Below the pieces are notes generated by a model that was given only the letters and a program-made list of their open reading frames with translations, was not told the DNA's origin and did not search any database. The translations under genes were made by a program, and so were the position numbers. From Nereocystis luetkeana (taxonomy: Eukaryota; Sar; Phaeophyceae; Laminariales; Laminariaceae), in contig JARUPZ010000015.1 in assembly GCA_031213475.1 (NCBI GenBank), positions 9,948,528 to 10,012,527 on the forward strand: a DNA stretch of 64,000 bases. The letters are read 5' to 3'. Positions 1 through 64,000 of the stretch are shown here, piece by piece. Within the stretch, counting starts at the first letter, position 1; every line of letters begins with the position of its first letter.

Positions 1-425
1 TCAAAGCATAGCATAGCATAACATAGCATAAAAAACATACAAGTAACATAATATAACGTGACGTAACGAAACGTACTACCAGGTATTACATGACGTAACG
101 TAACGTAATATGACATGACATGATATTATATGACATGACATAGTACGCGTTCGTTTTGGTCTTGGTGGTGGTTGATTGCTTGTTGATGTGCGTGTTTCGG
201 TTAGGATAGGAGGTTGCACTTGTTTGTTCTTGCTTTGCTTGTGCGTGTGCTTGTACATTTGCTTGGGGTTAAATTTGAGGGCGTGCTCGTGAATGTTCTG
301 GCGCTTTTGCTCGTGCTTTAGCTTGTGGATGTGTTTTGAGTACGTCCTTGTAATTTTCCTGTCCCTTTTTATTATGTTTCGTCCTTGTGTTCTTGCGCTG
401 TTGTGCATGCTCTTGTGCTTGGCAG
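1..425. other. Intron end upstream of first visible SIN3 exon
   Basis: No exon recognised. Positions 1-150 are a degenerate simple repeat built from words such as ACGTAACG, GCATA and ATGACATG. Positions 160-420 are GT/TG-rich on the + strand and end in the GCAG acceptor at 422-425. One TACCAGGTA word lies at 77-85. Long open frames on the - strand here are compositional. Confidence 0.5.
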
Positions 426-578
426 GGTGAAGCTGGAATCGACCGCGCCGCACTTTGTGCAGCCACACGTCACCCTGGTCTATCCTCCGGCGGAGGTACG
501 ACGAGACCTGCACCAGCTGCTCACTCACGCCGTGAAATGTTCCTCCAACTTCCTGGCTGACAAGGCCAAGATGCTCCG
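426..578 (+). CDS. SIN3: SIN3 exon a (PHVTLVYPP block)
   Basis: A 153-bp exon with acceptor GGCAG and donor GTGAGT, phase 2 on both sides. It encodes a block around QPHVTLVYPPAEVRRDL followed by HQLLTHAVK and a basic tail ending KAKMLR. It matches the animal SIN3 segment [26 protein letters not shown]...-KYKIKQIM in order and spacing. This segment lies just downstream of the HDAC-interaction domain. The GC-rich exon stands out from AT/GT-rich flanks. Confidence 0.75.
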
Positions 579-3500
579 GTGAGTTTCGCCGTCAGACAAT
601 TGAGCAGCGCGTCAAGTTTCATTTTGTATTTATTGTAGGACCTTTATGGTTGGAAGTACGGTCGTTTTAGTACTGCTCCCTCTATAGTGCCGGTTGACTA
701 GTGTCGGCTGCCCTCCACGAGATGGGGCCTTTGAAATCGTTCGGCCCAGATGTATATTGACCAGTGTGTTAGTGTGCGGAGTAGTGCCTGTTGCCGGTAT
801 GATATAGTGACGGTATGGCTGACTGGCTGGCTGGCGCATATCATACCGACACTGCTGTAGAGCGACTCTTGCTGTGTAGCGACATCAAAATGGCAAGCGT
901 GGTCGTCTTAACGGCCGTTCTCTTATTTATGTGGGCGTGCCATACGTGTAGTGTCGTGAGACAGCGTGTGTGCTCAGTGCGTTGAAGTAAGGGTACCCCA
1001 GCAATAGGGTATAGGGTACGTACGCTACCCCAACAAGCCGGATAATCAGCAGTTTGTTTTCTTCTTTTGTTTCCCTCTGGAATACTAAAGGGGTTGATAG
1101 TTGACTATTTATAGAAGTATTTATATTTACCTATACCCTCCTGCCCATACTAGTGTTATATGTATACCCTCCCTAGTATGGGTATATATCGTATTGTTGT
1201 AGTACAAATATGAGCCTTTGTTTGTGTGCCCATACTAGTGTAATACGTGTACCCCCCCTAGTATGGGTATTTATCGTATCGTTATAGTTCAAATATAGGT
1301 CTTTGTTTGTTGTACCCCCGTCCCCCCTCCCCCCCCCCCCCCGACCCCTCCGTATCTGCCGTAATAGTGTCATTCTTACTCCGCACATGGGAATTGATCG
1401 TATCACGTACCTGGTAGTGTTCAAGGTAAGACACCCAAGAGTTAGTTACATGGTACTGCCATTGCTGCCTCAGGAAGTGGCTACACCGGGAATTAAATGA
1501 ACTCATTGAAGCTGTCATCGATATGCGAGTCCGCCTCACAAGCGGTTCTTAGTGGGATGCAGCTCACCCTTCATGCGACTCGCCGGACACCTCATGGCGC
1601 TTCACGCTAGGTGCAAGCAATGTCTGACTGGTCGGTGAAAACCCGACATGCTCCGTCCCGCCATTGTAGGGATGCGAGGGTCTATGGTCATACGACTACG
1701 GCCATGCACGAGATCGAGTATATCTCTCCTATCGAGTACACCCCCCCCCCCCCCCGCCCCCCTCCTCTCTTCAAACGCCTTCCCCACATTCCCCGGCGAG
1801 CGGGATTTTGTTCATGCTTTGCACTACAGGACTCTGCCGATTCTACGCGCGTGGATGGGAGGTTTGTTGTCCTGGGAAGAGAAGAATTCTGACCGTAGGA
1901 TATTGAAGCCGCCCAACGACCCTATTGGAAGGGGGGTGGTGGGGACTCCAACCCCTGGCCTTGCACAGGTGGAGACGAGCGGTTTGGTGAGCCTATCCCA
2001 AGTACCTGATGCGATAAGTACAGTGAATACCCCGACCCAAGAGAGGTGTGGTACAGGCCGAAAATGCCACTCTTCACTTTTCATAACCGTCTCTCTAATC
2101 CACAGTGCAGAGGATAGTAATAGTGGAGAACGTATGCGTAGGCGGCTCCGGGCAATTCAGCCTCCCTCAACTGTACTATTCGCTTAGTCGAGGTGAAGTC
2201 TCCTAAAAAGGGGTAGCCACTATGGCACCCTGGCAAACTCTTGTTTCGGCTGTAAATTGGCTGGACTTGAAGGCTAGATGGTACAGTATAGAGTACCAGT
2301 ACCTGGTATTAAATACTAGTGTTAATAGTGGGGTGCCGAATTATGCCAACTAACTGACTTGAATATTGTTTCTCGTGCAAAACCACAACCCTACACTAGT
2401 TGCAGGTAGCTTGTCCCGAATAGAGGGGTTGCAGTATTTCCTATACTATTCATTGAGGGGTTATCCGTGGTGCTACAGTTTAGTACCTGGTAGGTATCAA
2501 TTAAAAACAATCCTCGATTTATAAACGCGCCACTCATATGCAAAGACGCAGAACTCCCGTAGTTTACCGCACACGACTATTGAATAACTTGAATACCTAG
2601 CCAAAACTATTCTAATCGAGGCACGGTAATACCCAACGAACCAACCAATCAACTGATAATTTGTTGCCGAAATGTAGTCAGCCAAGTCACAGCCCTGGTG
2701 ACTAGGAGTAGTAGACTATTTACTTTAAAAAACACCAATAGTACCCCAGTGATACGAAGCACCACAGGGTATTAAATAAAAATAGTGCATCCTGTCTGGT
2801 GGGTACGGCACTGCTGTCCAATATGACTATTTTTACCGCTCAAGTGATCTGCTGGAAGGGTTCTCGGGTCCTCGAGTACTGATCCCGCGACTGAGAAGCA
2901 GGTCTGCCTCGTGGGTATAGACTATGACTCTGTACGTAGTCACAATACATGACGAATCTGCCGGGTGTGAATTCGACGAAAAGCACGATTGATTCCTGTT
3001 CACACAGCTGTCAATCAGCAGGATTTCACAGCTACTAACTAGTTAACCAAAAGAAGAGAACCAAAAATAACGGAGGGAGAGGAGAGGGGAGGGGTGGCGA
3101 GGGGGTGGGGGGGGGGGAAGACACCGCCTCCGCATGTCGACTGTGATTGGATCGGGAGGTTTGGCCAAACGTTCAGCAACCTGTCTGGTACCAATAGCAT
3201 CGACCTCAATCATCCCTTAATACCTTTGTCCCATTCCTCCTTTTTATTTTTATTTTCCCACGTTGATTGTGTTTTGTGTTGTCTTCTTCCTCCAGGTTCT
3301 GTTGAGGACAGGGCAGGCACGCGTGACGGCAGTGACAAGGGGCCCGGCCCCGATCCCCTCACCTGGACGGGCTGTCCCGCCCGGTCCGGTCATCTCTATG
3401 GAGGGGGTAATGGTTTCCACGGGGGAACGCGTCGCTGTCGATGCCAAGGAGATTCTTCTGGTGAGTGAGGGAGTTGTAGAGGGAAGTGGGAGGGCGGGGG

Positions 3501-6500
3501 GGGTGTACTCATGTGTTATCTGCGCATCCCTTTCAACACGGAGCAGGGGGGGGGTACTCATGCAATGCATGATCGTAATTATATGATCGTAGACCCCTAC
3601 AGTACCGGGACGGAGCACGTCTGGCGTTTACCGACCAGGCAGGCCTTGCTTGAGGTAGAGGCTGTAGAAGGAAGAGGGGGGGGGGTCTGCCGTTGAACAC
3701 GGATGGCGTTCTTCTGGGGATGGGGCGAGTTGTAGAGGGAAGCGGGAGGGGTTTTTGCTGCGGCACGTGCATGAAAAAGGTTGGTATTCTGGGATATTTT
3801 CCTGCCGTTCAATACTACAGGAGAGGGCCTGGAAAGAGTGCCCGGTACTTTATACGATAGTACGAACGGGCTTTGGTTTTGTGGGGAAATGGTCGAATCC
3901 TGTGTTGTGCGTGTTCGTGGTGACGTTGGTGTGGTATCAACCGAGTCACTCACGCGTGTTGTGCCCGGTATTTAGTGTTATTCGGTACCTGGTGGCGGGG
4001 CTGCTTAGCTTGATTGCACGCATGCCTTAGGACCTCGTGTGCGTGCCATTGAAGAGTATTTCGGTACATGAGCTGTACGTGGGCGAGCGCAAGCTAAGCT
4101 ATCACCTGCAACTCCCCCCCTCCCCCTTTTCCTTCCTCCCTCCCTCCCTCCCTCCCTCCCTCCCTCCCTCCCTCCCGTGCCCTCCCTCTACAACCTCCTC
4201 CCGAAGGTTCGTCCGGAAGAAGCGGCATGGGTCCCGCCTTCCCCCCTCAGCGAAGAAGGAGGTGGAGATGGAGGCGGTGGTAGTTCGGGTACAGGGAGTG
4301 GGGCGGAGGGTTCGGAAAGCGAGATGGATGTGGATGGAGGGGTGGACTTGGGACCGTTGCTCCCAAGCTCCGAGCGCATGATGCTGTGCACCCAGGTAGC
4401 TATGAGGGAGAAGGGGGGTGGGGGGGGTTGTGGGAGGGCGGGGGGCGGGGGGTTACGCTTACTTTTTCAGGAACTGCGTCGTTCGAGTAGTGTGGTTGGT
4501 GTTTGGTGGGGGTGAGGGCGGTGGTGCTGTCAGTATTGGTGTCAGTGTTGGTGATTGCATGGGACCATGGCGCCGTCGTCAGGTTGTTCGTCTGCAAGAC
4601 CCTGATCATGTATATTTTTTGTTGTTGCAGACTTCCCACGGACCGTGAAACAAATTTACGACGTCAGGTTCTTCGTCTGCAGGACCCGGGGTTAGTTGTT
4701 GCAGACAATCCACGGACCGTGAAACAAATTTACGATAGGAAATCCAATTCTTGGCGCTTCTCGTTTGGTCTCGTTTGGCGTATGACGATATGGCATGTCA
4801 CTGTTGGTCATTTGTGATTGGCGACAGCAGTGTACCCATTATAACATTTTGAGACCACCCACTGACAAGCTACTATTTAATGGTAGTAAATATAGTATTA
4901 TCCCTACAGTGATATGGTCTTATCTCATACCTGGTACCACTGAAAAAATGACGCCATACTAGTTCCAAGCACTTGTTTCGGTCTCTAGCCGATATACCAG
5001 GTACGTGGATTTGTCGTGTGCTCTCCGGTATAGTCTCATGCCGGATTGGTTTAAAATGGGTACCAGGTATGGCTTTAAACCCCGATATACGTTTTTAATA
5101 GTGATGATTGCTGATTCGAGACTGGTAACTGACGATCGAGGATTCGCGATTGCCTCGTAGAGGTTGAAGATTTACGATTGACGAGCTGCTCCACGAACAC
5201 CGCTCGTTCATTCGTGGGTTCGTTGGTGAATATGTCTGTTAATTCGATTCCTTTGTGCGTTGGTTCGATTCCTCAACCGATACCGTCAGCTTTGTCCGCT
5301 GGGTCGTCCTCGTTTGTTCATTCTTTACGGCTTTGGGGATGGAAACAGGAGCTGTACGTGCTGATGAGGCTTCACCACGTGCTCTGCGAGCGTCTTGGCA
5401 AGGCCGTGTCCCTTGCAGAGGAAGCGAAGGCCCGCAAGGCCAGCCAGGTCAGAGGAAAATCACACCGATGTAGACTACTTCTAGATAATAAATTGTAGAC
5501 GACTTCTATATATTAGACGTAGGTTATAAATCAGAAGTAGTATATATTGGATAGTACCCTGTCACCTAGAGGCGTGAGAAGAAGCGTCTGGTGTACCATG
5601 TACATTTATAGAATAAAAACAACAGCTGTGAGATCGAGGATTTCGTCGAAACTTTTCTTTGCAAGCTGTGTGTGTGATACTCGATTGCGCGTTCTTCGGG
5701 TTTTATATGGCCTCATGCAGGAAATACAGTCCGTACAAGAGGAAAACTAAAATTGACGCTGCAGAGTTCAAGGAGTGGGTGTGTCTATTTGGGAAACCAA
5801 ATAAATGTATATTTCGAGGTTGCACGTAGCTTGCCACGAGGGGGATTTTTTTCCGGTGTGTATTTCATACCTGGTAATATTGCTTTATAAATTTGTAATG
5901 GGATACCATCATCACTATTAATACTACCGAGCAGCATTACATAATAAGGAGATCTGCCTGTATTTGATATATAAGACAAATTAATGGGGCGTGCGAGCAG
6001 CAAGCAATATATCACCCACGCCCGAGGCCGCCACAGCAGTCAGGGTAGGGGAGCACAGTGGGATACGACTAGGAGAGGCATGATCAGACCCTCCAGGGTC
6101 AGCAACGAAACATATTGCAGGCTGACCTACTACGTGATAGGAGCTGCGTGAGGGTGTAGAATCTACACGACGTCGTCGTTGTACCTCGTCGTATATATGT
6201 GTCTTTTGGTCTTTCCACAAACGACGAAGCTGTTTTTCACCACGAAGAAAGCCGGTAGCCCCGGTGGTTCAGTCGTACCCTCAAACGCTACAAGCAGGAG
6301 GTGCTGGAAATCGAATCCCATGTGGGTCGGATTTTTTAGTAAAATTTGCAAAATATACAAAAGGCGAATCGACTGCTGACGGCGCCTATTACTAGTAGCA
6401 TGGGTAGGCGCAATTCGATGCGAGTCGACGAGGGAAGGGAAGGTCGAAGTCTTCTCGTGATACAAATGCAAGGCACGAACTGTAGAGGGGAGGAGAGAAA

Positions 6501-9500
6501 AGAGCCTGCTTTGTGACCCCGGATCTGAGTTACGACTAGGAAGGAGAGAGAAAAGAAAGGTGGAGAAAATAAATGGGACGGGAAAAAAAGAAGAAGAAAA
6601 AACACTTACAAATATTTCATGGTGTGTCAGGCAAAGTTAAAAGTTGACAACAATAAATCGGTTTCGGTTCATGAAAAAAAACTACGTAGTAAGCGTAAAT
6701 ATAGAACATGTTTGTACGGTATTGTATATAGGTAGTCTAGAGCAGCGGCAAAGCTACACGAATCGGCCTGAAATCGATTCCTGAAGTATACACCGTCCCG
6801 CTTAGACGCACGAGGTCATGTACGACCCGTATAGCACCCGCAATCGACGTATCACACATAGCTTACAAAGACGAGTTTCGAAGAAATATATATATCGATC
6901 TCGCACCTGAGGAGTCTTTTTGTTTTCTCCAAAAATTTGGTCCGGGTTGCAGATCCCCAATGCCCACCTCAAGGTTTAGACCCACCAGGGAAGGTATATC
7001 CTTGATATGTTTATCTATTTACTGCGGTAGTTTATATTTTGACATGAGGGGGGATGCCATAAAAGCTGCATGAGCTACAGCAGCAGAGGTTTCCTGTACT
7101 CAGGTTCAGAACGTGCACATAATCTCACGACGGCAGGATATAGTGTGCATGATCTACAGTAGGTCATGATCTGTCTACATGATCTAGATCGTGCTCTGCC
7201 TCCGAGTTGTGAAGCTTGAGCATAATGCTTTTCGTGTGTATTGGTATGGCACACAGAAGGACCGCCCTCTGAACGCGATCGCTCGTGAGATTGGCGAGTC
7301 GGAGGAGGATAAGCTGGTGCAAGCTCTGGGCATGGGAGCACCGGAAGGCAGGAGCAATGTGTTGTACTCGCGTTCCGGCGCTTTCCCGTGCCCAGAGCTC
7401 GCACCAGCGTGTCCTCCTCCGTATCGCAATGTTGCACTCGCCTTCCGGTGCTCTCGTGCCCAGAGCTCGCACCAGCTTATCCTCCTCCGTATCGCAATAC
7501 CTACGAATGGTAGTATGACACGATCATATAAACACAATACTGATGTACGTAAATAAACTAATAAATAATACGGAGATGCTAAAATAGGGGGGTGATAATT
7601 TGCCGCCCCCGGCAGAAGAACTCCATACCAACGGAAACCACGACCCACGACTACAGCAGCAGTTCAGCAGCACGTACCAGGGATACAATTAGCTGTTGCG
7701 CTGTTGCGCTAGCGCAACATTTTTGTCAAAATGGCCCCTTTTCTATCCGCCCTACAAGTACAACAAAGGAAATTTAGGTTCTGATTCCGATACACACTTT
7801 TTCGAGGTTAGGGTGGCGTTTAAACGCACTTTGTTACTTGGTTTTCGGGCATATTTTCGCGCATACTGTGTATAGCAATTTTTGGCCTCCGGCGGCCCTC
7901 CCGGGGGGGGCCTGCGATGGCCCGGCATGCAACAGACGCCTGACCACTATGAATAATTATATCCCTCGCACGTACTGTATGTCATCTATAAGGAAATCAT
8001 CTCCTATACTACTGTACTACGGCTGCCATGTACGAGCTGGGCCAGCCATAAAACAGATTTTCATTCGATTGGCGGTTTTGCAGTCTTTTGTCTACATTTT
8101 GATTCTAAATTTGACAAGCGTGTTCCTAAGCCTACCGTGCACTTGCAGACACCCCAAATTTTGAAATCCGAGTTGATTTCGTTGAGAAATATCGAATAAA
8201 TCCCCGTCACACACGTAGATATTTTCCGTACGAAAGCCTATACGAACCGCGAAAATCTGTACAGAGTGGATCACGCTGATTCTCAGTGTGAACATTTCCT
8301 GGCGCATGGCGAAAGGATCGATATCCTCACTATCGCCTATTTCATTGTCTGTCAAGAGATACAGTGTGTTTATGATACGCTATACTAAGTCAAGATGTTA
8401 CGATGAGGGACACAAAATCCCGATCTCCCAGCCCAGTTTTTCGCTTTTGTATGAAACGTTGACAATCGATTTTTATGAGCATAACAGATATATATATATG
8501 CACGGTGGTACGTTTTTCTGTTCTCAATTTTTTTAGACGCTTCGTCGCAAAACAAAAATCCCAATTCTAATAATATCGGGGAAGCTCACGAAAAAAACAA
8601 GCAAAAAAAACGTTCTCTCGTAAATAAGTTTACTACCTATCTATACAAACAGAAAACACGTGTCCAATTTTCAGTTCCTGATTCCCAAAAACCGCCTCGG
8701 ATATCTAGTCCAGCCATTATGTTTGTGTCTTGCCCGGCCCACCTCGTATTACGTACGGGTTGTGATTTCTCACATACGTACAAACACACTGCTGCTGGAC
8801 GATACCTATTGAAAAAAAACGCCCCAGGGACATACTTACCCACCACTTACTTTCTACTGTCTTTGCGTGTGCTGTACGTAGAGCAAAGAGGGGGCACAGA
8901 ACAATAATCCCCGTGGGGATTATAATTTTCAGTCCAAGGATAAATATAACAACTCCATATATACAAATTACAGATGAAAACCGCGATGCACAGCAGTACA
9001 CAGCATACACGCCTACCCACCCACACCCACTCACTTACCATCCCACCCCCACCCACTCACTCACCATCCCACCCCCACCCACACTCACGAAGTCTACGTA
9101 TGTACCTGGGATGAGTATGCTTTTAGTGTGCGCCCGCTACATCGCTCGCTCGTTCGCTCGATATTTCCCCCCCTCGCAACAGAAGAAGCATAAGTAAGTA
9201 CGAAAAGCTGTAAAGGGAATTATAGCGCCATATATATCTAAAAACAGCTTCACTTACTGTAGCATAATTGTAGCATACAAGGCTGCGCATGTGTGCCGGC
9301 GGCATACACACATGCTCCGGGAAAGGGTGAAGGGGCTGAGGGGTTGGGAGCTTTAAATCGGAGATACCTTTGTTCCAATAAATTGTTGTCGTCGGTGTTC
9401 AGGAGCAAATACAATGCCACGCATCACTAAAAAGTCGACGGCGCACACACATATGTATAATATGATATGCTCTCGGACCCAACGCGAAAAACCATACCAA

Positions 9501-12500
9501 CAATAATTCCGGTACGTTGCACGATACTGTATCATCAGGTACGTGCCGGTACAACAACGAACACTCCTCATGCTGCCTCTGTCAATACATACCTGGCATA
9601 TATATGATACCTGGTACGATACAGCAACAGGAGAGGAGACGATGCCGGTCGAAATATATACCTGTCTCGTTGGGCACTTTTCTGATCTTTTTTGGCATTC
9701 ATCCCATTTATTGACTTCGCCCTTGTCCCTCTCTCTACATCCTCCCTAGTCGTAACTCAGATTCGGGGTCACACAGCAGGTTCTCTTCCCCCTTCCCCAC
9801 TACGGTTCGTCGCTTGCATTTTTATCGTGAGAACAAATCAGCCAATTCTTCCCTCGTCGACTTGTCGCGTCGGATTCGGTGCCACCTGGAATCCAATTAC
9901 ATGTTGGTTTATCTGCGTACCACGACATTTCGTATTTCGGCAATCAACATGCAGCATACATCCTGTGACGACTTACTGTATCGTAGATATCATAGCTATT
10001 AATAATAGGATATCGACCGAATATACAAATGGTTTTGGAGGGCCTTTAACAATCTGGGAGAAGGGATCTTTAGGTTGGTAGGCTGTTCGGGTGTTTTGGT
10101 TCCTGTTGGGATCAAGGTACGGGCGAAGACCCAACCCAACCCCTGACTCTAACCCTAACCCTAACCCTAACCCTGACCCTAACCCTGATCCCAAACCGCA
10201 GCCAAAACGGGCCAAAACTCGCCATAAACGCGGCTACGCCGAGTCTGCATCGAACCAGGAAATTTCTCTGTTGCGGACGACGATTCCGAAGTGCAGACCA
10301 CGCTACACATTTTTCAAGTAAAAACATCCATAAAGATCCCTTCTCCCAAACTGCTAAACCTACTCTGGTTTTGTAGAGGAAATATCATGGAATATGATAG
10401 CACACCACGTGCGAGAGAGACGTACTACTGCTGTAGAGCAGGCCAAGCAACAGGGTAGGCTAAACTGCGTCGACGTCGGTGATTATTGTTCTTGTTAGGA
10501 CGGACGAAGGTGTTTATCGATGACAAGCGCGCATGTCGTTCTTTGACATTCGAGCCTGTCTGTCGTTGTTGTGGTTGTTGTTCTCACGTTCACTCATCGC
10601 CACAATACAATGCAGTCCGTGGTCGCAGGACAGGGTCCAATAATTCTGGAGTAGAAGAAAATACCTTGGCGAAAGAAAACAAGCTAATAATAGTACACAA
10701 TGTCATGATAACTGAAGCACCTCTACACCTCAGAGAAAAAATAAAAAGTGAGGTTCGCGCACGTACGTATCAGATACATGCGGTACGCTGTACAAGTCGC
10801 GACAGAAAACGAGAAGACCACATACTACCCAGAAAAAATAGACAGGATGAAAATAACAACTCGACGTCGAAAAATCGAAACCGTAATAAAAAATCACAAC
10901 TCCAACAGGAAAGAGAGGGGGAAAAGTTCATTTCAGGCAAGGAAACAACAGAAAGCAAGAAATCAAGAAAGGAAACACACAAGAGAATGCGCATAGTTTT
11001 GCAGATTGCAGGCTCGCACGCTACTCGAGGGATGTAGAACAGTGATGAGAACAAAAAGACAAACATACGAACTGCACCACCAAGGACCATTATCGGAGAG
11101 GATGTTTTCCATAATTTCCAAAGTTTGGAAATAATTGAATATATGTACCAATATACGGAGGCGTTCTGTCTCTATTCACGAAATTCTATAGAAGCAAAAA
11201 AAAACAAGTTCGTTAAATTTCACACATTTGAAAAAAAACAGGAAAATATGGAAGATTAAAAATTGCGCCAACAAAAAATCGAAAATTTGGGAAAAAAAAC
11301 TCTCCGATAAGAAGGACCATAAGAACACCAGGGAAGGAAAAAACAAATTATCAGACAAGAAACCAAAAGGAAGACGAAGCAAAGCAAACAGCAAAAAACG
11401 AAAGAAAAGCAGAGAGCAAAAAAGCAAAACGGAATACCCTGGTATACAAACAGAGACACAAGGAGGGACAAACGGCAAAGAAGGAAAGATGAAAAGAAGG
11501 GACAAACACGGGACAAACACGGGCGGGGGGGAAATGTTAATACGAAAGGCAGGAAGTGGTGCCTGCAGACACGCAAAGTTGCTCGGGTGGCACCATGCTA
11601 GTTAATTGGGTCCCAAAGAAGATAGCGCATCATGACAATGATGACCATACCCATGCTTCAGTCAGTTGGGCAGACCGCCCCCCCCCCCCCCCTCCCCCCT
11701 ATCCCTCATCGTCCCCCTTTCGCCCCCCCCCCCTCTTCCTTGCCATTCTGCGCACGTGCGTTGGCGTGAACGGCTGCAGTCGTGGTTGCAACCATCCTGT
11801 GCCGTTCTGCCGATGTCTTCTCATCCTTAGGCCATTTCCGTTTGAAAACCTCCGCCCCTTCCTCGACCCGTCGGAGCCATGTGCCGGCTTTCTGTGCTGC
11901 CTCGTGCCACCCTCCGAGCTTGATGCCAAACACCTTGAGGTCCTCCTCAAGGTACCTCATCCAGTCCCACTCCTGTCCTCCGGAGTAGTCCTCACCCCCG
12001 ACCACCTCCCCAAACATCACCCTCTTCGGCAGACTCTCCTCTCACATGCGTGTCACATACCTGGTAGCCCGCAAACCACAGCCTACGTCTGCGTACCGGC
12101 GTCTCAACGCTCTCAGAGTTTGTCCTTAGAAGTGCGCTAGGATACGATGGAATATGGTCTTCGCGCTTTCGTTTTCGCCAGCCGATGCATCGGAGGAGCA
12201 TCTTGTAGTGGACCTCCCGTAGCCTGCCGTAACCCGTCTTGCTCGGGCTCCAAGTAACGCAACCGTAGAACGACGTTTCGATCACCTCGGCTCTCAGCAT
12301 CCTCAACTTCAGGCGTAGGCGCATACCCGGGCGGTCATAGATTTCTATCTTATACCGCCCGAAGCATATGGGGACGTGGGTGTGTGTTTCAGTTTTCATT
12401 GAGGTCTGTCACAGTTTATTTATTTTTAGCTGTCGAATAATATCACATCATATCGCAATGGCGACCAACCACAGCAAACGAACGCATTATGCGCAGCATT

Positions 12501-15500
12501 AGGCAGCGTGACCACTAACAGCAGTAGTACCGGTGAGCAACCTATTGCTTCGTACCTTTGAATGATCATATACAGCAGGTGTTGCCTGATATCATTCATA
12601 CGAGGTAGCAGAGTAGAGGCTGGCAGCAGAGTAGAGGCTGCACAACATTTGCAGACACAAACACCACTACTTTTGTATTCTACTATTATAGTAGAACCAA
12701 GAGCGGGGGTAGGCAAGCGACAAAGGCGGCGGAACGCTGACACCAGCGAACGGACGATCGGCGGTCGAGCCAACGAGCGAAGAACGGCGGCGCGCAAGCG
12801 ACGGAGCGATCGACCGACGGTCGAGCGAATGGGCGTCCGAACAGATTGTCTCTCGCTGCGGCAGCAGCAATGGAGGTTTTCGTATGGAACCCCTCGCGGC
12901 AGGTGGCCGCGGAATGTAGCGCGAGATACGCGCGAAATGGCCATCGGGGCTGGTATTATGCGGACCCGCCCACACCCACACCGACCGATAAGCCGCGCCC
13001 ACCCACAACCCAGAACCCACCCACCAACCCACATCCACTCGAACCCATAGATATCCCACCAACCCTCGACGTACGGCACTACAGCAGCAAGTAGTACAAC
13101 AACAGCAAGCAGAATGTAATTCTACTCTTCAGCAGTATAAGTATGTTCTACAGCAGAGGTACACCATTTTGCAGCAGTAAAAGAGCAGTAGTACAATGGT
13201 ACCGTACAGCAGTACGTATGCTCTACACCAGCAGCAGTATACAGCAGAAGTACAGCAGCTGTGCACAGCAACAGCAGTACGCAGCAGCAGTAGTATTCCG
13301 CAGCAAGAGCAATGCGCACAAAAATCTGTCGCTCGGTCGTTCGCGGTCGACGGACCGCGCGCCGCTTTGTCTTGAAGATAGTCTAGGAGCGGCTATCTCG
13401 GTTACTTTCGACTCGTCGATTCTACAGTAAGCCGAGAGGAGAAAATCCATTTTTCCCCCCCTTTTTTGGGGTAATTGATCATTTGTTTTCGAAGTTGTTT
13501 ATCGTGTGTCTAGTGTGGGGAGTGTTGACTGCTTTACAATTATGAGTCTGGCTTCGAAAGTACATTTTCTTAGAGTTTTTTTTCGTTTTTTTCAGTTGTT
13601 ATTTCTAATCTTGAATCTAGTGTGGAAGTGGCTATCTCCCCTATGTTTTATTGCTTTGGATCTGACTCGAGTTTAGCAAATCATTTTTTTACGTGTTTCG
13701 ATTTGTTTCGTTGTTTGGCAAAAAAAAATCTTAAAATCATTATAGCTATTTCTATGTGGAACTTAAAGTGGGATTTTTTTCATCTTGAAGCTAGGGTAGA
13801 TCCTCCCATCTTGATGTTTGTGTGGTATTTCGATATAGAAGATAGTGTGGGGGCGGTATAGTATAGATTAGTCCAGCACTGCTGTAGTTAAATTAATACC
13901 TAGCACGTTCGTGCGAAATTTTAAAATCTGAACTTATGAATTTTTGGATGGTCTTTGAAAGCATCTCCTTTTCCCGGGTGGAGACGTTTCCGTAAAACCG
14001 GAACTCCCGTAAAAAAGCCGGCGTGCTTCGCCGGGTCCACCTTATTATTCGGTAAATGGGTGGAAGTGGAATGGGACTTTCCATTCGACCAACTTCCAAA
14101 ACTTCCTTTTGACTCCAAATGTCTTCCAAAAAGAAGTTCAACTTCCAAATGACTTCCAAATGGAAGTTGAATAGAAGTCAAATAGATAGAAGCATTGGGA
14201 GTCAAATGGAAGTAGATACAAGTAGATACAAGCAGGTGTAGAAGCACATGGAAGTTTTGATAAAAGTAGATGGAAGTTTCAAATGGTACGAGTAGCTTTC
14301 CTGAAAGTATATAGAAGTCTATTAAAGATAACCTTCCATGCATTTCTGCGGTAAGTTCCATCTACGTCCGCAGAAACTTCCTTTCAAACCCATGTGCTCC
14401 AATATTCGAGGACAACTTTCACCTACTCCCACCTATTTCCATCTACTTCTTTTAAACTTCCAAAAGTTCCATTACACTTGTAGTCCCATGGAAACTTCCA
14501 CCTACGTCCGCAGACGCTTCCATCCACTCTTATCTTCAATCTTACCTTCCACGTACTTCCACGTACTTCCATCCACTTCCTTTCGACTTCCATTCAACTT
14601 CCGAATCTTCCATCTAACTTTCACAACTTATATTCTACTTGACATCAATTTACACGGATGCTTCTTCCATATACGTCCGCAGACGCTTCCATCCACTCTT
14701 ATATGCAATCGTACCTTCCATATACTCTCATGTAGTCCCATCCACTACCATTCGACTCCCATTCAACTACCAAAACTTCTGTTTAACTTCCACAACTTCA
14801 CTACTACTTCAATAGACCATGCGAGCTCGACGGAAGCCAAGAAAGGAAGTCGATGGAAGTGGGTGGCAATTCATCTTGCGTATGGGAGTGGATCGATTCT
14901 TCTACGGACGTAGGTGGAAGTTTACGTGGAAAATTGATCTTAAACGGAATATAAACAAGTTAACTGTAATCGCTGGATGTTGAATGGAAGTATGCAGAAG
15001 AAGGTGGGAGTTAAGCTTGAATATTGTAGTGGACAGAAGCTTCTGCGGACGCACGTGGGAGTTTCCTTGAAAATTGAAGTCAGATGGAAGTTTTAGGAGT
15101 TGAATGGAAGCTAGGTGGGAGTAGGTGAAAGGTGGGAGTCGATGGAAGTAGATGGAACTATATCAGGTTGTACAGAAGCTTAGGGTGTGTCATAACCCCC
15201 CCCAGAGAGCGTTGGAACGAACCGAATGGAATATTATTTGCCGTATGAATTGGTGTTGATTGGTTGTGGGAAACGAATAGATTCAGTGCAGCCCGAGAAA
15301 AACAGTATATCTAGGAAGAGGAAGAAGAAGTGTTGCACCCCTTTTCCTTGTTTGAGTGGACCGAACGGCCCGACCGAACGGGAACAAATAGCAGATTATT
15401 TGATGTAGATGGACACCACCGAAGATGGATGTGGACACCTATTTGTCGTGGCACGTGCTAAAGATACCGTTCGTGCCGATTCGGCTTGCGAGCCCCAAGA

Positions 15501-18500
15501 TTCTGCATGGACCCAAACACGTTTTTTTAGGTAGGAACGGAACAAATGACCACGAACAGCCTCGTTCCGTTCCGCTCGTTTCCATGCTCTTTGGTGGGAG
15601 TTAAGACACACCCTTAGTGGAAGCTCGACCAAGCTTCCACCGGGCATGGCCATGGAAGCTTCCGCTTTGCTTCCACTTTTGAAGCTTCCACTAGCTTCCA
15701 CGACCTTTCAAAGATGAAACTTCCATGCACTGTGCTTGAAAATTTCCATATATTTCCTATTCACTTACATTTACTTCCATCGACTTCCATCTAAGCTTCC
15801 ATTCGACTTCCATTCGGCTTCCCAAACTTCCGTCTGACTTCCATTCCGCTTCCAAGTGGGAGTTGAATGTAAGTTTTGGAAGTCAAATGGAAGTTGAAGG
15901 GAAGTCGAATGGAAGCTTCCACTCATTCACCAAAACTATGAGGAGCACCGACGTCGCCCCTCGCCCGTCGCACCCACGAACGCGCAACGAGCCTCTTTCG
16001 ACCACCTCGACACGGATTCGGCCCGGACGATGCCTTCACCTCATCTGACCTTTTATATCCCAGCGCCTGGCTCGAGCTCGGCACGCCGTGCCTTGTGGCG
16101 CTCGTTCTCGCACTGACATGATGTCGATATCCATCCACAGAAGTCGGTCTGCGAGATCCCTTTCTGCCTGCAAATATGATGCACTTTCGAGTCTTCTTAC
16201 CTCACCAAGATTAAACGACCCTCACATTTTCGGAATTGCACCCGAGAACGAACCTGACTCGCCTCTTGCATGCGAGGACACCCCTCGTGCGCTCCTGCCC
16301 GGACGAGCGCGGTCCGCCGCGGCGCGAGACGGATGGTTTCCCCTGAACTCATACCTATATATATATACCTACAGCGAGATCCGGGGCCTAGCCGCCCCTG
16401 GGCGGCACCCCCGCGAGTCCTTCACTGATCCGACGCAAAGGTGTCAGGAGACATGCAAAGCGAGGCAAAACGTGCGCTGTCAAGGGTGTAGGACCGAGTG
16501 TTCCACACTAAAACCTAGTAGGTTGGCGTCAACCAAGGCATGTCAAGACGAAGTTGCTGACTGTCGAGTGGTGAAAATGCTATCTCCTGACATCTTTGAT
16601 CCGAAATGATGAAGAGATCGGCCTACAGGAGTAGTACGAGTACAACAACTCCAGCACCAACTACACGACGACAGGTTTCTGTTTATATATACAGATACTG
16701 CACCAAACAGCAGCAGGTATAAGACGAGTATGTATTTTCCCCCCTACCCACACAGCAACAAACTACGTTACTGCTGCACGACCGCACGGCTGTGCATGTG
16801 TCGGGGGGGGGGTTACCGCTGACCCCTCATAAATGAGTTGTTTGTCCCCCTGTCTATATTCGTGTTACAAGTCGCATAAATCGCCTACATATTACGGGGG
16901 ACCATAGTAAATACTCGTAGGACCAAGCATTGTAGGTAAAAGTAGGGATGTATATAGGTTTTCGTTTGTACCGTAGATCCTGTTGACTATGGTCCCCCGT
17001 ACTCGTTCGTTTCATTGCTTCAAATTATCCCTATTTCGGTACAGCAACTTCACGCATTTCGTCGCCTTTTTCGTTGCCGTCATTCCTATTATACAGCTAA
17101 CATCATCTTGCTGTATGTCTTCTGCTTCCCATCGTTTTTCTGGTTACCTACTGCACTACTGCAATAGTACCCTCAGTTAGCTAGCTACTATAGCATGCAC
17201 CGTAATCTCCTGGAAATATCCCAGTCTATACATACAATACTGGTCATTGCGGTTGCCCTCGTTATAACCGCCTCGTTTCCTTGCGCGTTGTCCTCGAAGC
17301 GCGATTGCGTTTCGATTCTCCACCTTCACGTCAGCAACCACGACATCCCATTAACCTATCGCCATATCGCCAACTTATGGTGTATGCGCGCTGCGTGTCG
17401 ACCTAGGCCCTCACCTTGCACCTAGTAAGCTACAGCAGTAGCACAGGTGTCCTGCAGTCAGATAGACCCTGCAGAAAATAGCATAGCGGAAGGTTAGGTT
17501 GCACATGATCTTGATAATCCTCTGTCTACATGATCTTGTATTGGTAGGCACTTGTATTTGGTAGGTAGATTTGTCAACTGTGCCCGATTTGTGAAAACTT
17601 GTTAAGCTTGTTTCTTTCCGCGTGTTTTGGGATGGCTCACAGGTGGACCACCCTCAAAACCCGATCGCTCGCGAGGGTGGCGAGTCGGAGGAGGATGAAC
17701 TGGTACGAGCTCTTGGCATGGGAGCGCCGGGGGGCGAATCGAACGTCGGGAAGGGAAAGGCCTTGGAGGGGTATAGGGGACTCCTCACCATTCTCTACGC
17801 ATTCGCCGATAAGGCGCCGAGCGAGGTGAGGCATGGCATTTCATCTACTAAGAGAGCATATTGATCTACAGCAGACCTGCTCGTATAGCATTCTAAGTAT
17901 AGATCAGGAATCTCAGTAGGTTTGATCTAGAGCATGTACATCATGAATTTCAGTGGGTGAGATCTATTGATAGATCATATAGATCAGGATGTAGGTCTGA
18001 TCTACTGTAGAGCATATAGATCGTTATGTAGGTTTGATCTAGAGCATATAGATCACGATTTAGGTCTGATCTAAAGCATAGAGATGAAGATGTAGATCTG
18101 ATCCAGAGCATATAGATCATGACGTACAGTAGGCAGTCTATTGTTGAGTCTTGTATGACGGGTACGATGGCTTCCTGACCCTGCTGTATATGCTAAAGGA
18201 TTCAAACGGCCAACTAGCGGAGGCACGCATTGAGCTGATGATGTTCTTGGTCGTGATCTATGCCAGGTATGCAGTAGATAATACATAGTGTTGATCGATC
18301 GTGTACGAGGGGCTAAGATAGGTTCTTGACCCTGCTGTATCCCAAGTACCATAGCGCTTATATTCTACTACTACTGCTGCTTCTTTTTTGTTGCTGCTGC
18401 TCGCTATATGCTGCTTTTTAGCTGCTGCTTTCTAGCTACTTACTGCTCTTGTCGTGGCAGTATGATAATTGTGGCGTATTTAGGAAGACCGTACTGTGGA

Positions 18501-21500
18501 TGTACAATAGTCAAGCAACTCCCGAAACCAGGTTTGATTGGCAACCTTAATTTGTTGTGTGTTTCATGAATGCGCTCGTTGAAACGTTGCTGTGCAGCTC
18601 AAGCTCGAGGATGCCGTGCAGCTGACGGTGGGCAACGACGGATTCATGCTGTTCTCCCTTGACAAGGTGGGTTCAAGTTTTTTACACATAGCCCGGATCA
18701 CGACCTAGATCTTCTAGATAATCGAAGTAAGATAAACTCCTGATGTGTATGATCTGTATGACCGACAGCCGACAGCAATAGCTCGTGTTCTTTGAGGGCA
18801 GATATTGTACACTCCTGATACCACCGTGTGTATGATGCAGCCCAAGTTGTCGCGGGTGGGAGCCGTATAGTCTGCCTCATCTACTGTGGCACTTGTTCCC
18901 TGGGTTAGATGTGTATTGTAAAGATCATGTACCACATCTTGTAACGCCAGCATTGATAGGATTTTAGATGATCCAGAACTAGATACTGTAGATAGATCGA
19001 TAGATAGTTTTTTATTTTATTTTAATTGCCTTCTGGCAATGTGCAGGGAGTTATTCATTCAAAATGAAAAAGCTGCCATAATTCATCGAATACCACTAAC
19101 TTAATCGAACCAATTCTCCTTCCCTGCGTGTACTCACTTGCACCCCCACCATTTACCGACACATTTTACCTACTATGTATCTATACACCATGCTTCCTAC
19201 TCCGCATCTACCTTCCACCCCCACGCCATGGGAAGTAGTCCTCCCTCCTCCTCCCTTCTCCCCCTGGCGGCCTGGCGGTCTCGCAGGGCGAGCTTATATC
19301 GGTGCACTCTGCGCGAGATCGCAACCTGGGTAGTCACCGATATGACCTGGAAAAGGTGCTCCTTACAAACCCCTTTTCTTGCTAAGGATCCCCCGTCCGT
19401 TCCTCCGACGATGCTCGCCGCCAGCTGGTCGATGAAATCGCTACCTTCCTTCCCGAGGCGTCCAAAGCTTTCCACCGCGAGGGTGACAAGTTTATGGCTG
19501 CGCTCGTCGAAGGACACTTGTCCTGCACGAGCTAGATTGATAGATAGATAGATAGATAGATGGATAGATAGATAGATAGATACATACATATATCGTGACC
19601 TGCCCCATGTGCGAAGCTTTCCCAGCGCCCATTTTGATTGGTAATCGTTTTCAGGAATCTTGCGGGTTGGGAAATGTGGCATTACTAGCTCGCGCAATGT
19701 TGTACCAGAACGTGGTACATCGTGTTCCCGTGGTGTTGTGCTAGACTGCGTCGTTACGCAGTTTTAGTTTTTTGTCGCTGTCCGAATTTCTTTACTCGTT
19801 TGTCGTTATCGTTGTTGTGATTTTTTGTTTTTTTGTTTGATCTCGGTGTTGTATTCATACGTAGCTGTTCGGTTTTACATGTTGGGATGTATCTGGTATC
19901 TGTTTTTACTCTCCTCGTTGTCGTCGGTAGTTTTTCGTTTGTTGCGATTTGTGTTTGGTTTTTCTTCTGTCAATGTCGTGGCTGTTCGATTATTTTGTCG
20001 TGATTTTTTTTTTTTTTGCTCGTCGACGTACGTATGCTTATACTGTACATCCGCACGCACGTTTCTCGGTGTGTGTTTTCAGGTGATGGACTGTTTCATG
20101 CGGCAGCTGAAGAGGGTCGTGGACGACTCTCCCTCAACGAAGATGCTGCAGGTCTGGCAGCACCAGGTACTGGCTTAACCAATTTAGTACTGGTAGTGTA
20201 CTGCGGTACGTTTACCCAAGTCTAAGTCTAATATCAGGCATCGATATTAGTGTGACAGCCTAATACTAGTATTATTATTGTGATATGTCTCCGCAACGGC
20301 AATGCAGTCCTACAGGGTTTCACAACAGACGTATATACCACCGCACTCCCGTCTGGCGACTTACCAAGCACTGTAGGTTGTTGTTGTCGGTAGTATTGCA
20401 GGGGAACAGCAGTAGAGCAAAGCTTGCAGCAATCAGAAGAACTAAGTATGCGGTGTAAACATGGGAGGACACCTGTTTTTTTACTCCTAAGAGGTGCTAT
20501 TTTTTCTGGTCGCACAGGCCGGGCTAGGCCGATCCCAGCCGACGCGGTACCTCTCGGAGTGCCGGCGCATCGTGAAAGGACGGCCGAGCAACCTCTTCAG
20601 GTCAGCCCTATTAAAGTTTGTACTACTACGTACCAGGTATTGTATAGTACTTGGAAGTAGTACTATAACTCCTGTAATAGAGTTACGAGGGCCACAGTAA
20701 TACACACTGTAGTACTCAGAACCAACGATGGACCCACAACGCATGTATCCCCCTAATTATACTACTCGTAATTGTTCTACTTACGCGCACCATATTAGGT
20801 TATGATTGCCACCGTATACTGCCGTATATTCTCCCGTGATATCACCAGCATACAGGTATTTCTACTAGAATGAATATAAATAGTATTAATAGTGTTATTA
20901 GTGGTAATATGCAGTATACTTGTTCTCATGGTTCGTATAATTTGTGCATGTTTGAGTTTGGCATTCAAAAGGCATTGTGAACAACCCCTTGAAGAAAGCC
21001 CTACTATTTATATTTCAGTCATACTACTACGGAAATAACAAATGAAAAAATATACAAATGCTTGGTGCTCGTACACGATACAAAGTGAAGCACATCGTCC
21101 GCCTCAAGACAATAAGAAAGTAGTACAGAAAAAATAAATGTAACAGAAGCAAATCGTACGCGCCACACAAGCACGCAAAACTGCAATAACTGTTCGTACG
21201 TACGTATGAGATACCCATTCCATTGTATACTAGAGTTGCAACGAGAAACCGCGGGTATTACACACCCAAAGAAAACGTTTCCCCCCCCTCGCCTCGCCGT
21301 ACGCGCAGGTTGCAGTGGTCGGCAGCCTCCGATGGCTGCGACGGGTGCTGCTCGCTCCTCATGGAGCTTATCGTTCCGAGCAACCACAGCGGGTCGGGGT
21401 CAGCACCCGCCCATTCATACTCGGAGGAGGTGTGTCGTGATTTTATCTGCCATTTAGGTTGTTAGTCCAGATAACAAAGTTTGATGTATTTATTATAAAA

Positions 21501-24500
21501 AAAAACAACCACCCGGTGTGGAATCCCCGTTGGCATTGCCTTTCATTCCAACGATCACAACAACCAAGGATCAGCAATACCAAGCATTAACAGCCAACAC
21601 CAGCCACAATGGCCATCACCCGCACCTCACCCACGCCTTATCCCCAGCCCAACGCCTACCCCCACCCTCTCTGCACACAGCCGGCGAGGTCAGCTAGCCC
21701 GACCACGGAGACCGCCTGCTCGGTTGGGGAGCCCGCCAATGTCAACTCGGCGGGAGCAGACACTTCATCAACATCCACTTCGGTGGGGGCGTCATCACCA
21801 GGTTCTGTGGCAGAGTCAGGAGCAGCATCGTCAGCAGTTTTGTCGGTCATAGAGGGAGTGGGGGGCCCGGCTGCGGGTGCTGTGGGTGGGATGGGTGGTG
21901 GGGCTGCGGCGGCTGCTCCTGCTGAGGCCGGTCGGGCGGCTTCGGCTACATCCCGACGAAGAGCAAGCCCCACGCCTTCGGGGAACGGGATCGCTAGTGG
22001 GAGTGGAAGTGGAAGCCAGGGCTCTAAGCCGCCAACCCCGGTTGGCGCAGCGTCGGGCGCGGCTGGGTTCGCAGGAAAGGCTGAACAGACGTTGTCGATG
22101 GAAGGGGCGGGAGCGGGGGCAGCGGTAGGCGCGAGAAACCTGAAGGAGAGTGGGACTTCGGGAGTCGAAGATGCGGGCGTGGTGCCGATGGATGACGAGG
22201 TTGGTGAAGGGGGTGATCGTGGTTTTAGGTGTGTTACTACTCTTGTTTGCGGGGTGGGGGGAGGTGTAATCTTGTTCTTGTCATGCATGGCGGTGGTCGT
22301 ATGACCATAGACCCTCGCATCCCTGGCATACCGAGGCGAGGCACGCCGGGTTTTCACCGACCAGGGAGGGGGGGGGGGGGGGGGGGTGTTTCAGGCACTT
22401 TTGTTCGGGGAGGGGGGGAGGTGAATATGGTATTGTCGTTTTTGGTTTTGATATATTTGTTTGCAGAGGAGGGGGTGATTATGGTTTCGAGCGTGGTACT
22501 CTGCTTGCGGGAGAGGGGGTGCTTGAGATGTCGGTACTCTTCGGGGGGGAGGGGGGGGGCTAGGAGAGGGAAGGATACGTTTGGCAGCAGGAGTGAACGG
22601 GTAAGGAAAATTGTTCTTTGAATTCACTGTGCGGTTTCAGCCCGCAAGCGATCGAATTTACGGAGTGAACGCAAAGCAACTACATCTCTCCCTCCGCTCG
22701 AGAGTTTTCATTCCAGGCAAAATTGGCTCAACCTTGTTGCTCTTGTGTTGCCTCTCCTACCCCCCCTTCCCCCCCCCCCCGTCCTTACTCGTCATTAATA
22801 ATGAAAATTCAGGTAGCCAGGCTGGGGAAACGTCGCGCGTCGAGTGATGGCGAGAATCGTGACACGAGCGACACGGACAACGATGGAGGAAAGTCGGCGG
22901 AAACGACCAGAAAGTGAGTTTAGAAATCGTTCATCGAGATCAAACAGCGAGATTGGACATTGGCCATCGAGATTGAACACCGAGATTGAACATCGAGATC
23001 GACCATCGCAGTTGAACATCGAGATCGGCCATTGCACTTGAATATCGAGATCGACCATCAAAATGGAACATAGAGACCGACCATCAAATGTCGAGATCGG
23101 CATGTAAAGTTTAAGCCACCATATTAACACCTTCGAAATACGTATCGACCATCGTCATCAACCATCGAAATTGACCGCCGAACACGACCATAGAAATCGG
23201 GTATCGAGATCGACCTGATCTGACCGAACGGCTGTGTACTATGTCTTTGCCCGATGTCGACAACCCTTCAGGAGGCGAGCAACTTCGGGGAACGGGATCG
23301 CTAGTGGGAGTGGAAGTGGAAGCCAGGGCTCTAAGCCGCCAGCCCCGGTTGGCGCAGCAGCGGCGGCGGCCGCGGCTGGGTTGGCAGGAAAGGCTGAACA
23401 GGCGTTGTCGATGGAAGGGGCGGGAGCGGGGGCAGCGGTGTGCGCGGGAAACCTGGAGGGGAGTGGGGCTTCGGGAGTCGAAGATGCGGGCGTGGTGCCG
23501 ATGGATGACGAGGTTGGTGAAGGGGGGGGTCGTGGTTTTAGGTGTGTTACTACTCTTGTTTGCGGGGTGGGGGGAGGTGTACTCTTGTTCTTGTCATGCA
23601 TGGCCGTGGTCGTATGACCATAGACCCTCGCATCCCTGGCATACTGGGACGAGGCACGCCGGGTTTTCACCGACCAGGGAGGGGGGGAGGGGGGGGTGTT
23701 TCAGGCACTTTTGTTCGGGGAGGGGGGGAGGTGAATATAGTATTGTGGGTTTTGGTTTTGATGTATTTGTTTGCAGAGGAGGGGGTGATTATGGGTTTGA
23801 GTGCGGTACTCTGCTTGCGGGAGAGGGGGTGGTTGAGGTGTTGGTACTCTTCGGGGGGGAGGGGGGGGGCTAGGAGAGGGAAGGACACGTTTGGCAGCAG
23901 GAGTGAACGGGTAAGAAAAAATGTTCTTTGAATTCACTGTGCGGTTTCGGCCCGCAAGCGATCGAATTTACGGAGTGAACGCTAAGCAACTACATCTATC
24001 CCTCCGCTCGAGAGTTTTTGTTTCGGGCAAAATTGGCTCAACCTTGATGCTCTTGTGTTGCCTCTCCTACCCCCCCTCCCCCCCCCCCCCGTCCTTACTC
24101 GTCATTAATAATGAAAATTCAGGTAACCAGGCTGGGGAAACGTCGCGCGTCGAGTGATGGCGAGAATGGTGACACGAGCGACACGGACAACGATGGAGGA
24201 AAGTCGGCGGAAAGGGCCAGAAAGTGAGTTTAGAAATCGTTCATCGAGATCAAACAGCGAGATTGGACATTGGCCATCGAGATTGAACACCGAGATTGAA
24301 CATCGAGATCGACCATCGAAGTTGAACATCGAACTCGGCCATTGAACGTGAGCATCGAGATCGGCCATTGAACTTGAATATCGAGATCGACCATCGAAAT
24401 TGAGCATAAAGACCGACCATCAAACGTCGAGATTGAAATGTACCTGGTAAAGTTTAAGCCACCGCATTCACACCTTCGAAATGCGTATCGACCATCGTCA

Positions 24501-25554
24501 TCAACCATCGAAATTGACCGCCGAACACGACCATTGAAGTGGGGTATCGAGATCGACCTGATCTGAACGAACGGCTATGTACTATGCCTTTGTTCCGTTG
24601 TCGACAACCCTTCAGGAGGCGAGCAACTTCGGGGAACGGGATCGCTAGTGGGAGTGGAAGTGGAAGCCAGGGCTCTAAGCCGCCAGCCCCGGTTGGCGCA
24701 GCAGCGGCGGCGGCCGCGGCTGGGTTGGCAGGAAAGGCTGAACAGACGTTGTCGATGGAAGGGGCGGGAGCGGGGGCAGCGGTGGGCGCGGGAAACCTGG
24801 AGGGGAGTGGGGCTTCGGGAGCCGATGATGCGGGCGTGGTGCCGATGGATGACGAGGTGGGTGAAGGGGGGTGATCGTGGTTTTAGGTATGGTACAGCTT
24901 TTGTTTGCGGGGTGGGGGGAGGTGTACTCTTGTTCTTGTCATGCATGGCCGTGGTCGTATGACCATAGACCCTCGCATCCTTGGCATACTGGGACGAGGC
25001 ACGTCGGGATTTCACCGACCAGGGAGGGGGGGAGGGGGGGGTGTTTCAGGCACTTTTGTTCGGGGAGGGGGGGAGGTGAATATAGTATTGTGGGTTTTGG
25101 TTTTGATGTATTTGTTTGCCGAGGAGGGGGTGATTATGGGTTTGAGTGCGGTACTCTGCTTGCGGGAGAGGGGGTGCTTGAGGTGTTGGTACTCTTCCGG
25201 GGGGGGGGGCTAGGAGAGGGAAGGACACGTTTGGCAGTAGGAGTGAACGGGTAAAATCATTGTTCTTTGAATTCCCTGTGCGGTTTCGGCCCGCAAGCGA
25301 TCGAATTTACGGAGTGAACTCAAAGCAAGCACATCTCTCTCTCCGCTCGAGAGTTTTTGTTTCGGGAAAAACTAGCTCAACCTTGTTGCTCTTGTGTTGC
25401 TTCTCCTACCCCCCCTTCCCCCCCGTCCTTACTCGTCATGAATACAAATTCAGGTAACCAGGTTGGGGAAGCGTCGCGCGTCGAGTGATGGCGAGAATGG
25501 TGAGACAAACGACACGGACAACGACGGAGGAACGTCGGCGGGAGAGGCCAGAAA
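426..25554 (+). CDS. SIN3: SIN3-like transcriptional corepressor, internal part of a giant gene
   Basis: SIN3 is the nuclear scaffold of a histone deacetylase corepressor complex; PAH domains bind repressors and a central domain binds the deacetylase. The PAH domains and the central domain are not in this window. Proposed exons: 426-578, 1830-1968, 3296-3460, 4207-4395, 5349-5447, 17643-17825, 18598-18666, 20083-20166, 20518-20600, 21309-21429, 21681-22199, 22813-22913, 23272-23512, 24123-24223, 24616-24856 and 25454-25554. All junctions are phase-compatible. Recognition rests on the order of blocks compared with animal and fungal SIN3: PHVTLVYPP, then LYVLMRLHHVLCERL (animal WYIFMRLHQILCLRL), then FMLFSLDKVMDCFMRQL (animal IAFTMDKLIQSIVRQL), then LLMELI. 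The introns of 12.2 kb (5448-17642) and at least 9 kb after 25554 are very large. Identity comes from remembered family patterns, not a search. The start codon is outside the window. Confidence 0.75.
1140..1310 (+). repeat. Two-copy direct repeat of about 85 bp
   Basis: Both copies run from CCCATACTAGTG through CTAGTATGGGTAT-TATCGTAT and TCAAATAT/ACAAATAT to CTTTGTTTG. They differ at several positions, so the duplication is not very recent. Confidence 0.7.
1365..1757 (-). repeat. R1 dispersed repeat, reverse copy
   Basis: Reverse complement of the family seen in full at 37262-37770, 50818-51360 and 51361-51910. It begins (in element sense) with a poly-G run and the words ATGCATGGCCGTAGTCGTATG, CGGGTTTTCACCGACCA and AAGCGxxAAGCGCCGTGAGG. 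It carries TACCTGGTA at 1408-1416, absent at the matching site of the 37.6-kb copy. Confidence 0.8.
1830..1968 (+). CDS. SIN3: Candidate SIN3 exon b
   Basis: A 139-bp open segment after the acceptor ending CACTACAG, with a pyrimidine-rich run before it, and ending CACAG before GTGGAG. It enters in phase 2 and leaves in phase 0, exactly what is needed to link exon a to exon c. The product begins TLPILRAWMGGLLSWEEK, which could follow KAKMLR as the helix that in other SIN3 proteins carries a W..F/L..LL pattern. It sits beside an R1 repeat copy, so it could instead be repeat-derived. Confidence 0.5.
1969..3295. other. Intron, no gene seen
   Basis: AT-rich DNA with TACCTGGTA words at 2300 and 2484, and a purine-rich G run at 3080-3118. 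No exon is supported; open frames here are short and lack motifs. Confidence 0.5.
3296..3460 (+). CDS. SIN3: Candidate SIN3 exon c
   Basis: A 165-bp exon, phase 0 on both sides, between a strong polypyrimidine acceptor (CTTCTTCCTCCAG) and donor GTGAGT. It encodes VLLRTGQARV, a Pro/Gly-rich stretch, then a hydrophobic/acidic tail containing VMVSTGERVAVDAKEILL. No family motif is recognised; the position corresponds to the variable linker of SIN3. Splice sites and frame continuity support it. Confidence 0.6.
3540..3660 (+). repeat. R1 repeat head, diverged
   Basis: Poly-G followed by TACTCATGCAATGCATGATCG, then TACCGGGACGGAGCACGTC and TTTACCGACCAGGCAGG. Matches the first 110 bp of R1, in the intron between exons c and d. 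Confidence 0.65.
4090..4180 (+). repeat. (TCCC)n pyrimidine microsatellite
   Basis: A CCCTCCCTCCC run from about 4133 to 4178, directly upstream of the exon d acceptor, so it probably doubles as its polypyrimidine tract. Confidence 0.8.
4207..4395 (+). CDS. SIN3: SIN3 exon d, acidic Gly/Ser linker
   Basis: A 189-bp exon, phase 0 on both sides. The acceptor CCGAAG follows a (TCCC)n pyrimidine tract of about 60 bp and the donor is GTAGCT. The product is low-complexity: SPLSEEGGGDGGGG, then SESEMDVDGGVDLGPLL, ending ERMMLCTQ. Animal SIN3 has an equivalent acidic MDVD-containing linker just before the FYVNNNWYIFMRLH helix, encoded here by the next exon. Confidence 0.65.
5349..5447 (+). CDS. SIN3: SIN3 exon e (LYVLMRLHHVLCERL helix)
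   Basis: A 99-bp exon, phase 0 on both sides (acceptor AACAG, donor GTCAGA). It encodes ELYVLMRLHHVLCERL followed by GKAVSLAEEAKARKASQ. This is the most diagnostic exon: the motif Y-[IV]-[FL]-[MF]-R-L-H-x-[IVT]-L-x-x-R-[LI] is a hallmark of the SIN3 C-terminal region (animal WYIFMRLHQILCLRL, then a charged helix). Confidence 0.85.
6250..6605 (+). mobile_element. SINE-like element S2, tRNA-headed copy
   Basis: The head (6252-6335) looks like a pol III promoter: a box-A-like TGGTTCAGTCG and a box-B-like AATCGAATCCC about 45 bp later. The body holds GTCGACGAGGGAAGG and CCCCGGATCTGAGTTACGACT. The tail is A-rich (GGGAAAAAAAGAAGAAGAAA). Truncated copies on the other strand lie at 9680-9890 and 51945-52150. 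Head assignment is by eye. Confidence 0.6.
7140..7360 (+). pseudogene. Displaced copy of the SIN3 exon f acceptor and 5' half
   Basis: 7253-7355 resembles 17643-17745: shared stretches include ATCGCTCGxGAG, GGCGAGTCGGAGGAGGAT and GGCATGGGAGC. Upstream, GTCTACATGATCT and a GGCACACAG acceptor resemble the real intron end. Translation gives AREIGESEEDKLVQALGMGA against AREGGESEEDELVRALGMGA. No intact continuation, so it is treated as a pseudo-exon. Confidence 0.7.
7365..7500 (-). repeat. Two inverted tandem copies of the exon f segment
   Basis: 7369-7427 and 7432-7500 are both reverse complements of the 7283-7350 segment (shared in antisense: GGAGGAGGA-AAGCTGGTG and CGAGCTCTGGGCAC). With the forward copy they can form a hairpin with arms of roughly 65 bp. 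Confidence 0.75.
8990..9095 (+). repeat. CCCAC-rich minisatellite
   Basis: Irregular repeats of CCCACCCACAC and CACTCACCATCCCACC. Similar CCCA arrays occur at 12960-13030 and 35840-35880. Confidence 0.75.
9680..9890 (-). mobile_element. SINE-like element S2, truncated copy
   Basis: Reverse complement of the body and tail of the 6.3-kb element: AGTCGTAACTCAGATTCGGGG, TTTTTATCGTGAGAAC and CTTCCCTCGTCGACT are shared in antisense. The tRNA-like head is missing, consistent with 5' truncation. Confidence 0.65.
10145..10195 (+). repeat. Interstitial telomere-like tract (CCCTAA)n
   Basis: About eight CCCTAA/CCCTGA units with one or two substitutions. Internal to the window, so a relict or repair insertion, not a chromosome end. 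Confidence 0.8.
10545..12400 (-). mobile_element. 5'-truncated LINE copy with 3' UTR
   Basis: 11706-12400 in antisense encodes the C-terminal part of a non-LTR retrotransposon ORF2 (MLRAEVIETSFYGCVTWSPS; LLRCIGWRKRK; later GGQEWDWMRYLEEDL). It is about as long and similar as the 28.27-28.92 kb part of the other copy. 10545-11640 shares 3' UTR words with 27776-28260, such as CAGTCCGTGGTCGCAGGACA. A TACCTGGTA at 12058-12066 adds 7 bp and breaks the frame relative to the other copy. The RT domain itself is missing. Confidence 0.75.
12670..13060 (+). repeat. GCGAACGA-type degenerate repeat and CCCA array
   Basis: GAACGGACGATCGGCGGTCG and similar words repeat irregularly to 12840, and CCCACACCCAC units follow at 12965-13035. 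A similar pairing occurs at 35450-35600 and 35840-35880. Open frames across it are compositional. Confidence 0.5.
13075..13320 (+). repeat. CAGCAGTA-rich array
   Basis: Irregular CAGCAG and CAGCAGTA words, often as TACAGCAG or GCAGCAGTA, interspersed with short unique sequence. This is the densest cluster of the CAGCAG word that is scattered elsewhere in the window. Confidence 0.7.
14040..15920. repeat. ACTTCC/GGAAGT degenerate satellite with alternating orientation
   Basis: Built from ACTTCCAT-type words in blocks of opposite orientation: ACTTCC at 14090-14160, GGAAGT at 14160-14290, ACTTCC at 14340-14810, GGAAGT at 14840-15180, ACTTCC at 15660-15850 and GGAAGT at 15855-15920. A longer unit with TACGTCCGCAGACGCTTCC occurs in both orientations. 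A MITE interrupts it at 15183-15613. The ORFs here are artefacts. Confidence 0.8.
15183..15613. mobile_element. Tourist/Harbinger-like MITE, 431 bp
   Basis: Flanked by TTA at 15180-15182 and 15614-15616. Ends are GGGTGTGTCATAACCCCC and GGGAGTTAAGACACACCC, inverted repeats of about 18 bp with two mismatches. TTA duplication and GGG-starting termini are typical of PIF/Harbinger-derived MITEs. No transposase inside. Inserted into the ACTTCC satellite, so it is younger than that array. Confidence 0.8.
16455..16612 (+). repeat. R3 dispersed repeat
   Basis: Matches 40140-40300: ACGTGCGCTGTCAAGG, CCGAGTGTTCCACACTAAA and TGTCTCCTAATATCTTT-like words in the same order. Function unknown. Confidence 0.65.
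16895..16999. mobile_element. TA-flanked MITE, 105 bp
   Basis: Perfect inverted ends: TACGGGGGACCATAGT at 16893-16908 and its reverse complement at 16986-17001. If the outer TA on each side is the target duplication, the element is 16895-16999. TA duplication suggests a Tc1/mariner-type origin. Confidence 0.7.
17643..17825 (+). CDS. SIN3: SIN3 exon f
   Basis: A 183-bp exon, phase 0 on both sides (acceptor GCTCACAG, donor GTGAGG). It encodes VDHPQNPIAREGG, an acidic stretch ESEEDELVRALGMGAP, then ALEGYRGLLTILYAFADKAPSE. The last part matches the SIN3 pattern Y..[FL]L..[VL]..LLDG.ID that precedes the ED..R stretch in the next exon. The splice site and 5' half of this exon also exist as a displaced copy near 7.14-7.36 kb. 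Confidence 0.75.
17880..18125 (+). repeat. Minisatellite, core GATCTAGAGCATATAGATCA
   Basis: About six degenerate units of 40-50 bp with TGTAGGTCTGATCTA and AGCATATAGATCA. Lies in the SIN3 intron after exon f. Confidence 0.75.
18598..18666 (+). CDS. SIN3: SIN3 micro-exon g
   Basis: A 69-bp exon, phase 0 on both sides, between GTGCAG and GTGGGT. It encodes LKLEDAVQLTVGNDGFMLFS then LDK. It corresponds to animal SIN3 [22 protein letters not shown], and the reading continues directly into the next exon (VMDCFMRQL). Strong match by order and residue pattern despite its short length. Confidence 0.8.
18667..20082. other. SIN3: SIN3 intron between exons g and h
   Basis: Donor GTGGGT to acceptor TTTTCAG. 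Holds a GATA microsatellite at 19536-19585 and T/G-rich DNA at 19750-20080. Open frames at 19138-19697 on both strands show no motif and no phase reason to be exons. Confidence 0.5.
19536..19590 (+). repeat. (GATA)n microsatellite
   Basis: GATAGATAGATA with one GATG interruption and a CATA end. Confidence 0.9.
20083..20166 (+). CDS. SIN3: SIN3 exon h
   Basis: An 84-bp exon, phase 0 on both sides (acceptor GTTTTCAG, donor GTACTG). It encodes VMDCFMRQLKRVVDDSPSTK and then MLQVWQHQ. It matches the SIN3 helix LIQSIVRQLQHIVSDE that follows the TMDK motif. Confidence 0.8.
20518..20600 (+). CDS. SIN3: SIN3 exon i
   Basis: An 83-bp exon entering in phase 0 and leaving in phase 2 (acceptor GCACAG, donor GTCAGC). 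It encodes PTRYLSECRRIVKGRPSNLF with an N-terminal AGLGRSQ. Its place corresponds to the animal SIN3 stretch around YQRKAEQLMSDENCFKLMF, with NLFR aligning to NCFK. Confidence 0.65.
21309..21429 (+). CDS. SIN3: SIN3 exon j (LLMELI block)
   Basis: A 121-bp exon entering in phase 2, which fits exon i, and leaving in phase 0 (acceptor CGCGCAG, donor GTGTGT). It encodes LQWSAASDGCDGCCSLLMEL then IVPSNHSGSGSAPAHSYSEE. The first part aligns with LMFIQSQGQVQLTIELL of animal SIN3; the second is a Ser/Gly linker like the acidic one that follows in animals. Confidence 0.7.
21681..22199 (+). CDS. SIN3: SIN3 linker exon k1 (Ser/Gly/Ala-rich)
   Basis: A 519-bp exon, phase 0 on both sides, from the acceptor CTGCACACAG to GATGACGAG before GTTGGT. 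The product is a disordered Ser/Thr/Gly/Ala-rich segment (TSSTSTSVGASSPGSVAES; GSGSGSQGSKPP; ending VVPMDDE). Its 3' 215 bp are the copy-1 version of the tandem module repeated at 23272 and 24616. An ATG at 21609 is in frame, so a separate start is an alternative. Confidence 0.6.
22813..22913 (+). CDS. SIN3: SIN3 linker exon l1
   Basis: A 101-bp exon entering in phase 0 and leaving in phase 2 (acceptor AATTCAG, donor GTGAGT). It encodes VARLGKRRASSDGENRDTSD followed by an acidic/basic tail ending TTRK, a hydrophilic, probably disordered piece. Two further copies lie at 24123 and 25454. Confidence 0.6.
22920..23240 (+). repeat. Intronic minisatellite, core ATCGAGATCGACCATCGAA
   Basis: Degenerate tandem words such as GACCATCGAAATTGAACATC and CATCGAGATCGGCCATTG fill the intron after exon l1. 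The same array is present after l2 (24225-24560) and l3 (25556-25885) as part of the larger duplication, with copy-number differences. Confidence 0.75.
23272..23512 (+). CDS. SIN3: SIN3 linker exon k2 (tandem copy)
   Basis: A 241-bp copy of the 3' part of exon k1 with its own acceptor (CCCTTCAG), entering in phase 2 and leaving in phase 0 at GACGAG before GTTGGT. It begins RRATSGNGIASGSGSGSQGS and ends VVPMDDE. An Ala run encoded by GCAGCGGCGGCGGCCGCG is longer than in copy 1. The phase fits exon l1 exactly. Confidence 0.6.
24123..24223 (+). CDS. SIN3: SIN3 linker exon l2 (tandem copy)
   Basis: A 101-bp copy of exon l1 with the same splice sites and phase (0 in, 2 out). It encodes VTRLGKRRASSDGENGDTSD and ends RARK. 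The low divergence from l1 points to a recent duplication. Confidence 0.6.
24616..24856 (+). CDS. SIN3: SIN3 linker exon k3 (tandem copy)
   Basis: A 241-bp third copy of the k module (2 in, 0 out), ending GACGAG before a stronger GTGGGT donor. A serine-valine-glutamate stretch in copy 2 is changed to Gly-Ala-Asp-Asp here; the reading frame is intact. Confidence 0.6.
25454..25554 (+). CDS. SIN3: SIN3 linker exon l3 (tandem copy)
   Basis: A 101-bp third copy of the l module (0 in, 2 out; donor GTGAGT), ending EARK. A following k acceptor survives at 25927, but an in-frame TGA follows within 25 bp, so the next real exon must be farther downstream. Confidence 0.55.
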
Positions 25555-25989
25555 GTGAGTTTAGAAACTGTTCATCGAGATCGGACAGCGCGATTGGACA
25601 TTGGCCATCGAGATTGCACATCGAGGTCGACCATCGAAGTTGAACATCGAGATCGGTCATTGAAGCGGAGCATCGAGATCGGCCATCGAGCTTGATTATC
25701 GAGATCGACCATCGAAACTGAACACAGAGACCGACCATCAAACGTCGAGATCGGCATGTAAAGTTTAAGCCACCACATTCACACCTTCAAAATGCGTATC
25801 GACCATCGTCATCAACCATCGAAATTGACCGCCGAACACGACCATTGAAATCGGGTATCGAGACCGACCTGATCTGACCGAACGGCTGTGTACCATGTCT
25901 TTGTTCCGTTGTCGACAACCCTTCAGGAGGCGAAGGAAGGACGCATGAAGGAAGAACAAGGCACACGGAGGAGAGAGGGGTGTGTGTTC

Positions 25990-26200
25990 GATATCATGCA
26001 TGGCCGTAGTCCTATAGGGCGGGTCGTATTTATTGGTGGCTTTCCTCAGTCATTTGACCAGTGACCACGCATCCCTTTCAAGACGGAGCAGTCGTACGAG
26101 TGGGGGGGGGGGGGTTACTCATGTGTCGCTTCCCTTAGTCGTTTGACCATTGCCCACGCATCCCTTTCGACCCTTTCGAGACAGAGCACGAGGGGTGTGG
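25990..26200 (+). repeat. R1-related repeat heads
   Basis: ATCATGCATGGCCGTAGTC, then two rounds of GTCATTTGACCA / GTCGTTTGACCATTG with CCCACGCATCCCTTTCGA, beside a poly-G run at 26102-26114. The same variant is at 49895-49990. After this, 26200-26470 is G-rich and unexplained. Confidence 0.6.
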
Positions 26201-26479
26201 GAAGTAGGCCATGCCGTGGTGGGGCAAGCGGAGGGGTTAGATGGATAAGGCTGTTGGGGACAGGAGTTTAGTTGTTTTTATGGGCGAGGGCAACTGTGTT
26301 GGAAGTAAGCCATGTCGTGGTAGGTCAAGGAAAGGGGGTGGATGGGTGAAAAGGTTGGGCAAAGGCTTTGTTTGAGCGTTTGGGGGAGGGCAATGTGCAG
26401 AGATAAGATGGTCAGGAATTAAAAAGTCCTGAAAGTTGTTATTGATTGCCAGAGGTTTTATACATTTTTGGGTTGGAAG

Positions 26480-27560
26480 TTCGCATCACGGGTGTGACGC
26501 AGCGTGGTTTCGTGTATCGCGGCATGGCCCGGCGGCAGGGTGGAATGCAGCAAAACGTGTGGCGTAGCGTGCCCTAGTTCGAGCGTGCCATGTAGCGTGG
26601 CGTGGTGTGCAATTTGGCGTACCTAGCGCTGCACGTAGCGCGGTGTGCAGTGTGCAGTGTGGCGTAGCGCGCAGGGTGGTCTTGCGTGCAGCGTGGCCAA
26701 ATGTGTGGCGTGTGGCGTAGCGAGTAGCAAGTGGCGTGGTGTGCAACATCATGCAGCGCGCAGTGTGGCGTGGCGTACAACTTCGTCTAGCGTGCAACGG
26801 TGTGTAGCGTGCAGCGTGGTGTAGCGTGCAGCGTGGGGTAGCGTGCACCGCAGCGTAGCGTGTAGAGTCACGTGGCGTGCAGCGTTGCGTAGCGTGCAGG
26901 GTCACGTAGCCTGGCGTAGCTTGGTGCGCAGCAGAAGCAGCAGCAGCGGTAGGGGCCTGCCGTGCAGCGTGGGGTACCGTAGCGTAAAACGTCGTGTAGC
27001 GTGGCGTAGCGTACAGTGCAATGTCATGTAGCGTGGCGTGTTTGGCGTGGCGCGTAGCCCGCACCGTGGCGTTGCGTGGCATGCAATGTCATGTAGCGTG
27101 GCGTGTGATGTGCTTGGCGTGGTTGGCGTTGGACATGGCGTTCAGCGTGGCGTAGCGTATCATGCAACGTCGTGTAGCGTGGTTCGCGTGGCGCGTAGCG
27201 TGCTGAGTGCCACAGCGTGGCGTGACGTGTGGCGTGGGGTGTGGCGCGGCGTGTGTCGGGGTTTGTGTCACGCGTAGCTTGCAGCATGGCTTAGAGTAGC
27301 GTGCAACGTCGTGTATCGTGATCGCCGTGGCGCGTAGCCTGCTGGGTGGCGTAGCGTATAGAGCAGTGTAGCGTAGTGTGCAGCGTGGCGTTGCGTAGCG
27401 TGCAACGTCTCGAAGCATGGCGTTTGGCGTGGCGTGGGGCACGGTTGGCATGGTGCAAAGCTTACCGCGTGGCGTTGCGTGGCGTGCAACGTCGTGTAGC
27501 GTGGTGTGGCGTGGCATGTGGTGCGTAGCGTGCAGGGTGGCGTAGCGTATAACGAGATAT
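26480..27560 (+). repeat. 1.1-kb minisatellite, core GCGTAGCGTGCA / GTGGCGTAGCGT
   Basis: Hundreds of bases of degenerate GTGGCGTAGCGTGCAACGTCG-like units with occasional variant insertions (for example CAGCAGAAGCAGCAGCAG at 26930). It produces long open frames on both strands that repeat the same words and are not genes. Confidence 0.9.
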
Positions 27561-27775
27561 ACCATACCATAGGGTATAGGGCAACAGCTAACAACTATTA
27601 ATTATATAGCATCGTTTCTGAGGCTGCTCACTGGTAGAACCCTATACCAGTAGTACTATTACTACCAATACTACTATTACCACTAGGCTGGTCACCACCA
27701 TATCATATACTAGGTACTACACTTCTATCTGTAGTAGCACTACTAGGCTGAACACTGGTGGAACTACTGCTGTAT

Positions 27776-30395
27776 TTTTGTTGTTGTTGTTCTCACATTA
27801 ACTCACAATACACTGCAGTCCGTGGTCGCAGGACAGGCTCCAATAACTCTGGAGTGGAAGAAATACCTCGGTAGTAAAACAGAGGCAGAAACAAAAATAC
27901 AAGCCTACGCACTCCACCACTGCGGACACCAGGGAAGCAAAAAGGAGACTATTTATAGCAGACAAAAACCTAAAAAAGAAGATGAAGCGAAGCAAAAAAA
28001 CAAAAAAAAAACAGAAGCAGGTAGCAAAACGCAAAAAAGACAAAACGGACCATACTAACAGAGACACAAAGAGGTACAAACGGGAATGAAAGAAAGATGA
28101 AAACAAGAGGAGACAAAAAAGCGATAATCACGGGCGGGGGGGGAAGAAAATACGAAAGGCAGGCACTGGAGCATACAGACACGCAAAGTTGCTCAGGTAG
28201 CACCATGCTAGTTACTTGGGTCCCAAAGAAGGGAGTGCATCATGACGGATGATGGCCATAACCAGGCTTCAGTTTGTTGGGTAGACCGACACCCCCCCCT
28301 CCCCCCCCCCGTTCCCCCTCGTCCCCCTTTCGCCCCCCCCCCCTTCCCTGCCATTCTGCGCACTCGCGTTGGCGTCAACGGCTGTGGTCGTTGTTGCAGC
28401 TATTCTTTGCCGTTCTGCCGATGCCTCCTTCTCATCTGTAAGCCATTTCCGCATGAAGGCCTCCGCCCCTTCCTCGACCCGTCGGAACCATCTGCCGGCT
28501 TTCTGTGCTGCCTCGCGCCACCCTTCGAGCTTGATGCCGAACTGCTTGAGGTCCTCCTCAAGGTACCTCATCCAGTCCCACTCCTGTCCTCCGGAGTAAC
28601 CCTTACCCCCAACCATCTCCCCAAACATCACCCCGGCAGACGCTCCTCTCCCATGCGTGTCACAAAGCCCGCAAACAAGAGCCTACGTCGGCGTACCGTC
28701 GTCTCAACGCTCTCAGATTTTGTCCTGAGAAGCGCGCTAGCATAGGATAGAATGTGGTCTTCACGCTTTGTTCGCCAGCCGATGCATCGGAGGAGCATCT
28801 TGTGGTGGACCTCCTGTAGCCTACCGTAATCAGTCTTGCTCGGGCTCCAAGTAACGCAACCGTAGAGCAACGGTTCGATCACCTCGGCTCTCAGCATTCG
28901 CACCTTCAGGCGTAGGCGCACACCCGGGCGGTCATAAATTTCTATCTTCTACCGTCCGAAGCATGCCCATGCCCTCTGGAGTCGACGCGTTACCTCGACA
29001 CTTCTGCCCGTCCAATCTGCGCTGATAGCCCCGCCCAGATACACAAACTCGGTAGTTTGTTTGTACACTTGGCCGGCTGCGGTGACGGTGAACGGCACGT
29101 TCCCCCCATCTTTCGTTTGCAGACACATTATCTCCGTCTTGGCCTCCGAGACCGTCAGGCCGAAAGCGGCACATGCAGACACGATCACCGTCATCATCCT
29201 CTCCAGGCCGTTGGGTGATCTCGATACTATGCCCGCATCGTCAGCATAGAGCATAGCCCACAGTGGCTGGGCCTCTTTATCATTCCCCTGTCCGTCGGCG
29301 TGCCCGGCCCGTGCCTTCCCCCTCTTCTTTTCCTTCTTCTCCTGGTTTTGTTGGAGTTGCACCAAGCTGTCCGTGATGGCTTTATCAGCAGCGAAACGTT
29401 TCTCCGCCACACGCAGCACCGCTGTAAAAAACATGTTGCACAACAATGGCGCGAGCACACACCCTTGCCGTAGGCCCCGTTTCACGTCGAACACATCTGA
29501 GCACTCGCCGTCATCCAGCCGCACGCATGCTCGCATGCTCGCATGCCGTCGTGGAATTGGCGGATAACGGTGAGCATTCTAGGTGGCACGCTAAAGCGAG
29601 CCAAGACAGCCCACAGGAGGGTTCGGTCGACGGAGTCATAGGCTTTGGTGAGGTCGACAAATCACTTGAACAGCGGAGTGTCCTTCTTCCTTGCCAATTC
29701 CTGCAAGCGTCGCACCACGAACATCATGTCGACCGTCGATCGTTCGGGCCTAAAGCCACACTGCTCCTCTGGCAGGATGCCTTCCCGTTCGCAGTAGTCG
29801 CTGAGTCGGTGCGCGATGATTTTGAGGAGTACTTTGCCGGCATGCGCGACAAGGGAAATGCCACGATAGTTACCACACTCCGTCCTGTCTTTCGTCTTGT
29901 GCAGCACATTAATCGTTGCATCCTTCCATTGCTGCGGCACGACCCCTCCCTTCCACACAGCGACGATAATCTCGTAGAAGCTTCCCAAGGCGTCCGAGTC
30001 TCCCTCGTCGGCCAGGACCTTCAGAAGTTTAGCTGGGAGACCATCAGGCCCAACCGCCTTGCGGTTCGCCATCGCCCTGATCGCGTCTTCCACCTCGTAT
30101 CTAGACGGGACGTCGTCCAGCGGACTGCACGAGGGCCAGACCTTGAGCTCATCGACGATAGTCGGGTCGAGGGTCGATGACTTGGTGTTTAGCAGCTTAT
30201 GGAACCACCTTACCCATCGTTCCCGGATGAGGTCTATGTCTCGTAGCAATCTACCTTCCTCGTCCCTGATGTACTGCGAATGGAAAGTCCTCTTTCCTTC
30301 CACATTCATCCCCTTAAGGTGCTTGTAGAACCCAAACTGATCGCCTTCTTGGATACGACTTTCGGGTTGACGGACGCATTCCTCGAAGAACAGTA
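27776..30395 (-). mobile_element. Defective non-LTR retrotransposon (LINE) with reverse transcriptase
   Basis: Antisense order: truncated 5' end near 30395; linker [17 protein letters not shown] motifs [53 protein letters not shown] and the catalytic LYADDAGIV; then WTGRSVEVTRRLQRAW, LLRCIGW and a tail with GGQEWDWMRYLEEDL; then a noncoding 3' part to about 27776. No endonuclease domain is present. Breaks: TGA at 29662-29664, a frameshift at 29520-29545 in an 8-bp GCATGCGA slippage run, TAG at 28949-28951, and a frame change near 28628. Clade not assigned. Confidence 0.9.
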
Positions 30396-30417
30396 CCTGG
30401 TATAGAAATACTACCAT
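28628..30417 (-). pseudogene. LINE ORF2 pseudogene (reverse transcriptase and C-terminal region)
   Basis: Would copy element RNA into DNA at the insertion site if intact. The RT core is complete by motif: the finger motif, the palm [10 protein letters not shown] and YADD aspartates, and the thumb-side TVSEAKTEIMCL. Two nonsense codons and a slippage frameshift make it inactive. The N-terminal endonuclease is lost. A conserved C-terminal region after RT (EVIEPLLYGCVTWSPSKT; LLRCIGWRTKREDHILSY) is shared with the 12-kb copy and, more weakly, the 32.3-kb copy. Confidence 0.85.
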
Positions 30418-30589
30418 GTGATGTACGTACCTGGTATTGATTTTTGGTTTTGGTGTTATTGTCTTTTAGTTTTTATTTTTCTGGTCTTGCTTGTGTTGTT
30501 GTGTTATCGTACCCGGTACGCTGGCATTTCACTCGCTTGACACTTGAATTTGCGATTATTTTTATTATTATTATTTCTCTTGCCATCCG

Positions 30590-30840
30590 ACAATGTGCAG
30601 CATGATCTTCAACATGGATCACTCATAACTTTCCCGAAAGAAGAAAACCTCGGAAACAAAAGGAAACCCATGCGCCAAGTCTACCTCCCTTCCGTTATGT
30701 TTTATTGCTTTGTCTTGCTCTGTCTCACGGTCTGTGACCACATAACCCTTTTTTCTCGTAGGATAAGGAATCAGGACGGGCACTGGGTGTGCTGATGAAG
30801 CTGGGTAGAAGGACGATTTAATGTGAACAACAACAACTAC
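30590..30840 (+). repeat. LINE 3'-end relative with (CAA)n tail
   Basis: 30765-30820 (GGGCACTGGGTGTGCTG ... GGGTAGAAGGACGATTTAATGTGAA) resembles the end of the 34.4- and 43.0-kb units, but the tail is CAACAACAACTACAACAAC instead of (CA)n. Evidence for related 3' termini that end in different simple repeats. Confidence 0.6.
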
Positions 30841-30863
30841 AACAACATAATAATACTACTATT

Positions 30864-31085
30864 AAGCGCGAGAGCGTGAGTTAGCTACATTCGATGAAAT
30901 AGACGAGCAGTGGGACTGCTGAACCCTTTGCGCGACAAACAATAAAGGCACGTACCGGGGAGGAGAAGGGTAGCCACCTGTGACCACGACTTGTCCAGAA
31001 GGTCGTCGAGGCTAAAACCTCCTACCCTGGTACGAGTTAGGCTGGAATGTAAAAGTGATGATGAAAAGAAAGAAGAAAAAAGTAC
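30864..31085 (+). repeat. SINE-like element S1 body
   Basis: Shared with 36250-36460: GAGCGTGAGTTAGCTAC, AATAAAGGCACGTACCG, GAGAAGGGTAGxCACCTGTG and CTTGTCCAGAAG, ending in an A-rich GAAAAGAAAGAAGAAAAAAG tail. The tRNA-like head found at 36.13 kb is missing here. Confidence 0.7.
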
Positions 31086-31107
31086 ATCCCCTATGGATAG
31101 TAATCTC

Positions 31108-31198
31108 TAACCTTAGGACTGCAGTCCCGTTTTGAGGACAAACTACTTGAAAATTGACGGGTGAGTCCCAAACCGGGACTGCGGCTTAAAAAAGGCTA
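31108..31198. mobile_element. Hairpin MITE family H1, copy 1
   Basis: Inverted ends TAACCTTAGGACTGCAGTCC and its imperfect complement ending AGGCTA. Related to 46721-46816 and 48987-49091; the inner word GCAGTCCCGTTT-GGGACA is shared. Confidence 0.7.
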
Positions 31199-32329
31199 AG
31201 CGAGGTGCACAATCCTACCAGGTATAGCTTACCAGGCACGTACGTTGACGACACAGCAGCAGCGGTAGATTCGTACGTAAGTACATCGATTTTTTTTGTA
31301 TGCTTTACACATACATGCTTGAGATACGAGATACGATGCGATAAGATATTCGTACATTTGCGTATATATTGAGCACGCGGTACAAAGTTCATCATTTGAC
31401 GTCGCCAGCCGACTTGCCCACTATTAATAATAATAGTCAGATACTCGTAGTACTGCTGTTGGATCGATCATTATTAGTTATGACCAGGTAATCCTGCCAA
31501 CTCCCGGCTCTACAGATAGGCAGAACCCATATCGTACTGCTGTAGTAGTACCGGCACGTAGGAGCAGTGATCGTCAGCATATTAAGAAATAGAGTAAACT
31601 GCCCTCCTCTCGGGGTGCACCCTGCTCTGGAAACAGTAAACAGCAGTATTAATGTATTAATAGTAAACTGCGAAGGGACGGTGCGGGATCGCCCAGTGAA
31701 TTTACCAGGTACATGTCATACCCGTCACGATATACGAGCGGTATAAATATGACATTACTTTTTACAGCAGTGTTGTATATATGACCGTGATTCCCACTGG
31801 TTCGCAGCACTATTAATGGCAGTGCAAAGACTCGAGAGCCTACGAGTATAAATACAACTATTTGCCACAACACGGCGGTTGTTGCTGCTACTTACTGCTA
31901 GCTGTTGTTGCTTGCTGTTGGCGCCGTTGTGGTGGACACAACTTACAGCAGCAGCACTACTGGCTGTAGTAGCCTTGCCTGAAGTCACAGGAATAATACC
32001 ATCACATATTGTGGGTGCTCTTCACCCGTGTGCTGTGGGCTGTTTGAGCAGTTGGTCAGTTCGATTATTCAGTGTTTGTTCTCGGTGGGGCTGCAGATTC
32101 GATCACAATAATACAATACGTAACGGCGAGGGCAAGCAGCTACAGCAGTAACTCATGCGACAAGCTTGCGCGCAACGCCGCTTGGAATACCAGCCAATCA
32201 ACCAGAACGCAGGCAGGGCATAAGACAGCGGGAGCGCTCAAGACTCTTCGGGAGGCAGCGAGCTGTGTAACACTACTTGTCAATCCAGCACCTTCGAAAG
32301 TCAGCCTAAACAGCCAACTTCAGGACTCG

Positions 32330-33587
32330 CTTTGCTTCGGCGGCTCTTCTTTGCGGGGGGCGTGGCACGGCAAAGCAAGGAGCGATTACCCAGTCGGGTA
32401 ATGTTCGGGACGATAGCTGGTGGGGAGAACCCGAGACCAGGCGGACAGTGTAAGACTTGGCATAGATGCATACCGGTAGTCGAAGACCTTAGGGAGTTCC
32501 GAGCCACCGAAGGTCAACGGAAGTTGCCCCCTTGGTGTTTGGAGTTGAGACCGCGTTGTGGTCCACTGCAGCCAAAAAGGCGGGGAAGTGGTACCGGGGG
32601 ATCCTTGAAGCAGCCGAACGGTTCATGGTGAGGTGGCACGAGGCTGAGGCTGAGATGAGTAGGCAGCGCCGCGCATCCGCCGTGGATGGTGCCCAAGGGA
32701 ACGGGGGGGGAGGGGGCAACAGGAGAAGTGGCAGAAAGCCCGACCGAGGGAATGCGGAGAGGGGGGGGAACAGGAGGGGTAGAAGGGAAACGGCGGTAGA
32801 CGAAAGTAGGAAGGAGATGGCAGACAGGGTAGCAAGGCACCAAGTCGACTAGAAAGTAGAACATGACCATACTACTAGTGCTACCAACCGGTGCAGCTGG
32901 TTCGAACGTGGTCTTATTCCCTTGTCTTCTCGTCTTGTTTTTGTTTTTTTTTCTTTTTTGCGCTGACTCTCCGTGATTTTCATATTATTTTTTCTCTTCC
33001 TCTTCCTTTTCTGATTGATAAGCCGTACTGAAGGAGCCGTGTGGCGTGGTTGGAAGACGAACCTGCTCTGCTCGTTTCGTATTGTCTGACGCCAAGGGGC
33101 TGGGCATAGTTGACGAACGCAGGGCGGAGACGGCACAGTCTGGGTATAGCAAGGTACCAGGCGGATTAGCAGGGAGAACCTGGCTATACTACTCGTACCA
33201 CAAGCTGCTGCCGCCACCTGGAAGGTGCTTTGGGCTTTGGTCTGCCTGTTATTTCCCCTTTGTTATTTTTCCTTGTTACTTTTCTCCTTGGTTCTTTGTC
33301 TTACTCTGTTTACAAGCAGTGGTGTTTTTTTCTTATTTTATTTTATTTTTCTTTCTTTTCTCCAGCTCGTTCTTTTTCAAGTGTTGGCCACCTCGCCTGC
33401 GGGGGGGGGGCACGACAGATTGTTTCTCTTAGATTTTGCTCTCATTTTTCTTCTTTTTCTCTTTCGATTTGTCTACCTTGTTTTTGTTCATCTTTGATTG
33501 TTTCTTTTCGTTTCACTATTTCATAGATTGCTTATGTCGTGCCTGTCGTATCTAGTATGATGACATGGCTTTGCATTGCCCACTGCA

Positions 33588-33632
<45 letters not shown>

Positions 33633-34400
33633 GCTGACTCTCCGTGATTTTCATTTCATTTTTTCTCTTCCTCTTCCTTTTCTGATTGATAAGCCGTACT
33701 CAAGGAGCCGTGTGGCGTGGTTGGAAGACGAACCTGCTCTGCTCGGCTCGTATTGTCTGACGCCAAGGGGCTGGGCATAGTTGACGAACGCAGGGCGGAG
33801 ACGGCAGTCTGGGTAGCAAGGTACCAGGCGGATTAGCAGGGAGAACCTGGCTATACTACTCGTACCACAAGCTGCTGCCGCCACCTAGAAGGTGCTTTGG
33901 GCTTTGGTCTGCCTGTTATTTCCCCTTTGTTATTTTTCCTTGTTACTTTCTCCTTGGTTCTTTGTCTTACTCTGTTCACAAGCAGTGGTGTCTTTTGTTA
34001 TTTCTTCTTTTTTCCAGCTCGTTCTTTTTCAAGTGTAGGCCACCTCGCCTGCGGGGGGGGGGGCACGACAGATTGTTTCTCTTAGATTTTGCTTTCATTT
34101 TTCTTCTTTTTCTTTTTCGACTTGTCTACCTTGTTTTTGTTTTCTCTTTGATTGTTTCTTTTCGTTTCACTATTTCATAGATTGCGTATGTCGTGCCTGT
34201 CGTATCTAGTATGATGACATGGCTTTGCATTGCCCACTGCAGTTCACACTGCACACGTGGCAACGTAGTATCTCTGTGGCGTAGCTTTGTGACCACAGAA
34301 CTTGTATCTCTTCTAGGATGGAAGAATCGGCACGGACACTGGTTGTGCTGGATGTCGACGGGTAGAAAGAACGGTTTAATGTGAAGAACACACACACACA
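32330..34400 (+). mobile_element. Divergent LINE remnant with repeated 3' region and (CA)n tail
   Basis: 32330-32855 encodes, in two frames, a tail like that of the 28-kb LINE: RLFFAGGVARQSKERLPS then VMFGTIAGGENPRPGGQ (compare RLLFAGFVTRMGEERLPG and MFGEMVGGKGYSGGQ), then AAKKAGKWYRGILEAAERF. After the stop at about 32850 come two similar units of about 0.65 kb (32928-33592 and 33593-34245), the second starting with 38 T. The end is GGTTTAATGTGAAGAA(CA)n at 34375-34402. Linking the tail to the ORF is inference. Confidence 0.65.
33593..33630 (+). repeat. Poly-T tract, 38 T
   Basis: Uninterrupted T run at the junction of the two 0.65-kb units; the other unit has a shorter, interrupted T-rich tract at the same place. 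Confidence 0.95.
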
Positions 34401-34556
34401 CACACACTGCACACGTGGCAACGTGGTATCTCTGTGGCGTAGCTTTGTGACCACAGAACTTGTATCTCTTCTAGGATTGAAGAATCGGCACGGACACTGG
34501 TTGTGCTGGATGTCGACGGGTAGAAAGAACGGTTTAATGTGAAGAACACACACACA
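34401..34556 (+). repeat. Tandem copy of the LINE 3' end
   Basis: Repeats the last ~150 bp (TGCACACGTGGCAACG to GTTTAATGTGAAGAACACAC) directly after the first (CA)n tail, and ends in its own (CA)n. Confidence 0.85.
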
Positions 34557-34564
34557 CCTTGAGA

Positions 34565-34587
34565 CAATGGGAATGACATTCCCATTG
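34565..34587. mobile_element. 23-bp hairpin element with 8-bp target duplication
   Basis: CAATGGGAATG, one A, CATTCCCATTG: a perfect inverted repeat, flanked on both sides by CCTTGAGA (34557-34564 and 34588-34595). An 8-bp duplication is typical of hAT-type insertion. It looks like a pair of terminal repeats with nothing between them. Confidence 0.7.
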
Positions 34588-34759
34588 CCTTGAGAGCGGG
34601 AACGGATAATGCTCCATGGAAGCTCCCTATGGCTACCAGCCTTTCTCTGTGATATTAAGCTTGTATCCACCCCAGTCGTGAGCCTTGTCGGCGAAAGACA
34701 CAGACGCTACGACTGACTTCATGCTACAAACGAGCATACAACTTACAACCGGGGGGTAG

Positions 34760-34793
34760 CGATGGGAATGACTATCGATAGTCATTCCCATTG
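34760..34793. mobile_element. 34-bp hairpin element with 8-bp target duplication
   Basis: Arms share the ATGGGAATGAC end with the 34565 element and continue to TATCGATA at the centre; 34762-34791 is a perfect palindrome. Flanked by GGGGGTAG on both sides (34752-34759 and 34794-34801). Confidence 0.7.
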
Positions 34794-34985
34794 GGGGGTA
34801 GTTTGTAGTTTTAGCGGGAGTTTCATAGATATTGGTGAAATTGCGCAAGCAGGGGATGGGGTCTCTATCCGGATGTCCCCTATCCCCTACTACAATATTT
34901 CGGCGTTTTTTGTTCTGGATGTTGTGGAGTTTGGAGTTTGGACGTTTGGACGCTTTGGACGACTCCACCAGACTCCAGACTCCAG

Positions 34986-35152
34986 ACTGGACCTGTCTGT
35001 GGATTGGCCCGTGTGCATAGTCACGGAGGCACTTACTTGCCGAGTGAGGTGCTACTTACTGCGCGCCGACGAGGTGAACACTTTGCACGTCCTACACCGT
35101 CAGAGGTCCACCCTCGAGCACGGTGAAAAATTGCAAGCCATCTCCGTTGTTG
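34986..35152 (+). CDS. Weak candidate exon, possible SIN3 C-terminal domain piece
   Basis: Open segment ending at a consensus GTGAGT donor (35153). It encodes ALTCRVRCYLLRADEVNTLH followed by VLHRQRSTLEHGEKLQA. Loosely like the last animal SIN3 block ([20 protein letters not shown] then R..L). A start at 34986 after CCAG fits the phase left by exon l3, but that acceptor lacks a pyrimidine tract; it ends in phase 1, which does not fit 46189. Could be chance. Confidence 0.25.
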
Positions 35153-35927
35153 GTGAGTGTCTGCATCTCTGTTTTTCTTCCCTTGCTGGTTGCTGCCAAA
35201 CGTCCGCCGGTTGGTACTGCTGTCAGTGTGTCGGATGCAACGTTTGCGCAATATCCACCAGCAAGCAATAGCCGGCGACTCATGCGTTGCATTGATCGCA
35301 TCGCGCGTCCCCGCCGGTTTAGGGGGCACACTACAAACAGCAGCAAGGGTGGGTGTGCTCTCCAGGCAAGATCCGTTCTCATGGCACCAAGCGCAAAATA
35401 TAGTCGCTCTTTGTCCCCCCCCATCGTAACTCAAAACCACGTCGTACAAGACCGCGGCGCGCGAGCGACACAGCGCGATCCGGGCGGGCGGCAGGCGACC
35501 GAACAAAGCGCCCCAAGGCCGCCAGTAAACTACCGAGCGAAGGAACGGTCGACGGTCGAGCAAGCGAACGAACGACGGTTGTTGTGCGGTGGCGCGAGCG
35601 GCGGTGGTCGGGAATTTAGGCAAAACTGCAATACGTAAAACACACCAGGTAGGTGCCTACTACTGCTACTACTGGTAGTAGAAAAAAGAAAAAAGGGGAT
35701 CGTTCGAAAAAAAGTCCGCGGAAGGGGAAGATTGAGATTTTGTTCCATCCCCGGAAAAACTCCACCCATCCATCCACCAACTCACGCACGCACAGTGTAT
35801 ATACAGCAGTGACAGCAGTACAGCAGCAGTGTGTATGTTACCCACTCACACCCACCCCACACCCACCCCACACACCCACGCGCCGGTTCTAACCAAATTC
35901 TAGAACTTCCCAAGCACTCGTATGCTG

Positions 35928-35972
35928 TTGTGTGTTTACCGTTCTCTCTACCCGTCGACATCCAGCACACCC
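35928..35972 (-). repeat. Fragment of the LINE 3' end
   Basis: Antisense match to TGTGCTGGATGTCGACGGGTAGA-like and AGAACGGT words of the 34.3-kb unit. Confidence 0.6.
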
Positions 35973-36130
35973 AGTTTCCCTACCGATCTTGAAAAAAAAA
36001 CACGATCCCCAAATATTATACTGGTACTATCAATACTGCTTCATGTAATAATGCAGAATGGACAATGCAATGCTACAGCAGCATGCCATCGTACTGTTAA
36101 ATATTAATAACAGACTGTAGAGGTCAGTAC

Positions 36131-36465
36131 CGGCGTCCCCGGTGGCTTGATAGGTGGTCCGCGTGCCCATCAAGATAAAGTTTGTGGGTTCAAGTCTCAC
36201 CGAGCGCATGCTCGTAGGGGCTTTTTCTTGCACAAAAAATTGATTGGCGGAAAGCGCAAGAGCGTGAGTTAGCTACGCTCGATGACAATCGACGAGAAGT
36301 GGGAATGCTGAACCCTATGTGCGACAAAAAATAAAGGCACGTACCGAGGGGGAGAAGGGTAGACACCTGTGACCACGGCTTGTCCAGAAGCTCGTTGCCT
36401 CCTACCTGGTACGAGTTTTTAGGCTGGAAAGAAAACGTGATGATAAAAAAAAATAAAATGTATCC
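36131..36465 (+). mobile_element. SINE S1, full copy with tRNA-like head
   Basis: The head 36131-36205 has a box-A-like GGTGGCTTGATAGG and a good box B GGGTTCAAGTCTC with a 5-bp T-stem (GTGGG/CTCAC, one G-T pair). The acceptor stem is imperfect, so not a functional tRNA gene. The body matches 30864-31085, and an A-rich tail (AAAAAAAAATAAAATG) ends it. Confidence 0.7.
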
Positions 36466-36469
36466 CGTC

Positions 36470-36605
36470 GTGTACCCGGGTACCCGAGTACCCAATTTTT
36501 TTCAGGTCGTGTATCCGTACCCGTGGCTGGGTACCCGATTCTTCACGCGCACATATAATATACCCAGGTAGTGCGGCTGCCCGATTACCCGACCCGGGTA
36601 CCCGG
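36470..36605 (+). repeat. GGGTACCCG core-word cluster
   Basis: At least six irregularly spaced copies of TACCCGGGTACCCGA-like words, with unrelated short sequence between. Confidence 0.7.
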
Positions 36606-37261
36606 ACAACATACAGAGCTGTTTACGGACATGCACACAAAAGTAAGCATGAAAAAATAACTTAAAATAACCGGTGTAGATCTTGTGATGACGAAACGAT
36701 CTTCCATCATGTGTCTCTTCTCTCCTCCCCGAAATCAAGTTTTTTTTTTTCTCTTTTTCCTCGGGCGGATTGATAAAAACGAAGCTTCCATATACTTCCA
36801 TGTTCAGAATACGTGTTCCTGTGTCAATTTAACCCGTCGCTCCCGTTGCGACAGCAGAACCGGCTGCAGTTACGACTGGCGCGTGAGCATATTTTTGCTC
36901 ATGTTGACCCGACCTGACCCCCGAATTGGGGCAGGTGTGGTGGAGATGGCCACCCGGGAGAGTAATCTCCGTGTGGTGTGGGACTCGCGGGAGCTCACCC
37001 ACCAACAAAAACCTATGCTATGAGTCCTGTCCGCCGGATTTGATCCGGTTACGGTCCACCCTACCCGTTGGGGCGTTGATCCTCAAGGCTTCAACGGTTT
37101 CCCGTCAGGTAATATGTGGTATTTGTGGGGCTAGTGGTATACCAAGGTACCAGGTAATACAGAGCAGTAGTACGGTACGCTGTATATATGAGTCATACTA
37201 TGTACAGGAGACCTACTGATGTGACGACAAACCGCGAGTATTATCTACTGTACAGCTGTAG

Positions 37262-37770
37262 CGGGGAAGTGTACTCATTTTCATGCATGGCCGTAGTCGT
37301 ATGGCCATAGACCCTCGCATCCCTACAAGGCCGGGACGGAGCACGTCGGGTTTTCACCAACCAGGCAGAAATCGCTTGCACCAAGCGCGAAGCGCCGTGA
37401 GGTGTTGGGCAAGTCGCATGAAGGGTGAGCTGCATCCTACTCTTAATAACAGAGCCGTTTTAGAGCCGGATTTTTTTGCAAATCGATGACATCATCGATG
37501 AATTTATTTAATTTCTGGTGTGGCCAGTTTCCAGAGACAGCAATGGGTTTACTCTGTAACTGCCTCATGGGTGCCTCACCATATACGCACTACGTGATAC
37601 GATAATCCCCCTTGTGCGGAGTAAAGGTTATCCCCGCACAAGAATGATCTAACTTGACAGCCAGCCGTGGTAACCACAAAACAAACAAACAAACACAAAC
37701 GGTACCCTGGCTGCCTAGCTCACCCGTTGAGAGGCGTGTTTTACAGCGTCGTCGCCAACCAGGTACATAT
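37262..37770 (+). repeat. R1 dispersed repeat, full copy
   Basis: Full family structure: ATGCATGGCCGTAGTCGTATG, GACCCTCGCATCCCTACAA, CGGGTTTTCACC, AAGCGCGAAGCGCCGTGAGG, GAGCTGCATCCTACT, TAATTTCTGGTGT, CTGCCTCATGGGTGCC, TGTGCGGAGTAAAGG. The site at 37591-37603 lacks the CCWGGTA insertion present in three other copies. No coding capacity or clear termini. Confidence 0.8.
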
Positions 37771-38284
37771 ATAATACGGGGGGGGGGACGAGCAATGATT
37801 GGGGGCGTGTTAGGGGGGGGGGGGGCAGGCCTTATCGTCCCCTCCCCTGCACAATGGTTGACCCCTGTTTAGGGGTAGGTTTCCCCCCGGTCTGGCTAGG
37901 CTGGATTTTTTATTCGAGATTGGATGATTTTCTATACTACTAGCTCAAGTATATCGAATCCCAAACTTATTATGTTTCCCTGAAAATGTCAAGCCTGCCT
38001 TTCTCATTGCTCGCCATACTACAGTAGTACTATTAATAGTAATGAGGTCTGTGTGGGCACCCGGTGAACGTCTCTAAGAGTGTATAGTCACAGCCCTCCC
38101 CTCCGTGATTCTCATAGGAACCAGATCGACTGTGAATGAAACGTCACAGCATATTATGACGCAAATGCACACGGTGTGAACCATCACCACACGTTGTGAC
38201 ACGTATATCTTACTGGATACGGTGTGCACATCCTCGCAATCCATATGCATTGAACGAGAGAAAAAAACAAGGTTTATCACGGTA

Positions 38285-38600
38285 TTTCGGCGGGACGGTA
38301 ACGGCGGAACGGGACGGGACGGTAAAACCGCCGTCAAAATGGTCCCGCCGTCCCGTCCCGCCGACAAATTGCCTGACCGTCGTCACTTACCGTCCCGTCC
38401 CGCCGATAAAATCTCTCCCGTTGAAAATTACCGTCCCGTCCCGCCGTGATATCGAACAATTACCGCCCCGTCCCGCCGTGACACCGAATAATCACCGTCC
38501 CGTCCCGCCGTGACACCGAGCAATTACCGTTCCGTCCCGCCAATAAATTATCTCCCTTTCGAAATTGTCGTCCCGTCCCGTCGTGACACGGCTTCCGGCG
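38285..38600 (+). repeat. ACCGTCCCGTCCCGCCG minisatellite, locus 1
   Basis: About nine copies of the core with 10-25 bp of varying A/T-rich spacer, plus a reverse-orientation start (GGGACGGTAACGGCGG). Confidence 0.85.
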
Positions 38601-40139
38601 GACATAACTTGCCCCTCCCCCTGCGAGGTACATTCGTGGTCGTTTGTCCCCATCCATTCTCACCACGATTTACGAGATAAATGAAGAAATTTCGAGTTGT
38701 ACTCAAATTCGGTAGTACCAGGTAATTCCTAAACGTATACCTGGTAAATACATGATAACATATTGTTCACAAGTCCCATACATACTACCAGGTATTGCTG
38801 TGAATGAATTACGTACAGAACAGCAATAATAGTATGGAGGGTGCCTCCGTTGGAGGTGTCGGCCTACTACTGTAGTCTTCGTGTTGGACGGGTTTGGCGG
38901 CGGAGGCCTTGACGTGCACCTTTTCTTTCGTGATACCGGTATGTGGCAAGGAGGTGCCTCCACAAGCCTCCCTCGTGTCTCGCAAGGAGAGAGCTTATCC
39001 AAATTGTGAGAGTGCGGGTCGTTCTCCGAAGGACACCTTTTTCTGGTTGGCGCGTTCGGACTTGATGGGCCGAACATTGATCATTATGAAGGTCCCTCAG
39101 TGATGGCGGATCTCACAGGCCGGGCGTTGGTTTATCTCCATGGTTGGCATTTGTGATCGGAGATTGACGGTATCTACGTACCCTGTCCTCCACAGTAGTA
39201 ATAGGCGTATTACGCAGCTAACAGACAAATTATTAAATCTAAAAAATGGGAACGAAACAAAAAATGAGAACGGACGTTTTGTTTTAGAAAGCAAACCAAT
39301 TGTGTACAACTCCAAGAAAAAAAGTTGACAGTCCTGTGGGGCTGTACAGCAGCCTTCGAATGAGCTGTCGCTCAGGCTGGAAGTCCTCGGCATCGCCGCG
39401 GTAGCCAGCATCTAGAGAAATCACAATAGAGCCAGCGTATATCGCTTTTTGCGCCCTCCCGAAGGCACGAGATGGAGCATGACCGTTCTGACGAGCACCT
39501 CTCACAGGGCTGGCCAAGGGGTTTCGCAGGATCATTTTGGTTATCTGATACACCACATGGTTCTGATGGTTCTGGAGATACGGCTTGGTTCTCATTGTAG
39601 GCTTCGTTCCCATTTTTACGATTTGTCTGCTTGCAAAATTGAGCACTATGCTACCAGGTACCTGGTATTAAATACTACTGCTGCTGTGTACCTGGTATCA
39701 AGTATTCAATGAGCCACTCGAAATTTACAGCTGATGACGACTTCATCATTTTAATCTTACCGCTCGCACATAATATGAAATTGCTCCGCACTCCGCACCA
39801 CATTTAGTTTTTTTCAAGGATGCTGGTGTTGATGATCAGCACAGCTACAGCTGGTCGATCTTTGTTTTATTTGAAATGAAAGTAAAATATTACGAAAAGT
39901 ACGAAAAAATGCAAAATTATTACCAAGTATAATGGTAAATGTGTAAAGTGGTATACCTGGTGTTGCTTTTGCTGTTTTTTTTAAATTGATTCATACTTCA
40001 TATATTCCCACCCGCAACACCTGCCACAGCCGCAAGCTCGCCACCACGCCACCACACGCAAACAACACACAGAAACCGCTCATTTCACGGCCACACCACC
40101 AGTACTGGTGTGGTCCAAAAATAGGTCAGGTGACATATG

Positions 40140-40300
40140 TCATCAAGCGAGACGAAAAACGTGCGCTGTCAAGGATGTAGGGCCGAGTGTTCCACACTAA
40201 ACCTATTGTAGTAGTTTCGTGTCAGTCAACACATGTCACAAGGCAAAGTCGCTGTCTGTCAAGGGGTGAAAGTGCTGTCTCCTAATATCTTTGGTGTGAC
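40140..40300 (+). repeat. R3 dispersed repeat, second copy
   Basis: Pairs with 16455-16612; see that entry. Confidence 0.65.
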
Positions 40301-40404
40301 CGGCAACGGACGTCATGGATGCCTATCTCACGGGTCGATCGACCAGAAGCGAGCGGCACTAGAATCACCACCGACGCCGGCACTAGAGGTGGGCGCCTTT
40401 GAAA

Positions 40405-40565
40405 AAAAACGGTTTAAACCGGTTTTTGGAAACCCAGCAGGCTTGTTTGAGTAGTCGGGTTTTTTTTTCAAAATGACGCGTTTTTTCTTACCGGTTTCAA
40501 CCGGTTAATCGGAAAGAAACGGATAAACCGGTTTAAACCGGCAGAACCGACAGAACCGGACCTAT
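40405..40565 (+). repeat. AACCGGTTTAAACCGG core-word cluster, locus 1
   Basis: Repeated CGGTTTAAACCGGTTTTT-like words. A related cluster is at 43225-43335. Confidence 0.75.
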
Positions 40566-42666
40566 TTTTCATTTATTTTCGACAGAGCAAAACCATTACC
40601 ACTACCTACACAGCAGCATTTACAGCACTAGTGTTATTAATAGTAAAGCATGTTGAATACTACGTAAGTCTTGACATCAACCAAAGCTCGGAGGACATCT
40701 ATCAATAACATGCTGCTGCATTACAGCAGTAAGTAGTAGTTCCCAGCGACAGCAGCTGGTTGTTGATACAATAATATTAATATCATCACTATTTTACTAT
40801 GAACATCACAAAAATCTATGTGTCCGAAATTATAATTCACGATTTAATACTAATAATAAATATATGATGTAAAGCTCATTATGCTTCCGAACAGAGTGGC
40901 AGACGATGCAAAACATCCCCAAATCCCGCGCTATATCGTACCTGGTGCCAGGTAGATAACGAGGGGTATATATGCCAGAGGCTACAAAACATCCCCAAAT
41001 TCCGCACTACATCCTAGATAACAAGTTTGGGCCGTCACAAGCATGCTGCATTATAGGGTGCGATGGTTGACAAAAGGTGGTTGTCAGCTTGGTTTCGGAT
41101 GAAATTGTCCTAGGCTGAATGTTATGGGAGCCGAACCGGACAACAAAACTGGCATACACCTCTGTTATTCGAATGGCCCAGATTCGTACCAGGTATATGA
41201 TATCGAGTTTCGTATTTTCCTTTGAGTTGGGAGTACGTTGGAGGGAGGGGTTACCGCAAATATGTTTGAAATCGGCCGACACACAACAACAGTACACGGC
41301 AGGGACGCATCCTGTTTTGGGACCCGACGGGCAACATGGGACTTGCTTTCGCAGACTCGAGCTTCCTGGACTGGGTTAGCTTTCTTCGGCAACGGGTCCC
41401 AAGCTTGGCAGTCTGCTGCAGCATGCGTTGATATTGCAGAAAGCTCAAGAGAACACAACGGCAACCGCCAAGAGCATGCGGTGTAGTCGGTTGTTCCCTA
41501 GCACCGGAGCTTGGAGTCTCTAGCTACCGCTATATATATGCCGCGATACCGTGTCAGAGATGCCGAGAGAGTATACAGCGGTAGTAGCGATGATATGTAC
41601 AAGAGTATTAGGCCCGCCACGTTATATACTATGCCTCCTCCTGTGTTGGGTGCAACACCAGTTTTGGCCAGCTCTTGGACCGTACAGGACTGTTGTCTGG
41701 TTTCGTCTGGCCAGGCCATTTCCGATCGAAGTACAGAAAATGTTTTAGAGATTTCTGTTTTTTGGCCATCGATAAGTTTCGATAATTCGGATCTGGCGCG
41801 AACTTTTCCTGGATCTCTCTACAAACCCTGTTTTGTTTTCCGGTTTCAGCTCCTATAAGAGTCACAGCCTCATCGTGAAATTGTGACACTGCCGTTTTTT
41901 ACGTTTTCAATATATTTGCACGCTGACCCTAAGGCTTTTTGCTGTTTTACCTGGATGCCAGGATAGTTAATATGTGGGTGCTGCGGGTTCAGGTGGCGTA
42001 GCTTTTTGGGGTGTTGAGTGTGGGCGCTGCGAGCTATTATATATAGGGGGCTGCCATAGTTAACCCCCCCCCCCCATTTGTGCCGGTGGCGTTCAGAGGT
42101 TATATAATGTACAGTTCGGTGCCCTCTAGTAACTTCTGTATGGGTGGGTATTTCACTTTGTCACCACACGCGAGTTGCTGACTGCTGTTCGGTGTTCGAT
42201 AGTCTTCGGGGGGGGGGCACCGATGCAAAGTCGAACGAGAAATAAGCGTTAAATTACACAGCGGCTGTTTATTTCGGTGCCACGCAGTGCATCAGCGCGA
42301 GACCCGTATAATTTTTTTGTTGACTCCTGTGATTCATGACCACGGTCCATACCGACTTGTTATATTGTGTAAAAAACCCTGCCAATATGGGTATCACTAT
42401 TATATACCAGGAAAACCTTACGTATATGTATCAGGTATACAATTGAGCCCGCCGAGCCTGCTGCACGTCCTCCATGCCTCAATAGATTTCGGAGATTGCT
42501 ACATTATACCAGAGGTGTATATTAGCCTTGTAGGACTACAATTAATTAGTGTAGGACTACAATTAAATAGTTGTAGCACTACACAAATACCAGGTACCAG
42601 GTATATGATACGCCTGGTATGGTATACTACCAGGCGGCAGGTGTACGATACTGCTGTACTGCTGTG

Positions 42667-43005
42667 CTGCTGTATGCTTGTTTCTCTTAGATTTTGCTTT
42701 CATTTTTCTTCTTTTTCTCTTTCGATTTGTCCACCTTGTTTTTGTTTTCTCTTTGATTGTTTCTTTTTGTTTCACTATTTCATAGATTGCGTATGTCGTG
42801 CCTGTCGTATCTAGTATGATGACATGGCTTTGCATTGCCCACTGCAGTGCACACTGCACACGTGGCAACGTAGTATCTCTGTGGCGTAGCTTTGTGACCA
42901 CAGAACTTGTATCTCTTCTAGGATTGAAGAATCGGCACGGACACTGGTTGTGCTGGATGTCGACGGGTAGAAAGAACGGTTTAATGTGAAGAACACACAC
43001 ACACA
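42667..43005 (+). mobile_element. 5'-truncated LINE 3'-end copy with (CA)n tail
   Basis: Nearly identical to 34075-34400, starting abruptly inside the unit (GTTTCTCTTAGATTTTG) and ending in the same GTTTAATGTGAAGAA(CA)n. 5' truncation with a preserved 3' end is what target-primed reverse transcription leaves. Confidence 0.8.
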
Positions 43006-43224
43006 TGCGTCAGTACATACATAAATAGGCAAGGTCTTGTTTTATTCCATGAAATCAAGTCACCCCGTACCATTACGTGCTGTTGTTATGGCAGTGAGTG
43101 CCACACCACCTGATTTTATGGTCGCACGCCGCCAGTAGGTCGGAATCCACATACATGAACAACACGTATTGGACGCAAAATTGCCGTTTGGTGCAATGAT
43201 ATGGAGGCGTTTCACGTTGGCATC

Positions 43225-43335
43225 CGGTTTAAACCGTTTTTCCGAAAACCGGTCACAACCGGGTAAAAAATAACGGTTCTATCCGGTTTTCATTTTCAGA
43301 ATAACGCCTCGGTATCCGGTTTTCGTTTTTTCTTT
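43225..43335 (+). repeat. CCGGTTT core-word cluster, locus 2
   Basis: ATCCGGTTTAAACCG, GAAAACCGGTCACAACCGG, TATCCGGTTTTC and similar words. Confidence 0.7.
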
Positions 43336-43343
43336 TCCCTTAT

Positions 43344-44126
43344 GGGCCCATCTTAACGGGGGCCTATATTTTTTTCAAGTTTTTTTTTTTTTTTTTTTTT
43401 TCTAATTCAGTTTGCATCTGATTGGCCGAAGAGTGAACGACCAAGCAGGCAAATTAGAAAAATTGAATTTGAGTGAAAAGTCTTTTGGGACTTTTTTCGT
43501 TTTTTTTTTTTTTCAATTTCAATTTGGAATTTGGGAGTTCCTCGGTCTTGATATAGCATGTTCATGGTGGGTCAACACCTTCGGTGGAGTCTAGGGCGAT
43601 TCTTGGCCACTTCGGTGACCACGATCGAGGCGATAAAACGCGAACCTCAACGAGAGGTGACCGGACCAATAGCCGCGCCCACGCCCACAGACCGTAGAAG
43701 ATCGTACCCTGGCGTTGGCGCCTCAAAAGTGATAAAACTGAGCAATCGAGCAAAAAAAACGGAGGATACGCTCGAGAATTCGATAGCTGCATCACCGCTG
43801 CTGTTCCGCACGTGGCGCTTGAGGGCTCCCTCCGCCGACCCAAGACACCCTGAGAGTGATAGCTTCTTACCCTGCACCAAAAGAAAAGAAGAGGTTGGCG
43901 ACGGCGTGCACGCGGCAGCGCAAACCTTCGCTCTCGTCTACGCGCGTCGTTGTTGGTCGGCTGGGCGTTGTGTGACGCGGTGCGTTTTTTTCGATGTTTT
44001 TTTTTCATTGACAACTAGAGACGCTGTTCCCCGATTGGACACAAACACGTTTTTTTTTCGAAATCAAATTGAAATTCATTGAAATTGAAAATTCACTTCC
44101 AAGTAGCGTTCCCGTAAGATGGGCCC
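43344..44126. mobile_element. Tourist/Harbinger-like MITE, copy 1 (783 bp)
   Basis: Begins GGGCCCATCTTAACGGGG and ends in the complement TCTTACGGGAACG... form (TTCCCGTAAGATGGGCCC). Flanks are TAT and TAA, degenerate TWA. About 85-90% similar to copy 2 by eye. A 174-codon open frame inside shows no transposase motif and differs in frame between copies. Confidence 0.85.
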
Positions 44127-44305
44127 TAAGGTGCCCACCTCTAGCCGCCACCACCCTCACCACCACCTACCTCCACAACCAGCCACCAGTAACATAGCAC
44201 AACTATCAGAACAGCTACCATGAGCTGGCACCGCAACAACAGTACGTGGGGCAGCGGTGGTGGAGAAAACGTCGCCCATGTTGTGGCAGCACTTCTCGGA
44301 GCTTA

Positions 44306-45146
44306 GGGCCCATCTTAACGGGGGCCTATATTTTTTTCAAGTTGATTTCCGTGTTTTTTTTCTAGTTTAATTTGCATCTGATGGGCCGAAGAGTGAACGA
44401 CCAAGCAGGCAAATTAGAAAAATTGAATTTGAGTGAAAAGTCTTTTGGGACTTTTTTCGTTTTTTTTTTTTTCGATTTCAATTTGGAATCTGGGAGTTCC
44501 TCGGTCTTGCCGTAGCATGTTCATGGTGGATCATCACCCTCGGAGGAGTCTGGGGCGAGTCTTGAGGCTGCTTCGGTGACCACGATCGAGGCGATAAAAC
44601 GCGAACTTCAACAGGAAGTGACCGGACCACTAGCCGCGCCCACGCCCACACACCATAGCATCATCGTACCCTGGCGTTGGCGCCTCAAAAGCATTCATGG
44701 CGGTCGCAATCCAAATTTTTCGGCCTGCTCGATCGGCCAACAATCACGAAACCTGAGATATCGAGCAAAAAATACGGAGGATACCCTCGAGACCTCGATA
44801 GCTGCATCACCGCTGCTGTTCCGCACGTGGCACTTGAGGGCTTCCTCCGCCCACCCAAGACACCCTGAGAGTGATAGCTTCTTACCCTGCGCGACCAAAA
44901 AGAAGAAGAGGCTGGCGGCGGCGCGAACGCGGCAGCGCAAACCTTCGCTCTTGTCTACGCACGTCGTTGTTTGTCGGCTGGGCGTTGTGTGACGCGGTGC
45001 GTTTTTTCCGATTTTTTTTTTATTGACAAACTAGTGCGCTGTTCCCCGATAGGACCCAAACACGTTTTTTTTTCGAAATCAAATTGAAATTCGTTGAAAT
45101 TGAACTTTTACTTCCATAATATAGCGTTCCCCGTTAAGATGGGCCC
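44306..45146. mobile_element. Tourist/Harbinger-like MITE, copy 2 (841 bp)
   Basis: Exact TTA target duplications at 44303-44305 and 45147-45149. Terminal repeats GGGCCCATCTTAACGGGG are perfect over 18 bp, and TATATT follows in both. Internal motifs match copy 1 (GTGAACGACCAAGCAGGCAA). Confidence 0.9.
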
Positions 45147-45299
45147 TTAGGCCGCGGGTCGATAAGAAAGACGTCTGCGTCGGGACAGCTCCCTTCGCGG
45201 AACCAGCAGTGCGGGCAAAGTCTTCACGTACAACCGCGCCGACCTTTCAGCAGGAAAGAAGAAAAATATATTTACTATCCCGTTCAGCAGAGAGAGGGG

Positions 45300-45565
45300 A
45301 AAATGTTTACCGTCCCGCCCCGCCGAAGAAAAAGGAAATTGCCGTCCCGTCCCGCCGAGGGAAAACATAATATACCGTCCCTTCCTGCCGAGGGAAAAAA
45401 TATTTACCGTCCCGTCCCGCCGGGGGAAAAATATATATACCGTCCCGTCCCGTCGAGAAACTATGCACCCACTGTCCCGTCCCGGCATTTTTTTTGTCTT
45501 CATTTTACGGTCCCGTTGTCATTTTTTTCCCCGCCAAACAAGTTCAATCTGTCCCGTCCCGTCCC
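45300..45565 (+). repeat. ACCGTCCCGTCCCGCCG minisatellite, locus 2
   Basis: Same core as 38285-38600 but with different spacers (GAGGGAAAAAATATTT-like). Confidence 0.85.
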
Positions 45566-46188
45566 GCGACGATTCTCAGTCACTGCTGTGATAAGCCTTG
45601 GAAAAAACTAAAACGAAGGAAACAAAAGAAAATAATAGTAGACATATAGAAGGTATATAGACTTGGTGTATGGGTTCCCTTCGTGCGGAGATTTCTTTTT
45701 TCAAGAATGTTTTGATTGATCAACATGAAAGCTCATGCTGCACATTGTCGGATGGCAAGCCTAATAATAATCATTAGTACGAGGAGACCGCTGTTGGACC
45801 CCTTGCCTGTCTGCCTCCGTATGCTAGAACCAGTATACTCGAACACCAACAGAGGCCTTGTCGTGCCTAAGATGACCAATCTTCCAACGGTACGAGGTAT
45901 AGTTTACAGCATTTTTTACTTACTCTGTACCAGGTAGGTATGATGCTGCGGGCTTTCGTGAACGAAGGTGAAGGAGTATCGTAGTGTTGCCTTCGATAAA
46001 CTAAGACTGCTGTTGGTGCGGTTCAATATAAAATGTATCTTCCCCGCGATTATGCTATTTTTTGTCTAACACAGTGGTCCGGTCCGGGCCGCTCCTCGTC
46101 CCCACTGCTTGATGCCTGCAATCGCCTACCACTCGTAGACTATTAATATTCTACTATTAATAGTGTGCTACTACTATTAATATCGAAG

Positions 46189-46381
46189 TGAGAAGATGCA
46201 GCGTCCTACCGGAGAGCGCGACCCGGAAGGGAGCGCTCCCCCACGCCCAGAAGGAGCAGAAGGGGCAGGTATCGAGCAGTCCAACCCAGAGTCGGCCGGG
46301 GTTCGGACGACACAGGTGCAGCGACGGGCCAAGATGCGGGCGAGGGTTGCGGCCCAAAAGCTTGCGTATGGACATGCCCAG
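46189..46381 (+). CDS. Exon m, charged segment
   Basis: Donor GTGAGG at 46382 leaves phase 0. It encodes MQRPTGERDPEGSAPPRPEG and a basic helix QRRAKMRARVAAQKLAYGHA. A start at 46189 fits phase 2 from exon l3; 46202 after GATGCAG or the ATG at 46196 are alternatives. Joined to the next exon the helix continues as AQ-AEAQRNEATRRQEAAK, which supports that link. Confidence 0.55.
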
Positions 46382-49300
46382 GTGAGGGTGACTGCTGTTC
46401 GTACTTCGTTTACATGGTACATAGAAAAACATATATATATCTTAAACCCGTGTACTGTAGGATAATGGAGGCGGTCTGCTGTGAGAGCCCGACACTTGAT
46501 TTTTTGGGCCAGGCTGCAGGCCGCTTTGAAGGTTTCTCGCGACGAGGTCCACCTCCCGGTCCGCTGTTTCCTCGTAATGCCTGATCGTGTCCGCCTATCC
46601 CGACTCCGCCGGGGGTGGTCCCGGCCGTGCTCACACCTTGTCCCTGCAGGACCTTACCTGCCGTTTTCTAATGTTGGCAACAATCTGCAGTAGTTTTTGT
46701 ATCGCCTCAATTTGAGTTCTTAACCCTTTTAGGACCCCAGTCCCGTTTGGGGGACAAACTACTCATATTTAGAGTGAATTGTCCCCACATACGGGAGTGC
46801 GGTTCTAAAAGGGTTAAGAGAGAGGAGCGATCCTCAAGATGGAAGTCTCAGTCTGCGATACTACTGCTGTACCTGGCAGTATATTTCCTTGCTGACCCCC
46901 GAGGGTGTGGTTGTGCCACCGAGCCCGTTTCGACGTGTCTACGCACCCCAAGTCCCGAAATACCAAAATCTACAGTAGTACCTGTTGCGAACTGCATAAA
47001 AATACCCTCGATTGCCAGAGCTGTGAGTTGGGAGGGTTTCACGACTAGTAACTACCTGGTACCTGGTAGTCGGTAGGTGCCGTTAGACGACACTAACTTA
47101 CTTTGGTCGGCAAATCGGTTGGCGAGACCAGCTGGTGGCCAGCTGACTTGCCGACTTGAATCAGGCGGAAGCCAAGCCAGCCGAATCAGCCGAGAGACTC
47201 CGGCTAAAAATAAAAACGTTTCCCGCATTCAACCATGCCTTCTACAAACATGAAAAAAACCATTGAGTCGGATAGTCGGCACCTCCGGGAAACGACATGG
47301 TGTTGGACCGACTATTAATAATAACTACTGCGGTTGGTGACCCAAGTCGTGCCGACTCACAGCTCTACTGCCAATTAATTGGGGTCTCGGCTGGGGTCTC
47401 AAAAGTTAGCCAACGCATTTTTCTCGTTCGACCACCAGCAAGTGTTGAAAAAAAAAAAAAAAAATGGTATCGCTACGTACGTACGCTGTCTTTCGCAACG
47501 ACGCGCCGAGTGGCTGCTGCGAGTATTCTCAACCTGGTGCATTTTGGTGTCATGATTATGTACGTGCCGTACGCTGTGTCTGTCCCACGTACTTCTGTTG
47601 CTGTGCTGTGCTGAAACATATATTTCATACCTGGTACCTGGTACGTGACAGACCGTTGTCGTATAGATATGAAAACCAATGCGGTTATTATACTAAAGGT
47701 ACATGGTATTTCTAAGTATGTATGTAAATACCTAATACCTGGTACTAACGAGTACTCATAACTATAAGTGCTCCTAAACTGCACTTGTGTACCAGGTATC
47801 CTATACTGCTGCTGACGTTGTTTATATGCATCGTAAACCTGCCACCCGAGGTGTTCTCCCGTCCAAACAAAAATGAAATACGTACCACTACAGAGTACAG
47901 GTACATTTATATACTCCTGCGTACCGACATTTTCATACCTTTCAGAGAACACGGAATATTATCAAACCGGGGGCAAACCCCAGTTTTTTTCAGACGGATG
48001 GAGGGGGGGTAGGGAAAACACGTCCACGGGGGGTGACCGGGCGTGACCCAGCCTGCCTCGGTTTTATTTATGACGCGCTGGCAAGACGCCTATATATGTA
48101 CCTCATGCCGAGCACGCAGATATCTGATGCTTTCTTTTTTTTAGGGCACGCTTTTAAAGCTGACGTCTCGGGGGCGCGGAATGGCGAACATGGATCCCCC
48201 TGTTTTACGACAAATTGATCATTTTTTTGGGGGTGTATGACCCCGCCATTGTATTATCATAATAGCTGTAACTTTGTGTCATACCTCTTTTTTCTACTGC
48301 TATTTCCCCTTTTAACCGAAAACATTCCCCTGTATTGACCATTTTGGGATAGCGTCGATGATGGGCCGTTAATCTACCCTGCCCAAAGAGACCCCGATGC
48401 TGAACAGACCTCGATGTTTCGCCGTAGGTTGGTTTAGAACAGATTCGCGCCGCATCCGTAAACGGTGGGGCTTGGTCTTATTAATAGGTACTGGTAGCTC
48501 TAGCTAGGAAGAGGAGTCCTGGTCCCTCACCAGGAGCCTGAACCACACCAGGATTTTGGTCGCGGAGACCTGGATGCTGAACAGACCTCGATGTTTCGCC
48601 GCGGGGTGGTTCAGAAGAGATTCGCGCCGCAACATCGAAGCTACGTACTGTATCCTAAAACGGTAGGATTGGGTGCCGGGTACAGGTAGTTCTAACCAGG
48701 AGAAATATTCTTGGCTGCTCACCAGGAACCTGGACCACACCAGGATTTTGGTTGCGGAGACCTCGATGCTGAACAGACCGCGATGTTTTGCCGTGGGGTG
48801 GATCAGAAGAGATTCGCAAAACCGAAGCATATTACACACCAGGAGTGTGGTCGCGGTTTCGTACGCACACGTTTCTACTCGATTTATCTTCGCTAGAGTT
48901 GAACTATACCAGGTACCTTGATAATGGGACATATCTCGAAGGCAAAAATCTGAACGTGGGGGAAGCGTGGTGTGCTTGAGCTTTGCTAACCCTTTTCGGA
49001 CCACAGTCCCGTATTGGGGACAATTTGACACAAGGTGCTTGGAATTTGACTGGTGTGTCCCCAAAACGGGACTGGAGTTCTGAAAGGGTTGAGAGTAATC
49101 CACTCGAGGATTAAAAAATAAATTAAAACATGTTTGGGTCAGGAGTGGTAGATTGCCCCAGGCAAAACATAAAAAAATGCGAACACAATGTATGGGTATA
49201 CAGGCGTCTACAGAATGCTGCGCAGGTATTGCTTTATCTCTTTTCATGTCCACGCTTCGATTAGCTTCCGTTGATTTCCGAGGCATTTTCGTGATACGTA

Positions 49301-52300
49301 TATACGTAAATTGTCAATAACCTGGAGTCCGGGCACCCCCCACAGGCGGGACAGATATACTGCCAGTAGATACTTTTAATAGAGCGGTACCGAACTGTAT
49401 AAAATGGTTGATACATGTTACCTGATACCTGGTATGTTTTGTGTTGAAGGAGGGAAAGTGGCAGCTGAAAAGGGGTGACGCGTGAAGTATTAATAGTAGA
49501 ATTGCGGGGTCATACACCCCCAACTTGTAAGAAAAAAAGGGATTCCTTGAGCGCTCTCCTTCGCCCTGGTGCCGTCGGTCCCATCCATTAACATGCGAAC
49601 GAAAAAATGAGTGAGCGTCTTGCCAGCAAGTCTGAAAATAATTTGAGCCAGGTTGGCGCATGCGCGGGCACCTCCCGCGGACGTGATTTCCCTACCCCCT
49701 TGGTTGGCTGAAACAGGCAGGGGTTTACAACACTTGGTTGGCTTCCGATTACCTGCCAATCTTGGACCAGTACGGACATGCGTAGAGCCGCACGCGAGCG
49801 TCGACGCGCCGCGGCAAGGCCTCTCTTGTATTTACCCGGCATATTTTCAGCTGATCGTCAATAAAAAAGGCGTGCAAGGCTGGCGGGGTGGGGGGGGGGG
49901 GGGGTACTCATTTGTTTCTTGCGTTAGTCATTTGACCATTGACCACGCATCCCTTTCGAGTCGGAGAACCGTTGTTACTCGTAACAGAGACACCTTAAAT
50001 AATTGGCCGCTCGCTACGTTGTTTCCATATATTACATAGAAAAGTTTAGCTGATCTTATCCCCTTCCTGTTTGGCCGCCTGTGGCTACCATCTATCTCCT
50101 AGGATAGCGATCGTTTTCTCGCTGTTCTGTAGTGTATCAAACTCCTCCATGTCACATTCGTCTACTTCCCTCATCTCCTATTCTAACACATCCCGTTCCT
50201 CCTTGCATGTTTCACATTCTCCTACAATGTGAGTTCCACTCTCTATTTCTTTGCCACGCGGGCACATCTATGCATCTCTTTCCTCCTCCTCCCGGTTACT
50301 GGTATACCGCTTTCTTTTTTCTGGCATGCCCAAGTCATCTACACGAAAGCACAGCTTCAGCGTTTACGCGAAGTCCATTGGGCCTTGCAAATACGTTTTC
50401 ATTTATATTCCTTGCCTCAATCCCCCGTATATCTCCAAGTGTTTTCCTGCTTCTACCTTGTTTCGTAGCGCTAGCCTTTCCCTTCGTTCTATCATTTCTG
50501 CTAATTTTGCCTTGTACAACCCAAACTTCCCGGCGGACATCACCTCTTCTTGGTTTCCCCCTATATCCTTCCATACTTTCTCAACTACGCTACCCCACCT
50601 TATGGCGCCCTTTTGTTACTTTCTCCCATACCGCTCTATCAACTATGGCTGGCAATCTCTTCTTTGCATATTCCTTACTTTCTATTGCCGTTTCAACTTT
50701 TCTCATATCTCAATTTGTGTGGAGTGAGTGCGTTCCCAGTTCTGCTCTTACTACTGTATTACTATTAATAGTCGTACTTGAGCATCTTAGGATTTGTTTA
50801 GCTGCGGTCATCTGAGGGGGGGTGGGGGGGGTACTCGATAGGAGAGATGTACTCGATCTCATGCATGGCCGTAGTCGAATGACCATAGACCCTCGCATCC
50901 CTACAATGCCGGGACGGAGCATGTCGGGTTTTCACCGACCAGGCAGACATTGCTTGCACCAAGCGCGAAGCGCCGTGAGGTGTCTGGCGAGTCGCATGAA
51001 GGTTGAGCTGCATCCTACTAAGAACCGCTTGTGAGGCGGACTTGCATATGGACGACAGCTTCAATGAGTTGATTTAATTTCCGGTGTAGGCATTTCCAGA
51101 GACAGAAATGGGAGTACTAGGTAACTACCTCTTGGGTGCCTTACCATGAACACTACGTGATACCTGGTACGATTTTTCCCACGTGTGCGGAGTAAAGGTT
51201 ATTTACCTCGCACAAGTGATCAAACTCGACAACCAGCTGTGGGCGACCGCCAAAAAAAAAAAAAAAAAAAACGGTACCCTGGTTGTCTAGCTCACGTAGT
51301 AAGCGGCATGTTTTACAGTGTCGTTGCCAACCGACGCCAACCCAACCTATATAAAATAGGGAGGGGGGGGGGGCGGGGGGGAGTACTCGATAGGAGAGAT
51401 GTGCTCGATCTCATGCATGGCCGTAGTCGTATGACCATAGACCCTCGCATCCCTACAATGCCGGGACGGAGCATGTCGGGTTTTCACCGACCAGGCAGAC
51501 ATTGCTTGTACCAAGCGCGAAGCGCCGTGAGGTGTCTGGCGAGTCGCATGAAGCGTGAGCTGCATCCTACTAAGAATCGCTTTTGAGGCGGACTTGCGTA
51601 TGGACGGCAGCTTCAATGAGTTGATTTAATTTCCGGTGTAGGCATTTCCAAAGACAGCAATGGGAGTACTATGTAACTGCCTCTTGGGTGCCTTACCTTC
51701 AACACTACCAGGTAGGTACGTGATACGGTCATTCCCATTTGTGCGGACTAAAGGTCCTTTACCTCGCACAAATAATCAAACTCGACAACCAGCTGTGGGC
51801 GACCGCCAAAAAAAAACAAATAACGATACACTGGTTGTCTAGCTCACGTAGTGAGCGGCTTGTTTTACAGTGTCGTTGCCAACCGACGCCAACCCAACCT
51901 ATAAAAAATAGGGACCCCCGATTAGGGAATATAGGCCGTACCTGCAGATGTTTTTTTTTTGTTGTATTCTTTCCATCCCATTTTTTGTCTTCGCCCTTTT
52001 TTAATCCTGCCCCATTCTAGTCGTACCTCAAATCCGGGGTCGTTAAGTAAGCCCTTCTCGCTCCTCCCCACACTATGATATGCGCCTTCCATTTTTATCG
52101 CGAGAAGAAGTTAGCAAATTCTTTCATGGTCGACTCGCGTCGAAGTGTGATATATATTATAAAGATTTTTGCCAAAATCAGGTATACCTCGCCATTTTTC
52201 GGCCAAAATCGGTTACCAGGTACATGCTGAAACCAAGTACGAAACACACCCCAGGAGCCCTGTCATTGGCCAGGCTGGCATCGTAACTGATTTTGGCTCG

Positions 52301-55300
52301 AAAAGGCCAAGGTATACCTGTCTTTTCTGCTCTGTCTAGCTTTCAACTGATTTCGGCCAACTTTGAACCAATCGGAGAGCTCATATGTGCACTGCTGTTG
52401 TTTCTCTCTGTATAAATGCGTCTGCCCTCCCTCGATTGAAACTATTATGTTTCACGTATAACCTCTGTACTCGTACGTTGTACGTGAAAGTACGTGTTCA
52501 CATACGCGAACATGCGTCTGCTGGTTTCACTTTTTTTTTCTTTTTTGGGGTGTGCGACGTGTCACAGTTATTAAATACCTGGTAGTTGTTGTTATGTGTC
52601 CTATTAATATTGCTCTGTGTTGTTTTCTATGGCAACAGCGGTCTATAAAGCACCATGGTCGTTGTCTGCACCACCCCGCGTCGAGGTGGTCTCGGGTTTG
52701 GTACGGCAAGATAATTTCGTGCCGAGCAGGCGGTTCCGCGAGGACGGTCTAGACGATTCAAAGCTGTCATCGGGGGAGGGCGCCAGTGTAAATACTCTTC
52801 TTGGCGCCCCCGCCGTGGCAAAACAAACGAGGACTCTTAATAATGACTATATGCAGGTCCAAGTGAAGCGCGTGGTATCTACACCCCAACGAAAACTAAA
52901 CGATTTAGATTTTGGAGGCCATGCGGCACTCTTCGTTTATGAACCGACTTTCATGGACAGAACACTGCTCGTGGCGCGCGTTTTTTACTTAGTTTTAGTA
53001 TATACTGATTTTGGCTCAAACGGATCAGGTACAACTGATTTTGGCACTTGCCCTATATTATACCTGGTATATACTACCAGGTATATATTACATGAACGTT
53101 TGAAGAAAAGTAGCACATAAGACCTATGCCAATGGGACAGCGAAATTTCAATGAAAAGTTCGAATTTCAAAGATACCCGCCAAAAGTTTTCAGTACACGC
53201 TTCCTATGGGCCACGTAAAAAAAAAAAGTTCCTGGAACTTTTGGAAAAGCCCGAAAAAAGTAAATCTGGGGCCGATGTTGGGCCAACATTGGCTTGAGAA
53301 AAACTCAGGCCGATCTTTGGTTCGAAGCGGCGAGATTCCGAGTCCTCGACAGACATCGATCAACAAAACAAACGATTGCGTCATGAATTCTGAACGGAGT
53401 GCGCTCGTTAGGGGCTCCGACCCACCCTAAGGTCACCGTCTTCACACCATGGCCGGTTTTATGTGGCGGGAGCTGGCTGACCAGGCGTATGATGAAAAAA
53501 CATTTGGCCGCTGGTTTGCACCAAACAGAAGACAACACTTCTCCATCCGTCTCGAATGGCAAAAAATAGTTTTTTTCAGGTTTGGGAGGATACCGTAGGA
53601 CGCCGCCGGCAAGCTCTTGCCCCCTAGACCATGGATCCACCTGATATGTTCGAGGCCGTCATCTATATTCGTTGGCCTCGCCAGATACCTAGCGGGTTGG
53701 CCGTGGGCTGAGTCTCTGTCGAGATCGAGCGTCGATCGTCGCACGAGCTGGTTTCGATCACCGTGTTGACAATTTGCAACCATAAAAATCAAATTGCGCC
53801 GCCTGCAGCCGTTTGGGGGGAAAAAGTAAATTAATCAAACATTTTTCTCTTTTTTCCCCACAGCGGCGGTACGAGAAAGTTTTCGGCTGTTTTTTTAAAG
53901 CAATATATTTGAAAAAAACTTTTGAACTTGGCTTTTCCATCGGCATAGGTCTAAGTACTTATCTATCAGAACTCTGTTTCTTAACGCCCTTCTCCCACTT
54001 GGCAACCTGGTCCCACCCGCACCTGAGCCCTCCAAAGTAAACCTGGATATATTAACGCTAGTAGCTAGCCCCCATCAGGGGCTGACAAACGCTCTGACCC
54101 CACTCATCCATACTTTCTCTGCGGGATGAGGGTTTTTAGTAGGCCCTGCCGGCGGCTAACGATAGATCCAGGCTCAGTTTAGAAGGCTTAGACCCGACGG
54201 GATAGGTCTGCCTAGTTGGAGAAGGGCGCTTAGAACTGGGATCAGGGTGTCAAGCGGGGGCGAGTTACTTAGAAACAGATTTCTGGTATAATGTTACCTG
54301 TAAAGCTATGTGAGAGTACGGCCTATATCCCCCTACCGGGGGGTACGTTGTTTTCCTGGAGGAAGGGGGCGTATTGGTAAAGGGGGGGGGGGTAGATATT
54401 GAGGTGTATATTCGTTCAGTAATTATTTGTTGCGCTGGGGAAGGATATGTCATGCTACTGTTGTTGTGATTGCTGTGTGTATTTATATCTTACATCCGAG
54501 CCATCAGGTACAGCAGTATCGAGGTACTTTATTGTACTGTCCCCTCGTCTTTCAAAGTTTGTACCTACAAGATTCGAAGAGGGCGTGTATTCCTTTGATG
54601 TCATCCATTTTATCATCATGTTTTCAGAACGGGCTCACTCCTAGGTTTGGCGGCAAGGGGAGGGGGTTGTGCTTCCTTGATACGCGTGTCAAGGAGCAAC
54701 CTGGTTAGCGCGGAGTCATGTACCTGGTAGTCAATAGTCGATAGCCTAGCTGTACCTGTCGTTGAGTTTAGAGGCTGTCAACTCATTATAACTATCCGAA
54801 CAAAATATTTCAGAGACCGCCCACTGCAAGGAAATATCTGGATAATTGATTTATAGTATATTTTAAACGTAACGGTAATTGCCCGGACCTTTGATTATAA
54901 AGGAGTAACAATTTGGAAGCGTTAACGCTTGATTTGCGGGTGCACTGTCCGAATAAGCGACTGAGAGTTTTTGTTTGCATTTGCCCGAGAAAACGGCTTC
55001 GGAGGCGGTCTAGTGATGTGTACAAGTTGGAATTACCGCAGCGATTGATATCGGACAGATGCTGATTTTGATTCTCAATTTTGTCCGGGCAAGTGTACTC
55101 AAATGCTGTCTATTGTCAGCGATTCGATATATCGATCATGGTTTGGGAGGTTGCCCACACATCACCTGGCGTCCTGCGAGCGCACTTCTCGTAATTTGAC
55201 CGTTGTGCCTGGGCCCCTGAGAGAACACTCTTTCTTGAATGTACCTGGCAACGCAGACTGTCCGTAACCCCTATCCCCGGCCTGCTCTGCTACACCGTAT

Positions 55301-58300
55301 ATACCTAACCCCGCCTCGCTATGCACTGCCTTTTGTTCGATCAACCACCGTTATTCCAGGCGGAGGCACAAAGGAACGAGGCTACCCGCCGACAGGAGGC
55401 AGCCAAGGGACTGGCCAATAGGAGCGTTTCGGGTCACGCTGGAGACAAAGCCGAAGGCAGCCGCCCCGGAGGTGACGCTGGGCGCAGGCCTGGAGACCGA
55501 CCTGGTGTCAACGCCGAAGTAATCATCGGAGGACCTACAGTGGGAGGAGGAGGAGGAGGAGGAGGCCACCCGCGGGCGAGGTCCTCTCCCCCCGGCAATG
55601 CGCAGCGTGAGCGAGACCCGTTTGAGGCTGCTTCCGTCGCCGCCATCGCCGTCGGCGTCGACATCGACGGTATCAGGCGCCGGGGAGGCAGAAGCGGGGG
55701 CGGGGGGGAAAGTGGAGGTGGCGTTGGTGTTGGTGTTGGTGTTGGTGGCGTCGGTGTTGGTGGCGGCGGTGTTGGTGGTGTTGGTGGTGGTGGCGGCGGT
55801 GGTGGTGGTGGTGGTGGTGGTGTTAGTGGCGGCGGTGGTGTTAGTGGCGGCGGTGTTGTTGTTGGTGGTGGTGGTGGCGATGTCGGTGGTGGAGGTGGTG
55901 GCGGTGGTGGTGGTGTCACCGGTATTAGCGGGGTAGGTGGTGGTGGCGGCGGTGTGGGTGGCGGTTGTGTTGGTGGTCGTGGCGCGAGCGGACGCGAGGT
56001 TGGAAGTGGGCGTGCACGTGGGCAAGGCCAGGCTGCTGTGGTTGGGCGGCGTTACTTCTGGCCTAGTAGGAGAAAGACCCCGTTCGACAGGTGACCGATA
56101 TCGTTTCGAAATAGGGAAATAACGACGTATCGAAATATCGAGTTTTCGAGATATAGAAATATCGGACTAGTTGTTGCCTCCATCCCGTGGCATCCCCCTG
56201 TTTGATTCGCAATCTTTGACATTCCTGCTATCGATCGAATATCGTAGTTGTATAGTATCGTTTGATGCTGTTTTTTTCGGTCTCGTGTCTGATTCGATCC
56301 TCGTTCGATAGTCATCAGTAGATAACAGCGAAATTAGTGTATCCGTTCATTCCGTCGAATCGCCCGACCGGCGAACCCGGCAACGGACGAACAAAAATAT
56401 ACGCACATATACACAACGGTAGCGGCTGTGCCCACCGACCCAAAACGTCTCATTTTCGTCTACCCCCCCCCCTCACAACTGTTTCGGCGCCCCTGTTTTC
56501 TTTCCAGCGCAACCGGGCCCAAACACGGTACAACTGCTTCTGCAGCCGACATCAGCAACAGAAAGACGTTAGCTTCTACTGGCGCCTCCGCCAGGCCACT
56601 GGCCGCTACCACTGCCACTGCCGGGGCGAAGTCTACCTCCCGCGGTGGTGGGGTCGGTAGCAGCCGCGCCCAGGATGGCAGAGGTGGTCGCGGCGCCGGC
56701 AGCGTTGATGGTGGTGGTGGTGGTGGTGGTGGTGGAAGTGGTGGTGTTGGTGGTGTTGGTGGTGTCGGTCCTGGTGGTGGCGGTAGTGGTGTTGGCGATG
56801 GCGGCGGTGGAAGTGGTGGTGGTGGTGGTGTTGGCGGTGGCGGCGGTGGTGGTGGTGGTGGTGGTGGTGGTAATGTTGATGTTGGTGGAGGCAGTGGTGC
56901 TGTAAATGGCGGTGGTGTTGGTGGTAGGGGCGTGAGCGGACGCGGGGTTGGAATTGGGTGTGCACCTGGGCATGGGCAAGCCGCTGAGGCTGGGCGGCCT
57001 TTGTTCTGGACTGGCGGGAGCAAAGACCCGTTCGACAGGTGACCTATCGTTTCGAAATATCAAAGTCACGATGTATCGGACTTTCGATGCATAGAAGTAT
57101 CGGACTTGTTTTTGCCTCCTTTCTCTGGCATCCCCGTGTATGAAGCGCAAGCTTCGACAGCTGGTATCGATCGAATATCGAAGTCGTATATTATCGGTTG
57201 TTGCTGTTGCTTTTCGGTATGGTATCCGACTCACTCGTTCGATACTCATACCTAGACAACAGCGGAAAACGTGTATCGGTTCGTTCCGTCAAATCGCCCT
57301 ACGGGCCAACTTAGTAACGACTCATCACAAATACACACACATATGCACAACGCAGGCAGATGTGCCTGCCGACCCAAAACGCCTCATTTTCCTCGACCCC
57401 CCTTTCTCAACTGTTTCGCCGCCCTGATATCTTTCCAGTGGAACGGGGCTGAACCACGGTACAACTGCTTCGACAGCCGACATCCGCAACGGACAGACGT
57501 TATCTTCTTGGGGTGCCTCCGCCAGGCCACTGGCCGCTTCCACTTTCGCTGTTGGGGCGAGGTCTACCTCCCGCGGTGGTGGGGTCGGTAGCAGCCGCGG
57601 CCGCGGTCGCAGCGGCGGTGGCGGTGGAGGTGGCCGCGGCGCCGGCAGGGTTGACGGTGCTGGTGTTGGTGTTGTTGTTGGTGGTGGTAGTGATCTTGGT
57701 GGTGTCGGTGTGGGTGTTGATGTCGGTAGTGGTAGTGGCGGTGTTGGTGTTGGCGGTGTTGGTGTTAATTTTGGTGGAGGCGGTGCTGTGGGTGGCGGTT
57801 GTGTCGGTGGAAGGGGCGCGAGCAGACTCGAGGTTGGAAGCGGGTGTGCACCTGGGCATGGACAAGCTGCTGAGGCTGGGCGGCGTTTGTTCTGGACTGG
57901 CGGAAGCAAGGACCCGTCGAACAGGTTGGCAGATATCGTTTCGAAATATCGAAAAGACGATGTATCGAAATACCAACTGTAGATATATATAGAAGTGTCG
58001 GACTCGTTCTTGCCTCCATCCCCTGGCATCCCCTTGTTTGAAACGCAATCTTTGGCATTCCTGCTATCGATCGAATATCCAAGTCGTATGATATCGGTTG
58101 TTGCTGTAGCTTCTCGGTCTCGTATCTGATTCGATTCTCGTTTGATGTTCATCGCTATTAATAGACAACAGCGCGTGGCGTATATCGGTTTGTTCGATCG
58201 AATCGCCCGACCGGCCAACCCGGCAACGGAAGAACACAAACACACGGGCATATGCGCAACGGTATCAGCTGTGCCTGCCAACAACAAGCGTCTCTTTTTA

Positions 58301-61300
58301 CTCGACCCTCCCCTCTCAAATGTTTCGCCGCCCTGTTTTCTTTCCAGCGCAACCGGACTCAACCAAGGTGCAACTGCTTCTGCAGCCGACATCCGCAACA
58401 GACAGACGTTATCCTCTTGGGGCGCCTCCGCCAGGCCGCTGGCCGTTACCACTGCAACTGCCGGGGCGAGGCCTACCTCCCGCGGCGGTGCGGTCGGTAG
58501 TAGCCGCGGCCGCGGCCCAAGTGTTGGCGGCGGAGGTGGTCGCGGCGCCGGCAGGGTTGATGGTGGCAGGGGGGGTGGTGGCGTTGCGGAGACGGGCCGT
58601 CGGCGGGAGGCGGACGAGGCGGCTGTGCGGCAGGCCGGAAAAGCTGAGAAGGACGTGGGGGAGCGCCCGTGCCAGGCGTTGACGGTATTGGCCAGGTGGG
58701 TGCATGTAGGTGGTGTATGTAGGCGGGCAGTAGATGGGAACTACAGTACCAGGTAGATAGCAAGCAGGCAGACAAGCAAGCAGTAGACAGGCAGTAGGTC
58801 GAAAGTAGGTAGAAAGTCGGCAGGACGTAGGCAGGGTAGGTGGGCAGTATGAAGGCAGTAGGCATAAGGTATATAGGCAGTATGTCGACAACATGTGGAA
58901 ATGGGCAGTAGAAATGTATACGTAGAAAGCAAGTGTCACAGGTAGGCAGTAGGCAGACTAGACCGATTACAAGAAGTCCGGCATGCGGTAGGTAGACAAT
59001 AGGTGTCGTAGTTTTGCTGCACGATTCGCTTGTGTGTTTGAAGGTTTAATTGATCTGTTTACTGCGGCAGCCGATCAACAAATCAATATAGCAATCAATC
59101 GATGAATCAATCAACAAGCCAATCAAACAAGCGATCGCCGGATCAAACGTTCACTGCCGCCCGCAATTATCAGGCCTCCTCGCGTCGTTACCGCTTCCAC
59201 CTTGCTGTCGTCACCGGCGCTGGCGCAAGTACCACCTTGTCCCTCCCACACCGTTCCCGTCACGAAGAAAGACGAACGCGGTGGTGGTGGTGATGGTGGT
59301 GGTGGTGGTGATGGTAGCGGCGGAGGTGGCGCAGTGGCTGCTGAGGCTTCCCCGACACGCCCGGAGCGGGAGGACGAGGTGATCGCTAATTCGACCGCTG
59401 CCGCCCGTAGCGCTAGGGAGGCCCTCCTACTTACGGAGGCGGGGGAAGGGAGGGAAAGAGGGAGGGGGCTGGGAAGCACGAGGGTGGTGACCGCGCGAGG
59501 AGAAGGGGGGAAACTGGGGGGAGAGGAGAGTGGTGGCGATGAGTTGTCCGTCGAGCAACATGGCCCCGGCGCAGTCTTGACGGTCGACGGCTCGAAGAGC
59601 AGCAACCATGTCGGCGGCCCAAGTGGTGGTGGCAGCGGCGACGGTGGCTTTGGCGGTGGTGCAGTCGGTGACGGTAATGGGGGGAGGGAAGACCGAGGTT
59701 TCCAAGAGCTTTGGAAGGCTCTTGACGAATTGGACGCAGCTTTGGAAGAGGACTCCCCCCTGGGGATGATTGACGACTGGCTTGGTGCTCCTGGAGTTGC
59801 CGATGCCGACGCTGGCTTGTGCGGATATGGTGGCAGGGAGAGGGATGGGCGGGAGCGTGCTGGCGCGGATTCTGCGGTGGGGCTCGATGCTCCCGCGGGC
59901 GCGGACGGTTCGTGTGCTGCAGCCGCCGCTGCAGCCGCCACCGTTTATGGATCGGGTGTCGGCCACGGCGGTGTCGGCAACGGCGGCCGAGGGAGTGGGT
60001 CTGGTGCGGAAGGGAAGAGTGGGCCGCTGGCGGTAACCGAAGTACAAGCGCCGGTGGTGAACGAGCGGCGGCAACTTGATGCTCAGAGCCCAGAGCTGCG
60101 GGCGGAAGAGATGATGGCCACGCTGACAGTGGAAGACACACGGGTGAGGGATATATAATATATTGATGTCATATATACCTGCCGCCTGAGGTACCTGGTA
60201 CCCGAGTGCTATCAACAACACTGCAACGGTTCTCGAGTTGTCGTGTTGCTTTTTATCTTTTTACAAACGAGGCGTCGCAAGGTCGTGGCATCAATTCGTT
60301 TAGACAATTCGAAGTTTCCTGAATTTTATTTCCTGGATTCTGATAAATTCGGCGCTGAAAAGCAAATGCGCGCCTGATCATGACGTTCTACTTTAGTTTG
60401 CACTGGCCTTACCCCTAGCATGCGCACCGTACCACCGATCTCTCAAAATTGATTAGACTCTCGGCCCATCTTGGACAAAATGGTTAATGTTAATAGTGTA
60501 CTTAACAGTACATACAAACTACTCGTTGCAGCTTATTCCCGACGTACAAAATGCTCATTTACAGCTCTTTTTCGAGAAAATTACCAAGCCGTCGGGATAG
60601 ATAGGGTTTTGGGTTGCTGCGGCTGCGGCTACTGCTGCTACTGCTGCCACTGTTACTGTTACTACTGCTACTATTTATACTCCTACGGGGTAGCAGACCG
60701 TAAGTATTGCAATCATAACCAAGCATAATGTGTGAACAGAGGGGGATACCCACTTTCGGCTCCATCGTGGGTTCTGATTACGATCACTACCTGGTATATA
60801 TTAATACTATTACAGGGGACAACAGCAAATAGGAACACATATTGTTGGCAAATATATATTTTTGTGTGTACCATAGGTCCTATTTATTACATTCCACCGC
60901 AATAAGTATTTCTATGGCCTAATGCCGTTACATCTACTGCTACGGGGGGGCATAAATCATCGGAACCAAATGTCGTGCCTAAACATATCGTAGGGGGATA
61001 CAAGGTGTCTGGGCCCATGGTGGGTTCTGATCACTATGTATCACTATGCACTCCTGAAATAAGTATGTATTAGTACTAGTATGTGTTACTAGGATCCCCC
61101 GTGAGAGCGGTCGGTATCGATGGTCTTGCTGCTCCTTGAGGTATGGCGAGCACAAAGATATGAATGTACCACTACTGCTGCTGTACACACTCAATCAATC
61201 AATTAGTGTGTCTCGAATTAGCGGTAATCCTCCCGAAAATGCCGATAAATGAGACGGCAAATGTTTCCCACTCCTATTCTAATTAGTTTGCCCCCAGAAA

Positions 61301-62879
61301 GTACCAGTACGGGCTGGGCCAGCCAAGACCCTGTCGATTCAGGAGGTCGGCTATGCAGCGCCCAATTTTACGCAGTTAGACATGAAATTTTGGCCCGGTA
61401 TTGTTCATGCATCTACTGAGACGTGTCGTTCCGGGCTTTTTTGTTTTTGCTTTTTTTTGTCCGAGAGATACAACCGAAAACTAATAAAAAAAATAGAAAC
61501 ACGATTGAAACTCCTCTGATGAAACGAAAACAAAAAAAAGCCAGGGAAAACTTGATTTCGCACGGGCAAAACGAATACGGTGTTGAAACTTTAGATCGAA
61601 AATCGCCACGTTGAGCGCTGCATCGCATCAAAAACATTTTTTTCGTTACACGTGATTTAAGTATTGGGCATTGTTTTTAGCCCGATCTGGTGATGGGCAA
61701 CGAGTTGGGCAACTAAACTGATGTCGATCTTCTCCTTGTATCCCCAGTACCGTCTCCACCAAGTTTCGCCTTGATCGGGAACAATGATGTTATTTCGGAA
61801 TGTAGTGTTAAAAGTTGGTGTTTTTGAGTTTTCGCCTATATCTCATCGAGATCGAGTCGAATTATCAAGATGAAATCATTTTTTATATACCTGGTACCTG
61901 GTATCTATTTTTTTCGCACATTCACTGATATGTCAGCGTCTGTGCCTTCAAATTTCAAGTCCCAATTGTCAGTGGTTCACGAGATACGACCCCATGATTG
62001 GTTGCGCCCTTCATGGCTGGCCCAGCTCGGAGGTGTTTCGGGTTGAAGCAATCACGCCCCGCTACTGTATTTACGGGTGGCTGTCCCTAACACAGTAACT
62101 GGATGTGCTTGATTGGGGATTGTTGTACTGTACCGTCGGTCTGTTTTAACTGTATGTCTGCCTGCATTTGTATCTGTCTGTCTGTCTAGCTGTTTGCCGA
62201 TCGGTTTGAATAGTCTGTTCGCCTGCCTGCGTTTGTATCTTCCTGTCTAGCAGTCTACTCTTCTGTTTGTCTGTCTGATGTCTAGCGGCCAGTCCATCCG
62301 TTTACAGTTTTTTGTCTGCCTTGTTTCTCTCATTGTCCCGCTATTTCTTATTCTCTTCTCCTTCTCCTCTCACTAGTATGTCTCTCTCCCCCCCCCCCAC
62401 ACCTTCCTGTTTCGCGTGCGCATGCGTCAACGTAAACCTGCCTCTACCGTCTCACCACACAGGGCGCGTCACCCTCAAGCTGTGTTGTGACGCCGTCAGT
62501 GCCGAGGCCGAGCTCCTCCAGCAGGCCCGACACGAGTTCCTCGCTCTGCGAAGGTCATTCTCGAGCTAAATCCACCGCCGTTGCCGCTGCCAACGGGTGG
62601 GGTGGCGATGGCGGTGTTGCCGGTGCTGGTTCTGATGGTGCTGGTGCTGATGTTGATGCTAATGGTCGTGACGGCGGCGGAGATTTTGCTACTGAGGCTT
62701 CCCTGACCCACCCGGAGCGGGGGGACAAGGTGCCCGCTGATGCGACTGCTGCCGCCTGTAGCGCCAGAGATGAGGAGCGCTCGGGCGAAGGGCTTGCGTC
62801 TGCGCCGTACGACGGAGACAAGAAGGGGGCGGCGGAGGGGCAGGGTAAGGGGGGCCACATGCTGCACAGCACATCCGAG
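46189..62879 (+). CDS. Gly-rich repetitive protein, multi-exon (3' part of the SIN3 gene or a second gene)
   Basis: Proposed exons: 46189-46381, 55360-56090, 56508-57038, 57439-57924, 58348-58695, 59174-60143 and 62463-62879, continuing past the window at 63837. All junctions are phase-compatible (0, 0/2, then 2-2, 2-2, 2-2, 2/0, 0). The product is low-complexity: a charged helical start, long Gly/Val runs encoded by GGTGGTGGC, and Ser/Ala/acidic segments. I recognise no domain. If the exon at 46189 is joined to exon l3, this is the SIN3 tail; the ATG at 46196 could equally start a separate gene. Function unknown. Confidence 0.5.
46721..46816. mobile_element. Hairpin MITE family H1, copy 2 (96 bp)
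   Basis: TAACCCTTTTAGGACCCCAG at the left, complement CGGTTCTAAAAGGGTTA at the right, with ACTCCCGT/ACGGGAGT inside. Confidence 0.8.
48385..48845 (+). repeat. Three-copy tandem repeat, period 177-192 bp
   Basis: TGAACAGACCTCGATGTTT recurs at 48401, 48578 and 48770, each followed by CGCCG-GGTGG-TCAGAA and preceded by CACCAGGATTTTGGT in copies 2 and 3. Confidence 0.85.
48987..49091. mobile_element. Hairpin MITE family H1, copy 3
   Basis: TAACCCTTTTCGGACCACAG at the left, complement CTGGAGTTCTGAAAGGGTT at the right; inner TATTGGGGACA and TGTCCCCAAAA pair. Confidence 0.8.
49895..49990 (+). repeat. R1-related head
   Basis: Poly-G, TACTCATTTGTTTCTTGC, GTCATTTGACCATTGACC and CGCATCCCTTTCGAGTC; same variant as 26.04-26.20 kb. 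Confidence 0.65.
50818..51360 (+). repeat. R1 dispersed repeat, full copy (tandem 1)
   Basis: Starts with poly-G and TACTCGATAGGAGAGATGTAC, ends near CCAACCCAACCTATATAAAA. Immediately followed by another copy in the same orientation. TACCTGGTA at 51161-51169 is absent from the matching site in the other copies. Confidence 0.85.
51361..51910 (+). repeat. R1 dispersed repeat, full copy (tandem 2)
   Basis: About 90% similar to the preceding copy by eye. Carries TACCAGGTAGGTA at 51706-51718 at a different TA from copy 1. Confidence 0.85.
51945..52150 (-). mobile_element. SINE-like element S2, truncated copy
   Basis: In antisense it matches the S2 tail and body: CTAGTCGTACCTCAAATCCGG, TTTTTATCGCGAGAAG and ATGGTCGACTCGCGTCG. 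Ends at the same region where the 9.7-kb copy is truncated. Confidence 0.65.
53977..54236. mobile_element. Fold-back element, about 260 bp
   Basis: Left end TTTCTTAACGCCCTTCTCCC and right end GGAGAAGGGCGCTTAGAAC are complementary. The inner arms also pair (GTAAACCTGGATATATTAACG with CGATAGATCCAGGCTCAGTTT), giving arms of roughly 105 bp around a short loop. No clear target duplication. Confidence 0.65.
55360..56090 (+). CDS. Gly-rich exon n1
   Basis: 731 bp, phase 0 in and 2 out; acceptor TTATTCCAG, donor GTGACC. It encodes AEAQRNEATRRQEAAKGLAN, a Gly/Asp/Arg segment, then about 100 residues of Gly/Val repeats, ending GRRYFWPSRRKTPFDR. The end matches that of the next two exons. Long Pro-rich frames on the other strand are shadows of the GGT repeats. 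Confidence 0.65.
56508..57038 (+). CDS. Gly-rich exon n2 (phase 2-2 module)
   Basis: 531 bp, a multiple of 3, from CTTTCCAG to the GTGACC donor. It encodes HGTTASAADISNRKTLASTG, SARPLAATTATAGAKS, a long Gly run, and GCAPGHGQAAEAGRPLFWTG. Symmetric phase lets copies be added without a frameshift. Confidence 0.65.
57439..57924 (+). CDS. Gly-rich exon n3 (phase 2-2 module)
   Basis: 486 bp, a multiple of 3; acceptor CTTTCCAG, donor GTTGGC. Same blocks as n2 (TTASTADIRNGQTLSSWG; GCAPGHGQAAEAGRRLFWTG) with a shorter Gly/Val run. Acceptor-to-acceptor distance from n2 is 931 bp. Confidence 0.65.
58348..58695 (+). CDS. Gly-rich exon n4 (phase 2-2 module, different end)
   Basis: 348 bp, a multiple of 3. 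Starts with the shared block (TASAADIRNRQTLSSWGASA), but after a short Gly run changes to a charged end ETGRRREADEAAVRQAGKAE and DVGERPCQALTVLA; donor GTGGGT. The array thus ends with an exon having a different 3' half. Confidence 0.65.
58735..58990 (+). repeat. GTAGGCAGTAGG-type minisatellite
   Basis: Irregular CAGTAGGCA, AAGTAGGTAGAAAG and GCAGGCAGAC words in the intron after n4; one TACCAGGTA at 58748. Confidence 0.7.
59174..60143 (+). CDS. Exon o1, Gly/Ser/acidic
   Basis: 970 bp, phase 2 in (fits n4) and 0 out; acceptor AATTATCAG, donor GTGAGG. It encodes a Gly run after VPVTKKDERGGGGDGG, then AAEASPTRPEREDEVIANST, a block around RGFQELWKALDELDAALEED that may form an amphipathic helix, WLGAPGVADADAG and an Ala/Gly end. 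No known domain. Portions recur in decayed form at 62.97-63.30 kb. Confidence 0.65.
60144..62462. other. 2.3-kb intron
   Basis: Contains a short duplicated segment (GGGGGATAC ... GGTGGGTTCTGAT near 60745 and 60993), a possible TIR element at 61307-62027, a CTGT-rich tract at 62150-62290 and a CTCTCC-rich acceptor tract. No gene seen. Confidence 0.5.
61307..62027. mobile_element. Possible TIR element, about 0.72 kb
   Basis: Left end ACGGGCTGGGCCAGCCAAGA and right end TCATGGCTGGCCCAGCTCGG are inverted with a few mismatches. A third similar end lies at 8034-8053 (ACGAGCTGGGCCAGCCATAA). No clear target duplication and no transposase. Confidence 0.35.
62463..62879 (+). CDS. Exon o2, related to o1
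   Basis: 417 bp, phase 0 on both sides; acceptor CACCACACAG, donor GTGAGC. It encodes RPDTSSSLCEGHSRAKSTAV, a Gly/Asp/Ala run, then ATEASLTHPERGDKVPADAT, parallel to AAEASPTRPEREDEVIANST of o1. An alternative donor GTAAGG at 62845 would change phase. Confidence 0.6.
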
Positions 62880-62969
62880 GTGAGCCCTGACGTAGGTTTT
62901 GGGAGACGGGGCAGCGGGGCCTTATCGCCCGCGGAATCTCCGCAATTCCGCCGAAGCAGCAAGCTGCGC

Positions 62970-63305
62970 TAGGTAGAGTCCCTCCTACCTACGGAGGCTG
63001 GTGAATGAGGTGGGAGGGGAGGGGGGAGAGGGGACGCGAGGATGATGGCCGCGCATGAGGGAGCACGGGAGGAGGAGGCGGGGGTTGGAGGTAGCGGTGT
63101 GTTGTCTGCCACGCCCCTAGGGTGCCGCAGGTCACGCTTTGACTTGAGCGAACGGTGTAGGGAACGTGGCACCGGCGCAATCTTGACGGCCGACACCTCG
63201 AAGAGCAACAACCATGTCGATGGCCCTAATGGTGGCGCCGGAGATGGGGGAGAAAATGACTCAGATTTTCAAGAGCTTTGGAAAATGCTAGGCGACTTGT
63301 GTGCA
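62970..63305 (+). pseudogene. Decayed copy of the middle of exon o1
   Basis: CCCTCCTACCTACGGAGGC, GCGCAATCTTGACGG and TTTCAAGAGCTTTGGAAAATG match 59424-59740 of o1 (translation DFQELWKMLGDL against GFQELWKALDEL). An early TGA (63004-63006 region) and loss of the splice context make it non-coding. Confidence 0.65.
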
Positions 63306-63469
63306 TGATCTGAAGACGACGCGAGCAAAATAAGCACTGAAAGTCATCAGGCCGTCGCCTCCCCCGGGATGAATGAGAACAGGCTTTCTTGGTGTGGCCT
63401 GTTACCCGGGGGTCCGACCTCCTGAAGAGGTTGAGAGACCATTGCGCTCGCTTCCTCTTCCGATGATGC

Positions 63470-63625
63470 ACCCCAGTCGCCTAGAACTTTCCAAAGCTCT
63501 TAGAAACATAGGTCCTCTTCTACCCCATCGCTACTGCCGCCGACACCACCACGTCTTGGGACGTCGACATTGTTGCTGCTCATCGAGTCGTCAAGAGTCA
63601 AGAGTCAAGATTGCGTCAGCGCCGT
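63470..63625 (-). repeat. Inverted copy of the decayed exon segment
   Basis: The reverse complement of this stretch matches 63170-63303: CGCAATCTTGAC, AGAGCTTTGGAAAGTTCTAGGCGAC and GAGCAGCAACAATGTCGA. A TCTTGAC word is repeated three times within it. Together the two arms form a hairpin with a spacer of about 170 bp. Confidence 0.75.
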
Positions 63626-63836
63626 GCCGCTCACACCGCTCGTTCATGTCAAGTCGTGATATGGGGCACGTGTTGTCAAAGCCTGCCTGCCCGTTCCTCT
63701 CACTCTACCACTATGCATTGCTGTCTTTCCCCTTCTTTCTCTCACTACTGTATCTCCCCCACATCCTCTTTCTCACCCTCCCCTTGTTGCGCGCGCACGT
63801 TCTAATATTACCCTGCACTACGGTCTCACCGCACAG

Positions 63837-64000
63837 GGCGCGTCACCCGCAAGCGGTGCTGAGACTCCGCCGGTGCCGGGGCCGAGACCGACGCATTCCT
63901 CGGGCAAGCGCGACACGAGTTCCTCGCTCTGCGAAGGTCGTTCTCGAGCTTACTCCACCGCCATTGCCGACGACAGCGGGTGGGTTGGGGATGTCGATGG
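63837..64000 (+). CDS. Exon o3, partial at window end
   Basis: Acceptor CACCGCACAG as in o2, phase 0; open to the end of the window. It encodes KRDTSSSLCEGRSRAYSTAI, parallel to o2. Acceptor-to-acceptor distance from o2 is 1374 bp, so this is a further tandem module. Confidence 0.6.

Follow-up and report, generated by a model that had tools for sequence, protein, structure and literature searches.

What has placed one nine-base word, TACCWGGTA, over and over again into the DNA of the brown alga Nereocystis luetkeana? By exact-word count, the window analysed here, i.e. the whole stretch of 64 kb, contains 48 copies (28 of TACCTGGTA and 20 of TACCAGGTA), whereas 0.44 are expected from dinucleotide and 0.71 from trinucleotide frequencies. 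The first-pass annotation of this DNA, which had put the number at about 50 against about 0.5 by chance, was thus close on both counts. Among words of the form TA-N5-TA in the window, TACCWGGTA is clearly first, with the next of those listed reaching 4 or 5. The genome-wide count that had been proposed as a check gave 182,395 copies in 465,085,209 bp versus 1,744 for the reversed word, which served as the control. Chance or base composition as the source of the word is ruled out by this excess over expectation and control in both window and genome. Density is higher in the window (0.75 per kb) than in the genome on average (0.39 per kb), and copies are crowded in some segments, e.g. 18 loci in 10 kb of stretch L028. 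A search of titles and abstract openings brought up no report of such sites, and the papers matching the two 9-mers were unrelated by title.

For brevity, copies of the word are called scars; those of the window are listed in table 1. The coordinates given earlier for 77, 1408, 12058, 24441, 47053, 47628, 51161 and 51706 are right, and only the last doubled site had to be moved, from 61890 to 61888. All three doubled sites described earlier exist, and the window total is five (39652, 42588, 47053, 47628 and 61888). Two scars, at 30394 and 30428, lie inside the stop-to-stop frame at 29662-30465, in which a reverse-transcriptase domain is encoded.

Table 1. Scars in the 64-kb window and what each assignment is based on.
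Feature	Position	Basis
Scar, A centre	77..85	exact word
Scar, T centre, in R1 repeat	1408..1416	empty paralogues at 37508-37624 and L027
Scar	2300..2308	exact word
Scar	2484..2492	exact word
Scar	4928..4936	exact word
Scar	4995..5003	exact word
Scar	5061..5069	exact word
Scar	5868..5876	exact word
Scar	9608..9616	exact word
Scar in repeat copy (LINE per first-pass annotation)	12058..12066	paralogue near 28660 without scar, AA instead of TA
Scar	20631..20639	exact word
Scar in tandem unit (SIN3 per first-pass annotation)	24441..24449	two empty paralogous units
Scar	30394..30402	exact word
Scar	30428..30436	exact word
Scar	31216..31224	exact word
Scar	31703..31711	exact word
Scar	36403..36411	paralogue comparison; outside the 14 gapless empty-site loci
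Scar	37148..37156	exact word
Scar	38716..38724	exact word
Scar	38738..38746	exact word
Scar	38786..38794	exact word
Doubled scar (A,T)	39652..39667	exact word
Scar	39689..39697	exact word
Scar	41187..41195	exact word
Doubled scar (A,A)	42588..42603	exact word
Scar	45928..45936	exact word
Doubled scar (T,T)	47053..47068	exact word
Doubled scar (T,T)	47628..47643	exact word
Scar	47736..47744	exact word
Scar	47790..47798	exact word
Scar	48907..48915	exact word
Scar	49426..49434	exact word
Scar in R1 repeat, second TA of TACGTGATA	51161..51169	copies at 37517-37670 and L027 without scar
Scar in R1 repeat, first TA, then extra TAGG	51706..51714	paralogue comparison; outside the 14 gapless empty-site loci
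Scar	52214..52222	exact word
Scar	52576..52584	exact word
Scar	53061..53069	exact word
Scar	53075..53083	exact word
Scar	54721..54729	exact word
Scar	58747..58755	exact word
Scar	60192..60200	exact word
Scar	60788..60796	exact word
Doubled scar (T,T)	61888..61903	exact word

Insertion of seven base pairs at TA

TACCWGGTA arises by insertion at a pre-existing TA, which is duplicated. In a 344-kb sample with 140 scar loci, paralogues spanning the locus were compared over 22 bases. Such a paralogue was found for 26 loci, 14 of which face a gapless copy without the scar (six of these 14 matching at just 17-19 of the 22 bases); the TA is kept in 13 of the 14 empty paralogues and replaced by AA in one. 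At 13 of the 26 spanned loci, some paralogue does carry the scar. Each event adds TACCWGG, i.e. 7 bp, or 14 bp where the scar is doubled. Control words put through the same comparison gave no empty site among 10 spanned loci for GGWCC and none among four for GAGC, with no loci at all for AATT; the test is not error-free in that one of the four spanned GTG controls passed, on a weak match (17/22 bases).

In many-copy repeats, L024:8898 and L012:8194 are filled and the six printed copies of each are all empty. L037:9099 is likewise filled, with five copies empty and a sixth carrying a different 5-bp TA insertion, and the doubled scar at L037:438 faces an empty site identical at 22/22 bases. Between L034 and a 95%-identical copy in L018, two L034 scars are missing from the copy and three others are common to both. 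Within the window, the filled and empty pairs on which the first-pass annotation had relied are also real, both for 24441 and 12058 (table 1) and for the R1 repeats, in which 1408, 51161 and 51706 are filled and 37591 is empty. The scar at 36403 has one paralogue at 30864-31074 that reads TACCCTGGTA, i.e. the scar plus an extra C, and another in L027 that reads CCTCCTACGAG, an empty site with an unrelated gap close by. The claim of true insertion, in which an existing TA gains CCWGG and one further TA, is thus borne out in several unrelated repeats, and single filled copies among printed empty ones, as at L024:8898 and L012:8194, speak against inheritance at the same position in every copy.

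A palindromic word that is locally dense, as in L028, might also be a functional motif or protein-binding site under selection. Filled and empty pairs refute this as the sole cause, and the exact gain at a TA, seen in individual copies of dispersed repeats, a preference that lies outside the word and the tandem doubles described below render it very improbable altogether.

Inserts of the same format but other content also occur: TA-TTAA-TA, TA-CCGG-TA and TA-CTCG-TA are present with empty paralogues. Empty sites were seen at 3 of 17 spanned loci for CWG, 1 of 4 for CCGG and 1 of 9 for CGAG/CTCG, and TA-CGAG-TA (28 copies) and TA-CTCG-TA (24) stand against about 6 expected each. For TTAA, 15 of 27 spanned loci have an 'empty' paralogue, several of which lie in AT- or CTA-microsatellites and are not used as evidence. 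CAGCAG words are enriched, yet none of five spanned loci gave an empty site.

Target preference and doubled scars

Insertion follows a symmetric target preference outside the word itself, favouring on either side T or A at position -7, A at positions -6 and -3, and any base but T at -1 (T occupies -1 in 6% of flanks). A TA lies 7 bp off the scar in 37 of the 139 left flanks and 42 of the 139 right ones (28.4%), versus a background of 7.5%. Doubled scars number 15,917 genome-wide versus 2 for the control word, i.e. 14.8x random, and the preference for scar-flanking TAs predicted from the logo, 7.1x, is half of this value. The order of unlike centres in doubles was predicted before the full counts, at an AT:TA ratio of 1.92 (1.40-2.68), with 14:5 among the first 59 places already seen; the observed ratio is 4,522:1,856 = 2.44 and falls inside the predicted range. 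Both the excess of doubled sites and the order counts support the earlier claim of repeated hits at one place, and doubling would then reflect the re-targeting of old scars.

Doubles with the same centre, however, make up 9,539/15,917 (59.9%) genome-wide and 13/15 in the sample. As independent repair should give 50%, part of the doubles may have arisen by tandem copying, or one repair outcome may be tied to the other. This surplus could likewise point to a 7-bp unit expanding as a satellite or by slippage, which is already unlikely for single sites; with 125 of 142 sample loci single, just 2 triple and the AT:TA asymmetry left without a reason, such expansion is scarcely credible as the general source of the scars.

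Excision as the probable origin

We propose that every TACCWGGTA was left behind on excision by a TA-targeting cut-and-paste DNA transposon with CCAGG/CCTGG ends, a 5-nt stagger and a mismatch-repaired centre, and consider this origin probable. The transposon would insert at a TA, duplicating it, and its ends would read 5'-CCAGG (or CCTGG). Upon excision, a cut in the non-transferred strand, 5 nt inward from the element's end, would leave each flank with a CCAGG overhang; the two overhangs would pair except for a central A:A (or T:T) and be sealed by end joining; mismatch repair would then set the centre to A or T, for a net gain of TACCWGG, i.e. 7 bp. Insertion would favour TAs with preferred flanks, and since an old scar would supply such a half-site, old scars would be struck again and doubled. 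Here we infer the element itself, its ends, the overhang with its polarity and the end-joining repair. The W-only centre, emphasized already in the first-pass annotation, is found with 67 T and 58 A among the 125 single scars of the sample, as mismatch repair of the putative 5-nt overhang would give. The scars are precise in that the fill-in product TACCWGGCCWGGTA has zero copies, and variants with 4 nt show a modest enrichment at most.

The footprint between the TAs is 5 nt. Tc1/mariner footprints span 2-4 nt, and to our knowledge 5 nt is not among their values. In Mos1 mariner, the inverted repeats start with CCAGG and the target is TA, much as proposed here, but its footprint has 3 nt instead of 5. 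Minos also targets TA and leaves a footprint of its end bases, of 4 nt; these end bases are unlike CCWGG, with TA-CGAG-TA and TA-CTCG-TA also enriched in this genome. For Sleeping Beauty, passages in the literature describe a first nick 3 nt inside the element and 3-nt 3' overhangs that are processed by NHEJ into footprints (PMC7827188), given as TAG(T/A)CTA (PMC2874221). A TA target and its duplication, a staggered cut inside the element (here a presumed one) and a short footprint whose central base is either A or T are common to both systems, which differ in having 3 versus 5 nt between the TAs and in that the system described here is abundant genome-wide and known from scars alone.

The search for the element

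The first-pass annotation had suggested a TA-targeting element with CCAGG/CCTGG ends. Insertion, central W and repeated hits fit this suggestion; neither the half-sites and inverted repeats of the 344-kb sample nor the five transposase loci examined revealed such an element. Among 110 half-sites in the 344 kb (TACCWGG without a following TA), just two inner sequences of 10 bases are found more than once, twice in each case, and one of them comes from repeats within the window itself (33155 and 33822). Among the TA-flanked inverted repeats listed (60 in a first listing, 90 of 113 in a second), CCWGG-type ends appear only where pairs involve whole scars; the remaining ones, among the 90 of 113 listed, belong to other families, e.g. 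a MITE of roughly 100 bp with CGGGGGACCATAGT ends.

The DDE_1 profile (PF03184), that of pogo/Fot1-like elements, has 46 matches in the genome, and none of the five loci examined (L038-L042) has CCWGG ends. Neither TACCWGG nor CCWGGTA is present in L038, L039 and L041; in each of L040 and L042, two complete scars lie close to the gene, and element ends are absent. L038 holds a Tc1/mariner-like element of about 4.3 kb, whose ends read ACGGAGGCTCATAATTAGTAGG instead of CCWGG and lack a clear TA duplication. It is one of 7 full-length transposase copies, 99-100% identical, of a recent Tc1/mariner-like element not linked to CCWGG ends. A DDE transposase of the Tc1/mariner superfamily is present in this genome, in line with the excision reading. 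A genome profile search with PF13358 gave 0 matches although the L038 protein scores as DDE_3 (E=2.9e-12), so this search missed L038; mariner Transposase_1 (PF01359) also gave 0 matches in the genome, which says little about absence, as 14 control genomes were equally silent. In viral contigs, nine stretches contain the doubled word, eight of them with nothing else and L002 with one further copy in 2.27 kb; these occurrences are read as chance. A LINE reverse-transcriptase search of viral contigs matched one stretch, unconfirmed as a relative.

Still read as excision scars, the sites could also stem from a DDE superfamily that targets TA but is distinct from Tc1/mariner, with ISL2EU-like and CMC-type elements as examples. 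The 5-nt stagger, unlike the Tc1/mariner values, and a Tc1/mariner-type element in L038 without CCWGG ends would fit; we regard this assignment as possible but rather doubtful. Alternatively, an enzyme such as a domesticated transposase or a fixed-template end-processing polymerase might cut TA and add CCWGG plus TA directly, with an element never having been there. That no CCWGG-ended element turned up in the sample or at the five transposase loci, versus 182,395 copies of the word, would be explained. The W-only centre, the palindrome, the TA duplication and the symmetric target preference are, however, expected of paired transposase ends, and the coexisting other TA-bounded inserts are more in keeping with several element families than with a single template, which makes direct micro-insertion unlikely. 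Similarly improbable is a form without a resident element, in which a transposase system that cuts at TA, either domesticated or borne by the host, would insert or leave CCWGG at TAs across the genome and prefer its own scars, which would thus be a self-spreading genome-wide mark of 7 bp.

If excision is the origin, the scars represent a genome-wide footprint record of about 180,000 copies, part of them inherited by duplication, from which old jumps can be read directly. As far as we know, work on excision footprints mostly deals with small numbers of them, obtained in assays. The scars, whose length is below what standard repeat annotation handles, show target choice, repeated hits and age within one genome, make testable how often a cut-and-paste element moves while remaining rare, and suggest that many 7-bp strain-to-strain indels in this alga are such scars. 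If no element exists, they would represent a new kind of genome-wide micro-insertion.

For the brown alga Ectocarpus, a published survey reports 17 Mariner-Tc1 families, with mostly non-autonomous copies and including an autonomous family of 4.4 kb (PMC12477816), which resembles the L038 element in size. The same source gives 113,475 TEs of all kinds in 200.2 Mb, compared with 182,395 copies of a single scar word in 465 Mb here; in its main text, 'footprint' and 'excision' each occur zero times (PMC12477816). Per-site divergence of the scars is roughly 5%, and the scar record should therefore be young.

Abundance and paralogous empty sites

The 7-bp insertions, which place TACCWGG before an existing TA, are a real, genome-wide and fairly recent set. 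An exact word count in the window yielded 48 copies of TACCWGGTA (28 T-centred and 20 A-centred, at 43 loci of which five are doubled, i.e. carry two scars in tandem) against a chance expectation of 0.44 from dinucleotides or 0.71 from trinucleotides, in good agreement with the approximately 50 copies versus 0.5 estimated in the first-pass annotation. Extended to the entire assembly (465,085,209 bp in 1,987 contigs), as suggested there, the count rose to 182,395, versus 1,744 for the reversed word as a control, with 15,917 versus 2 for the doubled form. In a 344-kb sample, made up of the window and 28 further 10-kb stretches from elsewhere in the genome (L-numbers below), 161 copies form 142 loci, of which 125 are single, 15 doubled and 2 tripled. 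These are spread unevenly: L028 has 18 loci and L021 none, and 13 of 114 gaps between neighbouring scars are shorter than 50 bp, versus 5.3 for random TAs (maximum 12 in 200 simulations).

Comparison of the window with itself recovered the filled and empty pairs proposed earlier as 7-bp differences, i.e. among the R1 repeats, at 24441 (two empty paralogues) and at 12058, where the empty copy has AA in place of TA. Among 140 loci tested in the sample, a paralogue spans 26; at 14 of these a gapless paralogue lacks the scar, and at 13 a paralogue carries one. Around the collapsed site these 14 empties match at 22 of 22 bases in three cases, at 20 or 21 in five and at 17–19 in six, but represent fewer independent positions, because some share one repeat family (1408, 51161 and L024:2187 in R1; L037:2961 and 5555). 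The filled site L012:8194 has six matching places, all empty; L024:8898 has 34, with all six listed empty; and L037:9099 has eight, of which six are listed, five being empty and one carrying a different 5-bp TA insertion. Copies in L034 and L018, about 89–96% identical, have three scars in common, and two neighbouring L034 scars are absent from L018. Among control words, GGWCC had no empty paralogue at 10 spanned loci, GAGC had four loci with none spanned, AATT had no loci in the sample, and GTG had an empty paralogue, weakly matching, at one of four spanned loci.

There are 140 words one base off TACCWGGTA, versus a mean of 46 for the controls. About 63% of scars would thus be intact, with roughly 5% divergence per site; both figures are rough, since that mean is inflated by the enrichment of one control set, CTACWGTAG.

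Proposed excision, target choice and doubling

The most likely reading of the insertions is as scars left behind by an excised transposon. Staggered excision of a cut-and-paste element would leave just such a residue, a palindrome in which the central base alone varies, together with a duplicated TA. The stagger here would be five nucleotides. For Sleeping Beauty, one paper (PMC7827188) places the first nick three nucleotides inside the element, with end joining turning the overhangs into a footprint; a review (PMC2874221) prints a footprint with a T/A centre. Word counts gave zero copies of the doubled fill-in product, and the one-base-short forms TACCAGTA (16), TACTGGTA (14) and TACCGGTA (17) are mildly enriched over about 5.4 expected each. 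At 51706, an extra TAGG lies beside the scar and may be a second, imprecise one.

With both sides folded, the base nearest the scar is mostly A or G (T only 6%), and A is preferred at −3, A at −6 and T or A at −7. Of 139 flanks on each side, 37 on the left and 42 on the right have a TA exactly 7 bp away, i.e. 28.4% versus 7.5% for all TAs. Since the two TAs of a scar are themselves 7 bp apart, scar TAs should be preferred about 7-fold; doubled scars are 14.8-fold over random, and local clustering may account for the remainder. In the target logo of 124 single scars, a TA adjoining CCAGG is preferred 1.92-fold over one adjoining CCTGG (position −3, bootstrap range 1.40–2.68). If re-targeting makes doubles, TACCAGGTACCTGGTA should therefore exceed TACCTGGTACCAGGTA by about this ratio, a prediction fixed before the genome count, when 14:5 in the first 59 doubled places was already known. 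The genome holds 4,522 versus 1,856 (ratio 2.44). Same-centre doubles (9,539 of 15,917, or 59.9%, genome-wide; 13 of 15 in the sample) exceed the 50% expected from independent repair, which may reflect slippage or correlated repair.

Candidate source elements

Insertions at TA are borne out; the CCAGG/CCTGG-ended element postulated with them was not found in the approximately 0.36 Mb read of 465 Mb, a fraction in which an element with a few hundred copies might well go unnoticed. Scar half-sites in the sample have almost no inner sequence in common. A genome search with the PF03184 (DDE_1) profile gave 46 matches, and five loci were opened (L038–L042). L038 encodes a 493-aa Tc1/mariner-like transposase (DDE_3, 2.9e-12) in an open frame, within an element of about 4.3 kb (534–4799). 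Its 70 genome matches, partial and distant relatives included, comprise seven full-length copies at 99–100% identity, by which the element was probably active recently. Its ends, however, are ACGGAGG rather than CCWGG; L039–L042 have no CCWGG ends either, and L040 and L042 contain whole scars. Pieces of two L038-family transposase copies lie in opposite orientation within 5 kb at C2:20046601-20051427 (G000). Five DDE_1 matches (L039 on C872, C2:7920664, C809, C1099 and C1378) score identically with three TAG stops each; all but C2:7920664 lie on contigs with numbers over 800.

Other TA-bounded inserts and repeats

TA-TTAA-TA (TATTAATA, at 19 places in the window, e.g. 58156), with 87 occurrences in the sample versus 2.2 expected, seems to form a second family of micro-insertions at TA, which is also doubled at times. 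The CCGG insert may, as a guess, be CCWGG minus its mismatched centre. Further TA-bounded words are strongly enriched in the window, i.e. TACAGCAGTA/TACTGCTGTA (10 places) and TACTATTAATA (8 places, either strand). The CAGCAG word among these had an empty site at none of five spanned loci in the sample. The MITE tabulated below, with TTA beside its ends, is perhaps Harbinger-type.

Inserts with empty paralogues, and a MITE
Feature	Position	Observation
TA-TTAA-TA (doubled)	L033:5394	clean empty paralogue, 22/22 bases
TA-TTAA-TA	L037:9352	clean empty paralogue, 22/22 bases
TA-TTAA-TA	L035:8342	clean empty paralogue, 19/22 bases
TA-CCGG-TA	32471	empty paralogue, 22/22 bases
TA-CTCG-TA	16912	empty paralogue, 20/22 bases
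MITE, roughly 100 bp, ends CGGGGGACCATAGT	window 16895-16999; L017, L024, L027, others	many copies, TTA beside ends

The frame at 29662-30465 carries a reverse-transcriptase domain, and the only named sequences among the best 120 of its 2,666 relatives are from Ectocarpus sp. (three, 63–64% identity), which makes a brown-algal host probable. The repeat around L037:9099 recurs at L037:9249-9379, where a 5-bp insertion yields TACAATA in place of the TA or CA of other copies.
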